Shown here: piece after piece, positions 1 to 64,000 of the stretch
Position numbering within the stretch: the stretch's first letter is position 1
Layout: every line of letters starts with the position of its first letter
Assembly (NCBI RefSeq): GCF_010093535.1
Contig: NW_022985168.1
Location: forward strand, 1,328,537 to 1,392,536
DNA from: Lindgomyces ingoldianus
Taxonomy: Eukaryota > Ascomycota > Dothideomycetes > Pleosporales > Lindgomycetaceae
Length of the DNA stretch: 64,000 nt
Direction: 5' to 3'
Program-made: the position numbers and the translations under genes
The notes under the pieces: generated by a model
Databases searched by the model: none
What the model saw: the letters and a program-made list of their open reading frames with translations, nothing else
Told to the model about the DNA's origin: nothing

Positions 1-1203
1 CGGAGAGACCTTGACGTACGGCGCGATTTCTTCGCGGATGTCGGAGAGGATGGCAGAGTTGCTGTAGATGTGCAGGAGCATCCAGAAGACGTTCTTGTTT
101 GAGTTTACGTTCACACCCCAGATAACCGAAACATCGTTGGTCTTTTGCAAGGTAGGAGAAGCGTTGTTGTCAACCCAAACTTTCACACGCTGTTGCATGA
201 TATCCGAAATATCGTCGAGCTGGCCATTGTATCTTGGTCCAGGGTCTTCTCCACGCTGCATGGCTGCCACAGCATTGTGCCATTCTTCCATAGCGACGGT
301 GAGACGGTTGCGGCAGCCGACGGCCTTGCGACCAGCAGCAGTGAAATTTTGGACAAGCGGGGCAACAAGGTGGTGGACACCCTCATCAAAGTCCCAAAGA
401 TCATATTGGAGATTAGGATTGTTCTTGATCAAGCCCTTGCCCCAGAGCATGTCGATGACAACCTGACCCATATAGTTGACAACCAGTCCGTAGAAGTTTG
501 CGTCGAAGGTACCATCACTGTTGAAGTTTACTTTGGCAGCTTCTTCCCATTGCTTAAGAGGCTTGCCCTCGGCGTCAGGAGTGGACCACGGCGCGGAGGT
601 GACGAGACAGGCGGCGTTAATCTCCTGAGCCTTCGCAGTCTTGCTTGTTGCCTCGTTGATGAAGTCCTCCTTCAGCATGAGATTCAGGCCCTGGTGGTTG
701 GCATGGAATGCATGATGCTCATCGCGAGTGGCGTGCTTGTCGGCAAAAGCTGCATTCATGAACCATTCTAGGATCTTCTGCTTGTTTAGGGTGGCCGATT
801 TTTGCGCAAAAATTTGCTGGACGAGGGAGGGCATGTTGATGACATAGTATTTGGAAAGGCCGATGCGGTAAGAGATGATTCCATCTCCACTGGTGTCACT
901 ACGGTATACTCAGTGATGCCCATCCTGTGCTGGATTGGCAAGTACGTACCGGTCACGGGAAAGAGTCCCCTCAATATCCCTCGCAAAAGAGACAGCGGAC
1001 CCTACAAATGGAACCCAATATGGGATGCGATTCGGAGTCTTCGATGCAGCATCTACTTGGTTTATGGCGACGCGGCTTCGAACTTCGGTGATAACGCGAG
1101 TAAGGACGCAAGAAAGAACAAAGAAAGAGAGAATTGAAATTACTGGTGACGTTAAAAGCCCCTGAATATAGGGGATTTCCTGAAAAGAACGGAGGAGACC
1201 CAT
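1..1203 (-). CDS. Cytochrome P450 (CYP7/CYP8-like), C-terminus outside window
   Basis: Two exons are visible: 1203-950 and 898 leftward past the window edge, with an intron at 949-899 (GTACGT...TAG). About 384 residues are present. The N-terminus has a hydrophobic anchor (about residues 15-35), then a PYWVPFVG proline-rich segment typical of microsomal P450s. The I-helix region around residue 345 reads WGVNVNSNKNVFW. This resembles the fungal P450s related to CYP7/CYP8 (prostacyclin-synthase-like), which lack the usual acid-threonine pair. The ExxR and haem-cysteine motifs would be in the missing part. The gene lies on the same strand as, and 1.4 kb from, the thioesterase-like gene of the biosynthetic cluster, so it may supply one oxidation of the fatty side chain; that role is inference. 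The P450 family call is firm, the substrate unknown. Confidence 0.82.
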
Positions 1204-2594
1204 TATTGCTGTATGTTGATGGATGATCGTGAATCAAAGGAAGCTATGCGAGGTACCCAAGATGCTACAAATCGAAAAATAATATAAAGAGATCATCAAG
1301 TGCGGTATATTCCTGCGTGCCTGTCAGATCGAAACACCGCGCACTCTCATACTTCTCAATCGTTTGTTAGTGATGTGAGATTCCCGCCAAACCGACTATT
1401 CTAGGCTTTATGCATGGCAGTGCATGTCCGGACCCCTAGCGACCGGCTGTAGGTCAAAGGCATCCCACTGGGTTCGAAGGCGGGCTGAAAATAACCTGGT
1501 TCTTCCCGCTTGAGCTTGGCAGGCTTCGGCTGGTTAGTTGTCAACGACTGGGTGGAGGGCAGGTGGAAAAATGACACTGCCATGACAGCTGCGCTTGTGC
1601 CGACTAGGATGTGCCCAGGGCTGGCCAACCTAGATAATCAGAGAAATTACCGAATCCGTTCTTTGATTGGCCTTCTATCGGACGCCGGAGAAGGGTATCG
1701 TGAAACATGCTAGCATAAGGCTGAGGAAGATGAGGCTGAAAACTTTGCGCGCTCTGTCCAACAAAGAGAAAACTAGTAGTTCTGTCATGACGCAAAGCCG
1801 CAACCACCGGGCAGCTGCTAGATATTCTCGATTTCATCGTATTCGTTTCGCGAGTCCGTTGCATTTCCTCAGGTGCCAACTTCAGCTGTGCGACGGATAT
1901 CGGGATTGGAGTGAAACATGTCTTCCGCTGGCAAGCTTGGAGGGATTTAGCGCGATCACGTGCGGGAGCCAGCCGCGAGAGGGCAGTCGTGGCACTGTGC
2001 TTGCATTCTTGTGGAACTTTAATGTTCCACCCCAGTGGCTGTCGTACTTGCATTACATAGATTGGGTGTAGTGCAAAGCTGACGTCAGATCCAGAGTGCA
2101 GATTTAGACTTTGCGGCTATTGGCGATTCCTAAGCAGCATTGACCAACTTCAGCACTGTAAATCCGCCTTTTCTTTCGCATTCTTCCCAGGAACACCGTA
2201 TTCGTTGAATAATTCCCGAGGATAGGAGCGACTGTTCATTTAAGGTTTAATCCTAAAGGATGGATCCAAATTTGCCATGTCGCGCATAGTGGAATGGGTG
2301 ATCCCGATCAGCAGTGTTCCACGAAATACGCAGTGGGATAACAGAGCCAAGCTTTGCCCAGCCAAGTTTGATGCTTCCCAATCAATGCTGCAATTTTTGA
2401 GGACATGCAGAATGGAAAGATCAGGGCAACGCAGTCAGCCTACTACGTGACAACGCACCCATCACTTCCAAGATTCGATGTTGTTCTCGTGCGAAAAGAA
2501 ATACTATGAAGTGATCACAATCTATCCATTAAGAAGGCGTGTCTATCAGCTCCAAGAACAACCCATCTCTAAATATGCAATATTACGTTTGGTT
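1204..2594. other. Intergenic region, no gene seen
   Basis: This 1.4-kb spacer between the P450 promoter and the 3' end of the thioesterase-like gene holds only short open frames without recognisable domains or plausible splicing. It should contain the promoter of the left P450. I see no RNA gene or repeat. Confidence 0.6.
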
Positions 2595-3561
2595 TCAGTA
2601 GGTGTACATCGCAGGCCCTGATCTCCCGATGAACGCCCCATGTAGCTGGTCGAGACTCCCGAAGTTTTGCGCCAACTCCAAATGTTTCTGACACTCATTT
2701 TGAACCTCTTCCCATGACCAGTGACAGTCGCGCTCCTTCTTCGCGTTTGCAGTAATGTTCTCAAATCCTTGTGTCTGTTCCGAGGAAGGCTTAGACGGAA
2801 ACAGGCCACACTCTAACATGACAGACTCAGGCGGGCAAGTCACGCGACCTGCTTTGAAGACGTACTTTGTGATAGCGGTAGCGTAGATTCGATCTTGTTG
2901 GTCACCAAATTTCTTTGTGTCTGAGAACGGTGATGCCTTCGCTGCTGGTGGACTAACTAGGAAGCGCGTCGGTTTATTCGAGCCTGATTTTGTGAAGTGA
3001 CTAACGACGTAAATCCATTTCTCATCCCAGCAGAGAACACGCGAGGAGATTTCGTAATGCGCAAAAGGGGGAATGGCCTTCTTGAAAATGCACGAGGTTC
3101 CACCAAGGTTGAACATCTTGGGCTTCAGTGTTTCTTTGCCACGAGCTAGGGGCTGGACGACATCTTTGAAAAGGGCAAGCATAAGTTCGGTGCGGTTGTC
3201 GTCGAGGTCATTGAAAAAAGTGCTGTTGGACTTGTGCAAATTGTAATCAATATCAAGCAGAGGAGTGTACGAGGAAGTGACCACTGGAGCAAACAGAGAC
3301 TCGCCGCCATGCTTCGCGCTCTTTACTGTGAGTTGAGTACGTCGGAAAAGGAGATGCCGTGCAAGCTGTGAGAAGAGTCGTCCCTGTGTTGATAGTTAGT
3401 TCGCAGCAAAATTCCTATTAGGTGGGTCACTTTACGTGCCACATGAAAATAAGGCTTTTGGCGTTACTCAAGAGAACAGCGCCCAATAGACCTGCAACGA
3501 TGAAGATCTGGGCAGGGCTGAGGTGAATTGTGATTCCCGGAGATTGGGAGATGTCCATCAT
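2595..3561 (-). CDS. Membrane-anchored thioesterase-like protein (4HBT superfamily, THEM6/AtnL-like)
   Basis: Exons 3561-3436 and 2595-3383 join across an intron at 3435-3384 (GTAAAG...CAG) in frame, giving 304 residues. ATG 3561 is the first in-frame start I see in this exon; a second ATG follows at once at 3558. Residues about 15-35 form one hydrophobic segment (AGLLGAVLLSNAKSL follows a short polar start). The body matches, by eye, fungal thioesterase-like proteins: LFAPVVTSSYTPLLDIDYNLHKSNST is the hot-dog-fold start, where the helix usually carries the catalytic acid. A relative, AtnL, sits in the aspercryptin cluster, which also has its own FAS pair and aminotransferase. A reasonable role here is hydrolysing the acyl-CoA or acyl-ACP made by the cluster FAS. 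It is transcribed away from the regulator at 5053, sharing an upstream region. Confident in the family, moderate in the role. Confidence 0.8.
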
Positions 3562-5052
3562 TTTAGTTACAATGTCTCGAATCTGAGGTTGGGTTCTGGA
3601 TGGAAAAATAAATATTAAATCAGCAGGAAGGATTTGATAAAACTTTCAAGGAATTGACTTATGGAATCGCCGAGAGAAGTTGGATGTTTACTATATATCC
3701 GCACATGACTTGCGTAAGGTCTCAAATTAGCACCACAGTATGATTTTTTTGGACCTCTGCTGTAGTCAGCGCTGCGATCTGCAGTTGGGCAGAGCGGCTG
3801 GGCTAAGCGGCACCAGCAATACCTGAGAAATGCCTAGGCCCTGAGGTTGTCACGTCGAAGGCATTATTTCAAACACAAGCGTCCGGGGCGCAGTGGCGGG
3901 CCTTGGGGTCCGCTTGGCCATCACTGGAGATGCGAAGTGTGGCGAGTATCAAAACCAAGGGCGGGAAGGTGCTGGCGGGAGGAGAAGCGTACGAGGGCCC
4001 TACGGAGTTCGGGAATCACACACAGGAAGAAGGCGCCGGCAAGATGGTGCGTTTTGGAGTACGGATCGAAAATGTTGGATGCCGAGTAGAAACCCGCGGT
4101 GAAGTGTTAGCTGGCACCAACAGCTGTTGGGTGCTGAAGCCGCCCTGGTCCAAGCGCAGATCCGGAGCGCGCTAACCAGGCCAGCACGCCCGCGCCACAT
4201 GGCCGGAAACAGATCTTCCTAACTTACCGCTTCGGGCCTGATCAACGTTGCCGAGACCGCGCTTAGCCCCTGGCCCCCCTGTCTCAGCCTCCCAAATCCC
4301 CCGCCCTCTTCGCAATCCCAGGAGGGTGGCTGACGTGGACCATGCACTGCGCACGTCGTGACCTCGGACATGTCCATAGTGGATTTCCTTTTTTGCCATT
4401 TCACAACACTGACTAACCCCCTCAGTTCGAGGCGGAGCGTGCAGTACGCCAACCACAGCAATTGCTCTCCTTGCTGTTCTACGGTGAAAGGTTGAATCCT
4501 TGAATGATGACAAAGGCGCCTCCGAAGGCTACTTTCAGCCGTCAGTGCACCACTGCCTCCATCAAAACTTAGTAGCCGGTGTCAAAATAACCTCATCGCG
4601 ATTCTTTGTTCTGCCCCGAATCCTGCGAGACGATCTGGGGATCTCTCTCGGGGACTTGGTCGGTCTTTGGGAAATTGACATCGTGTCAGAATAAGCCTCC
4701 CATTTGGCGGGAACGGCGCAGCGGAGCCTCATATTGTTATACTCCTCGAGTCCTCAAAGCGTTTCAGGTTCTTGGATATTGGGGCGGTACTCAAACTTCC
4801 CACTTTCCTTCAATCATCGTGTGGTATCCCTTATTTCTATTTTTGACACTAGCAAGGATAGCACTGGTCTCTTTCCCCACGTTTCTTCTCTGTACAAGAC
4901 AGCGTTTAGAATCTGAACCGCTGTCTCTTAGGCTACACACCTCAGAAAATTGAGTCGGTGCCCACTTTTCAGACCCACGAAGCATCGCATAAGATCAGCA
5001 ACAATCATCAGCTTCACCACTCTTTCGAAGCTACCACAGCACACACTTCGCA
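3562..5052. promoter_or_regulatory. Divergent upstream region of thioesterase-like gene and regulator
   Basis: About 1.5 kb separates two divergent genes and must contain both promoters. The stretch 3850-4300 is GC-rich and open in several frames at once, but none of the translations is recognisable and no splice pattern makes a domain. A search of the region upstream of 5053 in the forward frames shows no zinc-cluster exon that could belong to the regulator. Confidence 0.5.
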
Positions 5053-6943
5053 ATGGATGCAGACAGGCGACTCATCAAGGCTCTGGAGGCAGCCAACGAT
5101 GCTCTTCAGCACTTGTCCATGTCGCCAGACTTTGGATGCCTTGACTGCACACACATCGACCGCTTACTGGCGAGGGTGGTTGACCTGCCGACCGAAGGAA
5201 ACCAGAGGAACAGCCGACGGAATCTCTTGGTAATACGGCAATGGATGATCACAGAAGGGCCAGGCGTTGTCTTACTCGAGGTGTTGGGACAACTGTACTG
5301 GAGGTTGGGCGAGCTCAACGGAAAGCAGTTCGAGAAGTTCAAAACAACGATGCAGCAGCAGGGCCCCTATCTCGCTCTGATCCAGGACTCAAACGCGGTG
5401 ACGCTTGTCGTACAACGGATTCGACATATCCAAAAGTCAAAGGCGGATGCCTGCCAGGACTTCTTGTGCGAGCTCTCCGACATTACCGGCATGAAAGGTG
5501 AGTTGCCATGGCTAAGTGGCTGGAAAAGATACTGATCTTTCTAGTGGATTCTCCCATGGCCGACATGGACATGCTGCGCGCTTCATCGAGCAGCCCCTTT
5601 ACCCCACAGTCAGTGAATTCACTTGACAGTGCCTCCTCTCAAGAGTCTTGGCTTGGTCTGATCAAGTATGTTCCAAATAGTAGCCTTTGGGGTGGAGATA
5701 TGGAGCAACTTTTGATTGATTTTTGTATGTGCGCTGGCGCCAGAATTTGACCACCTCAGCTAATGACTTGTAGATATCAACGGAATCTGCCCAGGACGGA
5801 CGCCAATGACAGGTGCTAATACTTACCTATCACTCCTGAGAGTTGCAGATACCTGCCAAAGTACTCGATATGCTCTTCTTAGCCTGAGCGCCTCTTACAT
5901 CGGTGAATACCTCCCTTCGGAGAAGGAAAAATATCACCGAGCCGATCTTTTTTATTCAACGCAAGCATTACAAGCTCTTGCGCGGCAGATTAGCAATGGC
6001 GAAGCGTATGATGCCGCTCTAGCAACGAGCATGCTTTTGATGCATCACGATGCGGTGAACAACACCGACGAATTGAGCCTGTGCTGGTCAATTCACGCCA
6101 ACGTATTTGACACAATACCTGCGGCCTACTTTGATCACCATGCAGATCCTGCGCTCTTCATCCGACACCAATTGGTTCTTGCACGAACTGCACAGACGTC
6201 CTTCAAACTTCAGAACACTCAGCTTCACTCATTAGAAACGAAGAACTGGTATGAAGGTACTCCTCCAGGCGAAGCACAGCGCATTTGCGGCATCCTCGGG
6301 GTATCGCCACAACTTCTGTTTCTTATCTCATCTGTCACCTCGCTTGCATCCGACGCCAAGAGCCCCATGAAGTCGCACAAGCACGTGTATGCACAACTTC
6401 AAGAGTCGCAATTAGCAAATCTTCGTCAATGGACGAGTGAAATTCAGGGTGAGCCACAAGAAGTTGTGCTCGCTACTGCAGAAGCTTATCGTCTTGCTGC
6501 GTTGATTTACTTGCGATGCCGCCTCTATGGGTACGCTCCCTGTCAGCCATATTAGTTTGAGGCTTTTACTGATGAAAAAACTCAGCTATACGCGTTTTAA
6601 TCCCGCAGTCATGGAGCTCAATGACGCTCTCTCTACCGTTCTCCTCTCGCTTCCCGTGAAGGGCCATCTTTATACTGCCATTTACCCAACCTGGCCTCTC
6701 TTCATTGCGGCTGTGACAGCAAGTGCCGACAAGCGCGATTGTCTCTACCAGCGCGTAGTTCCAATCACGGAAGGCGACAAGAACACCCTTCCTGCAGTTC
6801 TCCAGCGCGTTTCGGGGCTTCGAATCTGGCTTGCAAATCAAGATCCAACTCAACAACTCCGAGACGGCTGGTGGGATGAGATGCTGGAGCCCAGCAGCAG
6901 CACCAAGGCCGTCTCTGCAAACCGTCTCTTATGTCTGGGTTAA
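5053..6943 (+). CDS. Fungal-specific transcription factor-domain protein lacking a zinc cluster
   Basis: Four exons (5053-5497, 5545-5724, 5774-6530, 6586-6943) join in frame through introns with GTGAGT, GTATGT and GTACGC donors, giving 579 residues. The C-terminal two thirds, especially the helices near STRYALLSLSASYIGEYLP and YSTQALQALARQI, look like the Fungal_trans_2 regulatory domain of Zn2Cys6 regulators. The N-terminus has no CX2CX6C pattern; only an isolated CLDC is present. It has no basic zipper or ankyrin repeats either, so it is unlike the ToxE/Aps2-type regulators of HC-toxin and apicidin clusters. It is probably the cluster regulator, acting by protein contacts or through an undetected DNA-binding segment; that is inference. 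Splice sites are firm; the start codon is the first in the frame and could be wrong. Confidence 0.75.
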
Positions 6944-8467
6944 ATCCAAGCATCCTTTTTCTTTCGGCGCCTGCCTTCCCGGTGAAGGACGGAATATTTT
7001 TCAGGTGGCAGGATGCTATCGAGTCGCGAGAACCTAGTGATCGGGCTAGAACCACCAACTTCAGCAGACATGGAGGTCTATATAGACATACGGATCTGAC
7101 TTCTGCCCTTCGTTAAGGCTGACGCATTCGCAAAATCCTGAAACCGGAATGTGGTGGCTCAGTAACGGTGCGGCTCTGTCTAGCCACACGGACGGGGCAA
7201 AGTAAGACATCCGAACGAACATCACATCTTACTCATCTTTGTACATGCTTTTCCATTCCTCTCATTTAGTTGCTATTATACCCATAGACCATTGCAGCGA
7301 TGGAATGCCTCATGCTGGAGGTGGAGTTCCCGGGTTTCTTTCCTTATTTCCCACTGGGCATTGGCCCTCGCATTTGCATCGGTGTTATGCTATTTGATGT
7401 CTAGATAGACTGGTTAATCTGCCATTTGTGCGCATAGAAGAATGATTCTAAAATATCTGTATGACCATTATCAGCCACTTCATTTCAATGCAAATATACA
7501 ATCTAAATCCAAATGTCTACAAAATGATTCGCTTTCCAAACCCACCTTAGTGACCAATATGACAACTGAACTCTTTATCCCCGACTAAATTTGGGCCCTT
7601 GTCCTGCCGGGCGGTTTAGGCAGCGGAAACGAACGAAGAAAGTCCGTAGTTCGATTCTGCAGGGTATCGCACTGCACTGTGGCAGTGTGGTACTTCGTAT
7701 AAGCATACTTATCTGATGCGGCTCCGAAATATGGGACTTCATGGGGCCTTAGTGGAGGCTGTACTATTCGCGCTAATTGTATTGTTTGCAAGTTAGTAGT
7801 TTATGATTCTAAGTTTGATTGAACGAAATCGTCAAGTCAGACTTCGTTCTTTGAAATCTGAATCCGGTCTGTCGCAAAGCTGTTCCACACCACCGGCGAT
7901 ACTACTATTTTCGCCGCATGATTCTCATCCATACCCGATGTCGAAAAGAGAAAGTGTGCTTCTTTGGCACATTCTCTCCATAACACTATCATTTGTAGTT
8001 GTGGTCTACAACTACACCTCTACCACGCGGGAACTCTTTCTTCTTTAATGCCTATTTGATACTTCCATCATAGTTCTACAGATGATGCGTTCATCATACG
8101 ACCCAGAATGCACACTTGTGGATCCAACATGTCATATTAGCGCCGCATTTGTGGTATAATCCTACGGTATTTTGTGCCGCAATTGCACATATTTCTGCCA
8201 CTGTTCTAACAACCCTCCTATCTCTCTCCATCCCCACATTCCAAAGTTTTCCTAGCTTGTTCCGAGAAGCGGTTTTAGCAAATGTCACAAAAATCCGACC
8301 GACCGATCAGCGCCGACTCCGAACCGGCCTATCTATCCAATCACAAATCGGCTGTAATATGTACCATCTCTCGTTGTTATGTAGAAGCTTTCCTCAACAT
8401 TGCAGGTTCACTGATACGATTTTGCGGGATAGAAGAAGCAATCGCGGCGTGCTTTTTTTCAATAGGC
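6944..8467. other. Intergenic region, no gene seen
   Basis: 1.5 kb of AT-rich sequence downstream of the regulator. Short open frames (for example 7803-8048 and 8116-8511) have no recognisable content. A TTCGATTC string near 7655 recalls a tRNA T-loop, but no cloverleaf forms around it. Confidence 0.55.
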
Positions 8468-8472
8468 GTAAG

Positions 8473-8521
8473 TGTCCGTACGCAGCAGCAGCGTTACGGT
8501 CTGGATACTAGTTATCGCGCG
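8473..8521 (+). repeat. Left terminal inverted repeat of the MITE
   Basis: 49 bases, identical to the reverse complement of 9044-9092; identity stops at 8522. Preceded by the putative target duplication GTAAG. Confidence 0.9.
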
Positions 8522-9043
8522 GAGTTGTTGATTGCTGGTGGGATTCTATTGTGGTAGTATAGTCGATCGCTTTTACAGTGGATCGCGCGGGTACTGCTGT
8601 TGTTGTCTAGCTGCTAGTTCGTGCAGCTTTGTTGTTTGTTTTAGTGTGCGTCTCGCACTATCTCCTCCTTACTTCGTGCGGTAGCAGGGCTTGCCGTACG
8701 ATGCAAAGAATTAATCTGCTATCCCTAAGGATAGGTAACAAAACAAAGTACCTCACAGGGCGTGGGTACTCCGTCGTCACTCTTGTTAATTTGCAGTTAA
8801 TCAAATCAACCACTAATTAGTGTTGAATGGGCTCTTTCAGCTAGCTGCTTATGGTAAAAGCACTTAAGTAGCAAGAGTAAGAGTAGTGTACAGTGTGCAC
8901 AGCGTACGGAGTAGGTAAGGTGGGCAACAGATTTCTGGTCATTGCTTGGCTTGCTTGCGTACGGATGAAAAGGAGAATATCTACATGTTCGCGCACGGAG
9001 GTTCGCGCACGAGCATCACGTGACATAGCTACGTGATCCTTCT

Positions 9044-9092
9044 CGCGCGATAACTAGTATCCAGACCGTAACGCTGCTGCTGCGTACGGACA
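9044..9092 (-). repeat. Right terminal inverted repeat of the MITE
   Basis: 49 bases, exact reverse complement of 8473-8521, followed by GTAAG at 9093-9097. Confidence 0.9.
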
Positions 9093-9097
9093 GTAAG

Positions 9098-10085
9098 TCG
9101 AAATTATGAGTTGAGGTCCGCAGGCTGGGCGAAAGGATTTTCTCGATGTTAGCGAAAAGTTAGGTGACACGCTCTTGCAGACACATGTGGTTGAAGAAGC
9201 AGTCGGCAGGGTGCGCGAAGCTTACCTCAGGAGGTGAGAATACTTGGGAATCGCTTTAAAACCATACCTCCTTCTTGACTTGGATATAATGACGAAATGA
9301 TTAATGTATGCAATGTTTCTTTCCACCATTTTCAGTGTATTCATTATGTGAGAGAAGCTGGCTGGACCTGAGAGCTACGAACCGTTCCCTCTGTATTCGC
9401 TGCTCCATATCCTCTTTAACTTGAGGATATTGAGGATTATGAGTCGGATTTTTGTCGAGCTAACGTCTGGACATAATCTAACCTGGAGATTTACAAGCCA
9501 GAAGCTCGACAGGGGTGTGCAAAGTGTTTCTGGGCATCCTGTGAACGATCCGGCTGCTAGCGTGTAAATTTTTGTTACAAATATGTCTCTAAAAGAAAGA
9601 TTGAAGGGTGGGCAAACCCACGTAACCTTTAAGAATTAGAGATTGCAGAAAGGATAGGATTTGATTGTTCTCAACGAAAGGAGTCAAGGAGTGAGGTCTT
9701 TCGCCTCCATACCACAGTATTACAGACTGGGCAGAAGAGAACAAACTGATCTAGGTTGTACATATGCCTCGCCCTGAGACGATCTCTTTAGGTTCGATGT
9801 CCGACCAACCGTGATTTTTCCCTGTCAATTATTGAATTAGAACCAGGTCCACTTCACTCTCATGTATAGGGCAGTATGATGACACCAAATTGTGACATAG
9901 GGGCTCAACGTAACCTGTCCTAAGTACAAAGTGCTCCATTAGTGGTAATCTGATTGCTTTGTCACACACGATCAAGGATGGAGATGATGCTTTCTTGAAT
10001 CAAGCAGTACAGGTCTGACATGTTTACAAATACACCTAGACTATATATAACGCCGCCCATGAATGATATAAAAAGCTTATGCACC
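9098..10085. other. Intergenic region, no gene seen
   Basis: Spacer between the transposon and the 3' end of the aminotransferase gene. No coding frame with recognisable content and no second copy of the transposon end was found. Confidence 0.55.
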
Positions 10086-11373
10086 CTATGCTTTAACCTC
10101 AACCTCAACTGGAGCCGCAATTCCATTCCCGTTAACGTGTGCAACGCCATTCAGCTCATGGTTCACCCCATTCGAGATCTCTGGGATTGGTTTAGCAGAC
10201 GTGGGTTCCAAGAGCAGATCCTCCTCATTGACTGTCATAGTCCAGCCAAACTCGTCCGCGATCTTGCCCCTCATGATGTTCCTGAGAGCAGTGCCAAGCC
10301 GAAGAGTGCACTCACCCGTCGTCTCCCCAAACACGAACTTCTCCCCCGTTGAAGGTCTTGCGAGTAATCGAATAGGCAGCAGGGAAGCAGCGGTACCAAC
10401 GGCAATCACCTCATCCATGAACTTGCACTCGCTCCAAGGGATCTCGCGTTTCTCGACTTTCCAACCAAAAGACTTTGCAAGCGCAAGACAACTGTCCGAA
10501 GTAATACTCTGAACAATGTTCTTGCTATCCGGAACAACCACGGTAACCTGGTCGCCATTCTTCTTGATACCAATGAATCCGGAAGTCGAAAACTCCTCAA
10601 TGCACGTCCGGGTCTGAGCATCTAAGTGAAGCGTAACATGAAAGCCCTGAGAGCGCGCCTTGTCCGTGTGGCGGATCACAGGAGCATAGTTTCCCCCAAC
10701 CTTAGCACCACCAGTTCCCCGTGGAGCAGCGCGGTCGAAGTCCTCGATCACGCAGGCAGGGAGCGGCTGAACACCATGGTAGGTGGTTCCGGGCTGGACG
10801 TAAACTGCGAAAGTGTACTCGGTCGGGGCGGTTAAGGAAAGGTGGCCACTGGAACCGAAGACAAGCGGTCTGACATACATCAGAGCCTCACTGCTGTGAG
10901 GAGCAACCCATTCTGCGTTTCGTGCACAGGCCAATTTCACGCATTTCATGAAGTGGTCTTGTGGGATCTCGGGGATAGAGACGTAACTTGCGCTCACGGC
11001 GAGGCGGTCGGCATGTGCAGTAGGACGGAACAAAAGAATATTTCCATCCGGACCGCGGTGTGCCTTCAGTCCCTCGTAGGCTTGCTGGCCTAACGTTTTG
11101 TTACGAAAGTATGCCGAAGGGCTGCGGAAGACTTACCGTAGTTGAGTGCAGGAGCGAGACCGTGAATCTTGATGTATGGGTCTTGAATGAATCTAGGGGC
11201 ACTCCACTCGCCAGTAGCGACCGAATATGTAGACTCAACGTGACCATTGACTATTAAATCAGTTAGGGGGGACGGCCCAAATCGAGTACGAGGAAAGAAC
11301 ACTTACCATTGTCCTGGATGGACAAGCCAAGGCGGTTCCAGTCAATGGTTTCAAGAGGAGCTGGAGGAAACAT
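10086..11373 (-). CDS. Branched-chain amino acid aminotransferase-like protein (TOXF/APS4-type role)
   Basis: Exons 11373-11307, 11250-11137 and 11089-10086 join in frame across two introns with GTAAGT donors, giving 394 residues. It is a fold-type IV PLP enzyme: the Schiff-base lysine is K190 in GGAKVGGNYAP, and EEFSTSGFIG matches the BCAT EE-x-GT-like region. There is no mitochondrial targeting extension at the N-terminus (MFPPAPLETIDWNRLG), so it is probably cytosolic, unlike the main mitochondrial BCAT. In the HC-toxin (ToxF), apicidin (Aps4) and aspercryptin clusters a BCAT-like enzyme is thought to place the amino group on a FAS-derived 2-oxo acid; the neighbouring FAS genes argue for the same job here. 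The last 40 residues are low in complexity (NGVNHELNGVAHVNGNG) and need not be catalytic. It runs in the same direction as both FAS genes. Confidence 0.9.
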
Positions 11374-12759
11374 GCTGCAGGGTATAGAAAATTCTATAGT
11401 TGACCTGAGAAGTATAAAAGAAAACTTTGGAGACGCGTGCGTGTTAAGAAAATATATCCCTGAAACGGAATGAAGGTCGCAGGAATATGCTGAAGCAGGT
11501 AGGAGCAGAGCCTAGGCTGTAAATAAAGGGTACTTCCTTCGAAATAATTCCCGTTCTACAACTCCTTATCATCCAAATGGGGACATACGGAAACACCTTC
11601 TAATCTTAGACCGCCATTCCAAAGGGCCATCAGCCCTCTCAGCTTTCAGACTGAGCCTAAGGGCCCGGCCAATTGCATGCCTGCGAGTCATCATCGGAAC
11701 GGAAATATCCATGGCTGCGGTTGCACGTTAGTACTCGGCTTACGATGGGGACAGCAGCGGCGGGCTAAGCTTTGCGCAGAGGATTCCCGCCCCTGTTCCG
11801 CTGCGTGGCTTGCGGCAAGGGTCTGCCCAGCCCACACTTAATCGCCGTTAGTGTGTGTATGTCAGATGTCAGATCTGTCGAGACCCGGGAGTAGACGAAA
11901 AAAGTGTCCGCGAAGGGATGATGATAGATCATGGCTGATGAAACGGGCTGACGGAAATTGTGTTGTGGAGGTAGTGGAGGCTGAGCTAGCTTACGGGTTG
12001 GAGGTTGGCGCCGGCCTTGTAAAATTGGGTGTGGCTGAAGGCGCACGTGCTTAAGAAATTGATGTCCTGGAATTTAGTCAACCCTTTCAACAAACACACC
12101 TAGGCAGGGAATGAGATGTGACGGAGAAGTCGTGAAGAGTATTCGATAGAGCAACCCGGCGTTCTTCTATCCTCTCAGCCAAGAATATTGCTGATTTGAA
12201 GAATGGGTGAGTAGAGGGAACACTAATTCATTGAGCTTGATGGGTACAATGTGTTAGGCAACCTTCGTGAATGTTCGATGCATCTGGGTGGTATATTATC
12301 ACCAGCGATCTTTGGTTACATCTCAACCAGAGAATTCGTAACTGAGGCAGTGAGACTATGTGTCTCTCCAGATTAGAAGAAATTGCCCTTGAACTGTGGT
12401 CTCGATTAATTAAAGTCAAGAAGACAGAATCTCCTACCCAAACTTATCACCAGCCTTCCTCTGGGTGCATCAAGACATTATGGCACAACTTTGCCGTTAT
12501 CGAAACGCTATGATACTAGGAAGTGGAATCTAATTTTGTATAATTACACAGCTCTTAGAATCTTGAAAACCGCTGACTATGCACCAACCAGGTAGAACAT
12601 ATATCAAACATTAAGGGAAATACAATGCAGACCCAATTCCATAACCATTGCCAAGATCATATGCAAAAAGAAGGGTACACGCATCAGTGATATCAATATT
12701 TTCCCACCTAAACGCCTGGGGCCCAAACTAACACACATCATCTATGTAGAAAGGGGTAG
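11374..12759. promoter_or_regulatory. Spacer carrying the aminotransferase promoter
   Basis: 1.4 kb between the aminotransferase start and the FAS beta stop. It must hold the aminotransferase promoter and the FAS beta 3' untranslated region. Small open frames here show no domains. Confidence 0.5.
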
Positions 12760-15700
12760 TTAAGCAGCCTGCACCTCAGTCCAAGTATCCAATACCCCCT
12801 TCAGCCTCTCACTCCCCGTAACCTCATAGGCATACTCAAACGCCTCCTTCGAAATATCGAATGGCCGTGCAGTGACATTGGGAATATATCGACCAATTAG
12901 CTTTTCTGGATCCATCCAGTCCTTGCGGATATTTTGCTCGAGGACCTCACGGAAGGCTGCGAGGTTGGGGCGTAGGAAGGAAGAGTGGAAGGGGACGTCA
13001 ATGCCGGCGAGTGGTATGGTGGCTTTCCCACGCTCGACGGAGAGAATGTCTCTGTTGGAATTGGCGGAGACGTGTCTCTTGATGATTTCATCAATGGGGG
13101 CAGGGGAAGCGGAGGTGGCGAGTTCGTTGCAGACATCGGTTAGATTTTGGAGATTGCGAAGTGTGCCTGCGCAGACGTATTGCCTGTTTTCGACGTTGTA
13201 GTTAACGATTTCGAGAAGAGCGGCGGTCTCGGTGCTGAGAGCCGTCACAATTGCTTCTAGTTTTCTAACATCAAAGCCTTTGGTGACCCGACTCGGATCC
13301 ACTGCCATCATACCAAACTCAGAGCGGCCTTCCTCATCGCGCTCCACAGCGACTTGCATGGACAAGCCCCTGTAAAATACAATGCTGAGGATCTGCTCCA
13401 TCGGCATCATATTCGCAATGGCACAAAGGGCGGCATACTCTCCGAGTGAATGGCCTGCATATTTGCTATTGTCACTGATTAAGCCCTTCTCGTCCATATC
13501 TGCAAAGGAAGCCTTCTCCATGACCGTGAGCGCGGGTTGCGCGAACTCGGTCGAGAAGAGCAACCCCTTTGGGTGACGGTAGGTGTATGAAGGGCTGTGC
13601 TCGTTGATGTCGAAGAAGCGTTTTGTTGTTTTGTTGCCAGATTTATCATAGGAGTCATAGGTCATGGAAAGGTAATTCTTGCGAATAGCGGCTCCTCGCT
13701 TTCCGCCGAAATGGATAGTGAGTTGCTTGGGATTTTTCTTGACGATATCGGAGATACGGAAACCTGATTGCATGCATAAGCGAAGTTCTCAATTATAAGG
13801 CGTTAAGGAAGCTTACCGTAAGTCTCATCAAAGTGCTTGTCAGCACGGTCCCAGACTTGCCGTGCAGCAGTGCTCGTCTCATACAAGTCCATACCCATAT
13901 TGGCCTCTTGGCTGCCCTGTCCAGTGAAGATATATGCAGTCTCGGTTGGCTCGACTTCACATTCTCCAACAAGCACCTTCTCCTGACTAGCTACATTGCG
14001 TGCCTCTACCTTGATGATCTTGTTGCCCTCTAGCATAGCTATGTGCTCGAGGTGAACTTCAATGTTATCGCCCGCCTTGATCATACCACTGAACGAAGCA
14101 CTGAAGTTTCGCATAGCGGTTAAGTTGTTCTCCGCGCAACGCATTTCACAGATGCTGCGAATAATGGCGCTAGAATGCATGCCGTGTGTGATTGGACCTG
14201 GAAGACCAGCATACTGCGCAAAGGCTGACGAAACGTGGATCGGGTTGAAGTCTAGTGAGATTCTTGAATAATCCCCATTGTCCTTGGGAGCAGCGAAGAC
14301 GAATCCCTCTTCAGAGTTGTCAAGAGAGACCGGGCGTTCGAGCATGATTCGCTTTTGTACAATTGTCCCATGCCGTTCGAGGTAGCCCATGACTGGATTT
14401 CCGGCCGCAGTCGGCATAGAGTTGGCAAGTGAGTCGTAGTGGATTGTGCCAATTTCAGCTGGAGCCTTGGATTCCTTGGAGCTTGCGAAGACCTTCCCGA
14501 TGGTCCTGATGCGGCTGTGCAGGCCCTTTGCCTTGAGTGCGGAGAAAGTCTCCAGCTCAAAAGTTAGAGTCTTCTCAGACAGCTCGTCAGCCTCTATCGG
14601 GTCACGGAATGTGATCCACTCCTTTGATAACAAAAGGTTAGCCTGACTTGCTGAGGTGAACTGCACTTTTCGTGTCTCTTCCTTACGAGTGGTGAATGAC
14701 TCGGAGAAGTCGGTGTAAGTTCCTCGATAGAAGAATTCCGAGACAACATCCATAACCGGAATGCGGTCTCTGCTGATTGTTGCGCAGATCTCCACAGTCT
14801 TGCCAGTATCACCGATCGTAATGGAGGTAGTTCGAGCAAAGCTCTCCGTCTTGTCGCCAACTTTCAAAGGATTAGCTCCAGGGTGCATGTGGAACTTGTT
14901 AGACAAGTGGACGAGCTTCAAAAGATCTCCATGTACAAGCAGAAGAGCTTTCATGATAGCCTTCCAGCCAACCACAATAGCGAAGTCCATGGGGATCAAG
15001 CCGTTGGGGTCCGTTCCCCTCATACCACCACCAATGGTTTGCATGAACTTCTCAACAAGGCCCTGAGTAATAACAAGCTCTCCACCATTGGCTTTATAAG
15101 TTTGTCGCCCAGCTGGTAGAGCAGGCGTCTTGTAGGCCTTTCCAACCCAGAGCTTCTTGTAGAAGTCGCAGATACGATCCGTACGGCCTTCAGTATCCTC
15201 GTGCAACAAAGAGTGGGGAGTCTCCGGGTGGTACGAAAATCGGAACTCAAGGGGGATGGGCTCATTCAAGGCATTCTCGTAGCAGTACATGCGCAGGATG
15301 ATCTTGTTACCAGGCTCAGTAGCAATGGACAAGTCAGTTTGGGTGTTACCATTGCTGCTCATTGTGATGGAGACGTAGTTGTGTCGCAATTTGTCCGTGA
15401 TCATAACGGAGAGGCCTGGGGTAGGAGCAAAGGCTTGCCGGATAGGGTTCGGAATCATCGAGTGACCGCTCATAACAGTCTTACTTTTGAATACTGCGTA
15501 TCTCCAGGAGAGTTTCTTACCAGCAAGTAAATCAAACCAAGAATCTGGAGAGGGTAGCTCTTGAGCATCTGAAGGGATCTTAAAGGTTGTAGCATTGGGC
15601 TCAGTGACAATCTGAAGGCCGTGTTGTTGCCTGGCCGACTTTCGTGAAGTGTGATGACCAAAGAACTCTACAAAAGGAATCTTCTGTCGCATGCCCCCAT

Positions 15701-18700
15701 AATTCTGCTGTAGTATCTGCTCAAGGTGGCCGTCTTTTATATTATCTAGGATAACCTTGACTGGCTCGTTGATGTTCTCAGGCGTCGCATATGTAACTGC
15801 CACAGGGCCTTGGAGAATGCAGGTCCGCTGCACATCCTCATCGACAACAGCGTCGACGAACTCAGACTGCCAGAGAGAATCTTTCTTGAACCAGGTCTCA
15901 AAGTTATTGTCCAGAACGGGGATGAACGGGACTGGCTTCTGACCAGGTCTGCGGCAAATAGACAGGAAGAAGTCTTGATCTTCCTGATTAATGAGTTGAG
16001 TTTTGCTCTCCTGGTAAGCCTGAGAAAGGTTTCTCAAAGCCTCGAATGGTTCGTCAAAGTCGGCATAGCTCGTGAAGATGGGTTGTGTCAATTCCCAGTT
16101 GGAAAGCGGCAATCGCTCTTCAATGCGCCGGACGAAATCGCCAAAGAGCCGGATATAAGAAGGATCGATCCACTGGGAGCGCTTGCTGAGGTATAGTAGG
16201 TTGACCATACGTCTGGCAATATCGGCGTAGGTCATGTCTTTAAGATCGACTGCCCTACTGGTCGAATAGTCGTAACCGAACCAGACCTTCTGGAAATCCT
16301 TGTTGAGGCGTTCTATGATGTAGTCGCGCTGTCCCTGTATCACGGAGAGCTGCTTCTTCTTATCGAGAGAGAAGATCTTCTTGTCCATCTCAGCCCAAAA
16401 TTGCACACCACGAGTAGCGATCTTGTGGATTGGCTGGCCCATCTCAGACTTGACGGTGATGATGCCTTTGCACGACTGCCACATGGCATCCTCAACACCC
16501 TCGCAAGCTGCAATAGCCTGCTTGGCTGCAAGAGAAGTATGAGCCTCCTTCGCGACCATCATGCGACTGCCGAAAAGAACACCATCAAAAGGCATGGGAG
16601 GTTGGTTGAACTTTGCCGCCCAGGTTCCGGTAAGATAAGGGAAGGTGTCGTCTGCTCCACCGAATCCACTTCCCGCAACCAAGATGATGTTTGAACACCT
16701 CCTGATAGCAGCGTAAGTCTGGAGGATGGGTTGGTGGAAATCTTCCGTGGAGTGATGGCCTCCTCCTCTTCCTCCGGTCCACTGCATCATAATCGGGAAG
16801 TTAGGGTGGGCTTTAGCAATCGTAATGACAGCCTTGATAGCGTCCACATTTCCTGGTTTAAATGAAATATGCTTCAGACCGAGATCCTCGATATAGCCTG
16901 TAGCAACGTCGAGAGACGGGACACCGGCGCCGAGTGTAATTCCATCGATTAAGGTTCCTTGGGCGATGAGACTCTTGACTAACGGGATTTGCCATTGAAT
17001 AGCTCGGGGAGCGGAATAGATCAAGTTTAGAGTGATTCCTTTTCCGGCGGGAATGAGTTGCTCGATCATGCAAATAGCCTTAACGAGCGCGTCTTCATTG
17101 TGATAACCTCCGGCTGCCAGCTCAACATGATAACCAGCATTGATGACAGCTGCGACAAAATCAGGGTGAACAGTGGTAGGAGTCATGCCCGCAACCATAA
17201 GTGGTGGCACACCTAACAGCTGGCTCATCTTCGTACTGACCATTGTCCTTCCTGATGCATCAGAGAGCAGGCTCGGTTCGAAGTCTCGCAGCCAATCAGC
17301 CGACTTCTGAGTTGAGACTTCAGAAGGCGCATCAAATAGGTCTGGCTTGTAGCCAACATGTGGAAGAGATCCTTGAAGGGGCCCAGCAAGAATGACACGA
17401 GTTCCAGTTCCTTCCTTTGATCGGTGGAGGAGTGTACCAACCCCAGAAGTCTCACCAGGACCAAAGTCAATAATGCAGCTGCGGGTTGGGAAAATGGTCG
17501 CAGCTGGCCAGTCGACCATTTGGGTGGTGATGGCGTCGGTGAGAATGGGGAAGAGGGCCTCCTCCTCAACTTCCCTCAAGTCCCGACCTGTCTTGCTGTC
17601 ATATACGGGGATTAGAAGATCACTAGGCTTGATCATAATAGTGTGGCGCATCATGTCATCTACAATGATGGACCTGGATTCCGCGAGATAGAAGGTATGG
17701 AAAGGGGCGGTGATGGGTAGAAACCGCGTGGTGAGAGCTTTCGAGCTGGGCTTTGCCTTTTGCTGGACATTTTTCAGCTCCTCAAGCCAAGAAGCTAGGC
17801 TCTTCAACGACTCTGGCGGACCACCAACAACGATGTTCGACGGTCCATTGACAAGAGCAATGGCTACTCGTCGGTTCTCAGGGAGATGTTGGTTGAATGC
17901 CTTGATCTGCTTCTCGAGGTCTGCTCGGTAGAGATGCATTACATTCATCATCGGCGTTGGGTCCTCTTCGGAGTTGTCCAAGTCCACCATCTTCTGCCAA
18001 GCAGTCTTCATTGGAAATTTTTGCTGGCTGCGACAGCCGGTGTAGAAAAGCGCAATCAGACATGATCTGAATGCACCTTCAAAGTCGTCCCACGTCCTGC
18101 AGGTTGCAATACCTGCCGCAACAATGATGCCCTGGCTGTGACCAGTCGATCCGTGCAAGTTCTCGACCACCTCTCCTGGTGTGAGTTGCCAGATCTTGCA
18201 AGCAACGTAAAAGCTGGCCAGCTGGCCTAGAGCAATTAATGGAAAGCTGACAGGCGCCGAGAGCAAGTACTCTGGATCTGGAGTCGTTTCCGGTTTCTTT
18301 AACCAATTGAAGAAGTCCAGGCCCTTCGGGTATTGGTTAATTGTCGTCTCGTCGTCAAGAAGCTGTTCGAAGATCATTGACGCGTAATCTAGGATATCGT
18401 CTAGGAGGCAGCCGTATGTCGCATATAAATCTCGTAGTTCTTCGAAGTAGTGCTGTGTGTTTCCCTGACCACCGAAGACTGTGTATATGGGTGTTCGCTC
18501 GGATGGATGTGATGCTGCGAAAAGATGCGGTATGCGGTTTCCCACAGGCCGTTGCATGAGATGCATAGCCTCGTAGTATGATCTTATGACATCTTGTTTA
18601 TTTGCTAGCTCCGACGTCTCTCCTGGCAGCTCTGCAGCGCGGGTGTGGATGTCCTTACCCTGCAGATGCTCGCTTGCTAGCTTCTCCACTACTTTCGAAA

Positions 18701-18971
18701 ACAGCTCAGAGGACATAGTGGTCGACGCATCTTCGCGGCTGGCAAGAAACCTCAGGAACTGCACCAGGAGTTGCAAGTGAGATGACGGCTCCTGAAACTT
18801 CTTGTCTGTGTAACACGTGAGAAAGTCATTTCGCCTGCGGCAGGCAAATAGCCTCAGGTGTTCAGGCACGGGTAGCTGGAAGTTTACACTAGCATAAGTG
18901 CACTCGACGACATACTCGGCCTCCTTGTTGTCGGCGGGCAGGCGTGGTGACGCGAAGCCGAGAGCCTCCAT
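12760..18971 (-). CDS. Fatty acid synthase subunit beta (TOXC-like, cluster-dedicated)
   Basis: Exons 18971-13817 and 13763-12760 join across a 53-nt intron (13816-13764), giving 2,052 residues, the usual full length. Domain order is that of fungal FAS beta. The acetyltransferase is at about 150-530, with the active Ser279 in GHSQG. The FMN enoyl reductase is at about 570-1050 (PLMVAGMTPTTV). The dehydratase is at about 1200-1650, with a hot-dog motif NPIHVSSAF (His1579) and GPITHGMHS. The malonyl/palmitoyl transferase follows TGQGSQ to the end, with Ser1824 in GHSLGEY. All catalytic residues I can place are present, so it should be active. With the alpha subunit encoded 1.6 kb upstream it would form an alpha6beta6 cytosolic complex. 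Primary-metabolism FAS genes in these fungi are often divergent neighbours; here the two lie head to tail next to an aminotransferase, P450 and NRPS, which points to a dedicated medium-chain FAS, as ToxC is for HC-toxin. Confidence 0.93.
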
Positions 18972-20590
18972 TGTCTAGAATTGTGAACGAAAGTAGGCAG
19001 GTGTTCGAGGCTGAGATAGACGATAGAATAGATTGGGTATTAAGTGGCAACGAGTGAATCCTGGGTATATACAAAGAAGCGGCAATTGCAAATGAAAGAG
19101 TCTCGGTGTAAAGGCAAGGGAGAGATGATGTATTTGCCCATATTATTTCTCGCTCGAAGGCACGAGCATGACCCCAGCGACCTTCTAAGCAGTTCGTGAT
19201 GTTGGCCGAGTTAGTGCAGCTTACGTGCTATATCGGGATGATTGGATGTTGGTGGAAGGTTTGGGGCTGAGTGTTGTTCCCCGGATGGACTCAGATGTCT
19301 GTGCTTGCCGCTTAAGGTGGCTGACAACCAAGGGCATGGACGCAAGGCCGAATGAGGCGTGCCGGAGTAGCTTTCTTCGCTCAATACAATACCATATTTT
19401 CGATACAATACGAAACGCACCGCGCTTATGGTAGAAATAAGGCAGGCAGGGGCTTGCACAGCGGGGCACAGACCGCTACATCATGGAGTTCGACTTTTGC
19501 CGCGCCGCGTCTTTGCCCCCCCTGTTCTCAGCCCCCCCCCCCTGCAAAGCTTGTTCATCGTTTCACACGAAACCTAAAAATGACGATGGCTGAGATGTGC
19601 CACTGATAAAATCCCAGCCTAGGTGCCTGGAACGCCCCCCGCTCCGCTCCTTGATCCATCCCCGCTCAGACGCGCAACCCGCGGGCACGCCCAAGATGAA
19701 TGGTCGGACTCCGTTGGCTGGCTGGCTGGCTGGCCAGCTGGCACCAGCGAAGTGGATCGCGCGTCGCTGTCTAGCCGTCGCTGAGCAGCTGGGGGAGAGT
19801 TGGAATCAATCATCCTTGGCGGGAAAGTGGGGTTGGCGTTGAAAATTTGAGACCCGGGCTTGGTGTTAATGAGAGCATGGGACATTGCTCGGGGACGGGG
19901 TTGAGAGAGAAGACAGTATACTGAAGAGTGTTACTTAAGGCTAGAATTAAAAGAAATAAGAGGATTCTCGTTACCTACCAAAACAAGAGTCACGCGGAAT
20001 CGTAGTCTAGAAACACTCACCGCATCCTCCCATGAGATCATGGATAGGTAGGCTTACCAAAAAAAATACAGATTTTCTAAGGCGGAGGCGTTGACACGAT
20101 CTAAAAATGGAAGTCATTGTATTACATTGTCACTGAGTACTATCTCGGGTGAAGTTTACCTTCCAAGCTGCCGACATTTCGTGATATAGTTGTTACCAAC
20201 TTTGGTGGAAGGGGTACTGATTTATGGCCATAAGGCGGTCTTCGCAGTTTGAGGGGAATTGTGGAGATTCTGAGAGCACAGGGACGATGAGAAACCGAGT
20301 TAATTGCCCAAAGGAGGGTATCTGGGGGTGTGTATGATTAAGGGAGCGAACTAGGTAGCGTAGAACTATAGTACGCTGTAGGATTAGGGTATTGATGCTA
20401 GAAACATACATTATAAAATAAAGCTGAACATCAACCCTGGGCTATTTACAGTGGAAGATTTAAATAAAAAAAAACCCTAACGAGTGACCATCTATCCCAA
20501 CCCAGAATTCTAGATGTGGCCAAAGTTTCATCCAAATACCACACATAATGCACCAAATCAAATATATGCAGACCCAAGTCGAAGTATTAT
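18972..20590. promoter_or_regulatory. FAS beta promoter and FAS alpha 3' region
   Basis: 1.6 kb between the two FAS genes. It includes a GC-rich part (19480-19880) with a run of ten C near 19530 and a short (GGCT)n microsatellite at about 19715-19735. No gene is recognised. Confidence 0.5.
19715..19735. repeat. (GGCT)n microsatellite
   Basis: About five tandem copies of the tetranucleotide GGCT upstream of the FAS beta gene. No function is apparent. Confidence 0.7.
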
Positions 20591-23500
20591 TTACATCTCC
20601 ATGCTCATAGGCAACCTCGCATCCGGATTCGTCAAGAACTCAGTCTCCATCTCTTTGCTATAGGGTGGATCATCCTTAGCCCTGAACATCGTGTTGGTCA
20701 TCATCGATTTATGGAAGTGATGGTAAGCCTTGTCCTGCCTCCTCCGCACCTTCTGGAGGTAGGCGTCGTATGCATCCTTGCCTGCAGCAGCAAAAAGGTA
20801 CTTGGGGTGAACGCCGATAGCCTGGGCGCCCTTCTGGCCGAATCCGAAGGAACTCACGATGAAAGCTTTGACTTCCTCACTGGTCTGGATCGTCTCGTTA
20901 GGGAAAGCGATATGGTCGAACTTCTCGAGAGCATTGTCGATATTGTCGGCGTTACGGTTACCGGGAATCATGCTAGAGTTCATGATCTGGAGGGCGCCGT
21001 TGAGCATCCAAGCAGCTGCAGCGCCCTTAGGGTGGCCTGTAAGATGCTTCTGGAAGACGGCCATGACCGGATTGCCCTTGGTCCTGCCAAGCTGGGACAT
21101 CTGCTCTTGAATAACGCTACACTCATTGAGCTCATTCTTGACCGTTGAAGTGCCATGGAATGATGCAACCTGGATGTCATCAACAGTAAGACCCCAGGTA
21201 GCAAGGGCACCACGCATAGGTGAGATCTTAGAATCTCTCTTCCAGAATTCGTTTCCGTAGCTGTTAAGCACCTCTTGCCGTTGTTTTTGAGCTTCAGAGG
21301 CAATCGCCTCGACACGGTGTTGACGGTAGGCATCGATGTCAAAATTGACCTGGCCGGATTTGTAAGACGAGATTTCTTGTTGGAGGTAATCGAGCTCAGA
21401 TTGCTGGTTTTCCTTGATCTGGTTCATACGGAGGTCGATTTGACGCTTGCGGTAGGTAATGTTCAGGAGCGGAGATTCAAAGCTACTCTTGGACGCGCCG
21501 CTGATATTGATGATGCCACGCCCAGGGGCAGGAAGAGACCTCCCTGCTTTGTCGCTAGCTGTGCGCGTCATTGCGATGACACCATGGATGGGAAGACCCA
21601 TCTCAAGCGCAAGTTTCGCGTTTGTGAGCAGTTGGATGCCACAACCCTCCGACTCCACGAACCCACTTCGAGTAGTGGTCGCAGGACGAGACATTTCCTG
21701 GGGAGTCCTGCCACGTGCAAAGTCCTCATCGGTGTTGTTGGTTGCTTTCATGTTAGCGAACTCATAAGCAACGTCTTTAGCAAGGTAGTCGTATCCGCCA
21801 ACAACCACAGCCTTAGCCTTTCCGCTAGAGATAACTTCGTAGCCGACGTCAAGTGACTCGAGAGCAGTTGCGCAGGCACCAACGGGGGTGATGTTTGGTC
21901 CACAGGACGATAGCAGTAACATGTTAATCCACGCACTGCCAGTGTTGATGAAAGACTCTGCCAGAACGTCGTTCTGAACCGCTTTGTCCATGAATCTCTC
22001 CTTATAGATTCCTTGCAGCGATGCAGCTCCTCCGAAACCAGAGCCCACACATACACCAAGTTGAGAAACATGAATGTACTTGTAGAACTCATAGGGATCT
22101 GTCACGCCGGCAGATAGCATTGCTTCGGCTGTGCAAACCAATGCATACAGTGTCGCAGGATCAACCTGGTTTATAATGTCGTCCGTAATACCATATGTTT
22201 TGGCACACCAGCCGGTAGGGACTTGGCCGCCGACGGTGCGATCAAAAACTAACGACTTCGGTACCATCAACCGAGCTCCCTTGTGGAGAGTGACCATGCA
22301 GCTTTCCGATCCAGAGATGGGCTTGATGGTAACCTTGCTACCATTTTCACGGAGCAGGTCAGCTGCACTTTCCTTCGAAACTTCGAAAGGAGCGAAGTCG
22401 TGTTGGAGGTCGATCTCGTGAAGCACCTGCCGGGCAGCTGGGTCGGGTCCATCGAGGGTCCGAGCATCGAGAATGCGGATGCCGCTGTGCTTGAGAATGT
22501 GATCCTCATACTTTTGTTTGATCTCGCAATCGGTGATTGGCTTCTTTGTGTCCTTCTCGATCCAGCCGCTGTATGGAAGGCCTTCGGTGCTCTGATACTC
22601 AATGAGTCCCATCATCCAGGCCATCTCGATGAAGCCTTCTAACGAAAATTGACCCTGGGATTCCATTTGCCATCGAGTGCGGGAGCTTCCGTGAGGACCG
22701 ACTTCGCCGAATCCGACAACAACAACGACCTTCTCAAGGTCAATCATCCCTTCAAGTGCGGAGAGCTCCTGAACTTCAGAAGTATAGTTCGGAAGATTAG
22801 GGAAGTCAAACTTGATGTTGGCCCTCTTCTTGAAGGGGTTGGCGAACTGCTTGGTGGGGGAGAGCGGTCCATTGCCGGGCTTATCAAATTCAGCTCTCTG
22901 CTCCTTAACCAATGCCCGGCGGCTAGAGCTAATATCAGCAATTTCCTTCCGTATTGTTGCAACCTCATCCTTTAGGTTCGGGAAAGTGCTCATTCCGCCA
23001 CTTAGATCAGCCATGAGTGGTTCAGTCTGTGTAACTTCGAGCAACGGTGAGGCCATCAGACTCATGATGTTCAGAGCCATTTCATCTTGCGAAAAGGTCT
23101 TAACACCTAAAGCCTCCACGCCCTCAGCGACCATATCGTTGTCATTCATCAAACTGGTACCTCGAGTCCAACCAATGATTGCACCACAGATAGACAGATA
23201 CTCAGACCAGTCCTCAGTGTACCATTTGTTTAAGAGACCCTCTAGACCCAGTTTCGATTCGGAGTAGAGGCCATCTCCTCCAAAAATACCGTGGTTAGGA
23301 GACAAAGGCAGAAGGACCTGCGCTGGTCGGGTCGTGATGCGATGGCTCTCTTTGGCCTTCTTGATGGCTCCAAGAAGACGAAGAGTGTTCGTGAGCATCA
23401 CGCGATGAGCAAGTTCAGACTTTGGTCCAAGCTCAACACCATTAGCAGTCTCAGAAATGGCTGCAAACGGTATGACGTGATCTAGATCCCACTCACACTC

Positions 23501-25735
23501 ACCAAGGCTGTAGATGTACTGGATAAGAGCCTCAGTATCTTGTTGGCTACCCTGGTTATATGGCACAACCATCAAACTAGATCCCTTGGAACCGAACTTG
23601 GAAAATATGTGCTGGTAGAACTTGGTGGCTCGGGAGTACGAGCTCGTTGTGACCATGACCTTGGCACCTCCTGAGAGTAGCCCCTGCACAATCTTGGCCC
23701 CAATGGATCCCTTTCCAGCACCCGTAACGAGCACATTCTTGCCTTGAAATGCTAGGCCGGATGATATCGAACGATTGAGGATGTTTGCATATTCGGCGGT
23801 CAAATGCTTAGATTCCTTCCACGCTCCGCCGGATTTCTGCTGGATCTGGGGGTAGTAGGAAGTCCGCACACCAACACCGTCCGGAAGGGAGGCAAGGTCG
23901 GAGTCGGAAGAGTTGCTAGGAGTCATGATGGGGGTCAAAGATGGCGTCATGGCGGGTGTAGGAGGCAAGAGCCCGAGACCAAATGGGCCAGGAATAGAAC
24001 CGTGGTCTTTAGTGTTCTTAGCAACAATCGCAGCTTCGAAAGCCTTTGACTCAGCGGTTGGGTTGTGAGTACGAGGGCGAGCGCAGGTTGCTTCAACAAA
24101 GTTGATGGATCCGTTAGCATCAATGGTTGTGTGCGGCGCAGTGATCTTGCTCGATGCGACATATGTTGGTGCTTGTAACAAGGCCGCTTTGCAGTCCACT
24201 AACAGGTCCTCAAACCAGAGCTCGACAGCAATCGACCGCGCATGCTGCTTCTTCATATCATCTAGCATATGAGATAGCACATTGATTAGCCGCTTGCTGG
24301 TGCGATTAAGCAGCGCATGTCGACGTCGTCCAACCTCCTCGGATTCAAGGCGGAGGTAACCTTGGCGCACACCATGGTAAATCTTGAAAAGATCCTGCAA
24401 GGCCCAGTTCCAGAATGAGTCATATACTCGAGCTTTCCGTTTATCGAAGTACGGCTTGATGCCGTTCGCATATTCGTTTCCATGCTCCAAGTTCCACAGG
24501 TCAAGTTCGTTCTGCAGGTTCTGCATGTCACTTCGGAGCTGTGCGACTTCTTCGGCATCACCATTCTTCTCACCAAGATGCCTTGCATAGGCTTCATAAA
24601 CCTCACGGTGGAAGTCGTTGGAGCGCTTGTTCAGCGAGTCAAGAGCCTTGGGGTCGATGGCAACAGCCGCGGAAGATGTACCAGGAACACCAGTTGCAGT
24701 CTTTTGGATCTGAACCCCGGTCACCGCGATGTATCCCTGGACGGTGTTTGACCAGAACTCTTTCGCCTCGCCTTCGGAGCCTAAACGAGCTGTCGGTGGG
24801 CTCTGGAGAGCGACGAGGAAAATGGCGTCCTGACGGCCAGCGGCGAATCCATAGTCGCCCTCGAGAATTTCGCGGGCTTTCGTCTGGTTGAACCCTCCAG
24901 GCATCTTGGAGGCGAAGAACTTGTCGACAAGCGACTTCGTGCGCTTGCCCAACGCACCCGTGAATGTCTTCTGGAGAATTGAGGCCAGGTCATTCAGCGG
25001 CAGCTCCTCAACTCCGTCCGGCGTCGACCCGAACTCAGTGTCCAGGTCTCCGGTGATCTCATTCTGCAAGGTTGACCTTCCTGTTCCCAAGTCAGTGTTC
25101 GATGTCGCGGCTCCCATCGTCGCGGAGCAAACTCACCTCCTGAAAGGGTCTTGACGGAGCTGTCAAATGCGACATCCTTCGCGGGCTTCTTTAGCGCGAG
25201 GGACACGATAGTTCTTATAATATCCACTGCCGCAATAGGCGTGTCTTCCACCGGACACACAGTGACGGGTGTAGCACTTGATGCTGGCGGGGACGTCGCA
25301 ACGATTGGCTGTTGAGTCTCGGCCGTGGGGGGTGCGGGGCTGGGGCTTGTCGCTACTGCCTTCTGTGCCCCGCTTGGATTATTCTCCTTTACCTGGCCAA
25401 CAAAATAGATGTCGTCCTTGTTCTTCTTCAGCGATAGGAAATCACGAGAAATCGAGTTCGCCGTGTCGAAAGGGCGGTACACGAGGTCGCGTGTCCGCTT
25501 CATCATGTTCGTCAGTGTCTCCGCCGGGCCGATCTCAACCGTCTTGCGGGTCTGAAATTCAGAGAGCAACAGATCCTGTGTCTCCGTCCATCTAACTGGC
25601 GAACAGAACTGGTGTCTGTGACGTGTTAGTGCCAGACGCCCTTCAAGCAAGAGCAAGGAAGACGAACGCAAGAAGCTCGATGAGCAAAGTGTGGCAAAGC
25701 TCTTGACGCCTTGTTATGCTTTCGTAGGTGTTCAT
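20591..25735 (-). CDS. Fatty acid synthase subunit alpha without PPT domain (TOXH/APS5-like)
   Basis: Exons 25735-25668, 25615-25137 and 25080-20591 join in frame (donors GTTCGT and GTGAGT), giving 1,678 residues. The first exon (CHTLLIELLA) plus HQFCSPVRW recreates the conserved start of FAS alpha, which supports the unusual GTTCGT donor. The ACP follows a Pro/Ala/Thr-rich linker, and its phosphopantetheine serine is Ser185 in GGRSTLQNEI, just after the second intron. The ketoreductase has LVTGAGKGSIG near residue 628. The ketosynthase has Cys1252 (GACATALES), His1491 (FHGTSTVKN) and His1532 (GHPKGAA). The protein stops soon after the conserved SFGFGQKGAQAIGVHPKYLF block. The phosphopantetheinyl transferase domain that ends the roughly 1,850-residue primary enzyme is absent, as in short cluster-specific alpha subunits (aflatoxin AflA is about 1,670 residues as I recall). 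Its ACP must be charged in trans. Confidence 0.93.
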
Positions 25736-26957
25736 AGTTGCAATCAAGCGAGCCTAGGCTCGAATGCTGAGAGAAAAGCTGAAGGAAAAACAGGGATGCA
25801 AGAGATGAGCAAGTATGCACAGAAGGAAAGACTGAATCTGAGGAAGTATCGAACGATTGACTGCTGATCGCGGAGGTTTCTGGTTTGTGAGAGCCGGGCA
25901 TCTGGGGAAGATATGTATCTATCCAGCATCTTGTCTTGGGTAGTCCAGGTACCAGTCTACCAAATTTGGTGGTTTTCGATCACGCTAACCGAGTCGGGAA
26001 GCGAATCCACTCCGCCCCAACAGTCCGCTGGCTAGTCCGCTGGCTGCTGACGCCTTACCAAGGCTCCGCTCAAAGCGTCCTCTTACCTTTTTGGTGGCTA
26101 TTCCAGGGTATGCTGAGTGAGATGTGAAACGCATCAGCCTCCCTTAAGGTCATAATTAGGGAGCACGGAGCTTCCGACGGAAGGGAATTTACCACCATTA
26201 CAGGTACGTGCATGCTCTTCTCAGCCCAGCCCATACCATCCCCACGTGGCAATGTGACAAGCACTACCAGGGGTTTGCAAAGTACCTGGTCGAGGCTCCG
26301 GGGCCTTCTGTAGAGCTCAAACACACTATGACCTGTGCTCCAATGCGAAGCATTCCGCCATCCATTATGTTGGCCTGCCCAGTCCGCCGCAACGGATTTG
26401 ACAGGACACTGACGTGAAACCTCAGACTTCACAGTACTACAGCCGAGTATTCGCCTTAGCCTCCTGATCTAACCCCTCCTTGACCTATGGGCAGCTGAGT
26501 CGGCCAATTTACCAATAAGAGTTATTTTAGAGCCCAGTTGACTTTCGGAGTGGCCTGTGGCAGGCCTTTTTTTAGAAACACCGCAGCTTCACACCATTCA
26601 GCACTGGGCTACCGCTTGTTCGGACGCTGATACCTCCACCACAGGAGATTGCTGCTGGAAGTGAAATCTGGACACCAAGTCAACCGCAGTCCATGCTTCT
26701 ATGTTCGGTTGCTGGACTATGATGTGATCTTGGTAGTACCCCTTTTGATTACTGCCTGAAGGTGGAGTGATCAGACGGCACCAGAGCGTGGCTTGTTCAG
26801 GCAGTAACAGGGCCCCGAACGTGGTTGAGTTCAAGCGAGGATTGTATATATTGGTGCGGCTAGAGAAAATTCTCCATTATCACCATCGCCTTCCTTACAG
26901 TTCTTTCTTCTGAGTTCATCTTTTCTCCTTATCTGTTCTATCGTATTCATTCCCACA
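25736..26957. promoter_or_regulatory. Divergent promoter between FAS alpha and P450
   Basis: 1.2 kb of shared upstream DNA drives two biosynthetic genes in opposite directions, so a single regulator could control both. A TATA-like TATATATT lies near 26846, with a CT-rich transcription-start zone at 26880-26950 on the P450 side. A perfect 12-bp tandem repeat, AGTCCGCTGGCT, is at 26022-26033 and 26034-26045. Confidence 0.6.
26022..26045. repeat. Tandem 12-bp direct repeat in divergent promoter
   Basis: Two adjacent perfect copies of AGTCCGCTGGCT. A related string, AGTCCGCCGCAACGG, is near 26379. It could be a paired regulator site; this is inference from position only. Confidence 0.5.
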
Positions 26958-28678
26958 ATGTCGAGCTCATTCGAGGTCATTCCTCCTTCGGTTCCAGCCC
27001 TTGGTTCGAGCCGAAACATATTTGCCTTAGCTAAGAGCATTGCTTCTCAGCGAAGTGTCGCCCTTGCCTCTTCATGCCTTATATTAGGTCTCTCGCTATA
27101 CTTCATCTGCAACTTCATATATAATATCTACTTCCATCCTTACGCCAAGTACCCTGGCCCGTTCTTGGCCAAGTTCACAGATCTCTACTCTGGTTACCAT
27201 GCTTGGAAGGGTGATATTCACCTCGACATGTGGAGATGTCACCAGAAGTATGGTGACAAAGTTCGATATGCACCGAACCGCTTAAACGTGAACACTGTTA
27301 CCGGTCTCAAGAGCGAGTTGCATCATTCTCACGAGTTGGGCCTTCTACTAACGATGGCATAGATATCTACAGCCAGGGCAAACCTTACCTCAAAAGCAAG
27401 AACTACTCGGCTATGGTTCACCAGGCTACGAACACCCTTACTGTTCGTGATAGGAAAGACCACGGCCGCCGAAGGCGGGTCATCCAACAGGGCTTGTCCG
27501 ACGCAACCCTTCGAGCCTTCGAGCCCTACATGTACGAGATCATCAACCGTTTCTGTGACCGCGTCATCCAAACCGTAGAAGAGGAGAACACTGCCAAGGC
27601 CAATGGCGAGTCTACCGAAACCTTCAAGGACCAGAACTGGAAGAACCCAAGGAACATGTCGGAGTGGTGCAACTACCTCGCATTCGACCTCATGGCATCC
27701 TTTATCTTCTCCGGAAAGTACAACATGCTCGAAAAAGAACAGTACCGATATGTTGTTCAGGTCATCGAGGCCTCGAACATTCGCGTGGCTTCCATTCTTC
27801 AAGCTCCCATCCTAAAGATGTTCCGTATGGATAAGCTTCTCTTCCCTCAAGCCATTGTCGCTCGCAACGTTTTCCTCCGTTTCGTAGGCAAGCTTCTCCG
27901 TGATACTAAAAAGAACGACCGTACTCAGCGTAAAGATCTTTTTGAGATGCTTTCCCACGCAAAGGACCCGGAATCTGGGAAGGGATTCACTCCAGAGGAA
28001 ATCATTGCTGAGAGTACAACACTCGTCGTTGCTGGTGCTGACACCTCTGCCACTGCTATGGCCGCAATCTTCTTTTACCTTAGCCGTAACCCAGATGCCT
28101 ACGCCCGCGCCTCAGCTGAAGTTCGATCTACATTCAACAGCCTCGAGGAAATCCAGGGTGGTTCCAAGCTCAACAGCTGTCGCTACCTTCGCGCTTGCAT
28201 TGATGAGGCTATGCGCATGTCACCATCTGTCGGACAAGCCCTCTCTCGAGAAGTGCCAGCTGGTGGCGCGATTGTCGATGGCGACTTTATTCCTGGAGGC
28301 TGTGACGTGGGTGTCCCAATCTATAGTATTCACCACAAAGAGGACTACTACCCGGATCCGTTCAACTACAACCCTGACCGATGGCTTGTCGAGAAAGATT
28401 CATCACAACAGGTCATGGATCAATACGCTGCATACAATCCTTTCTCAGTCGGTCCAAGAAGCTGCATGGGCAAGGGTGTGGCGCTCGTCGAGATGATGGC
28501 GACGTTCGCTGTGGTGCTCTACAGGCTAGACTTCAAAATGGCTGCAGCTGACGTTGCTGGTGGCCGACCTGGAAAGGAGTTTGGCAGGCACCGATCAGAT
28601 GAGTTCCAGTTGAGGGATCACATCACATCGGCCAAGGAGGGCCCAATGCTGCGGTTCCGCCCACGCATTAGTGCATAA
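26958..28678 (+). CDS. Cytochrome P450 monooxygenase
   Basis: Two exons (26958-27312 and 27363-28678) give 556 residues. The intron ends with CTAAC...TAG; the donor that best keeps the conserved helix (TGLKNIYSQGK) is GC (GCGAGT at 27313). A GT donor at 27304 is also in phase but deletes three residues. An N-terminal hydrophobic anchor is at about 38-58. All core motifs are intact: oxygen-binding AGADT at 342-346, EAMR at 400-403, and haem-binding [10 protein letters not shown] with Cys486. It resembles fungal class II microsomal P450s. Divergent from FAS alpha and next to the ABC transporter, it is a good candidate for hydroxylating or oxidising the fatty acyl chain (at the 2- or 8-position in this class of peptides); the exact step is not readable from sequence. 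Confidence 0.9.
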
Positions 28679-30036
28679 GCGAAGAGTTTTTTTTTGGTTG
28701 TCGGGTCTCGATTCTTGTGTACATCTATATCTCCAACATGGATTCTTTTTTTTAGCATTTCACATAGAGCATCTTCTATCTAGTTCCAGTAAAAATTTCA
28801 ATTGTTGATATTTATTTTGGCCCTGATTGCGAGAGTACGGTGTGGATCGTTCGGGTGCGAAAATTTGTTACATTCCTAGCATAGCAGCCGCTGCTAGAAG
28901 AGAACCAATCGCCAGAATCGCCGTTATTTTGATGCAAGGCATGCAAGACAGAGTTCATAGTCGACTATAGATACGTGGAAGCATTTATTTTAGGTAAATA
29001 ACCTCATATGCTCATTAGAACTTGTCTCATGAATGTGCTCCACGCTTCTCTCGAAGTCGCCGCGCAGGTGCTGTATTGCGAAATACGCAATTCACAATCG
29101 CCTGCTATTTTAGGAGAATGTGATCACAGCATTGCGATCAAATTTCGCGTTTCGGAGGCCTTCAGTTTCACGTCTCTCAACGCCAACTCCTATTTCCGTA
29201 TAGGGAGGCATTTTTGTTCGCGTTAGCATTTTTTTCAGAATTCTTACGTGCATCGACTGTCTGTCAGGCTGGATAGGATTCGAGGCTAAACAACGTCCCT
29301 GGTGGTCGCGGCCCTGGGAGCACCCCTGCCTGCCCCTCACACCAGCAGGTGGTAATTAGCACAGTGCTGAACGTACGCCACATTTATCAATCATGCTCCC
29401 TTTCCGGCAGGCGATTTGAATTCCATTCTTAGCGCACAGACTTCCGCTGTCAGCGAGCGGAAAGCTTGGCTTCCGTAGTCGTGTCCGCAGTTCTTGTGGC
29501 GCTGACAGGGGTGGGCACAGCGCTAGGAACTTCCACCTGCTCACAGAATGTAAGCTCAACATCCTTCCAAAAATACCCTAACCTGAGCCTCAACCTCATC
29601 TCCACTAGATCTGAGCAACTACACTAACCCGAAATCGGTAGATCCGTGGCTCATTCTCTCGTCGGTGCCCGGTTCAACCATTTCTATCAGTGCTGTCCAA
29701 ATTCGTTGTCAAAGCGCGGTGGTCTCTGTCAGCCGTGCTCGAACTCCTCCAATCCTATGATGCAGCCAGCGCCATATGTAATATGCTTATTTTGTCCCGG
29801 CGACTTCGTGGATGACTGCTGCGCACTGTACACGTTCCTTAGGCTACTGCACAGCATGTTGGCTTAGGGCCTGCCGGTCCTTTCGGGGTCCAGTCTCAGG
29901 GTCATATTGTGTGCAAGGCAGGCAGCTGCCATATGAAATGCAACATTGAGATCTAGGTTGTGTTTCGTCTCCTTTCCGCTCTTTTCTCGTCCTGTGTGCT
30001 CTAAGAATTCGGTCTTCAACTTAGAGTTACGTGAAG
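28679..30036. promoter_or_regulatory. Spacer with ABC transporter promoter
   Basis: 1.36 kb between the P450 stop and the ABC transporter start. T-rich stretches just after 28680 fit a P450 3' end. No gene is recognised in the remainder. Confidence 0.5.
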
Positions 30037-33000
30037 ATGCGCTCGTTCAATAGTTGCACGATTGATACCCAGAAGGGCTTTGGGCCTTCCAACAAACATT
30101 GCTATGGCGGATTTGATTTCACTTTATATTTTGAAGAAGCTTTCCTATCCATAGTACCATTCACTATCATTCTTCCTGTTCTCATCTTCCGGTTATATCG
30201 ATTGCACCAAGCACCCATCGTCGTTGGTGGAGCAAGATGGCATCTAGCCAAACAGGTGAGTGCTAAGAAGTCTCTCAAGTGAATGCCTATGTTTACAATA
30301 CTTCTTGCAGGCCTGTTACATCCTCTATGGAGCACTTCAAGTCCTTTCCTTAGGCGCCATCGTTATGCCCGATACCGTCAAAACACACGCGACGGTCGCC
30401 GCCGTGGTCATCGATCTCCTAGCTACATTCACTTTAGCAGTGGTGTCTAATTTTGAGCATTACCGAAACCCTCGACCGTCCTCTCCTATCGGCGTCTTCC
30501 TTACCGTCACATTCTTTTTCAACATTGCTCGGATCAGAACACTGTTTGCGACCCATGAGGCCCAGCCACTAGGGTCCATGTTGCTAGTCGCTACACTCGT
30601 CAAATTTGCCCTTCTCTGTCTTGAGCTCAAGGAGAAACGGGAAATATTGCTCGATGAAAAAGATTTCCGAGCCCCCGAGTCAACGGCGAATTTCTTCAAT
30701 CGTCTTGTCTTCTTCTGGCTGAACCCATTGCTACTTAAGGGATATTCAAAGCCCATTCAAGAGCACGATTTATTTGAGGTCCAGAGCCAGATTGTTGGAG
30801 AAAAGGAGCTGCTTGCGTTGGCTGAGAGGTGGGAGAAATATCCTTTCAAGACCCGGCCCAACAGTTTGTTCAAGCTCGCTTTCAAGCACCACGGACGAAG
30901 CTTTGCTTCCGTAATCCTTCCCCGATTATGCTACACTGGATTCAACTTTAGCCAGCCATTCCTTCTTCAGCGAGTGCTTAGCTACCTGCAGAAGGACGAC
31001 TATTCAAACCGCAAATCTGTCGGCTATGGTCTTATCGCTGCCTACATTCTAGTTTACGTTGGCTTCGCCATAACTGGTGCATTACATCAGCACCGAAACT
31101 ACCGCAGTGTTGCTAAGCTCCGAGGCTCCCTCATTGGGGTCATCTACAAAACTACACTAACCATGAGCTCCTCCGCTTTGACAGAATCTGAGGCTGTAAC
31201 CCTAATGAATGCGGATGTTGAGCGTATCACTGTTGGTCTTCGACAGTCTCAAGAGTTGTGGGCCAGTTTCTATGAGATTGCTCTGTCTGTGTACTTGTTG
31301 TACAGGCAGATCAGCTGGGCGGCACTGACGCCGCTTGGAGTAATTCTACTCTGCACTGGCGCAGCGATCGGAGCTTCCCCAAAGCTTGCATCATCGCAAA
31401 AGACCTGGCTTGATCGTATCCAGGCTCGTGTTGACGCAACTGCTTCAATGTTGGGGTCAATCAAGGCAGTCAAGATGACGGGTCTCACGGCAGACCTAGG
31501 AACTCGGATACACAATCTCCGCGAAACTGAGATTTCGACCGCCAGGACATTCCGTGGCATGTTGGTCAAGATCACTACCTTTTGTAAGACTGAGCCTGCA
31601 TCATCTATGGGTTAGGCTAATCTTGTATCCAGCTTTCGCGAGCACATCAATAAGTCCTGTAGTGGCTCTTGGAACCTACATAATGATGGCAAAGTACCAA
31701 GGATATCCTGATCTGACATTGGAGAGAGCGCTTACCTCACTGGTTTTAATGAACCTCCTCCTTGAGCCAGTGGCGTTCTTCATCACCGCTTTATCTGGGC
31801 TCATCACAACTATGAGCTGCTTTGAGAGGATTCGCCAATACCTTAATACCGAGGGAAGGATGGAGCCATCGCTATATAGACCACGAACATCATTCAGACC
31901 CGGGCCGCAGGCTGATTCCACCGTCAGCTTATCAAAAGAGGATCACCTCGCTGACATTCCCGAAGACACCCCTCTGAGCACGCCACACCCAATCAGCAAG
32001 CAACAAGGCATATTTGAGGACATCGAGATAGGAGACGATGCGACACTTGCTTCTCTGAATGTAAGACGCGATTGCATCGTTGCGGAAAACGCTAGCTGTG
32101 GATGGGATGCGGAGAAGACACCGACGCTCATGAATTTGAACTTCAACATCAAAGAGGGGAGTCTGACTATGATTGTTGGTCCTGTCAGCAGTGGAAAGTC
32201 GACTCTGCTTAAGGCCATATTGGGGGAGATGCCGATCTCAAAAGGGCTGCAACGATCATTTTATACCGAGGTCTCTTACTGTAGCCAGAGCCCGTGGCTT
32301 GTGAATGGGACTTTGAAGGATAATATCATTCACGGGTCGGATTTTGATCCAGTTTGGTATGATACTGTCATCAAAGCCTGCGATCTTGAGACAGATATCG
32401 GCAACATGTCCCTTGGAGACGAGACCGTTGTTGGTAGTAAAGGCCTCAGTCTGTCTGGTGGACAACAGCAACGAGTAGTAAGTTTATTTCTCCTTAAAAA
32501 TTGGGTTTCGCACCTAACCTGCGATATCAGGCACTAGCTCGCGCGGTTTATTTTCGCAGAAGTATCGTTCTCATTGACGATGTCATGAGCGGTTTAGATG
32601 CATCAACCGAGGAGCATGTTTTCGAATCCATTCTCGGTGACCACGGCCTTTTGCGTGGTACTGACACAACTGTCATATATGTTACCAACGCTGTCCATCG
32701 ACTCTCACAGGCGGACCATGTCATCGCCCTTGGCTCCGACGGAACCATTACTGAACAGGGTGCATTCGAGGACCTATACCAGCAAGATGGCTACATCGGC
32801 AATCTATCTTACAGCGGACGCTCGATCTACAAACAAGACGAACCCAAGCAAACGATCCAGGGCTTCAAGCAATCTTTGATTCACCGGAGAGAAACGGAGA
32901 AGGTTGAAGAGGAGAGCGCAGCTGGAGATCTCACCATCTATGCATACTATATTCGAACATTTGGATGGGGCCGATGGTTCATCTTCTGCTTCTTCTGTGC

Positions 33001-34723
33001 CCTTTACGGATTTGGAACAGCCTTTCCTAATGTATGGGTCAAATGGTGGGCCGGATACAACCAAGAGCATCCCAACACCAAGATTGTGTACTACCTTGTC
33101 CTTTACACATTCTTCGCTCTACTAGGTCTTGGTTCGCTCGTCGTTGCTTGCTGGACACTGATCATGACCATGACTCCGCACGCCGGCTGGAAATTGCACC
33201 AACGTCTCCTCACTACCGTCCTCAATGCCCCAATGTCTTTTTTCGCTTCTACAGATACAGGTATCACTACCAACCGTTTCAGTCAAGACCTAGAACTCAT
33301 CGACATGGAGCTTCCTGTCGCGCTGATTCGAACCGCGATGATGTTCTTTGTCCTTTTCGCTCAGCTTCTCGTCATCCTAGCATCAGCGAAATACGTCGGC
33401 ATTGCCCTGCCATTCACCGTTGTAGTCATTTACGTACTTCAAGTGTACTACTTAAGGACGTCCCGGCGCCTCCGTATCTTAGACATTGAGACCAAAGCTT
33501 ATCTTGGTACTCAGTTTTTGGAGCTTTTGAGTGGTCTTGTCACGATCCGCGCTTTCCAGTGGGAATATCAGCATCTCTCGCGCTTCCTCGATGTGTTGAA
33601 GAAAGCCCAGCGACCATTCTATCTCCTCTACTGCATCCAACGATGGCTCAACATGGTCTTGGATCTCATTGTTGGCACCATTGCTATCATGCTCGTTACT
33701 ATCGCAGTCAAGACCAAGGGAAGCGTTGATCCTGGCATGACTGGCTTGGCTCTTGTGAACTTGGTTGGTTTCAGTCAGATGCTAAAGCAGCTCATCACCA
33801 ACTGGACATTGCTCGAAACCTCCATGGGAGCCTTGTCCCGAATCCGAAGCTTCGAGTCAGATGTCGAGTCAGAGAATCTACCCGGCGAGGATCACGTTGC
33901 GCCAGATCATTGGCCTAAATTTGGAGGCATCGAATTCCGAGAAGTCACCGCATCTCACAAGAAGGCTAACAGGCCTACTCTTGACAACCTTAGCTTTGCA
34001 ATCCCGCCGGGTACTAAACTTGGTCTCTGTGGTCGAAGCGGCAGTGGAAAGAGCAGCCTCATCGCAGCCCTGCTCCGACTTATGGATATCCAAAGTGGAA
34101 GCATTATCATCGACGGAATCGATATCGCGACTCTGCCTAGACAGACCGTTCGGAGCCGCCTCATAGCACTTCCACAAGACCCATACGTTCTCGCTGGCAC
34201 AGTCCGCGAGAACGTTGACCCCCTTAATTCTGTATCGGATGAAGAAATCACCGCAGCGCTAACCAGGGTCCAACTAACTCACCTTCTCGAAGGCGAAAAC
34301 GGTGGTCTAAACACCAAATTAACAACCGACATGCTCTCCCACGGACAATGCCAACTCCTCTGTCTCGCACGAGCAATGGTTCGCAAGAGCTCAATCCTGA
34401 TCCTCGATGAAGCAACTGCTAGCGTCGATGTCCACACTGATGCCTTGATGCAGGATATCATCCGGTCCGAGTTCAAGAATCACACAATCATCGCTGCTGC
34501 ACATCGTCTCGATACTATTGTCGATTTTGATGCAGTGCTGATGCTCGATGCAGGAAAAGTTGTCGAGACAGATGTCCCTGCGAACTTACTTGAACGTGAT
34601 TCTGCGTTCAAGGAGCTATATCAGATCCAAAAGGGAGAGAGTCAGCCTTGGCATGTGTCGACGTTAAGTTTATTGAATGATACGAGCGATCGGATATCAT
34701 TAATGAGCCACGACGTCATATAA
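30037..34723 (+). CDS. ABCC-family (MRP-type) multidrug/peptide exporter
   Basis: Four exons (30037-30255, 30311-31583, 31633-32477, 32531-34723) join in frame, giving 1,509 residues. I start at ATG 30037 because the frame reads only a GTG just before it. The layout is TMD0-TMD1-NBD1-TMD2-NBD2, the full-length ABCC form. NBD1 has Walker A GPVSSGKSTLL (about 680), signature LSGGQQQR (about 770) and Walker B VLIDDVMSGLD. NBD2 has Walker A GRSGSGKSS (about 1281), a changed signature LSHGQ (about 1380) and Walker B LILDEATASVD. Asymmetric signatures are common in this family and need not reduce function. Sitting between the P450 and the NRPS, it probably exports the finished peptide and may protect the producer. 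HC-toxin's locus uses an MFS pump (ToxA) instead; aspercryptin's cluster has ABC transporters. Confidence 0.9.
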
Positions 34724-37617
34724 ACCAATGCTCGCTCAATTGAGTTTAGGTTGGTGAAGCAGGCTCATCTATAAATAGAGCACAAGGAGGAGTTTTCATT
34801 TGTTTATGACTTCATTTCATTTCTTTCATTGCATTTTTGAGCAAAGGAGTTTTGAGTGGATTGAGAAGACAACATACCCACTATCATTTTGGTCTTCTAC
34901 TTATCATATTCGGCTTCCACGTGTAATCACAAATGTTTAGACTTACTGCTACTTGTACAACATTACCTTTGAAAGAACAAACTTCTTTGTATATATTGAA
35001 CCCGACTTTCCTGATACGTAGATCATTTCGATTGCTTGGTTTTATGTGATGTTGGTAAAGTTTACAGGTTCTTCAAAAAGGTACTAGTTTGTTCTTGTAT
35101 ATGATAATTGGCTTTCCCGGAAGCATATAATCTATACTATAGGCCTTGAGTGTGTTTTCAACTGGAAGGTTGCTCAGTTCTATATACCATGAACCTGCAC
35201 CAAATCATCCAAACCATCAATCACACCCACTACAACGCCTAACTACTTAACCAAGGCGTATATATTAAGGTAGATCCTACATTTACCATAACGAAATTCT
35301 CTGCAAGCTTCGCCTTGCTCCCCTTGCCAAGCTCTCACTACCGACAGATGTCAAAAGTGCTGGGTAAGTTCCATCCTTTGCACGAAGCGCTGACCTCCTT
35401 CCCTCTACGCTACATCCATGCGCTTCCAACATGGCGATAGAAAAATCCCAAGAACCCGGATCTGAATAACTGGGATTCACGGTTGTCTTAGTGGCATCAG
35501 CATCAGCAACTAAGTCGCATCTACGAGAGCCCCAATTCTGGAACTGGCCTGAGACCTGCGATACAAATACAGGTGTTACCCTGCGAGTCAAATGACCCAT
35601 CGTAGCTATTCCCAGCGCACAAAACCTTCGGGTATGACTGTACTATCCCCCATCGCTCGCCACACATTTATCGCAGACTGACGAAAGAGGTAGTACTTAA
35701 GCCACCATTACCTGAATCTAGCTTAGTCGAGATACTATGTATGCGTCTCGAAGGTTCCACAGCCCTACTTGTTCTGTCCATTCAAACCCGTTCCGACACT
35801 TCGTCCCCCAGCAATGATGAAACTAGGCACACGTCGCAAGGCCACCGGCTTCGTCCGAACAAACATCTGAGAGGCGTCTTCGCCCTAAAATAACTAAGAT
35901 CAAGCGAGCAGGATTGGTCAGCACTCAATCGCCCGCATCGGTGTACGCCCCGAGATATCCGCGCGGATGTTTGAAGGCACAGACGCAAATGTTGTGAAAC
36001 GCTGCGCCTCTCCCGGGCGCCGGATACGGTCGGTGTTAATCCACGACCGACTGGGGTTTGCACAGTGGGCCTGTGTCATGCCTGTCGCATCTGACGTCCT
36101 CCCTTGTCCGGCAGGTTTGATTGGTTCCGCTCTGCAGGATGCAAGATGCTGAGCTGACGGGCGGGGCGCTTTGCGTATCCTTGTCCGCCGATGGTGATTA
36201 CTGGTTGCACCAAGGGGATACTTGTATGAAATGGAAGGGAGGAGCAGTGAGGATCCTTTCCGTGATGATGTGAGCTTGACGACATGCCCACCCAGTGAAG
36301 ACCAGCCACAGTGGGCGAGTACGAAGAGGAACCCGGAGCGGAATTTGAAGACTCGAGATGAGATTCCTGAATCGCCGTCGGAAAGAGCGGAGAGGAATCG
36401 GCAGGGTGGAGAGGGAAGGGGAGTTGGACATGGACCGTGTGCTCTCCATTGTGCCGCCAAGAAACCTTGGGAGGCTGAAGGCAAAACGCAAACCAGAGCG
36501 GGCTTTGCATAGGTGGCTTTTCCGTCCGGTGATTCGGTTGGGGTTTGATGACAGCTATCTATGCGACGCGACAAGGCGATGAAGTCTTAATTCTCCCAAC
36601 TATCAGCCCGATCTGACTTTTCTACCTTTGTAGGGATACGTAGAAATGCGTGCGTTGCGTTGGGAATCTTATTATGGAGTGAAATGCATTCTGCCGGTGG
36701 TCCTTTGGGTGTGTCTACATTAGAAGCCTGTCGTAGAAACTGTGTCGCGTGAAGTCTTGCATTCTTGCAGATCAAAGCTTAGGAAACATGAACAGTGCCA
36801 GCGCTTTGATCGGTCATCACTCATGCCCCCAGCCAACCACCTCCAGTGACTTGCCCGTGACTCTTGACCAGATCTGCGATTTTGAAGTCGGCATTCCTGA
36901 GCAGGGTGCCGCGTGAGCATAAACAGTATTTCGCACATGTTGGAAACTTGAAGTCGCGATGTCTAAGAGGCCGGAAATTGTTGCTGGGGCGTAACGAGAT
37001 GTGCGTATATGTTGATAAATATAGGAAGAAGAGGATGACATCTGTATCTTCTTTGTGTGTGTGCTGTAGAGATAATGGTGGTGAGTGCGGGATTAGCTTT
37101 GGAACAATTTCTGTCCAGGATAACCTTCTCGGATTATGAAAGGGAAACCACAGGATGCCAGCTGCTAACATACTAAGAAGACTCGCATGAGAGAGGGCGC
37201 AACAGTTCGATGCAACGAAATTAATAGAGGACACATTTTTCACATTTCAGTACTCTTCGGTGTAGGATCTATCGTAGGCAGCTCTACACTGTCTGCTTGT
37301 TTGTATGAACATTGAAAATAAATATGTATAATTGAAAATAAGAATTAAGGGATAACCACAAAACACCTCTGATGCAACGCTTGCGCTTCCACTTGTTTTA
37401 TGGTGTTAACTCCAATGCTAGAGGCCTGTAATCTAATCCTCTGGATTCTTAGTTCTAAGTCGCTACCAATAGGATCCCACGGAGTGGTATCTGTCTCTGC
37501 CACGTTTGCGGCACAGCAGCTGTGACTCCCAACAACATGGTCGATATCTCAACTCGGACTATCAGAAACCGTTCTTGAAAAACACAACGAGAAATACATG
37601 CATGGAGAACGTTCTGC
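34724..37617. other. Long intergenic region, no gene seen
   Basis: 2.9 kb between two converging genes, ABC transporter (+) and RTA1-like (-). A 218-codon frame on the minus strand (36574-35918) and shorter ones overlap each other, have no recognisable domain and carry a composition rich in Ser, Pro and Arg, as expected from chance in GC-rich DNA. No transposon ends or RNA genes were recognised. Confidence 0.55.
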
Positions 37618-38878
37618 TTACACCCGCTGGTAAGCAGTGTTGTGGTTGTTCTTCCAGTCTTCACTTCCGTCCGTAAGCTCAGTTGTTGAGGCCGAGCTGC
37701 CAAGCTTGTTCATGCCACTTTGAGATCGAACGCCCTTTCCGGCAGGCACCCAAAGGTCGTCGAATACACGGCCTGGGTGTAATCCGGTCATTGCCGTGAC
37801 TGCGAGGATTATCATTGGGCCTTCGAAGATCATGAAGGTGGCTTCGTCGTTGGCGAGGTGTCCGCTGAAGCCGCCCTGGAGTTCAATGACACGGTAGATG
37901 CATCTAACGAAAATGAGAACGGTGGCGATGAAGAGACCTTTGAAGTTGTTAGTTCTGTGTTTGTAATGTATTTGTAGCCTTTGACTTACTCCACTGGAAG
38001 AGTTTGAATTTCCTGGTTGAACGGAGAGAAGCATAGAGTGGGGGTTCGGTTCGGGCAAGGGCTCCAGATAGCTTCGCACGTCGGGTACGGAGAGCAAAGT
38101 CTGCCCAGACGATGAAGAACAAGGCCATGGAAATGACCTGAGAGACGAGACCGGCAATCATGACATTTCGGCCAGTCTTGGAGCCCTTGCTGTCCTTGGC
38201 GGTTGAGGCAAGAGCGCCACCAATGGCTTGGAGGACCAAGGACAGGAGATCAAACCCGACGAAGACATACGTGTACATCTTGGGCTTAATGCGGGAGTTC
38301 TCAGAGCCGATGGCGGTAATGACTCGGCTAAGGCAGAGGTAGATGCCAGCAGTGAAGAAGGCGGGAGCAATGGTCAGGCAAATGAGGTAGCTTACAGACC
38401 AAATTAGCTACTGGAGGGTCCATATTTGTAGGGTTGGAGCTTACACTAGGAAGTTATTCATGATGAAGGGATTGTTGTTCAGCATGAGGCGGCCAATATA
38501 GCCGATGATCTCAAGGAGGCAACCCATGATCATCGCGCTCATATAAGTCCACGTCTTCTTACGGATACCATAGAATATCTGAACAGATAATAGGATCGCG
38601 AACAGAATCATGTAGATGGTGTTACCAGCGATTGTTGGTCGGTATTTGATTGTTGCCCACCACATGGGGCACTCCCCCAAGTGGCAGTATTTCCTCTGCA
38701 TACCAATGAGAGTGGAATTGGTTGTAGTGAGATTGAGGTTATCTGGGTCGATGTTATTCTTGTCGAGCGTCGCTCTGGCGAGGATAGTGTTAAGTGTGGA
38801 TTCCATGTTGTCGAATATGAAGTTGATATTCGGAGGAGGTGAAGAGTTTGGGGGATTCGAAAGAGCGAAAATGCTCAA
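37618..38878 (-). CDS. RTA1-family seven-helix membrane protein
   Basis: Exons 38878-38445, 38390-37990 and 37937-37618 join in frame (donors GTAAGC, GTAAGT), giving 384 residues. An alternative start at 38806 (MESTLNT) would give 360; I keep the longer frame without strong evidence. The motif YRPTIAGN and then seven hydrophobic segments, including IMGCLLEIIGYIGRLM, FVGFDLLSLVLQAIGGALAS and the loop RCIYRVIELQGGFSG, are hallmarks of the RTA1-like family (yeast Rta1, Rsb1), linked to lipid translocation and resistance to membrane-active compounds. The C-terminal tail is polar. It lies between the ABC transporter and the NRPS, so it may belong to the cluster as a protective or transport protein, or it may be an unrelated resident. 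Confidence 0.85.
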
Positions 38879-40443
38879 TACAAAGCAAAGTGAGGGTAGC
38901 TATGAAAAGATTGAACAAGGGAGATGGGGCCGTAGCCAGGCGAATTTCCTTACGGAAGAAGAGCTTTGGGTTAGAGTTGCAAGAAGCATAGGTATGATTC
39001 TCCAACGAGGCGGGTCAGTATTCTTATAGAACGAGGAGGAATGGCGCCCAGATTGACCCAGATTGTCGGTCCTGGTTGGCTGGCGCGTCTGAGGGGCTCA
39101 TGCGGCCCTGGAATGGGCTGAGGCGGCGCAGTGCAGGGTACTGTTTTAGGCTGTGTTGCTGTGTGACTGTGTGGAGTTCTTGGGCCTGCTGCGCGCCGAT
39201 ACCATTCATATGAACTCATGCAGAGTTTCACAAACGCTACGGTGAGTGCCATTCATAGGAAGCACGCTTCTGTTTCAGCGCTTCCGGCCTTTGGGCAGCC
39301 TTCTCTGTTTGGAGTGAGATAATGTGGGCGCAAACTCCGCCCGCAGTCGCTAGGGTGAGGATGCCGCACAGTAGTGCGGCATTAGAGTGGAGCCAAGATT
39401 GATGGCAATCCATCGGGAGACAGCGTGATGGGTGGAGATGGGCAAAGGAGCGGTGCTGGAGCGTTGAGGGCATGCAAGCGCCATGCGCTGGGCGGGGACG
39501 AGCGCACTCCGTTGCCAAGCGGTGGGCGGTTTAGGACAAAATTGGCAGGTCTATTTCTGGCGCGGCAAGTCGAATGTAACGCGTTAAATTTCGGCTGATG
39601 AAAGCATGAAATATTACACACACCCCCTGTCAAGATCGGACTCGGCATAGTCGGGCTTGGTGCATTGCACACAGTCCCAGTCCCTGTCCCATCTCGGTCA
39701 GCACCAAATGTTAGTTCTGACGCCGCTCAGACTTGCCATCTACTCCAGAATCTGCTTTCAAAGCTCCAACATCAGCCATCGGGGATCACTCTGCTACTGC
39801 ATTTGGCGCTCTGGGAATTAAACTCGTCTCAGCCTTCTTTTTTCACCAATCATCGCCTCCCAAACCTTCAACGGGGTGTCCATGCCTGCCTGTACCACCA
39901 TGCTAGGGCTGACAGCCTCAACCCTCTTACCCTCGTGGATCCCGGGTACAGCGTGCTGCGTGCTTTTCCCGGGGCAAAGCACACCTTGGAGCTTTATGTC
40001 AATGGTCCATTGGTTCCCGTACCTGAGCTAATGCTTACCAGCCACTCATGATGGGCGATGCAGGCAGTCCATGTTCTATTTACGATCCTCGCTGGCTTTC
40101 AGGTGCAGGAACAGGTATAGGTTGACGTTAGATCATATCTTTTTTTGAAATCTTCTTTCTCCCTTATCACAGCTGCGTGCCCTCACTTCACAGCTCGACA
40201 TTCTCAGCAAGCATTAAGCTTATCATTCGTCATACTCCTCTTTGACTTCAATCCTTATAGACCAATACCCATAGACTTCTTGCCTAAACAGCACTTTAGA
40301 CTCTGAAACAATCTCTTGCCTAACTATTCCATCTACCCCACCACCCCGCGCACAGCAGTCGATCAATTCTGTGATAGTATCACTCTTTGAGATCCTCATA
40401 CGTACGTTCTTTTTCTTGTAAAGTATCTTCATAAAGGTATATC
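38879..40443. promoter_or_regulatory. Divergent upstream region of RTA1-like gene and NRPS
   Basis: 1.56 kb separates two divergent genes and should contain both promoters. Short open frames have no recognisable content. A pyrimidine-rich tract at about 40140-40260 precedes the NRPS start, as is usual near fungal transcription starts. Confidence 0.5.
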
Positions 40444-43400
40444 ATGCCCACGCTGACAGACTTAGTCCAACTATTATCTGTCCCCGCACACATAACCACA
40501 ATGGGCTCCGTCACAGACTCAACCGCCGCTGTATGGCTATGGAACGGCAACGTTCCCTCGCGCATTGAGGAATGCGCCCATGAACTCATTCACAAGCAAG
40601 CAAAGCTGCGGCCACACGCCCTTGCTGTCGACGCACATGACGGAACATGGACATACGCCGAGCTTGACGAGGCATCTAATCGCGTTGCCCACTATTTGGT
40701 CGGACTGGGCATCCGACCAGAGAACGTTGTCCCCTTGTGCTTCGAGAAGTCAAGGTGGGCAATCGTTGGTATTCTTGGTGTTTTGAAGGCTGGAGCTGCA
40801 ATGGTGTTCTTAGACCCGTCACATCCGGAATCGCGAAGGCAGCATATCACTTCGGAAGTGGAAGCGAAAGTGATTATCTCCTCCCCCCAGCAAGCGCATC
40901 TCTACGGAACCAACTTCCCGCCCACATTTATTCTCAGCAAAGATACCCTAGAAAGTCTTCCACACCACACTAGCGCACCAAAGACTATCGTACAACCATC
41001 TAATCTATTGTATATTATTTTCACTTCAGGAAGTACCGGAACTCCAAAAGGATGTTTAATTGAGCATAGAGCCTTCTTGAGTGGCTCATTACGACATGCC
41101 GAGCGAGCAAACATTATCTCATCAAGTCGCGTCTTGCAGCTCGCATCTTACACCTTCGATGTCAGTATGCTCGAAATCATAACCTCCCTGATTCACGGCG
41201 CATGTATCTGCACCCCTGACATGGCGATGATGACGAATGGTCCTGCTTATATCATCAATGAATACAAGATCACCTGGACGTTCATGACACCTTCGTTGGT
41301 TAAGCTCATGGCTCCTAGCATGGTGCCAACTCTCAAGACGCTTGCATTGGGAGGCGAGCCGCTTTCAAAGATTGATGTCGAGAATTGGGCTGGCCAGGTC
41401 CAACTTGTGAATGGCTACGGGCCTTCCGAGTGTTCAGTTGCCGCTACCGGGAACACTAAGATGACCCCTGAAACCGATCCTGCGAACATCGGATATCCAG
41501 TGGGAGGTATCTGTTGGATTGTCGATGCTGAGGACCACGACATCCTTCTTCCTCCAAATGAAGTCGGCGAACTTCTTATTGAGGGCCCAATTCTAGCCCG
41601 CGGATATCTAAAGAATAAGGAAAAGACGGACGAGGTTTTCATTGAGCGACCAGCATGGGGACCGACCACAAGGGCAGGAGAGGACAGAAGGTTCTACAAG
41701 ACCGGGGATCTTGCGAAGTTCTTGCCAGATGGTTCAATCTACTTCATCGGACGAAAGGACACCCAGGTGAAACTGCGAGGACTTCGGATCGAGCTAGGTG
41801 AGATTGAACACCATATCGGAGTACACCCGCAGGTCCGCCACAGAATGGTGATTCTTCCGAAGAAGGGATTGTTTGCAAATCGCCTCGTTACCTTAGTTTC
41901 GCTGAAGGACTACTTGGTAGAAAGCATGGAGGCTGTGGAATCCACTGCGTATGTCCACGAGGATATGTACAGCGAGGAGGTTCAGGGCCATATCCATTCC
42001 ATTCGAGAGGGACTGAAGGCCAATGTTCCTGAATACATGGTTCCCGAAACCTGGATCGTCCTTGAAAGATTTCCGCTCTTAATATCCGGAAAACTAAACC
42101 GTTCATTTATCAGCAACTGGGTGGCGGAGGCGGACAATGAGCTTTACCGCCAAGTTGTTGGCCTCGAATTTGAAGAAGCACCCGACGAGGAGGACTCCGG
42201 CAGCGTCGAGGAACAGCTTCGATCTATCATCTCGGCTGTTCTTAATCTCCCTCTCATGAACATCAGCCTCCAAAAGTCCTTCCTCAGCCTTGGAGGCGAC
42301 TCCATCACCGCGATGCAAGTAATGGCTCGGTGCAGAGGCGCTGGACTCGCTGTTAGCGTGAAGGACATTCTTAGGAGTAAATCTATCACTGATTTGTCCT
42401 ACTGCATCAAGTCCGCGAGCGAGACTGCCTACTCCACCGAGGAGAAGTTCGATGTCGCATTTGAACTATCGCCAGTTCAGCGAATGTATTTCGATATTGC
42501 TCCACCCGATATTGATGATTCGCGCCAGACACGCTTCAACCAGAGCTTCTTTTTGAAGGTTGAACGACCAGTTGCGGTATCAAGTGTTGCCAGGGCCCTC
42601 GAGCTCGTTGTTGCCCAGCATTCCATGCTCAGAGTCCGATTTATTCAAGAGAACGGCAGATGGATGCAATACATCCAATCTCAGATTGAGGATTCCTTCT
42701 CCTTCAAAGTTTACGACATCAACACCGCTCAGGACGCATATCCTATTATGACGGAAACACAAACCTCCTTGGATACCCAGATGGGACCGATCTTCGCGGT
42801 TGCTCTCTTTAATACAGCATCTGAGGGTCAGCAACTCTTCTTGGTCGCCCACCACGTTATGATTGACTTGGTCTCATGGCGTGTGATTCTTCGTGACTTG
42901 GAGGAGGTTTTGACCACTGGTTTGTTGACTGGAGAGAAGCCTCTACCATTCCAGAACTGGCTAGCGCTTCAATCCGATCAGGCGAAGGTAGTGGATGTGG
43001 ATAGCGTTCTACCATATACCATTCCCTCTCCCGACTTCGACTACTGGGGCATGGCTGACAAACCAAATCGAATGTGCGACACCCAAGAAGCGACCATCAC
43101 CTTGGACTCCGCCCAGACCAGGGAACTTCTTGAGGGAGCATGTCATGTCACCTACAACACTGAGCCCATTGACATTCTTTTAGCATCTCTCGTCTATTCT
43201 TTCAACCAGATCTTCAGCGACCGTCCTGTACCTGCACTCTTCCGTGAAGGACACGGCCGTGAGCCGTGGGACGACGATATGGACATCTCTGGTACCGTTG
43301 GATGGTTCACAACGATGTACCCTCTCTACGTAGACATGAAAGAAGCTTTTAGCATGCTGGATGTTGTCAAGCGCGCCAAGGATGTTCGACACAGCGTTCC

Positions 43401-46400
43401 CGCGAATGGCCGCCCATACTTTGCGTCTCGGTACCTCAACGAAGCCGGTATTGCTAAATTTGGTAGCCATGATCATGTCGAAGTGTCTTTCGATTACCTA
43501 GGTCTCTACCAACAGATGGAGCGCTCTGGTGCTCTCCTGACTCAGGTTCCTGGCTACCAGGCCATCTTTGAGGACGTCGGGAAGGAGGCCCCACGTTTCG
43601 CTCTAGTGGAGATCACTGCAGAGGTACTCCAAGGTCAAATGCAGCTGCTCTTTGTGTTCAACAAGAACATGAAGAACCAGAATTTGATTCAATCTTGGAT
43701 TAAGAACTGCAAGTTATGCCTTGCAAACTGCCTCGACCAGTTGCAGAACCGCCCGCAGGAGCTAACGCTTTCCGATTTCCCGCTGCTGAAGCTGACTTAT
43801 GAAGATCTCAACACCCTCGTTCAAACCAAGCTCCCGGAGATTGGCGTTTCCGACATGCAGCTTGTTGAAAGTGTTTATCCTAGCTCTCCAATGCAACATG
43901 GCTTGTTGATCAGCCAGGTTCGCGCGGAGTCGCAGGGCGCGTATGAATACAATCACACTCTAAAGGTCGAGACAAGAAATCTTTCGAACAGTCTAGATAT
44001 AGGGACTTTGGAAGTGGCTTGGGCTAAGGTTGTGCAGCGCCACACATCTCTGCGAACTGTTTTCGTAGAGAGTGTGAGCCACGCAGGGCTTTATGACCAG
44101 GTTGTGTTCAAAACAATTGATCCCAATATCTATGTCCAGCAATGCAAGGAGGATGAAGTGGATAAAGTCTTCAGCTCCAGGGGGAAGCTCGCATTCTATC
44201 CTGGTGGTGCTCTGCACCGATTCACGATCTGCCCTGTGTCTGCGACCGCTGCTATTTGCAAGCTCGAGATCAACCATGCTATTATCGATGGTTCTTCCAT
44301 TGCTAATCTCATGGGTGATTTCATCATGGCTTACGATGGTCACCTTTCAGACCGCTCCGGCTTTGCCTTCGAAGATTACATCAAGCACGTCCTGGAACGG
44401 CCCGTGAGTATAGCCACCAATTTCTGGAAGGAATACCTTGCGGGTATCAATCCCTGCTTCTTTCCCCTGATGGCCCACTGGGAAGATGCTATTGATCCTC
44501 AGAAGAAACTCGAAACAGTATCAATCGACGTTGGCATGACGTCTACCGACTTAACGAAATTTTGCAATGACAAGAACGTTACGTTGGTCAACATCTTCCA
44601 ATTTGCCTGGGGCTTGGTCCTCAAGCAGTACATAGGATCCGAGGACGTCTGCTTCGGGTACCTCTCTTCAGGTCGTGATGCCCCACTGAGCGGCATTGAG
44701 GAGGGCGTTGGAGCGTTTATTACCATGCTTGTTAGCCGTATGGTTCTAGAGGATTCTGACACTATGTCCTCTGCCCTGGAAAAAGTTGCCGATGACCTGA
44801 CTCGCACCCTTCCTAACCAGCACTGTGGTCTTGCTGAGATTCACCATGCCTTGAAACTGGGCAGCCAACCACTCTTCAACACTATCATCTCTTTCCACAG
44901 AGAGACAGACCACGAGTTGCTCACTGACTCTAGCATCAAAGTGGAAGCCATCAAAGGCTATGATCCTACGGAATACGCTCTATCCCTTGATGTTGGTGTC
45001 ACTGAGAGCAAGATCGAAGTCACAATGCAATTCTGGACTTCCGACTTCACTCTTGCTCAGGCCCAAAACATTGGAGCGACTCTTGCCGAGGCTGTCAGGA
45101 AGACAGTTAATCATTCAGAGAAGAAAATTGGCGATGTCGACCTAGTCAGCGCGTCACACTTGGAGCAGCTTCGTAAGATCACGTCCGTTTATCCTCAGTA
45201 TGTCGAGGAGTGCGTCCATCATGCTATCGAAAGCATGGCCGCGGCGACCCCTGATTCCGAGGCCGTTTGCTCGTACGAAGGCAGCTGGACCTACGAAGAA
45301 CTCAATAACCAAGCAACCCGCCTCGCCCATCACCTGGTCTCTCTTGGTGTAGGCCCAGAAGTCATAGTGCCGTACTGTTTCCAGAAATCCGGTTGGGCCA
45401 TCGTATCGATCCTCGCAATCCTGAAAGCTGGTGCTGCAGGTGTTGCGTTTGATCCTAACCACCCCATTAGTCGCCTTGAAGGCCTTGTTGAACAGACTGG
45501 CTCTACAATCATTTTAGCCGCACCCCAAAATATGCACCTTTTCACAAATACTCCAAATGTCGAGCACGTCGTCGGCATCGACGCGGACTTTGTCTCCAGT
45601 CTGCCAGTCGTTAGCGGTGTACCAAACTCTACAGTCTCGCCTGAGAATTCCTGCTTCATTGTTTTCACGTCCGGAACTACGGGTAAGCCCAAGGGCATAA
45701 TTCTAGAACACAGGAACTTGCGAACATGCTGTACCTCCATGGGGGAAGTTCTCGGATTCGGTCCTAACACCCGCGCCCTTCAGTTCGCTGCATACAACTT
45801 CGACGTTTCCCTCCAGGACATCCTAACCACCTTGCAAATGGGTGGTACCATTTGCGTCATTTCCGACGAAGAGAGAATGAACGACCTCGCTGGTGGTATC
45901 AACCGTTGCAAAGCCACTTGGGCTGATCTTACGGCCACGGTTAGCGGTATGCTGAAGCCCCAGGATGTCCCTACCATGCAGCGACTTAACAACGGTGGTG
46001 AACCGCTGAACCGTGATGTCGTTGAGACTTGGGCCGATCACGTTGAATTTTACAACCTCTACGGGCCCGCTGAGACCACAGTCAACCAAACCGCCAGCGT
46101 CCGGCTTTCCAAGACTTCCCCAGCATCGAACATTGGTCCAGCGTACGGCACGCATGTTTGGATTGTCAACGATCAGGATTCCAACCGTCTCGTGCCAATG
46201 GGTTGTGCTGGCGAAATCTTGATCGAAGGTCCCCTGCTCGCTCGAGGCTACCTGAAGGATCCCGCCAAGACAGCGGCTGCATTCATCGAGAACCCTACCT
46301 GGGTCTCACAGTTTCCTGACCCTAACGCCATCTTACCTCGTCGCTTCTATAAGAGTGGTGATATTGGTTGCCTCAACACCGATGGCAGTATCACCATCGT

Positions 46401-49400
46401 CGGACGTCGCGATGCCCAAGTGAAGATTAACGGCCAACGTGTGGAGCTTGACGAAATCATGTACCAAGCTCAATTGGTTCTTCCCGAGGATTACCAGGCT
46501 GTTATTGATGCTATTTCCGTTGAGGGTAATACTAAGAGCAAGACTATAGTCGCTTTCATCACCAACTCCGAGTTCTCTAAATCGAAGAAGAGCGAAGACC
46601 AGTTGACGTTCGAAATAGGCGATGATTTGAGGCGAATCCTGAAAGACCTCCAGGGTGCTTTGGCTAAAGTGTTGCCCTTTTATATGATTCCATCTCTTTT
46701 TGTCCCCGTGTTTAATATTCCATACACCAACTCTGGCAAGCTCGACCGCCCAAACCTGAGGTCCATTGTAGCTACGTTCTCGAAAGACCAGATCTCCCAC
46801 TATCAGCTCCGTTCTACCTCCCATGATCAGCCCCAAACTCCAATGGAACAGGTTCTCCAGACATTATTCAGCCAAATTCTCAGCATCCAGCCGGAAACAA
46901 TTGGCAGAGATGACAGCTTCTTTGGCCTAGGTGGAGACTCAGTCGGAGCTATGAAAATGGTCTCTGCGGCCCGCAAACGCAACGTTACCATTAAGGTTGC
47001 CGACATCTTCAAATATCCAACCTTGAGCGAGATGGCATTAACTGCCTACACAAGAGACGAAAGCATTGCACATGATCTAGCCGCTTTCAGTCTGATCCCC
47101 TCTGATTCTAGGGACGATGTCATTGCAGAGGCTGCTGCCCAATGCAGCCTCTCTGCGACTGACATTGAAGACATATATCCAACCTCAGCCCTTCAAGAAG
47201 GCATGATGGCCTTGGGGATGAGGAAGAGAGGCGCTTACATTGCACAGAAGGTCTTCCGTCTACCCCAATGCTTCAACATCCCACAATTTCAGTCTGCGTG
47301 GGCCAAGGTCATCGAAGCTGAAGCTATCCTCCGCACTCGTATCGTTTGTTCTGGCTCCGGGAACCTGCAAGTTGTCCACAAGCTTTCGATCAGGTGGCAA
47401 CATGCCATGGACTTAGAGGCCTACCTTACTAAGGACCAAGCTACATCGTTCCAGTACGGCGAACAGCTTATGCGCTTAGCCATAGTCAACGAGGAGTACT
47501 TCGTCTGGACTGCACACCACGCCATTTATGATGGATGGTCCGTCGCCTTACTCTTCGAGAAGGTTGCTCAAGCCTACGAAGCGCAGGATATCACGAGTTC
47601 GACGCCCTACAAGGGCTTCATTGGCCGACTTCAGGATGTGTCTGAGTCTGCTTCCGTCGACTTCTGGACGAAGCAGTTCACTACCCAAGGTAGTTTTCCT
47701 ACTAGTTACCCTGAGGTTGGCCTTGGATATTCAGCAGCTTCCAAGAAGACAATCTCCATCCAGGGGTATGCTCCCACTAATTCCTCGAATATTCTGCCTT
47801 CTACGATTAAGAGAGCTGCCTGGGCGTTGACAATGGCAACGTATGCTGACTCTGAGGACGTTGTGTTCGCCCAGACTCTCTCCGGGCGCAGCCTTGGGCT
47901 TGAAGGAATTGACAGCATGATGGGTCCAACTATCACCACTGTTCCAGTTCGTGTCTTTGCACCCAAATCAGGCATTACTATTCGGAAGTTTCTCGAAAAT
48001 GTTCAGAACCATTCCATTGCGTCCATCGACTACGAGCACTTCGGTCTACAAAATATCCGAGACGTTAGTGCAGAGGCACGTACTACTGTGGACAACATAA
48101 CTAACCTCTTTGTCCTTCAGCCTGCTGACGAGGGCAATGAATCATACTTGAACATGGAGCCAGTTAAGCGAGCAGAGGAAAACTTCGACACTTATCCTTT
48201 AGTTATTCTCTGCAATCTTAGCGGTGATGACGAGTTCAACGTCGAGGCCATGTACGACGAAGATATTATCCCAACGGAACAGATGACCCGCATGCTCCAT
48301 CAATTCGAGCACTTCGTCCGGGAGCTCTCTGGAGACGCCTCTAGGTCAATCGAGCAAATGAGCCTTCTGAATAAGTACGATCTCAAGGATGTCACCACCT
48401 GGAACGCCGAACTCCCTGGCAGCATTGATGCTAGAATTCCCGATCTCGTACTCCAGAACGTTGCTGCTCGCCCTAACGCCGAGGCTATCTCTGCCTGGGA
48501 TGGTAGCGTCACGTACCGGGAGCTCGACTTGCTGACATCCAAGCTTGCAAACCACCTTGTCTCTCTCGGGGTTGGTCCAGAGATCAAGGTCGGTTTGTGC
48601 TTCGACAAGTCGATGTGGAATGTCATAACTATGTTCGCTGTCATGAGAACCGGCGGTGTCTGCGTGCAACTCTTACCTAACTACCCTATGCCTCGTATGC
48701 TTAGCATTCTTGAAGACATTGAAGCGAATGTAGTTATTGTTTCTCCTCAGCATGCTAATCTCTTCAATGGCATAGTTCCGAACGTCATCTCTATTGAGCA
48801 ATCATTCATTGATGCTCTACCATCCAGCTACGAGACCTTCGTTGCCCCTCAGTACGGAACTAAGAACGCTGCTTTCATTGTCTTCACCTCTGGTAGCACT
48901 GGTAAGCCAAAGGGTGTTATCATTGAACACCGTGGATTCTGTACTATGGCACACTACCAGCTCCCGAAGATCCAGCTCGACCCAGATTCACGCGTGCTAC
49001 AGTTTGCAACTCACACGTTCGATATCTGCCTCTTTGAGAGTTTTGCCCCACTCGTCAAGGGTGCATGCGTCTGCGTTCCATCTGAGTACGACAGGATGAA
49101 CAACCTTGTTGAGGCAATCAACACTTTAAAAGTGGACTGGGTCATTATGGTTTCGACTGTTGCAGATACTTTCCACCCTGACCAGGTTCCTGGACTCAAG
49201 TCAATTATTCTCGGTGGTGAGCCGCTCCGCGCCGACATCCACGCCCGATGGGCTTCTCGAGTCAATCTCTTCAACGATTATGGTCCAGCTGAGTGTTCCA
49301 TTTTGGCTGTCATGACTCGATCCTACCTCGACACTCCACCGTCAATGATCGGAAAGAGTCAAGGTGGCCGCGCCTGGGTAGTCGATAAGGCTAATCACAA

Positions 49401-52400
49401 CCGACTGGTCCCTGTCGGTTGCATTGGTGAGCTTCTCATTGAAGGCCCTCTTCTTGCAAGAGGATACCTCAAGAACCCCGAGAAAACAGCCGAGTCGTAC
49501 ATCTACGACCCTACCTGGGTATCCATGATCTCCCCTGTTCCAACGCGACTCTACAAGACCGGAGATCTGGTCCGATATGTCCAGGATGGCAACATGCTCT
49601 GCCTGGGACGCAAGGACACCCAAATCAAAATTCGCGGTTTACGTATCGAGCTTGGTGAGATCGAGCATCATGTCAAGACCAGTTCCTTTGGCGCCCAAAA
49701 GCAGGCGGTTGAGAAAATTCTGCTTGGAGGTGACATTGAGAAGCCCGCTCTCGCAGCTTTCGTTGTACCTCCTGCTGAGGACATTGCTGCTGACTCTGTA
49801 GAGCTTCTAGCTTTGTCAACAACGCTTAACACCAAGTTCGTGAAGCTTAAAGAGCATATCGCCAAGTCTCTCCAGGCTTACATGGTCCCCTCTCTTTACA
49901 TTCCTCTTCGCCGGATTCCCGAGACTCAAACCAACAAGATCGACCGCAATGCCTTGAAGCGCATCGGAGCTTCTTTGTCTGCCGATCAAATCGAAGCTTA
50001 TTCCCTAGGAGGCGAGGAAGACTCGTCTTCGAAGCGTGCTCCCTCCACCACCATGGAGATTGCTCTCCAGTCCCTTTGGGCTGAACTTCTTCGCATCGAA
50101 CCTGCTACCATTGGCGCTGATGACAGCTTCTTCAGCAAGGGTGGTGACTCCATTAAGGCTATGCGACTTACGTCGATGGCTCGCAATGAGGGGATCCAAC
50201 TCATTGTCGCGGATATATTTAAGAACCCTGTTTTATGCGACATGGCTACTGTGGCCGTTTCAGGCACTGCTTCATTTGATGCTCCCATTACGCCATTCTT
50301 TCTGGCTCCATCTGAAGATACTCTTATCGAAGACGCCGCAATTCAATGCGCTGTCTCTAAGGGAAAAATTGAGGATATTTATCCATGCACTCCTCTCCAG
50401 GAAGGTCTCATGGAGCTAGCCACCCAGCAGGATGGTGCTTACACAGCTCAACGAGTGTTCCGTATTCAAGACAGCATCGACATCCAACGCTTCAAGAATG
50501 CCTGGGGCCAGCTTGTTGCTCTCCACCCCATTTTGAGGACTCGCATTGTTCTATCTAAAACCTCAGGTGCAGTGCAAGTGGTTCTTAAGGAGGACATTTC
50601 ATGGCAGTCCGAGACCGGTCTGCCTGAATACCTCGCGAGAGACAAGACAGTTGCGATCAAATACGGCAGCCCTCTTGCTCGCTATGCTTTGGACTCGGAG
50701 CACCGACACTTCATCTGGACTGTTCACCACGCACTGTACGACGGACACAGCGCTAACATCCTCATGGAGCAGCTCGAAGGTCTCTACAATGGTGTTCAAA
50801 TCGATGCCGCTCCCAGCTATAACAGGTTCATCAAGCTAATCACCGAAGTTGACGCTGAAGAATCCAAGGGTTTCTGGAAGAACCAGCTCGGCCAGGGGGG
50901 GGCAAACAGCTTCCCTGCTCTTCCTTCGGCCACTTACAAGCCATCTCCCGATTCCGAAGTCACACGAACTATTGAGATCGCCCGCGATGCTAGCCAAGGC
51001 TTCATGCTCTCGACAATTCTTCGCGCCGCATGGGCTATTGTGACAAGCCGCTATATGGGATCTGAAGATATTGCATTTGCCGCCACTAACTCGGGACGTA
51101 ATGCACCTGTTCAAGACATAGGGAGCATTGTCGGACCTACCATAACCACCGTGCCTATCCAACTCCAAATCAACGCGACCTCTACCATCCCGGAATTCCT
51201 CTCCACAGTCCAGCAGCAGTCCACCAAGATGATTCCTTTCGAACACGCTGGTATCCAGAACATCTACTCCATGACCGGACTAAAGCAAAACCTGAAGAAC
51301 CTATTCGTCATTCAGCAGCCTCTTAGCGACATCCAACAGAGGCCCATGCTTGAGGAGGTTCTCGACAAGGAACTTCTCCGTGGCTTCCACATTTATGCCG
51401 CCGTTGTGGAATGCATGGTCCTGAGCGAGAACAAGATCGATATCGAGCTTCAATTCGATCACAAGGCTCTCCCAGAAGCGTCCGCTCGCATCGTTCTGGA
51501 CCAGTTTGAGCACGTTGTCCACCAGTTGGTCAACGCACCGCCATCCGCTTCGCTCAAGGATATTGGTTATGTAACCCCTGCCCATGTCCAGCAAATGGTT
51601 GAGTGGAACAACCGGGTCGACATACAACCCGTTGAAGACTGCGTGCACAATATCTTCCGGCAGCAAGTCAAGCTCTGCCCTGATGCCCACGCTGTGACTT
51701 CCTGGGATGGCTCACTTACCTACAGGCAGCTTGATCAACTCACCGACAAGCTAGCTTCATTCCTCGTTGAGAAGGGAGTTGAGCCTGAATATCTCGTCCC
51801 AATGTGCTTCGACAAATCCATGTTCACGATTGTCGCAATGATGGCTACACTCAAGGCGGGAGGTGCTTGCGTCCATCTCGGCAGAAATTCTCCAATTGCC
51901 CGCATGAGCGAGATCATTGAACAGACCGGTGCCAGCATCGTCCTTACTGACAACATCCATGCCTCCAAGTTCGATGGAGTTAGTGAGGCAATTGTCATCG
52001 ACCAGCCTCTCCTAGATTCCTTCACTTCGTCTACCGCACTTCCTGAGGTTTCTCCATCCAACCCTGCCTTCGTGTTGTTCACTTCTGGTAGCACAGGTAA
52101 ACCGAAGGGTGTGGTGGTTGAGCATGGCTCTCTCTGCACCAGCTCTAGGGCTCACGGAACGAACCGTAAGATCGGCCCCCATACCCGGCTTTTACAGTTT
52201 GCAGCTTATACTTTCGATGTGTCTGTCGCTGATATCTTCACCACCCTCCAGCGCGGAGGATGCATCTGCGTTCCATCGGAGGATGAGCGCATCAACGATC
52301 TAGCTGGCGCGATCAACAGGATGAATTGCAACTATGGATTCTTGACACCGACCGTCGCTGGCATGCTCGACCCCAAGACTGTGCCTGGCCTCAAAAGGCT

Positions 52401-55400
52401 CATCCTCGGTGGAGAGTTGCTTACTCAGGACAACGTTCAGCGATGGGCTCCCATGGTGGATCTCATCATTAGTTACGGAATGACTGAGTGCAGTATTCAT
52501 TGCGTGGACGCTGTTCCTCTTACCCTTGAGAGCGACCCCGCCAATCTTGGTCGGCCCTCTGGATGCCACATGTGGATCGTCGACGCCGAGGATCACAACA
52601 AGCTCGCACCAATTGGCGCTGTCGGCGAGCTTGTGATTGAAGGAAGAATGGTGTCTCGCGGATACCTGAACGACAAGGCCAAAACCGACGCCGCCTTTAT
52701 CCTAGACCCCCTCTGGGCTCAAGGATCCGGAAAGACTCGTCGTATGTATAAAACCGGCGATCTCTGCAGATACAGCTCTGAGGGAGAAATTTGTTATGTC
52801 AGCAGGAAGGACTTCCAAGTCAAGCACCACGGCCAACGTATCGAGCTTAGCGAAATTGAGCACCACCTTGTCGCCGACTCACGAGTCAAGCATGCCGTTG
52901 TTCTTCTACCTAAGACTGGATACCTACAGAAGAGGCTGATTGCTGTACTGTCTTTGGAGTCTCTGGCACTGCCTCTTACCCCAGAAACTCAACTCGCATT
53001 GGTTTCCGGCCTCGACAAGGGCATGGCGGATGTCCAGGTCTCCGGTGTACGCAACCATCTCGCAACGAAGGTTCCTGACTATATGGTGCCCGCGGTGTGG
53101 GTTATCACCCGCGCGCTTCCGTTGACACCAAACAACAAGATGGATAGGGTTACAACGACGAAATGGCTTACAGAGATAGATGAGCGTGTTTACGAATCGA
53201 TTGTTGGAGGAGATGAGGAGGAGGATGGCGCACCAGCAACCGCCCAGCAGAAGCGTCTTCACGACATTCTCGCAGGTGTACTTGGCCTGCCAAGTATTAA
53301 TATGAACCGATCGTTTCTCGACCTCGGTGGGGATTCGATCACGGCTATGCAGCTGCGGGCCAAGGGCCAGGCTGCGGGTATTTCCCTCACCGTTCGCGAC
53401 ATTTTGACTTGCGAGAGCATCTCGCATTTGGTGGTTGAGGCAAGTTTCCTTTCAGAAGACGGAGTTGGGTTTGAAGAAGTTGTTAACCAGGCCTTCCCAT
53501 TAACCGCTTGGCAACAAGCTTGCATCGACGCTCAGACGGAAAGCCAGACGCTCTTGCTTCGATTGGCCTCATCGACAACCGTGCCTAAGATTGTCCGAGC
53601 TATCGAGGCTCTCGTACAGCAACACTCTATGCTTCGTGCTCGCTTCGCACTCGATGCTGAGGGGCATTGGAGCCAGACTATCACTAAGGAGCTTGCGACA
53701 TCCTACAAGTTCGAGGCGCATGCTATTGCTACTAGTGCCGATGTCAAACCTTTCTTATCCACCATTGGATTGGAATTGGATATTGAAAATGGGCCATTGT
53801 TCTCTGCTCGCCTTTTTGACCTCACAGAAGAATCCAACCAGCAAACCATAGCTATCACGGTCCATCCTTTGATTGCCGATACTACTTCCATAAGGATCAT
53901 TGCTCAAGATCTCCGAGAGATGATCCAAGGAAACATGATTTCCTCGAAGAAGACTCTTTCCTTCCAATCCAGGCTTTCTCGCGATCACACCGTGCCTATC
54001 CAGGAGACCCCAACGGTCGACCTTACTGCTTGGGGTATCAACAAGGCTGTCCTGACTACCAATATGGTTGAGAGATCATTTACTATTCCTTCTGGCGTTA
54101 CTTCGTCGCTCTTGGGCTCGAGCAATAACGCGCTCTCGACGGAACCCACCGACATCTTAGTCGCTATTCTGGCTAAGGGATGGAATACTGTCTTCGGACG
54201 TCCGTCGTCCATCGCCATCAAGGAGGAATCTCGCACCTTCAGGACCGTTGGTCAATTCAACCGTATTCGCCAATTACCCAAGACCGCCAGCCAGGATTTC
54301 ATCCAGCTTCTGAGTGAAGTCAAGGACAGCCGCGCTCAAAATGAAATGTGCTTGTCTTTAACACAGCCACTTCCCGCCGCTGTTGAGATGCTGGTTGAGT
54401 CCATTGACTACACCACCTTTGGCAACGAGGAAGCACTTCAATGCACCAAATCCATCGTTCCTCAAGCCATCGTCACCGTTTCAGCCATTGTGGTCAACGG
54501 CGAGATCACTCTCAGATTCACTCACAGCAGCGAAATCGCATACCAAGTTTCCTTCGCCTCTTTCATCAACGTCGTGAAACAACTCATCCCGACCGTCTCG
54601 GCGACATTGGCGAATATGGCGCGCAAGGCTACACTAAGTGACTTTCCTCTTTTGAAATTGGAATACGCACAACTTTCTTCCCTCGAAAAGGTTCTTTCTA
54701 ATATCAACGTTCCATTAGCGAATGTTAATGCAATTGTCCCATGCACGCCGCTCCAGCAACGCATGTTAAACAGCCAGAAGGTAATTCCAGGGTCCTACGA
54801 GTCTGATACCGCGCATAAGATCACTACAGGTGGTACACCCTCTGTCGACATTACTCGTCTGCAATATGCCTGGAAAGCCGTGGTCGCGCGTCATGAGGCT
54901 CTCCGCACGATCTTCATCCCTAGCTTCAGCCACAATGCGCCGATGGAGCGACTCCAACTGGTACTGAAGGAATACGTCCCTATGGTCGACGTGATTCAGT
55001 GCGATGAGAACAACATAACCCGCATCATCGAAAGCCACCATACCGTTGACCACACAAGCTACAGGCCGCACGTTGGATTCACTGTCTTCCAAACCGAATC
55101 TTCGATTTACTGCAAGCTTGAGATCAGCCACGCGCTGCAAGATGGCATGTCCACACGGATTATCTACCAAGACCTCGTGCTTGCATACCAGGACCTTCTT
55201 CCAGAAGGCGTCGCTCCAGGATTCAAGGAATACGTCAAGTGGCTCGCTGAGCAAGATCTGCAGCCTTCGAATGACTTCTGGACGGGATACATTGCGGATA
55301 TCGAGGGCTGTCAGATTCCTCGCGCCAATACTGAGCCAGACACCGAGAAGGGCGAAAACGTCCTTGTGCCAATCACCCTAGATGTCACCGCCCAGTCTAT

Positions 55401-56046
55401 CGCCCAGCTCTGCCGCACACACAAAATTACATCGGCGACGCTCTTCCAAGCCGCGTGGACGCTTGTCCTACGCGCCTTTACTGGCAAGGATGACGTGCTC
55501 TTCGGATACATCACTGCAAACCGCGAACTTGATATCGCGGGCGTGGATGAACTTGTTGGGCCGATGATCAACATGCTTGCGTGTCGTCTTGAGATTTCAG
55601 AAAACGGGTCCGGATTGGAGTTGCTGAATAAGACGCACGAAGAGTTCTTGAAGTCCCTGGACCACCAACACGGCTTTGTGGCTGCTGCAAATGCGAAGGA
55701 GGAAGCGGATGGCATGTTGCCGTTCAATTCCGTCCTGTCTATTGAGTACGCAAGTGAGGACTCTGGTAACGGGTATTACTCCGCTGCCGCCCCCGATTCG
55801 GCTGCAGCTTCATCTTCGCTGCTCAACTTCGACACTCTGTACGGCTCGCGTGCGCCAGAGTTCGACGTCGTGCTTGGAGTATTGTTAGGGGAGACGAGTT
55901 TGGAAGTCCAGCTTGGGTATTGGAACGGGATCATGGAGGAGGGGATGATGAAGAAGATTGCGGGAATGTATAAGGGGATTGTGGAGGAGTGGGTTAGGGG
56001 TGATGTTGAGGAGAGTGTGAAGGGGTTGGCTGCTTTGAAGTTGTAA
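40444..56046 (+). CDS. Tetramodular nonribosomal peptide synthetase (HTS1/APS1-type), A-T-E-C-A-T-C-A-T-C-A-T-(E)-C
   Basis: A single 15.6-kb exon encodes 5,200 residues. ATG 40501 (residue 20) is an equally good start, since the A domain begins soon after. Module 1: A (about 40-560, Lys550), T (Ser620), E (about 670-1110) with intact HHVMIDLVSWR (His803-804, Asp808) and EGHGRE (935-940), then C with NHAIIDG (His1278). Module 2: A (Lys2099), T (Ser2166), C with HHAIYDG (2358-2364). Module 3: A (Lys3165), T (Ser3236), C with HHALYDG (3428-3434). Module 4: A (Lys4232), T (Ser4298), an E-like domain (about 4340-4740) whose active site reads HPLIADTTS (His4474-Pro4475), so dead, then a terminal C with SHALQDG (His4896). 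There is no thioesterase; fungal terminal C domains release by cyclisation. The number of modules and the lead epimerase match the synthetases of HC-toxin and apicidin. The first residue should be D; one other site probably takes the FAS-derived 2-amino acid. Confidence 0.95.
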   Translation: MPTLTDLVQLLSVPAHITTMGSVTDSTAAVWLWNGNVPSRIEECAHELIHKQAKLRPHALAVDAHDGTWTYAELDEASNRVAHYLVGLGIRPENVVPLCFEKSRWAIVGILGVLKAGAAMVFLDPSHPESRRQHITSEVEAKVIISSPQQAHLYGTNFPPTFILSKDTLESLPHHTSAPKTIVQPSNLLYIIFTSGSTGTPKGCLIEHRAFLSGSLRHAERANIISSSRVLQLASYTFDVSMLEIITSLIHGACICTPDMAMMTNGPAYIINEYKITWTFMTPSLVKLMAPSMVPTLKTLALGGEPLSKIDVENWAGQVQLVNGYGPSECSVAATGNTKMTPETDPANIGYPVGGICWIVDAEDHDILLPPNEVGELLIEGPILARGYLKNKEKTDEVFIERPAWGPTTRAGEDRRFYKTGDLAKFLPDGSIYFIGRKDTQVKLRGLRIELGEIEHHIGVHPQVRHRMVILPKKGLFANRLVTLVSLKDYLVESMEAVESTAYVHEDMYSEEVQGHIHSIREGLKANVPEYMVPETWIVLERFPLLISGKLNRSFISNWVAEADNELYRQVVGLEFEEAPDEEDSGSVEEQLRSIISAVLNLPLMNISLQKSFLSLGGDSITAMQVMARCRGAGLAVSVKDILRSKSITDLSYCIKSASETAYSTEEKFDVAFELSPVQRMYFDIAPPDIDDSRQTRFNQSFFLKVERPVAVSSVARALELVVAQHSMLRVRFIQENGRWMQYIQSQIEDSFSFKVYDINTAQDAYPIMTETQTSLDTQMGPIFAVALFNTASEGQQLFLVAHHVMIDLVSWRVILRDLEEVLTTGLLTGEKPLPFQNWLALQSDQAKVVDVDSVLPYTIPSPDFDYWGMADKPNRMCDTQEATITLDSAQTRELLEGACHVTYNTEPIDILLASLVYSFNQIFSDRPVPALFREGHGREPWDDDMDISGTVGWFTTMYPLYVDMKEAFSMLDVVKRAKDVRHSVPANGRPYFASRYLNEAGIAKFGSHDHVEVSFDYLGLYQQMERSGALLTQVPGYQAIFEDVGKEAPRFALVEITAEVLQGQMQLLFVFNKNMKNQNLIQSWIKNCKLCLANCLDQLQNRPQELTLSDFPLLKLTYEDLNTLVQTKLPEIGVSDMQLVESVYPSSPMQHGLLISQVRAESQGAYEYNHTLKVETRNLSNSLDIGTLEVAWAKVVQRHTSLRTVFVESVSHAGLYDQVVFKTIDPNIYVQQCKEDEVDKVFSSRGKLAFYPGGALHRFTICPVSATAAICKLEINHAIIDGSSIANLMGDFIMAYDGHLSDRSGFAFEDYIKHVLERPVSIATNFWKEYLAGINPCFFPLMAHWEDAIDPQKKLETVSIDVGMTSTDLTKFCNDKNVTLVNIFQFAWGLVLKQYIGSEDVCFGYLSSGRDAPLSGIEEGVGAFITMLVSRMVLEDSDTMSSALEKVADDLTRTLPNQHCGLAEIHHALKLGSQPLFNTIISFHRETDHELLTDSSIKVEAIKGYDPTEYALSLDVGVTESKIEVTMQFWTSDFTLAQAQNIGATLAEAVRKTVNHSEKKIGDVDLVSASHLEQLRKITSVYPQYVEECVHHAIESMAAATPDSEAVCSYEGSWTYEELNNQATRLAHHLVSLGVGPEVIVPYCFQKSGWAIVSILAILKAGAAGVAFDPNHPISRLEGLVEQTGSTIILAAPQNMHLFTNTPNVEHVVGIDADFVSSLPVVSGVPNSTVSPENSCFIVFTSGTTGKPKGIILEHRNLRTCCTSMGEVLGFGPNTRALQFAAYNFDVSLQDILTTLQMGGTICVISDEERMNDLAGGINRCKATWADLTATVSGMLKPQDVPTMQRLNNGGEPLNRDVVETWADHVEFYNLYGPAETTVNQTASVRLSKTSPASNIGPAYGTHVWIVNDQDSNRLVPMGCAGEILIEGPLLARGYLKDPAKTAAAFIENPTWVSQFPDPNAILPRRFYKSGDIGCLNTDGSITIVGRRDAQVKINGQRVELDEIMYQAQLVLPEDYQAVIDAISVEGNTKSKTIVAFITNSEFSKSKKSEDQLTFEIGDDLRRILKDLQGALAKVLPFYMIPSLFVPVFNIPYTNSGKLDRPNLRSIVATFSKDQISHYQLRSTSHDQPQTPMEQVLQTLFSQILSIQPETIGRDDSFFGLGGDSVGAMKMVSAARKRNVTIKVADIFKYPTLSEMALTAYTRDESIAHDLAAFSLIPSDSRDDVIAEAAAQCSLSATDIEDIYPTSALQEGMMALGMRKRGAYIAQKVFRLPQCFNIPQFQSAWAKVIEAEAILRTRIVCSGSGNLQVVHKLSIRWQHAMDLEAYLTKDQATSFQYGEQLMRLAIVNEEYFVWTAHHAIYDGWSVALLFEKVAQAYEAQDITSSTPYKGFIGRLQDVSESASVDFWTKQFTTQGSFPTSYPEVGLGYSAASKKTISIQGYAPTNSSNILPSTIKRAAWALTMATYADSEDVVFAQTLSGRSLGLEGIDSMMGPTITTVPVRVFAPKSGITIRKFLENVQNHSIASIDYEHFGLQNIRDVSAEARTTVDNITNLFVLQPADEGNESYLNMEPVKRAEENFDTYPLVILCNLSGDDEFNVEAMYDEDIIPTEQMTRMLHQFEHFVRELSGDASRSIEQMSLLNKYDLKDVTTWNAELPGSIDARIPDLVLQNVAARPNAEAISAWDGSVTYRELDLLTSKLANHLVSLGVGPEIKVGLCFDKSMWNVITMFAVMRTGGVCVQLLPNYPMPRMLSILEDIEANVVIVSPQHANLFNGIVPNVISIEQSFIDALPSSYETFVAPQYGTKNAAFIVFTSGSTGKPKGVIIEHRGFCTMAHYQLPKIQLDPDSRVLQFATHTFDICLFESFAPLVKGACVCVPSEYDRMNNLVEAINTLKVDWVIMVSTVADTFHPDQVPGLKSIILGGEPLRADIHARWASRVNLFNDYGPAECSILAVMTRSYLDTPPSMIGKSQGGRAWVVDKANHNRLVPVGCIGELLIEGPLLARGYLKNPEKTAESYIYDPTWVSMISPVPTRLYKTGDLVRYVQDGNMLCLGRKDTQIKIRGLRIELGEIEHHVKTSSFGAQKQAVEKILLGGDIEKPALAAFVVPPAEDIAADSVELLALSTTLNTKFVKLKEHIAKSLQAYMVPSLYIPLRRIPETQTNKIDRNALKRIGASLSADQIEAYSLGGEEDSSSKRAPSTTMEIALQSLWAELLRIEPATIGADDSFFSKGGDSIKAMRLTSMARNEGIQLIVADIFKNPVLCDMATVAVSGTASFDAPITPFFLAPSEDTLIEDAAIQCAVSKGKIEDIYPCTPLQEGLMELATQQDGAYTAQRVFRIQDSIDIQRFKNAWGQLVALHPILRTRIVLSKTSGAVQVVLKEDISWQSETGLPEYLARDKTVAIKYGSPLARYALDSEHRHFIWTVHHALYDGHSANILMEQLEGLYNGVQIDAAPSYNRFIKLITEVDAEESKGFWKNQLGQGGANSFPALPSATYKPSPDSEVTRTIEIARDASQGFMLSTILRAAWAIVTSRYMGSEDIAFAATNSGRNAPVQDIGSIVGPTITTVPIQLQINATSTIPEFLSTVQQQSTKMIPFEHAGIQNIYSMTGLKQNLKNLFVIQQPLSDIQQRPMLEEVLDKELLRGFHIYAAVVECMVLSENKIDIELQFDHKALPEASARIVLDQFEHVVHQLVNAPPSASLKDIGYVTPAHVQQMVEWNNRVDIQPVEDCVHNIFRQQVKLCPDAHAVTSWDGSLTYRQLDQLTDKLASFLVEKGVEPEYLVPMCFDKSMFTIVAMMATLKAGGACVHLGRNSPIARMSEIIEQTGASIVLTDNIHASKFDGVSEAIVIDQPLLDSFTSSTALPEVSPSNPAFVLFTSGSTGKPKGVVVEHGSLCTSSRAHGTNRKIGPHTRLLQFAAYTFDVSVADIFTTLQRGGCICVPSEDERINDLAGAINRMNCNYGFLTPTVAGMLDPKTVPGLKRLILGGELLTQDNVQRWAPMVDLIISYGMTECSIHCVDAVPLTLESDPANLGRPSGCHMWIVDAEDHNKLAPIGAVGELVIEGRMVSRGYLNDKAKTDAAFILDPLWAQGSGKTRRMYKTGDLCRYSSEGEICYVSRKDFQVKHHGQRIELSEIEHHLVADSRVKHAVVLLPKTGYLQKRLIAVLSLESLALPLTPETQLALVSGLDKGMADVQVSGVRNHLATKVPDYMVPAVWVITRALPLTPNNKMDRVTTTKWLTEIDERVYESIVGGDEEEDGAPATAQQKRLHDILAGVLGLPSINMNRSFLDLGGDSITAMQLRAKGQAAGISLTVRDILTCESISHLVVEASFLSEDGVGFEEVVNQAFPLTAWQQACIDAQTESQTLLLRLASSTTVPKIVRAIEALVQQHSMLRARFALDAEGHWSQTITKELATSYKFEAHAIATSADVKPFLSTIGLELDIENGPLFSARLFDLTEESNQQTIAITVHPLIADTTSIRIIAQDLREMIQGNMISSKKTLSFQSRLSRDHTVPIQETPTVDLTAWGINKAVLTTNMVERSFTIPSGVTSSLLGSSNNALSTEPTDILVAILAKGWNTVFGRPSSIAIKEESRTFRTVGQFNRIRQLPKTASQDFIQLLSEVKDSRAQNEMCLSLTQPLPAAVEMLVESIDYTTFGNEEALQCTKSIVPQAIVTVSAIVVNGEITLRFTHSSEIAYQVSFASFINVVKQLIPTVSATLANMARKATLSDFPLLKLEYAQLSSLEKVLSNINVPLANVNAIVPCTPLQQRMLNSQKVIPGSYESDTAHKITTGGTPSVDITRLQYAWKAVVARHEALRTIFIPSFSHNAPMERLQLVLKEYVPMVDVIQCDENNITRIIESHHTVDHTSYRPHVGFTVFQTESSIYCKLEISHALQDGMSTRIIYQDLVLAYQDLLPEGVAPGFKEYVKWLAEQDLQPSNDFWTGYIADIEGCQIPRANTEPDTEKGENVLVPITLDVTAQSIAQLCRTHKITSATLFQAAWTLVLRAFTGKDDVLFGYITANRELDIAGVDELVGPMINMLACRLEISENGSGLELLNKTHEEFLKSLDHQHGFVAAANAKEEADGMLPFNSVLSIEYASEDSGNGYYSAAAPDSAAASSSLLNFDTLYGSRAPEFDVVLGVLLGETSLEVQLGYWNGIMEEGMMKKIAGMYKGIVEEWVRGDVEESVKGLAALKL

Positions 56047-56698
56047 ATGGATAGGGGTGATGATGATGGCGATGATATGGCGATGATGAGGTTTTCTTTG
56101 TTTGTTATACTCTAGTTATGTTGGCGTTTTTGAATCCGGGGATGGGATCTATATGCTTTGGAGTTTAGACTGTGTCTGGCATTGGGGGAAATCTACCTTG
56201 GCGTTGGGGTTGCTTTTGGAGTTGGTGGTTTGAGATCTGTATCGTCCCGCAAGTTATATCTTTTCATCGCTGGTTTCTTTTAGTTAGTTTAATGACTCTT
56301 TTACTTCAAATATCTTCTCTCTATTCGTGACTAATTGCGGCTCCAAACTATTGAATATTACGAGTTCTAAGGCTGTATTGAAGGGAGGTCGGAGGTAAGC
56401 AGAGTTGAGATAGCAATGGCCTTTTTATGCTAAAGACGATAATTGGATGCTGAAGAGGAGAGTAGCTTAGATTAGAGCGCTATATTCTATTTTGCATTTC
56501 CATGAAGTCTTCTTGAATGTACTCATATGCTAGATTTTGCAGGAGAAACGAGGTGTTGAGACCCCGTTGCGTTCCATCCAATCTCAAGCTGGACCGCCCA
56601 TCATCGCTTGTACAGATTTCCACCCCGAAACGCCAGAACCGTATAAACAATTATGCACACTTCCACACCGAGGGCTCTTACCTCGGTTTAGCTCTGTC
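56047..56698. other. Spacer between NRPS and PDX1, convergent ends
   Basis: 650 bp holding the 3' untranslated regions of two convergent genes. A GATGATG-rich stretch follows the NRPS stop. No gene is seen; this is the likely right edge of the biosynthetic cluster. Confidence 0.6.
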
Positions 56699-57799
56699 TT
56701 ACCACCCCCTCTTAGCAAGCCGCTCCCCTTCCTGCATACTGCTTGTATTAATGCCAACCATAGCCTCGCCCAAATCCATACTAACCTCCATTAACACCTT
56801 TGGGTCCTTATAGTGTGTAACCGCCTGCACAATGGCTTTCGCCCTCTTCGCCGCATCACCGGACTTGAAAATGCCTGAGCCAACAAACACGCCATCACAA
56901 CCCAACTGCATCATCAACGCCGCATCAGCGGGCGTAGCAACACCCCCGGCGGCGAAATTAACCACGGGCAGTCTCCCCAACTTTGCGGTTTCCTTGAGCA
57001 AGTCATACGGGGCCCCGATTTCCTTGGCATAGACGCGCAGTTCTTCCTCAGACATGCCTTTTGCACGAGAGATTTCAGCGTTGACGGTGCGCATGTGGCG
57101 GACGGCTTCGATGACGTCGCCGGTTCCAGCTTCACCTTTAGTTCTGATCATAGCTGCGCCTTCGGAGATGCGGCGTAGGGCTTCGCCAAGATTGCGACAA
57201 CCACAGACGAAGGGTGCGCGGAACGAGTGTTTGGAGACGTGGTGGATAGCGTCGGCGGGGGTGAGGACTTCGGATTCGTCGATATAGTCTACGCCGAGGG
57301 CTTCGAGGATCTAGTCGCCGGGGATGTGAGCCGGATATCTTATTTTGCGTCTGCGTTGTATGCATGCGTATCTTGTTTGGGGTTTGGGACTAGGGTGTGA
57401 CGGATAAGGAAAGCGCACCTGGCACTCGACAAAGTGGCCAATTCTCGCCTTCGCCATGACGGGAATGGTGACCGACTCCATGATCTCCTTTATCATTTTG
57501 GGATCGCTCATGCGTGCTACGCCGCCCTGGGCGCGAATGTCCGCAGGTACGCGCTCGAGTGCCATGACGGCAGAAGCGCCGGCTTCTTCTGCTATACGTG
57601 CCTGCTTCACATTAGCTTCTCGCCTGTTCTTTGGATTTGTGCTACAAATATGTCAGGGGGAAAGAAGCACCTGCTCGGCATTCACAACATCCATAATGAC
57701 CCCTCCCTTTAACATCCTTGCCAATCCGGCCTTGACCGCAAAGTTCGTCTCGCCATCCTGTGCGCCGGTGCCATTGGTGGTGGGGAGTTCAGTAGCCAT
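56699..57799 (-). CDS. PDX1: Pyridoxal 5'-phosphate synthase subunit PDX1 (SNZ family)
   Basis: Exons 57799-57671, 57601-57419 and 57310-56699 join in frame (donors GTGCTT, GTGCGC), giving 307 residues, the normal length. The enzyme condenses ribose 5-phosphate, glyceraldehyde 3-phosphate and ammonia from its glutaminase partner PDX2 to make PLP in the cytosol. The conserved blocks are all present: [33 protein letters not shown], the first lysine-bearing strand [21 protein letters not shown], the phosphate-binding [14 protein letters not shown] and GVFVGSGIF. It is single-copy housekeeping metabolism. The cluster aminotransferase uses PLP, but PDX1 is too common a neighbour to be read as part of the cluster. 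Confidence 0.96.
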
Positions 57800-58411
57800 T
57801 GTAGAATAGCGTTTCCAGGCCTTTTTCTCAACTACCGCTCCTAAGTTGTGGTGGACAGACAAAGAGAAAGTGAAGGTGGGTTCAAAGGAAGTCGAGAGAG
57901 TGAAGGAGAAGATTATGCACCACGGGGAGAAGAGAGTGAGGTAAAAATTATAACCCAAGAGCGTGACTCAGATCAGATCAGAAATGGAGCGTCCAACCTG
58001 AGCGTGTAGGGCGCCATTGCAATAATTTTTCGATGCAACCCGCGTGTCCGCGAACCCCGACACCGGCATGTCGCGGGGCTAGACTCACCCCGCCATTGAG
58101 GCTACGCTAGCCCTGATTTGGCATCGCCTTGATCATCCGGCCCGTGAATTGCCGCAATCTGTTAGTCAGCCCCGACGATGGGTGAGTGACAAGGCAATCA
58201 CGACTGTGGTTTTCCGTGGTCGAACAGCCTTTGAAGGGCCTAAAGACAGGGTATCAATGCAGTTGATGATGTATACAATTGACAACGAGCCGCTTAGCCG
58301 CCAATGCTGGACCTAACCGCCATGATAAACAGCTCTGCAGATGCTAATGCTAATGTGCCTACCGACGGGACCTACCCCAATAATGGTTACGAGAGACATC
58401 GAGCAAGAAAA
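57800..58411. promoter_or_regulatory. PDX1 promoter region
   Basis: 610 bp upstream of PDX1 and downstream of the aminopeptidase stop. No gene is recognised. Confidence 0.55.
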
Positions 58412-60556
58412 TCACGTCTTTTGGTACGGCGCAGTCTCTCGCTTCAGCCATGCCATAGTGAGACTGTCATTCTCAAAGTACTTGCTTGTCTTTTCGAACA
58501 CCTCCTGGTGGTACTCGTCAATGAACTTCTTCTCGTCTTCTGTTAGCAGCCTATCATCTATTAGATTACGGCAGTGTGGGGTCATCGTGACACGCTCAAA
58601 GCCCAGGTACGGTTTTTCTCCGAACTTGTGCTTCGTCTCCACCTCTTTCACCATGACCATGTTCTCGATGCGGATGCCGAAGTTGCCGTCCTCGTAGTAT
58701 CCCGGCTCGTCGGAGATGACATTGCCCGCCGATAATGATACTTCAGAGTATTGCACGCGGGTGCCGATGCCAATTGGTCCCTCGTGAACGTTGAGGAATG
58801 AGCCGACACCATGGCCGGTGCCGTGCCGATAATCGAGTCCTTCGGCCCAAAGAAATTGCCGAGCCAGCGTGTCCAACGCAAACCCCGTTGTACCTTTGGG
58901 GAATCGAACACGCTCGAGGGCTATATTTCCTTTTAGCACAAGAGTGTAGGCCTTCTTCTCCATGTCGGTGGGCTTGCCAAAGTGTAGGGTGCGAGTAGTA
59001 TCTGTTGTCCCATCCAGATATTGCGCGCCCGAATCGCAGAGGTAGATTGCCTTTGGATCAATTATGGAGCATGCACCCTTCTCTGGCTTGTAGTGAATCA
59101 CGGCGGCATTGGGCCCAGTGGACGAGATGGTGTCGAAGGATAGTCCTACAAAACGGTCGTGCTTCTTCCGCATTGCTTCCAGCATATTGGCACCATCTAC
59201 CTCGTTTAGCGTCGCCCCCTTGTTGACGAGTTGGTCTTCCAGCCAGGCGAAGTACTCGGTCAGTGCGGCTCCATCGCGGATGTGGCATTGCCTCATGCCT
59301 TCGAGCTCGGTCTCGTTCTTGATAGCCTTGGCATCACCAACGGGACTTCGCACTTCGTCAACACGCTCCGGACCACCAAGAGCCTGGTTCAGTGCCCACG
59401 ACGCCCTTGTCGAGGTCAAATATTTCGGATTCTCGCCTGATTCGTCGTTGGTTTGCTGCGACTTAGCACTCAGTGCAGCAACATCTTCAAAGATGCTATC
59501 GTAGGGCCTGATTGTAACGGCTTCTCCGAGATGGTCCCTGACCGCCTGGCTAAGCTTGCTTTCATCGACATAAAGGCTAGCCGCCTTGGGCGTGACCACA
59601 GCGTACGAGAAGAAAACAGGATTGTATGGGATGCTGCAAGCTGTTAGTTCTATAGTCAGCCGAGCAGAAAATGTTACGCCTACTCGCTGCCACGCAGGTT
59701 ATAGAGCCAGGCAACCTCGTCCAGCATCGAAACCACGAAGCCCACGCTCTTCCGCTTCTCCAGCTCTTTCCTCACATCCTCCAGCTTGTCCTGGAAGCTC
59801 TTGCCCGAGTACTCCAACGGCTGCACCCGGACTGGTTCGCATGGCCGAGGTGGCCTCTCCTCTCCCCATACTAGGTCGATGAGATTCTCGCTAATGGCTT
59901 TGTACTTTCCGCCTTTCTTCTTAATCTTATCGCCGAGCTTGCGCGCGTCGGCGGCAGTCACAATGCGGGGGTCGACCCCGACGACCTTACCCTCTTCGAC
60001 CTGATCTGCCGTCCATTCTGAGATTGTCGGAACATCCTGTAGGCCTTGTTTGAGGAGCTCCCAGTTGCTGTCGAGCTGTTTCTCGGCTTGGTTGAAGTAG
60101 CGCCCGTCGGTCGACAGTGCCGCCTTTTCGTGCGTGATGACGGCATAGCCGGCTGAGCCAGAGAAGCCACATATAAATTCTGCAGCGCTTCAGTAAGACA
60201 CGCTGTTGCAAGCGGCAATTGATAGGTATCTGACCTCTGCGGCCGTCGCAGGGCGCAATGTACTCGGACTGGTGGCTGTCTTCAGAGGGCACCACTGTTT
60301 CTTGGTTAGCGTGCCTTCTCGTTTAAGAAACAAAAATGCGATTGTGCGCACTGTAGATGTCGACCTGGCGGTCCTTCATGAGCTTGCGAAGCTCGGCGAG
60401 TCGCGCGGTCGTGTTCACTTTCTCCATATCGACAGCAGTACAGGCGGCGGGCGAGAGGTGGAATGCTCTCAAGAAGACTGCTCGCGCGCGGGGGACTACA
60501 TATGACCAAGCTGCTGATTTTGCGTGGGAGCGCAGAAGAAAGCGCCCAGCGAGCAT
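58412..60556 (-). CDS. AMPP: Xaa-Pro aminopeptidase P (M24B metallopeptidase)
   Basis: Exons 60556-60352, 60294-60235, 60179-59684 and 59633-58412 join in frame, giving 660 residues. It removes N-terminal residues that precede proline. The N-terminal creatinase-type domains start with [21 protein letters not shown] and FSGSAGYAV; the C-terminal pita-bread domain carries the dinuclear manganese ligands: Asp in LCDSGAQY and GTTDTTR, His in HGTGHGVG, Glu in [10 protein letters not shown], and Glu in RIENM. ATG 60556 adds about 43 residues rich in Arg, Ser and Ala ([14 protein letters not shown]...), which looks like a mitochondrial targeting peptide. ATG 60427 ([10 protein letters not shown]) would give the 617-residue cytosolic form; both may be used. 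Housekeeping gene, divergent from the karyopherin gene. Confidence 0.95.
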
Positions 60557-61158
60557 GAATTGGGGATTGGCCTGCTGGTGTCCAAGTCGATGCCGCTGCA
60601 CGCACCCCGCGATGGCTGCTTCCAAGGCTGACAGTCGCTTCCACGGTTGGCCGGCCCCGACCGCGATTAGCGCATCCCAGTACAGAAGTCACGTGCTTCG
60701 CTCCCGCCAAGCTATCACCAGGCCATTCGCCAAACCAACACCACCTGCGACAAGATGAATCCTTCAGGAGCATGGGTTGCCCCAACACAGCAATCGGACC
60801 AAATTCAGTGAATATGCCCTCGTTTCGCCCCGCCTTGCCTCACCGTTCGCTTGAGTGCCGTGGCACGTAGATGCAACTGTATCGGAGCAAAGCCCAAGCA
60901 AATTCTTGCAGGGACGAAACGACGCCCTGCGCCTCATCCTGAGTACCTAGTCCTTTCTCTGCAGCCAGTAGACAGCGCGCGAGGGAATGCTTTATTGCTG
61001 CTAACCCCGCAGAGACCTCGCCTTTCAAGAGGCCACCACAACACCTTCCAGAAGGTAAGTTGGCCACAGCCTGCTTTTCTTACCATTCGCACTCTTAATC
61101 CTCTTCTTCATCCTCTGGGTCCTTTTGAACTACCCTTTTGCTCCTCACCCCCCTCGAG
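60557..61158. promoter_or_regulatory. Divergent promoter of aminopeptidase P and karyopherin
   Basis: About 600 bp shared between two divergent housekeeping genes. CT-rich stretches (61070-61150) precede the karyopherin start. No additional gene is seen. Confidence 0.55.
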
Positions 61159-64000
61159 ATGGCCCTTTCAATGTCCTCGATCGACCTCACACTCCCAGAC
61201 ACTCCAAATCTCTTGAAAATAGCACTAGAGCAGAGCTTTGTATATCATGCACTCGGCTTCCCTGCAGCATCAGCCCGGTCTACTGACTCAAGTTCAAGAA
61301 CCAGATCATTTCAGAACCAGGTCGTCGCCATGACTGACGGCTCTGTGCCCCCACCCCAAGCTTTTCCCCTAAGCTTTGAAGAGATCGAAGGGCTCGTGAA
61401 GACACTATACGACCCCGGCCATGCTAAAAGAGTGTCTGAGATCGAGGCTACATTACGGGTGCTTCAGCGGTCTCCCCAAGGGTGGGATATTGGTGATGCC
61501 TTGTTGCACAGCAGTGATGAGAATGTCCGCTTCTTTGGCGCTCTAACCTTCACCATCAAGCTAAATGCCGACTCGTGGGTTTAGCTATCTTTTACTCGCA
61601 ATTACTCATTCTAATAGGTTCCCTAGTACCGGGCTAAACGAAGAGGCTTCGCAGCAACTCCTCTCCAAACTTATTGTATGTCAAGCATCCTTTTTCGAGG
61701 AGATTTAGCTCACGACCCCAGCACCATCTCGTTTCACATGCCAAGTTGTCCATAGCCACCCGAAAATTATGTTCAACACTTGCACAATACTTCTGCAAAC
61801 CAATATCAGTATGGACTATGTCAATTCGGAGTTTGGCAGTCTCATTTGCTCAGCAACAGCCTGTGTTGGATGATGCCCTCGGCAACCAGCCGTCAACGTG
61901 GGACATACTGCCAGCGCTTTCAGATGATCAACTCCTTTGTCTGCTCGAATTTGGAATGGACCTAGCTGATGAAGCGAAGAAGATTGCAAACGTTCCGGAG
62001 TAAGTTGTGGCCCGTCGGACTGCTAGCGAATCTAACGCTTCATAGCCGTAGCCCTCATGAACGGATGATCCCAAACGCTGAAAGCATCGAAGTCCTTCTT
62101 CAGGTGTCTTTCGGACGGGGTATTAAATACCTCTCAACACCTATCAAGGATCCGGATTACGACAACTACCTGCAACTTGGTGAGAAGATTTGTGGTTCCT
62201 CTTTAAAATGCTTCATTGTAAGTATTCAGTGGGTAGAAGTAGACAGAAAGCTAATATCGCCCAGGGGTGGATCTTCTATGCTCAGTCAGAGTTTAAAGAA
62301 GTGCCAGGAAAGCTCCAATACCTTCGATCAGTGACCGAGCTAGCATTAGCCTGCCTCGAATACCACGTTGATGACGCCATGGAACTTGTTGCGGAAGTGC
62401 TAGAAAACTATCCAAATTTCTTCGAACCGAAGCAGCAAGAGATGCTCTGGTCAGCGATAATGAGTCCCTGGGGGATGGACATCTTGAAGAATCTCGATGC
62501 GGAAACAGTCTCCCTTGCAAGGATCATTGTGGCATATGGACAAATCCTGCTCAACGCAAGAATCCTATACCGGGAACCAGATATCACTCATCACCAGCAA
62601 GTCATGTGTAAGTGGGAGCTACGTAATTATACTGAGCTAAACTTGAAGAATTGAACTAACATGTCGCAGCTGTCTTACACGAATTACTTAAGTACCCCGA
62701 CCCGGTCGGTGTTGAAGACGATGTCGCCCCAGTTGTGCTTGACTTCTGGAACAATTACGTCAGCACTATCGCAGAGGAACTCTTCCAGTTCACCGAGGAA
62801 GACGCCAAGCCAGCATGGACAGAAAAGGCGAGGGCCAATGTCTTCTTGGCGATATCTGAGTTCTTCCAAAAGATCACCTTCCCTCCAGCAGCTATCACCA
62901 AGTCTTGGCATTCAGACGAGAAGAAGACCTTCAAGGTGTTCCGCGTTGATGTCCGAGATATTGTGCAGGAGGCCTTCGAAGTCCTTCGAGAAACTGTGCT
63001 AGACCAGTTCCTTGACTTTACGCTGCGGGCCCTGGAAGCGGGCAACTGGCTGGAGCTTGAAGCAGGCATGTTCTGCTTGAACGCTATTTCCGAGGCTCTA
63101 GCAGAACCGGCCGATGCGCGGGTGCGGCGATTGTTTGAGCAACCTCTCTTCACTGTTATGGCTGGGAATGCAGAAATTCCTGCTATCACACGTCGAACTG
63201 CTGTCGAAATGGTTGCTGCCTTCAACAGCTTCTTTCTTCGAAAACCTGAGTTCCTTCCTCAAGTTTTGCCGTTCCTTCTCAGTGCTTTGGCGCAACCGGC
63301 TCTCGCACATAGCGCAGCGAAGTCATTTGCCTCACTATGCTCCGAGTGCCGAAAGTCACTTACAGGCGAGCTGACCTCTTTTTTCCAAATGTATGAACAG
63401 TTTCTCGGCTATCAAACGGCCGAAGAGTTCACGAAGAGCAAAGTATTAGAAGGTATTGCTGCGATAGTACAAGCCCAAGATTCAGACGACAAGCGACAGC
63501 CCGGTGTGCAGCAACTCTTTCAATACATCACACACGACGCCATGCAAGCAATCAACGTCATGAAGGAGGGTAACGATCCAGAGCAGGGCCAAGTCCTCGC
63601 TCTCACAACGCTAAAATGCCTCGCCTGCATCGGCAAGTCCCTCCAAGCATCCGATGAAGAAGTCATTGACCTCGAATCTGAGCACAACCCTTCCCAATAC
63701 TGGACACAAGGCCCAGGCAAACAAATCCAAAATCAAATCATCAACTTCGTAAACTATCTCACTCAGGTATTCATCTCCAACTCTGAGGTCATCGAGGCAG
63801 CCTGCGATGTCCTACGCGTCGGACTCAAAGAAACAGTACCTGGGCCTTTTGTGCTCCCGCCATCCGCATTCATCGACTTCATCGCGAAAACGAATATGCA
63901 GACTCCGAGACTGCCATATGTTCTTGAGACGGCGTGTTGTTTCATCTCATCCCATAAATCAGACAAATCGGAAGAGTATCAGGTCCAGGCACAGCGCCTC
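61159..64000 (+). CDS. Importin-beta family karyopherin (Kap122/transportin-3/importin-13-like), 3' end outside window
   Basis: Six exons are visible: 61159-61574, 61618-61675, 61722-61999, 62046-62217, 62265-62607 and 62670 to the window end, all in phase (donors GTGGGT, GTATGT, GTAAGT, GTAAGT, GTAAGT). About 870 residues are present. The N-terminus carries the importin-beta Ran-binding repeat signature (LYDPGHAKRVSEIEATLRVL, then NVRFFGALTFTIKLNADS), followed by HEAT-like helical repeats without catalytic motifs, as in nuclear transport receptors of the importin-13/transportin-3/Kap122 branch. It would ferry cargo through nuclear pores under Ran control. An in-frame ATG at 61330 (MTDGSVPPP) may be the true start, since the residues before it are not typical. 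It continues beyond the right edge and is not linked to the biosynthetic cluster. Confidence 0.92.

Follow-up and report, generated by a model that had tools for sequence, protein, structure and literature searches.

The window, by which we mean the whole 64,000-nucleotide stretch of DNA analysed here, corresponds to C7:1328537-1392536; the genome measures 68.4 Mb and comprises 99 contigs. From its left edge to position 56,046, it carries, in this order, genes for a P450 (-), a 4HBT_2 protein (-), a Fungal_trans_2 regulator (+), a BCAT-type aminotransferase (-), FAS beta (-), FAS alpha (-), another P450 (+), an ABC exporter (+), an RTA1 protein (-), and an NRPS (+) (cf. Table 1). The original prediction had read from this block a FAS pair, a BCAT-type aminotransferase, two P450s, a thioesterase-like protein, a regulator, an exporter, and an NRPS, and Pfam recovers every one of them. 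Downstream (to the right) of the NRPS lie genes for SNZ, an M24 peptidase, and an importin, which look like ordinary genes, and because they flank the locus on that side, the cluster would end on the right near 56.1 kb; its left end lies outside the window. The idea that SNZ might be an extra copy supplying a cofactor was abandoned, since the gene gives a single match in the whole genome.

Neither a racemase nor an MFS gene occurs among the window ORFs scanned with Pfam, and a pattern scan of the window in six frames, which does not reach as far as the cluster's left end, detected no ankyrin, in agreement with the earlier statement that no racemase, ankyrin regulator, or MFS pump was in view. 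When Pfam was applied at E values up to 1 to ten ORFs from the gaps, it returned one weak extension of the regulator and otherwise chance-level matches. NCBIfam models for P450, BCAT, 4HBT, ABC, and FAS, as well as a comparison of the P450 and BCAT proteins with the PDB, pointed to general families only.

Table 1. Features of the window and of two further FAS loci in the same genome (positions are those of the window unless a locus is named)
Feature	Position	Strand	Evidence or content
Second P450, across left window edge	1..1233	-	ORFs 913-1233 and 1-909
4HBT_2 thioesterase-like protein	2595..3395	-	Pfam 1.4e-6
Regulator, Fungal_trans_2 domain, several exons	4993..6940	+	Pfam 6.1e-17 on 5767-6555
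BCAT-type (class IV) aminotransferase	10086..11302	-	Pfam Aminotran_4 1.3e-26, 10086-11132
FAS beta (SAT/AT, ER region, DH, MPT)	12760..18974	-	9 Pfam families on 13803-18974; Acyl_transf_1 on 12760-13788
FAS alpha (ACP, helical domain, KR, KS)	20591..25753	-	Pfam on 20591-25713; KS gate GSGFGG
First P450	26829..28678	+	Pfam 7.7e-58 on main exon 27257-28678; N-terminal exon 26829-27362
ABC exporter, MRP type	30025..34723	+	Pfam ABC_membrane, ABC_tran on 30260-34723; first piece 30025-30279
RTA1-like membrane protein	37618..38899	-	Pfam RTA1 in three ORFs
Tetramodular NRPS	40435..56046	+	Single open frame; 5200 aa from first Met at 40444
A1	40555..42105	+	Code DVLFAGGVAK
E1	42457..43824	+	Intact motifs HHVMIDLVSW, EGHGRE
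A2	45193..46755	+	Code DVQDNGLVNK
A3	48415..49953	+	Code DIFIIGDILK
A4	51628..53151	+	Code DVAFIGSIHK
E2, epimerase relic	53479..54684	+	VHPLIADTTS; EGHGRE absent
Terminal C	54718..56028	+	SHALQDG; proposed ring closure
C10 cluster	C10:228.9-301.3 kb		FAS/BCAT/P450/4HBT/ABC genes and six A domains in a row
C51 third FAS pair	C51:259-373 kb		Alpha and beta ~67 kb apart; large multi-module NRPS

The P450 gene at the left edge was verified by reading across the window border, beyond which ORF 1-909 extends by about 560 bases. The full ORF of 490 aa matches the Pfam p450 family at 2.4e-16 and carries the heme motif FGGGLYKCKGR, which bears out the predicted pair of P450s and disposes of the possibility that there was only one. 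By itself, the in-window ORF 1-909 gave zero Pfam or PDB matches, and its 303-aa product found no further match in the genome (8 candidates scored), while ORF 913-1233 was judged by eye to be the N-terminal exon. As to the regulator, its stretch 6506-6940 has a weak Pfam match (0.0092), the stretch 4993-5532 has none, and a pattern scan found no Zn2Cys6 pattern in the protein. Branched-chain aminotransferase models of NCBIfam score below their cut-off with the aminotransferase, and the top model for the ABC exporter, MRP_assoc_pro, is likewise below its cut-off. Membership of the RTA1-like protein in the cluster is uncertain, and the stretches of C10, C51, and C9 that were compared contain nothing equivalent to its main ORF. 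Its gene lies between those of the exporter and the NRPS and is possibly a self-protection gene.

A second cluster of this kind is present on C10. It comprises an ABC exporter, a 4HBT protein, a P450, a BCAT, FAS alpha, an ankyrin-repeat protein, FAS beta, and six A domains, which span three open frames and were taken as one NRPS. It thus resembles the window in its FAS pair, BCAT, P450, 4HBT, and ABC relatives, but differs from it in having six A domains and an ankyrin-repeat protein. The recurrence there of the aminotransferase, P450, thioesterase-like, and ABC genes upholds the earlier view of the window genes as a FAS-linked set. By eye, the N-terminus of the C10 ankyrin-repeat protein resembles a leucine-zipper end, and this regulator looks more like the ToxE type than that of the window does. 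The C10 accessory proteins are mostly 38-49% identical to those of the window, with some pieces under 32% (tblastn). Three genome matches were found for the 4HBT family, namely the window gene, the one in the C10 cluster (50% over 110 aa), and one on C14 (38%), so that two of the three fall inside the FAS/BCAT clusters. Both exons of the first P450, the heme motif of which is at 28442, match the C10 P450 (358 bits over 469 columns, tblastn); the best single P450 stretch in the genome is on C8. The N-terminal piece of the aminotransferase (11093-11302) also matches the C10 gene, which at 47-55% identity is no closer to the window protein than those on C6 (56%) and C4 (50%). For the main exon of the exporter, the C10 copy reaches 38%, and the best single genome match is on C67, not on C10. 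These better or equal matches of the BCAT, ABC, and P450 genes elsewhere in the genome speak against a special tie between the window and C10.

On C51, a FAS pair and an NRPS are found together, but no BCAT match was found, and none of the A domains is more than 44% identical to A1, in a stretch of which about 266-310 kb is unread and parts are masked; in this, C51 contrasts with C10. The C51 stretch also holds a pyridoxal-dependent decarboxylase. Other large NRPS genes occur on C57 and C14, where several A domains each lie in very long open frames of about 8000 codons.

For each of the two FAS subunits, alpha and beta, the genome contains four loci. The window FAS beta is 76% identical to that of C51, 47% to that of C9, and 39-45% to that of C10, and the window FAS alpha, a short N-terminal exon of which was placed by its match to C51, is 70-85% identical to the C51 copy, both subunits being therefore nearest to C51, not to C10. 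The C9 pair is divergent, and its alpha subunit carries a phosphopantetheinyl transferase (ACPS) domain, for which reason we regard it as the likely primary FAS. In the window and on C10 and C51, by contrast, the open frame of FAS alpha, read in the frame itself, stops soon after the KS and has no ACPS domain. That the window pair might be the only FAS in the genome is thus ruled out by the C9 pair, from which it is distinct, and in line with the original prediction, the sequences argue for a dedicated rather than a primary FAS. Within the GSGxGG motif of the KS, the gate residue is Phe in the window and on C51, Leu on C10, and Ile on C9. The I108F exchange of FabF, which affects the same place, shortens the accepted chain, and because of the Phe, the window FAS may by analogy build a saturated chain of medium length.

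Delineated with HMMs made from its own domains, the NRPS has the order A-T-E / C-A-T / C-A-T / C-A-T / E-relic / C. The tetramodular layout, the E domain after module 1, and the terminal C domain had all been predicted correctly, but a second, decayed E domain (E2) had been overlooked, which separates T4 from the terminal C and occupies residues about 4349-4750. In a tree of C domains, both E regions group with E domains, and the terminal C falls in a clade in which C domains placed after an E predominate. The GGDS motif is kept in all four T domains, and neither a C domain nor an acyl-loading T is found upstream of A1. A fragment that is 90-92% identical to the window A4 and interrupted by in-frame stops lies at C28:383546-385082 and is apparently what is left of a partial, decayed NRPS copy.

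A protein search with the NRPS yielded 982 scored candidates, of which the best 120 were listed, P0001 being the window's own protein. Among the matches listed, there are at least 16 full-length relatives (P0002-P0017) with 68-80% identity. Thirteen of the 16 are named, and they come from Lophiotrema, Zopfia, Aaosphaeria, Amniculicola, Dendryphion, Setomelanomma, Paraphoma, Glonium, Parastagonospora nodorum, a Pleosporales isolate, Polyplosphaeria, Mytilinidion, and Lophium; the genera belong to the Dothideomycetes. Fourteen of the 16 have the same domain string as the window protein, and P0003 and P0016 show one extra fragment. The listed matches further include full-length relatives at 49-55% identity (P0022, P0024, and P0040) and partial ones (P0018, P0034, P0057, and P0080), the remaining proteins being mostly longer synthetases with 33-41% identity. 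HC-toxin or apicidin appears in no displayed name among these best 120 of 982 (names shortened), although HTS1 could rank below the best 120 or fall outside the 982 candidates. P0085 is labelled atnA, but since it parses with five A domains, we gave this label no weight.

The A codes, read with the 1AMU ruler, hardly vary among the 16 close relatives. Thirteen of them share the A1 code unchanged, and the other 3 carry Ile in place of Val; that of A2 is identical in 15 and differs at two positions in P0015; that of A3 is identical in 11 and shows one conservative change in 5; and that of A4 is identical in 15, the A4 of P0016 being split in the parse. To judge from these near-identical codes, the 16 relatives, compared here by their NRPS proteins, probably produce one and the same peptide. 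More distant ones need not: the A2-A4 codes of P0022 (55%) are clearly different, and P0040 (49%) differs in A3 and A4. P0024 (54%), from a lichen (Dirinaria) metagenome, has the same four codes bar Val/Ile exchanges and a decayed E2. When 20 proteins were aligned (the window NRPS, P0002-P0017, P0022, P0024, and P0040), the E1 motif HHxxxDxxSW was present in all 20 and EGHGRE in 19, P0011 being off by one residue, whereas canonical E2 motifs were found in P0040 only. Among the 12 domains for which identity to the window was computed, the lowest value belonged to E2 for 14 of the 16 close relatives and to the terminal C for the remaining 2; across these 16 proteins, E2 is 45-67% identical to the window, and A4 75-88%. 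As E2 is decayed, the fourth residue would stay L.

The central question was which module takes the fatty amino acid. At least 85 places in the genome match A1 (83 of 106 candidates scored), and in that scored set, only the first and sixth A domains of C10 reach 50% identity besides A1 itself. In a tree of 118 A domains picked by hand from 595, partly for A1-like codes, the window A1 falls in a clade with support 1.0 that contains the A1 domains of its relatives, A1 of C10, P0084, P0105, P0065, and P0019, A1 and A6 of P0035, and A6 of P0026. All members are first or last A domains in their proteins, and some inner branches are weak. P0026 has six A domains together with PF07993 and PF01370, likely a terminal reductase. 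It is thus A1, and not A4, that falls into one supported clade with A domains from the second FAS/aminotransferase cluster on C10, which suggests that A1 is likely the domain for a fatty (2-aminoalkanoic) acid. As several genes of C7 and C10 have a common origin, however, the common A1 type is not independent evidence. The fifth A domains of P0041, P0068, and P0107, which belong to a different 7.8-kaa family, also agree with the A1 code in 8 of its 10 positions, and in P0019, P0035, P0065, P0084, and P0105, unlike in the window, a C-like stretch precedes the A1-type first domain. The codes of modules 2-4 match no residue assignment that we trust.

These findings led us to propose, with a probability of roughly one in two, that the product is a cyclic tetrapeptide whose first residue is a 2-aminoalkanoic acid, made by way of the FAS and epimerised. 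We favour the epimerised fatty residue in first place because it is A1, and not A4, that clades with the A domains of the second FAS/aminotransferase cluster. The substrate, chain length, cyclisation, and order of steps that we infer are as follows. The FAS alpha/beta pair would make the acyl chain, and the 4HBT protein and one P450 may release and 2-hydroxylate it, further oxidation giving the 2-oxo acid (no dehydrogenase gene was recognised in the cluster), which the BCAT-type aminotransferase would convert into the 2-amino acid. Module 1 of the NRPS would load this 2-amino fatty acid and E1 would invert it, modules 2-4 would add three more residues, the last remaining L, and the terminal C domain would close the ring. 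The ABC pump might then export the peptide, and the second P450 might tailor the chain or the ring.

By gene content and by the known properties of these systems, the chemistry may be likened to that of HC-toxin and aspercryptin. With the HC-toxin, apicidin, and chlamydocin group, the window shares four modules, an active E after module 1, a terminal C, a FAS, a BCAT, and P450s. In HC-toxin and apicidin, the fatty residue is an L-residue, supplied in HC-toxin by module 4, and module 1 makes D-Pro or D-Pip; members of the family inhibit histone deacetylases (HDAC) by means of an oxidised C8-C10 side chain. The window differs from that group in the E relic before the terminal C, in that the fatty-amino-acid domain looks like A1 rather than A4, and in having a Fungal_trans_2 regulator and an ABC pump instead of the bZIP/ankyrin regulator and MFS transporter. 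It could nevertheless be a true member, in which a later module, module 4 as in HC-toxin, loads a fatty L-2-amino acid and module 1 and E1 provide D-Pro or D-Pip, yielding an HDAC-inhibiting cyclic tetrapeptide with an oxidised side chain. This reading, to which we give a minor but real chance, would account for the four modules, the E after module 1, the terminal C, and the size of the NRPS, HTS1 being about 5.2 kaa long as well; it also agrees with a dedicated FAS pair accompanied by a BCAT, the second P450 could oxidise the chain end, and the decayed E2 would keep residue 4 in the L form. Against it speak the type of A domain held in common with the other FAS/BCAT cluster, which is A1 and not A4; the names of the best 120 of 982 homologues, none of which as displayed mentions HC-toxin or apicidin; the ankyrin protein, which is found in the C10 cluster instead of the window; and the absence of a racemase and an MFS gene among the ORFs scanned. 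Membership of the window cluster in the HDAC-inhibitor family is unproven, and we did not assign it there; an HDAC-inhibiting product is a matter of conjecture.

Aspercryptin, made by the atn genes, has in common with the window a FAS alpha/beta pair, a BCAT, a P450, and ABC export, and the clade of the window A1 takes in the last A domain of P0026, with its six A domains and likely terminal reductase. Aspercryptin ends, however, in a reduced 2-aminododecanoic unit, and its synthetase has six modules without a terminal C. Because the window has four modules and a terminal C, and so differs in module number and release end, we did not file it as an aspercryptin type.

Two further explanations would do without a fatty amino acid in the ring. 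According to the first, the cyclic tetrapeptide made by the NRPS contains ordinary amino acids only, and the FAS and BCAT genes are merely an adjoining second pathway. The window FAS is indeed closest to the C51 copy, the NRPS of which differs, and domains of another NRPS family share 8 of the 10 positions of the A1 code, but C10 unites the same gene types with A1-type domains, and we consider such a chance neighbourhood improbable. According to the second, which we regard as very improbable, the FAS supplies the N-terminal acyl group of a lipopeptide, as a dedicated FAS and a thioesterase-like gene would allow, but the absence of a C domain before A1 makes an N-acyl cap unlikely, an acyl-loading T is lacking there too, and the BCAT would be superfluous.

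Returning to the cyclic tetrapeptide that begins with the epimerised fatty residue, we tentatively extend the proposal, with less confidence than in the product itself, to an old and strongly conserved cyclic lipo-tetrapeptide of the Dothideomycetes, whose register would be opposite to that of HC-toxin and whose E2 would have been lost from an ancestor with two working epimerases, a state kept in P0040. On this extended proposal, it would follow from the near-invariant A codes that many species make the same compound. The pattern D-x-[LM]-F-x-G-G-[VI]-A-K may serve as a candidate signature of synthetases that use FAS-made amino acids, albeit not an exclusive one, as 8 of its 10 positions recur elsewhere. 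The decayed E2 would represent a natural loss of an epimerase that alters the chirality of the product. If the proposal is true, a group of fungi that includes the wheat fungus Parastagonospora nodorum shares a pathway to a fatty cyclic tetrapeptide.
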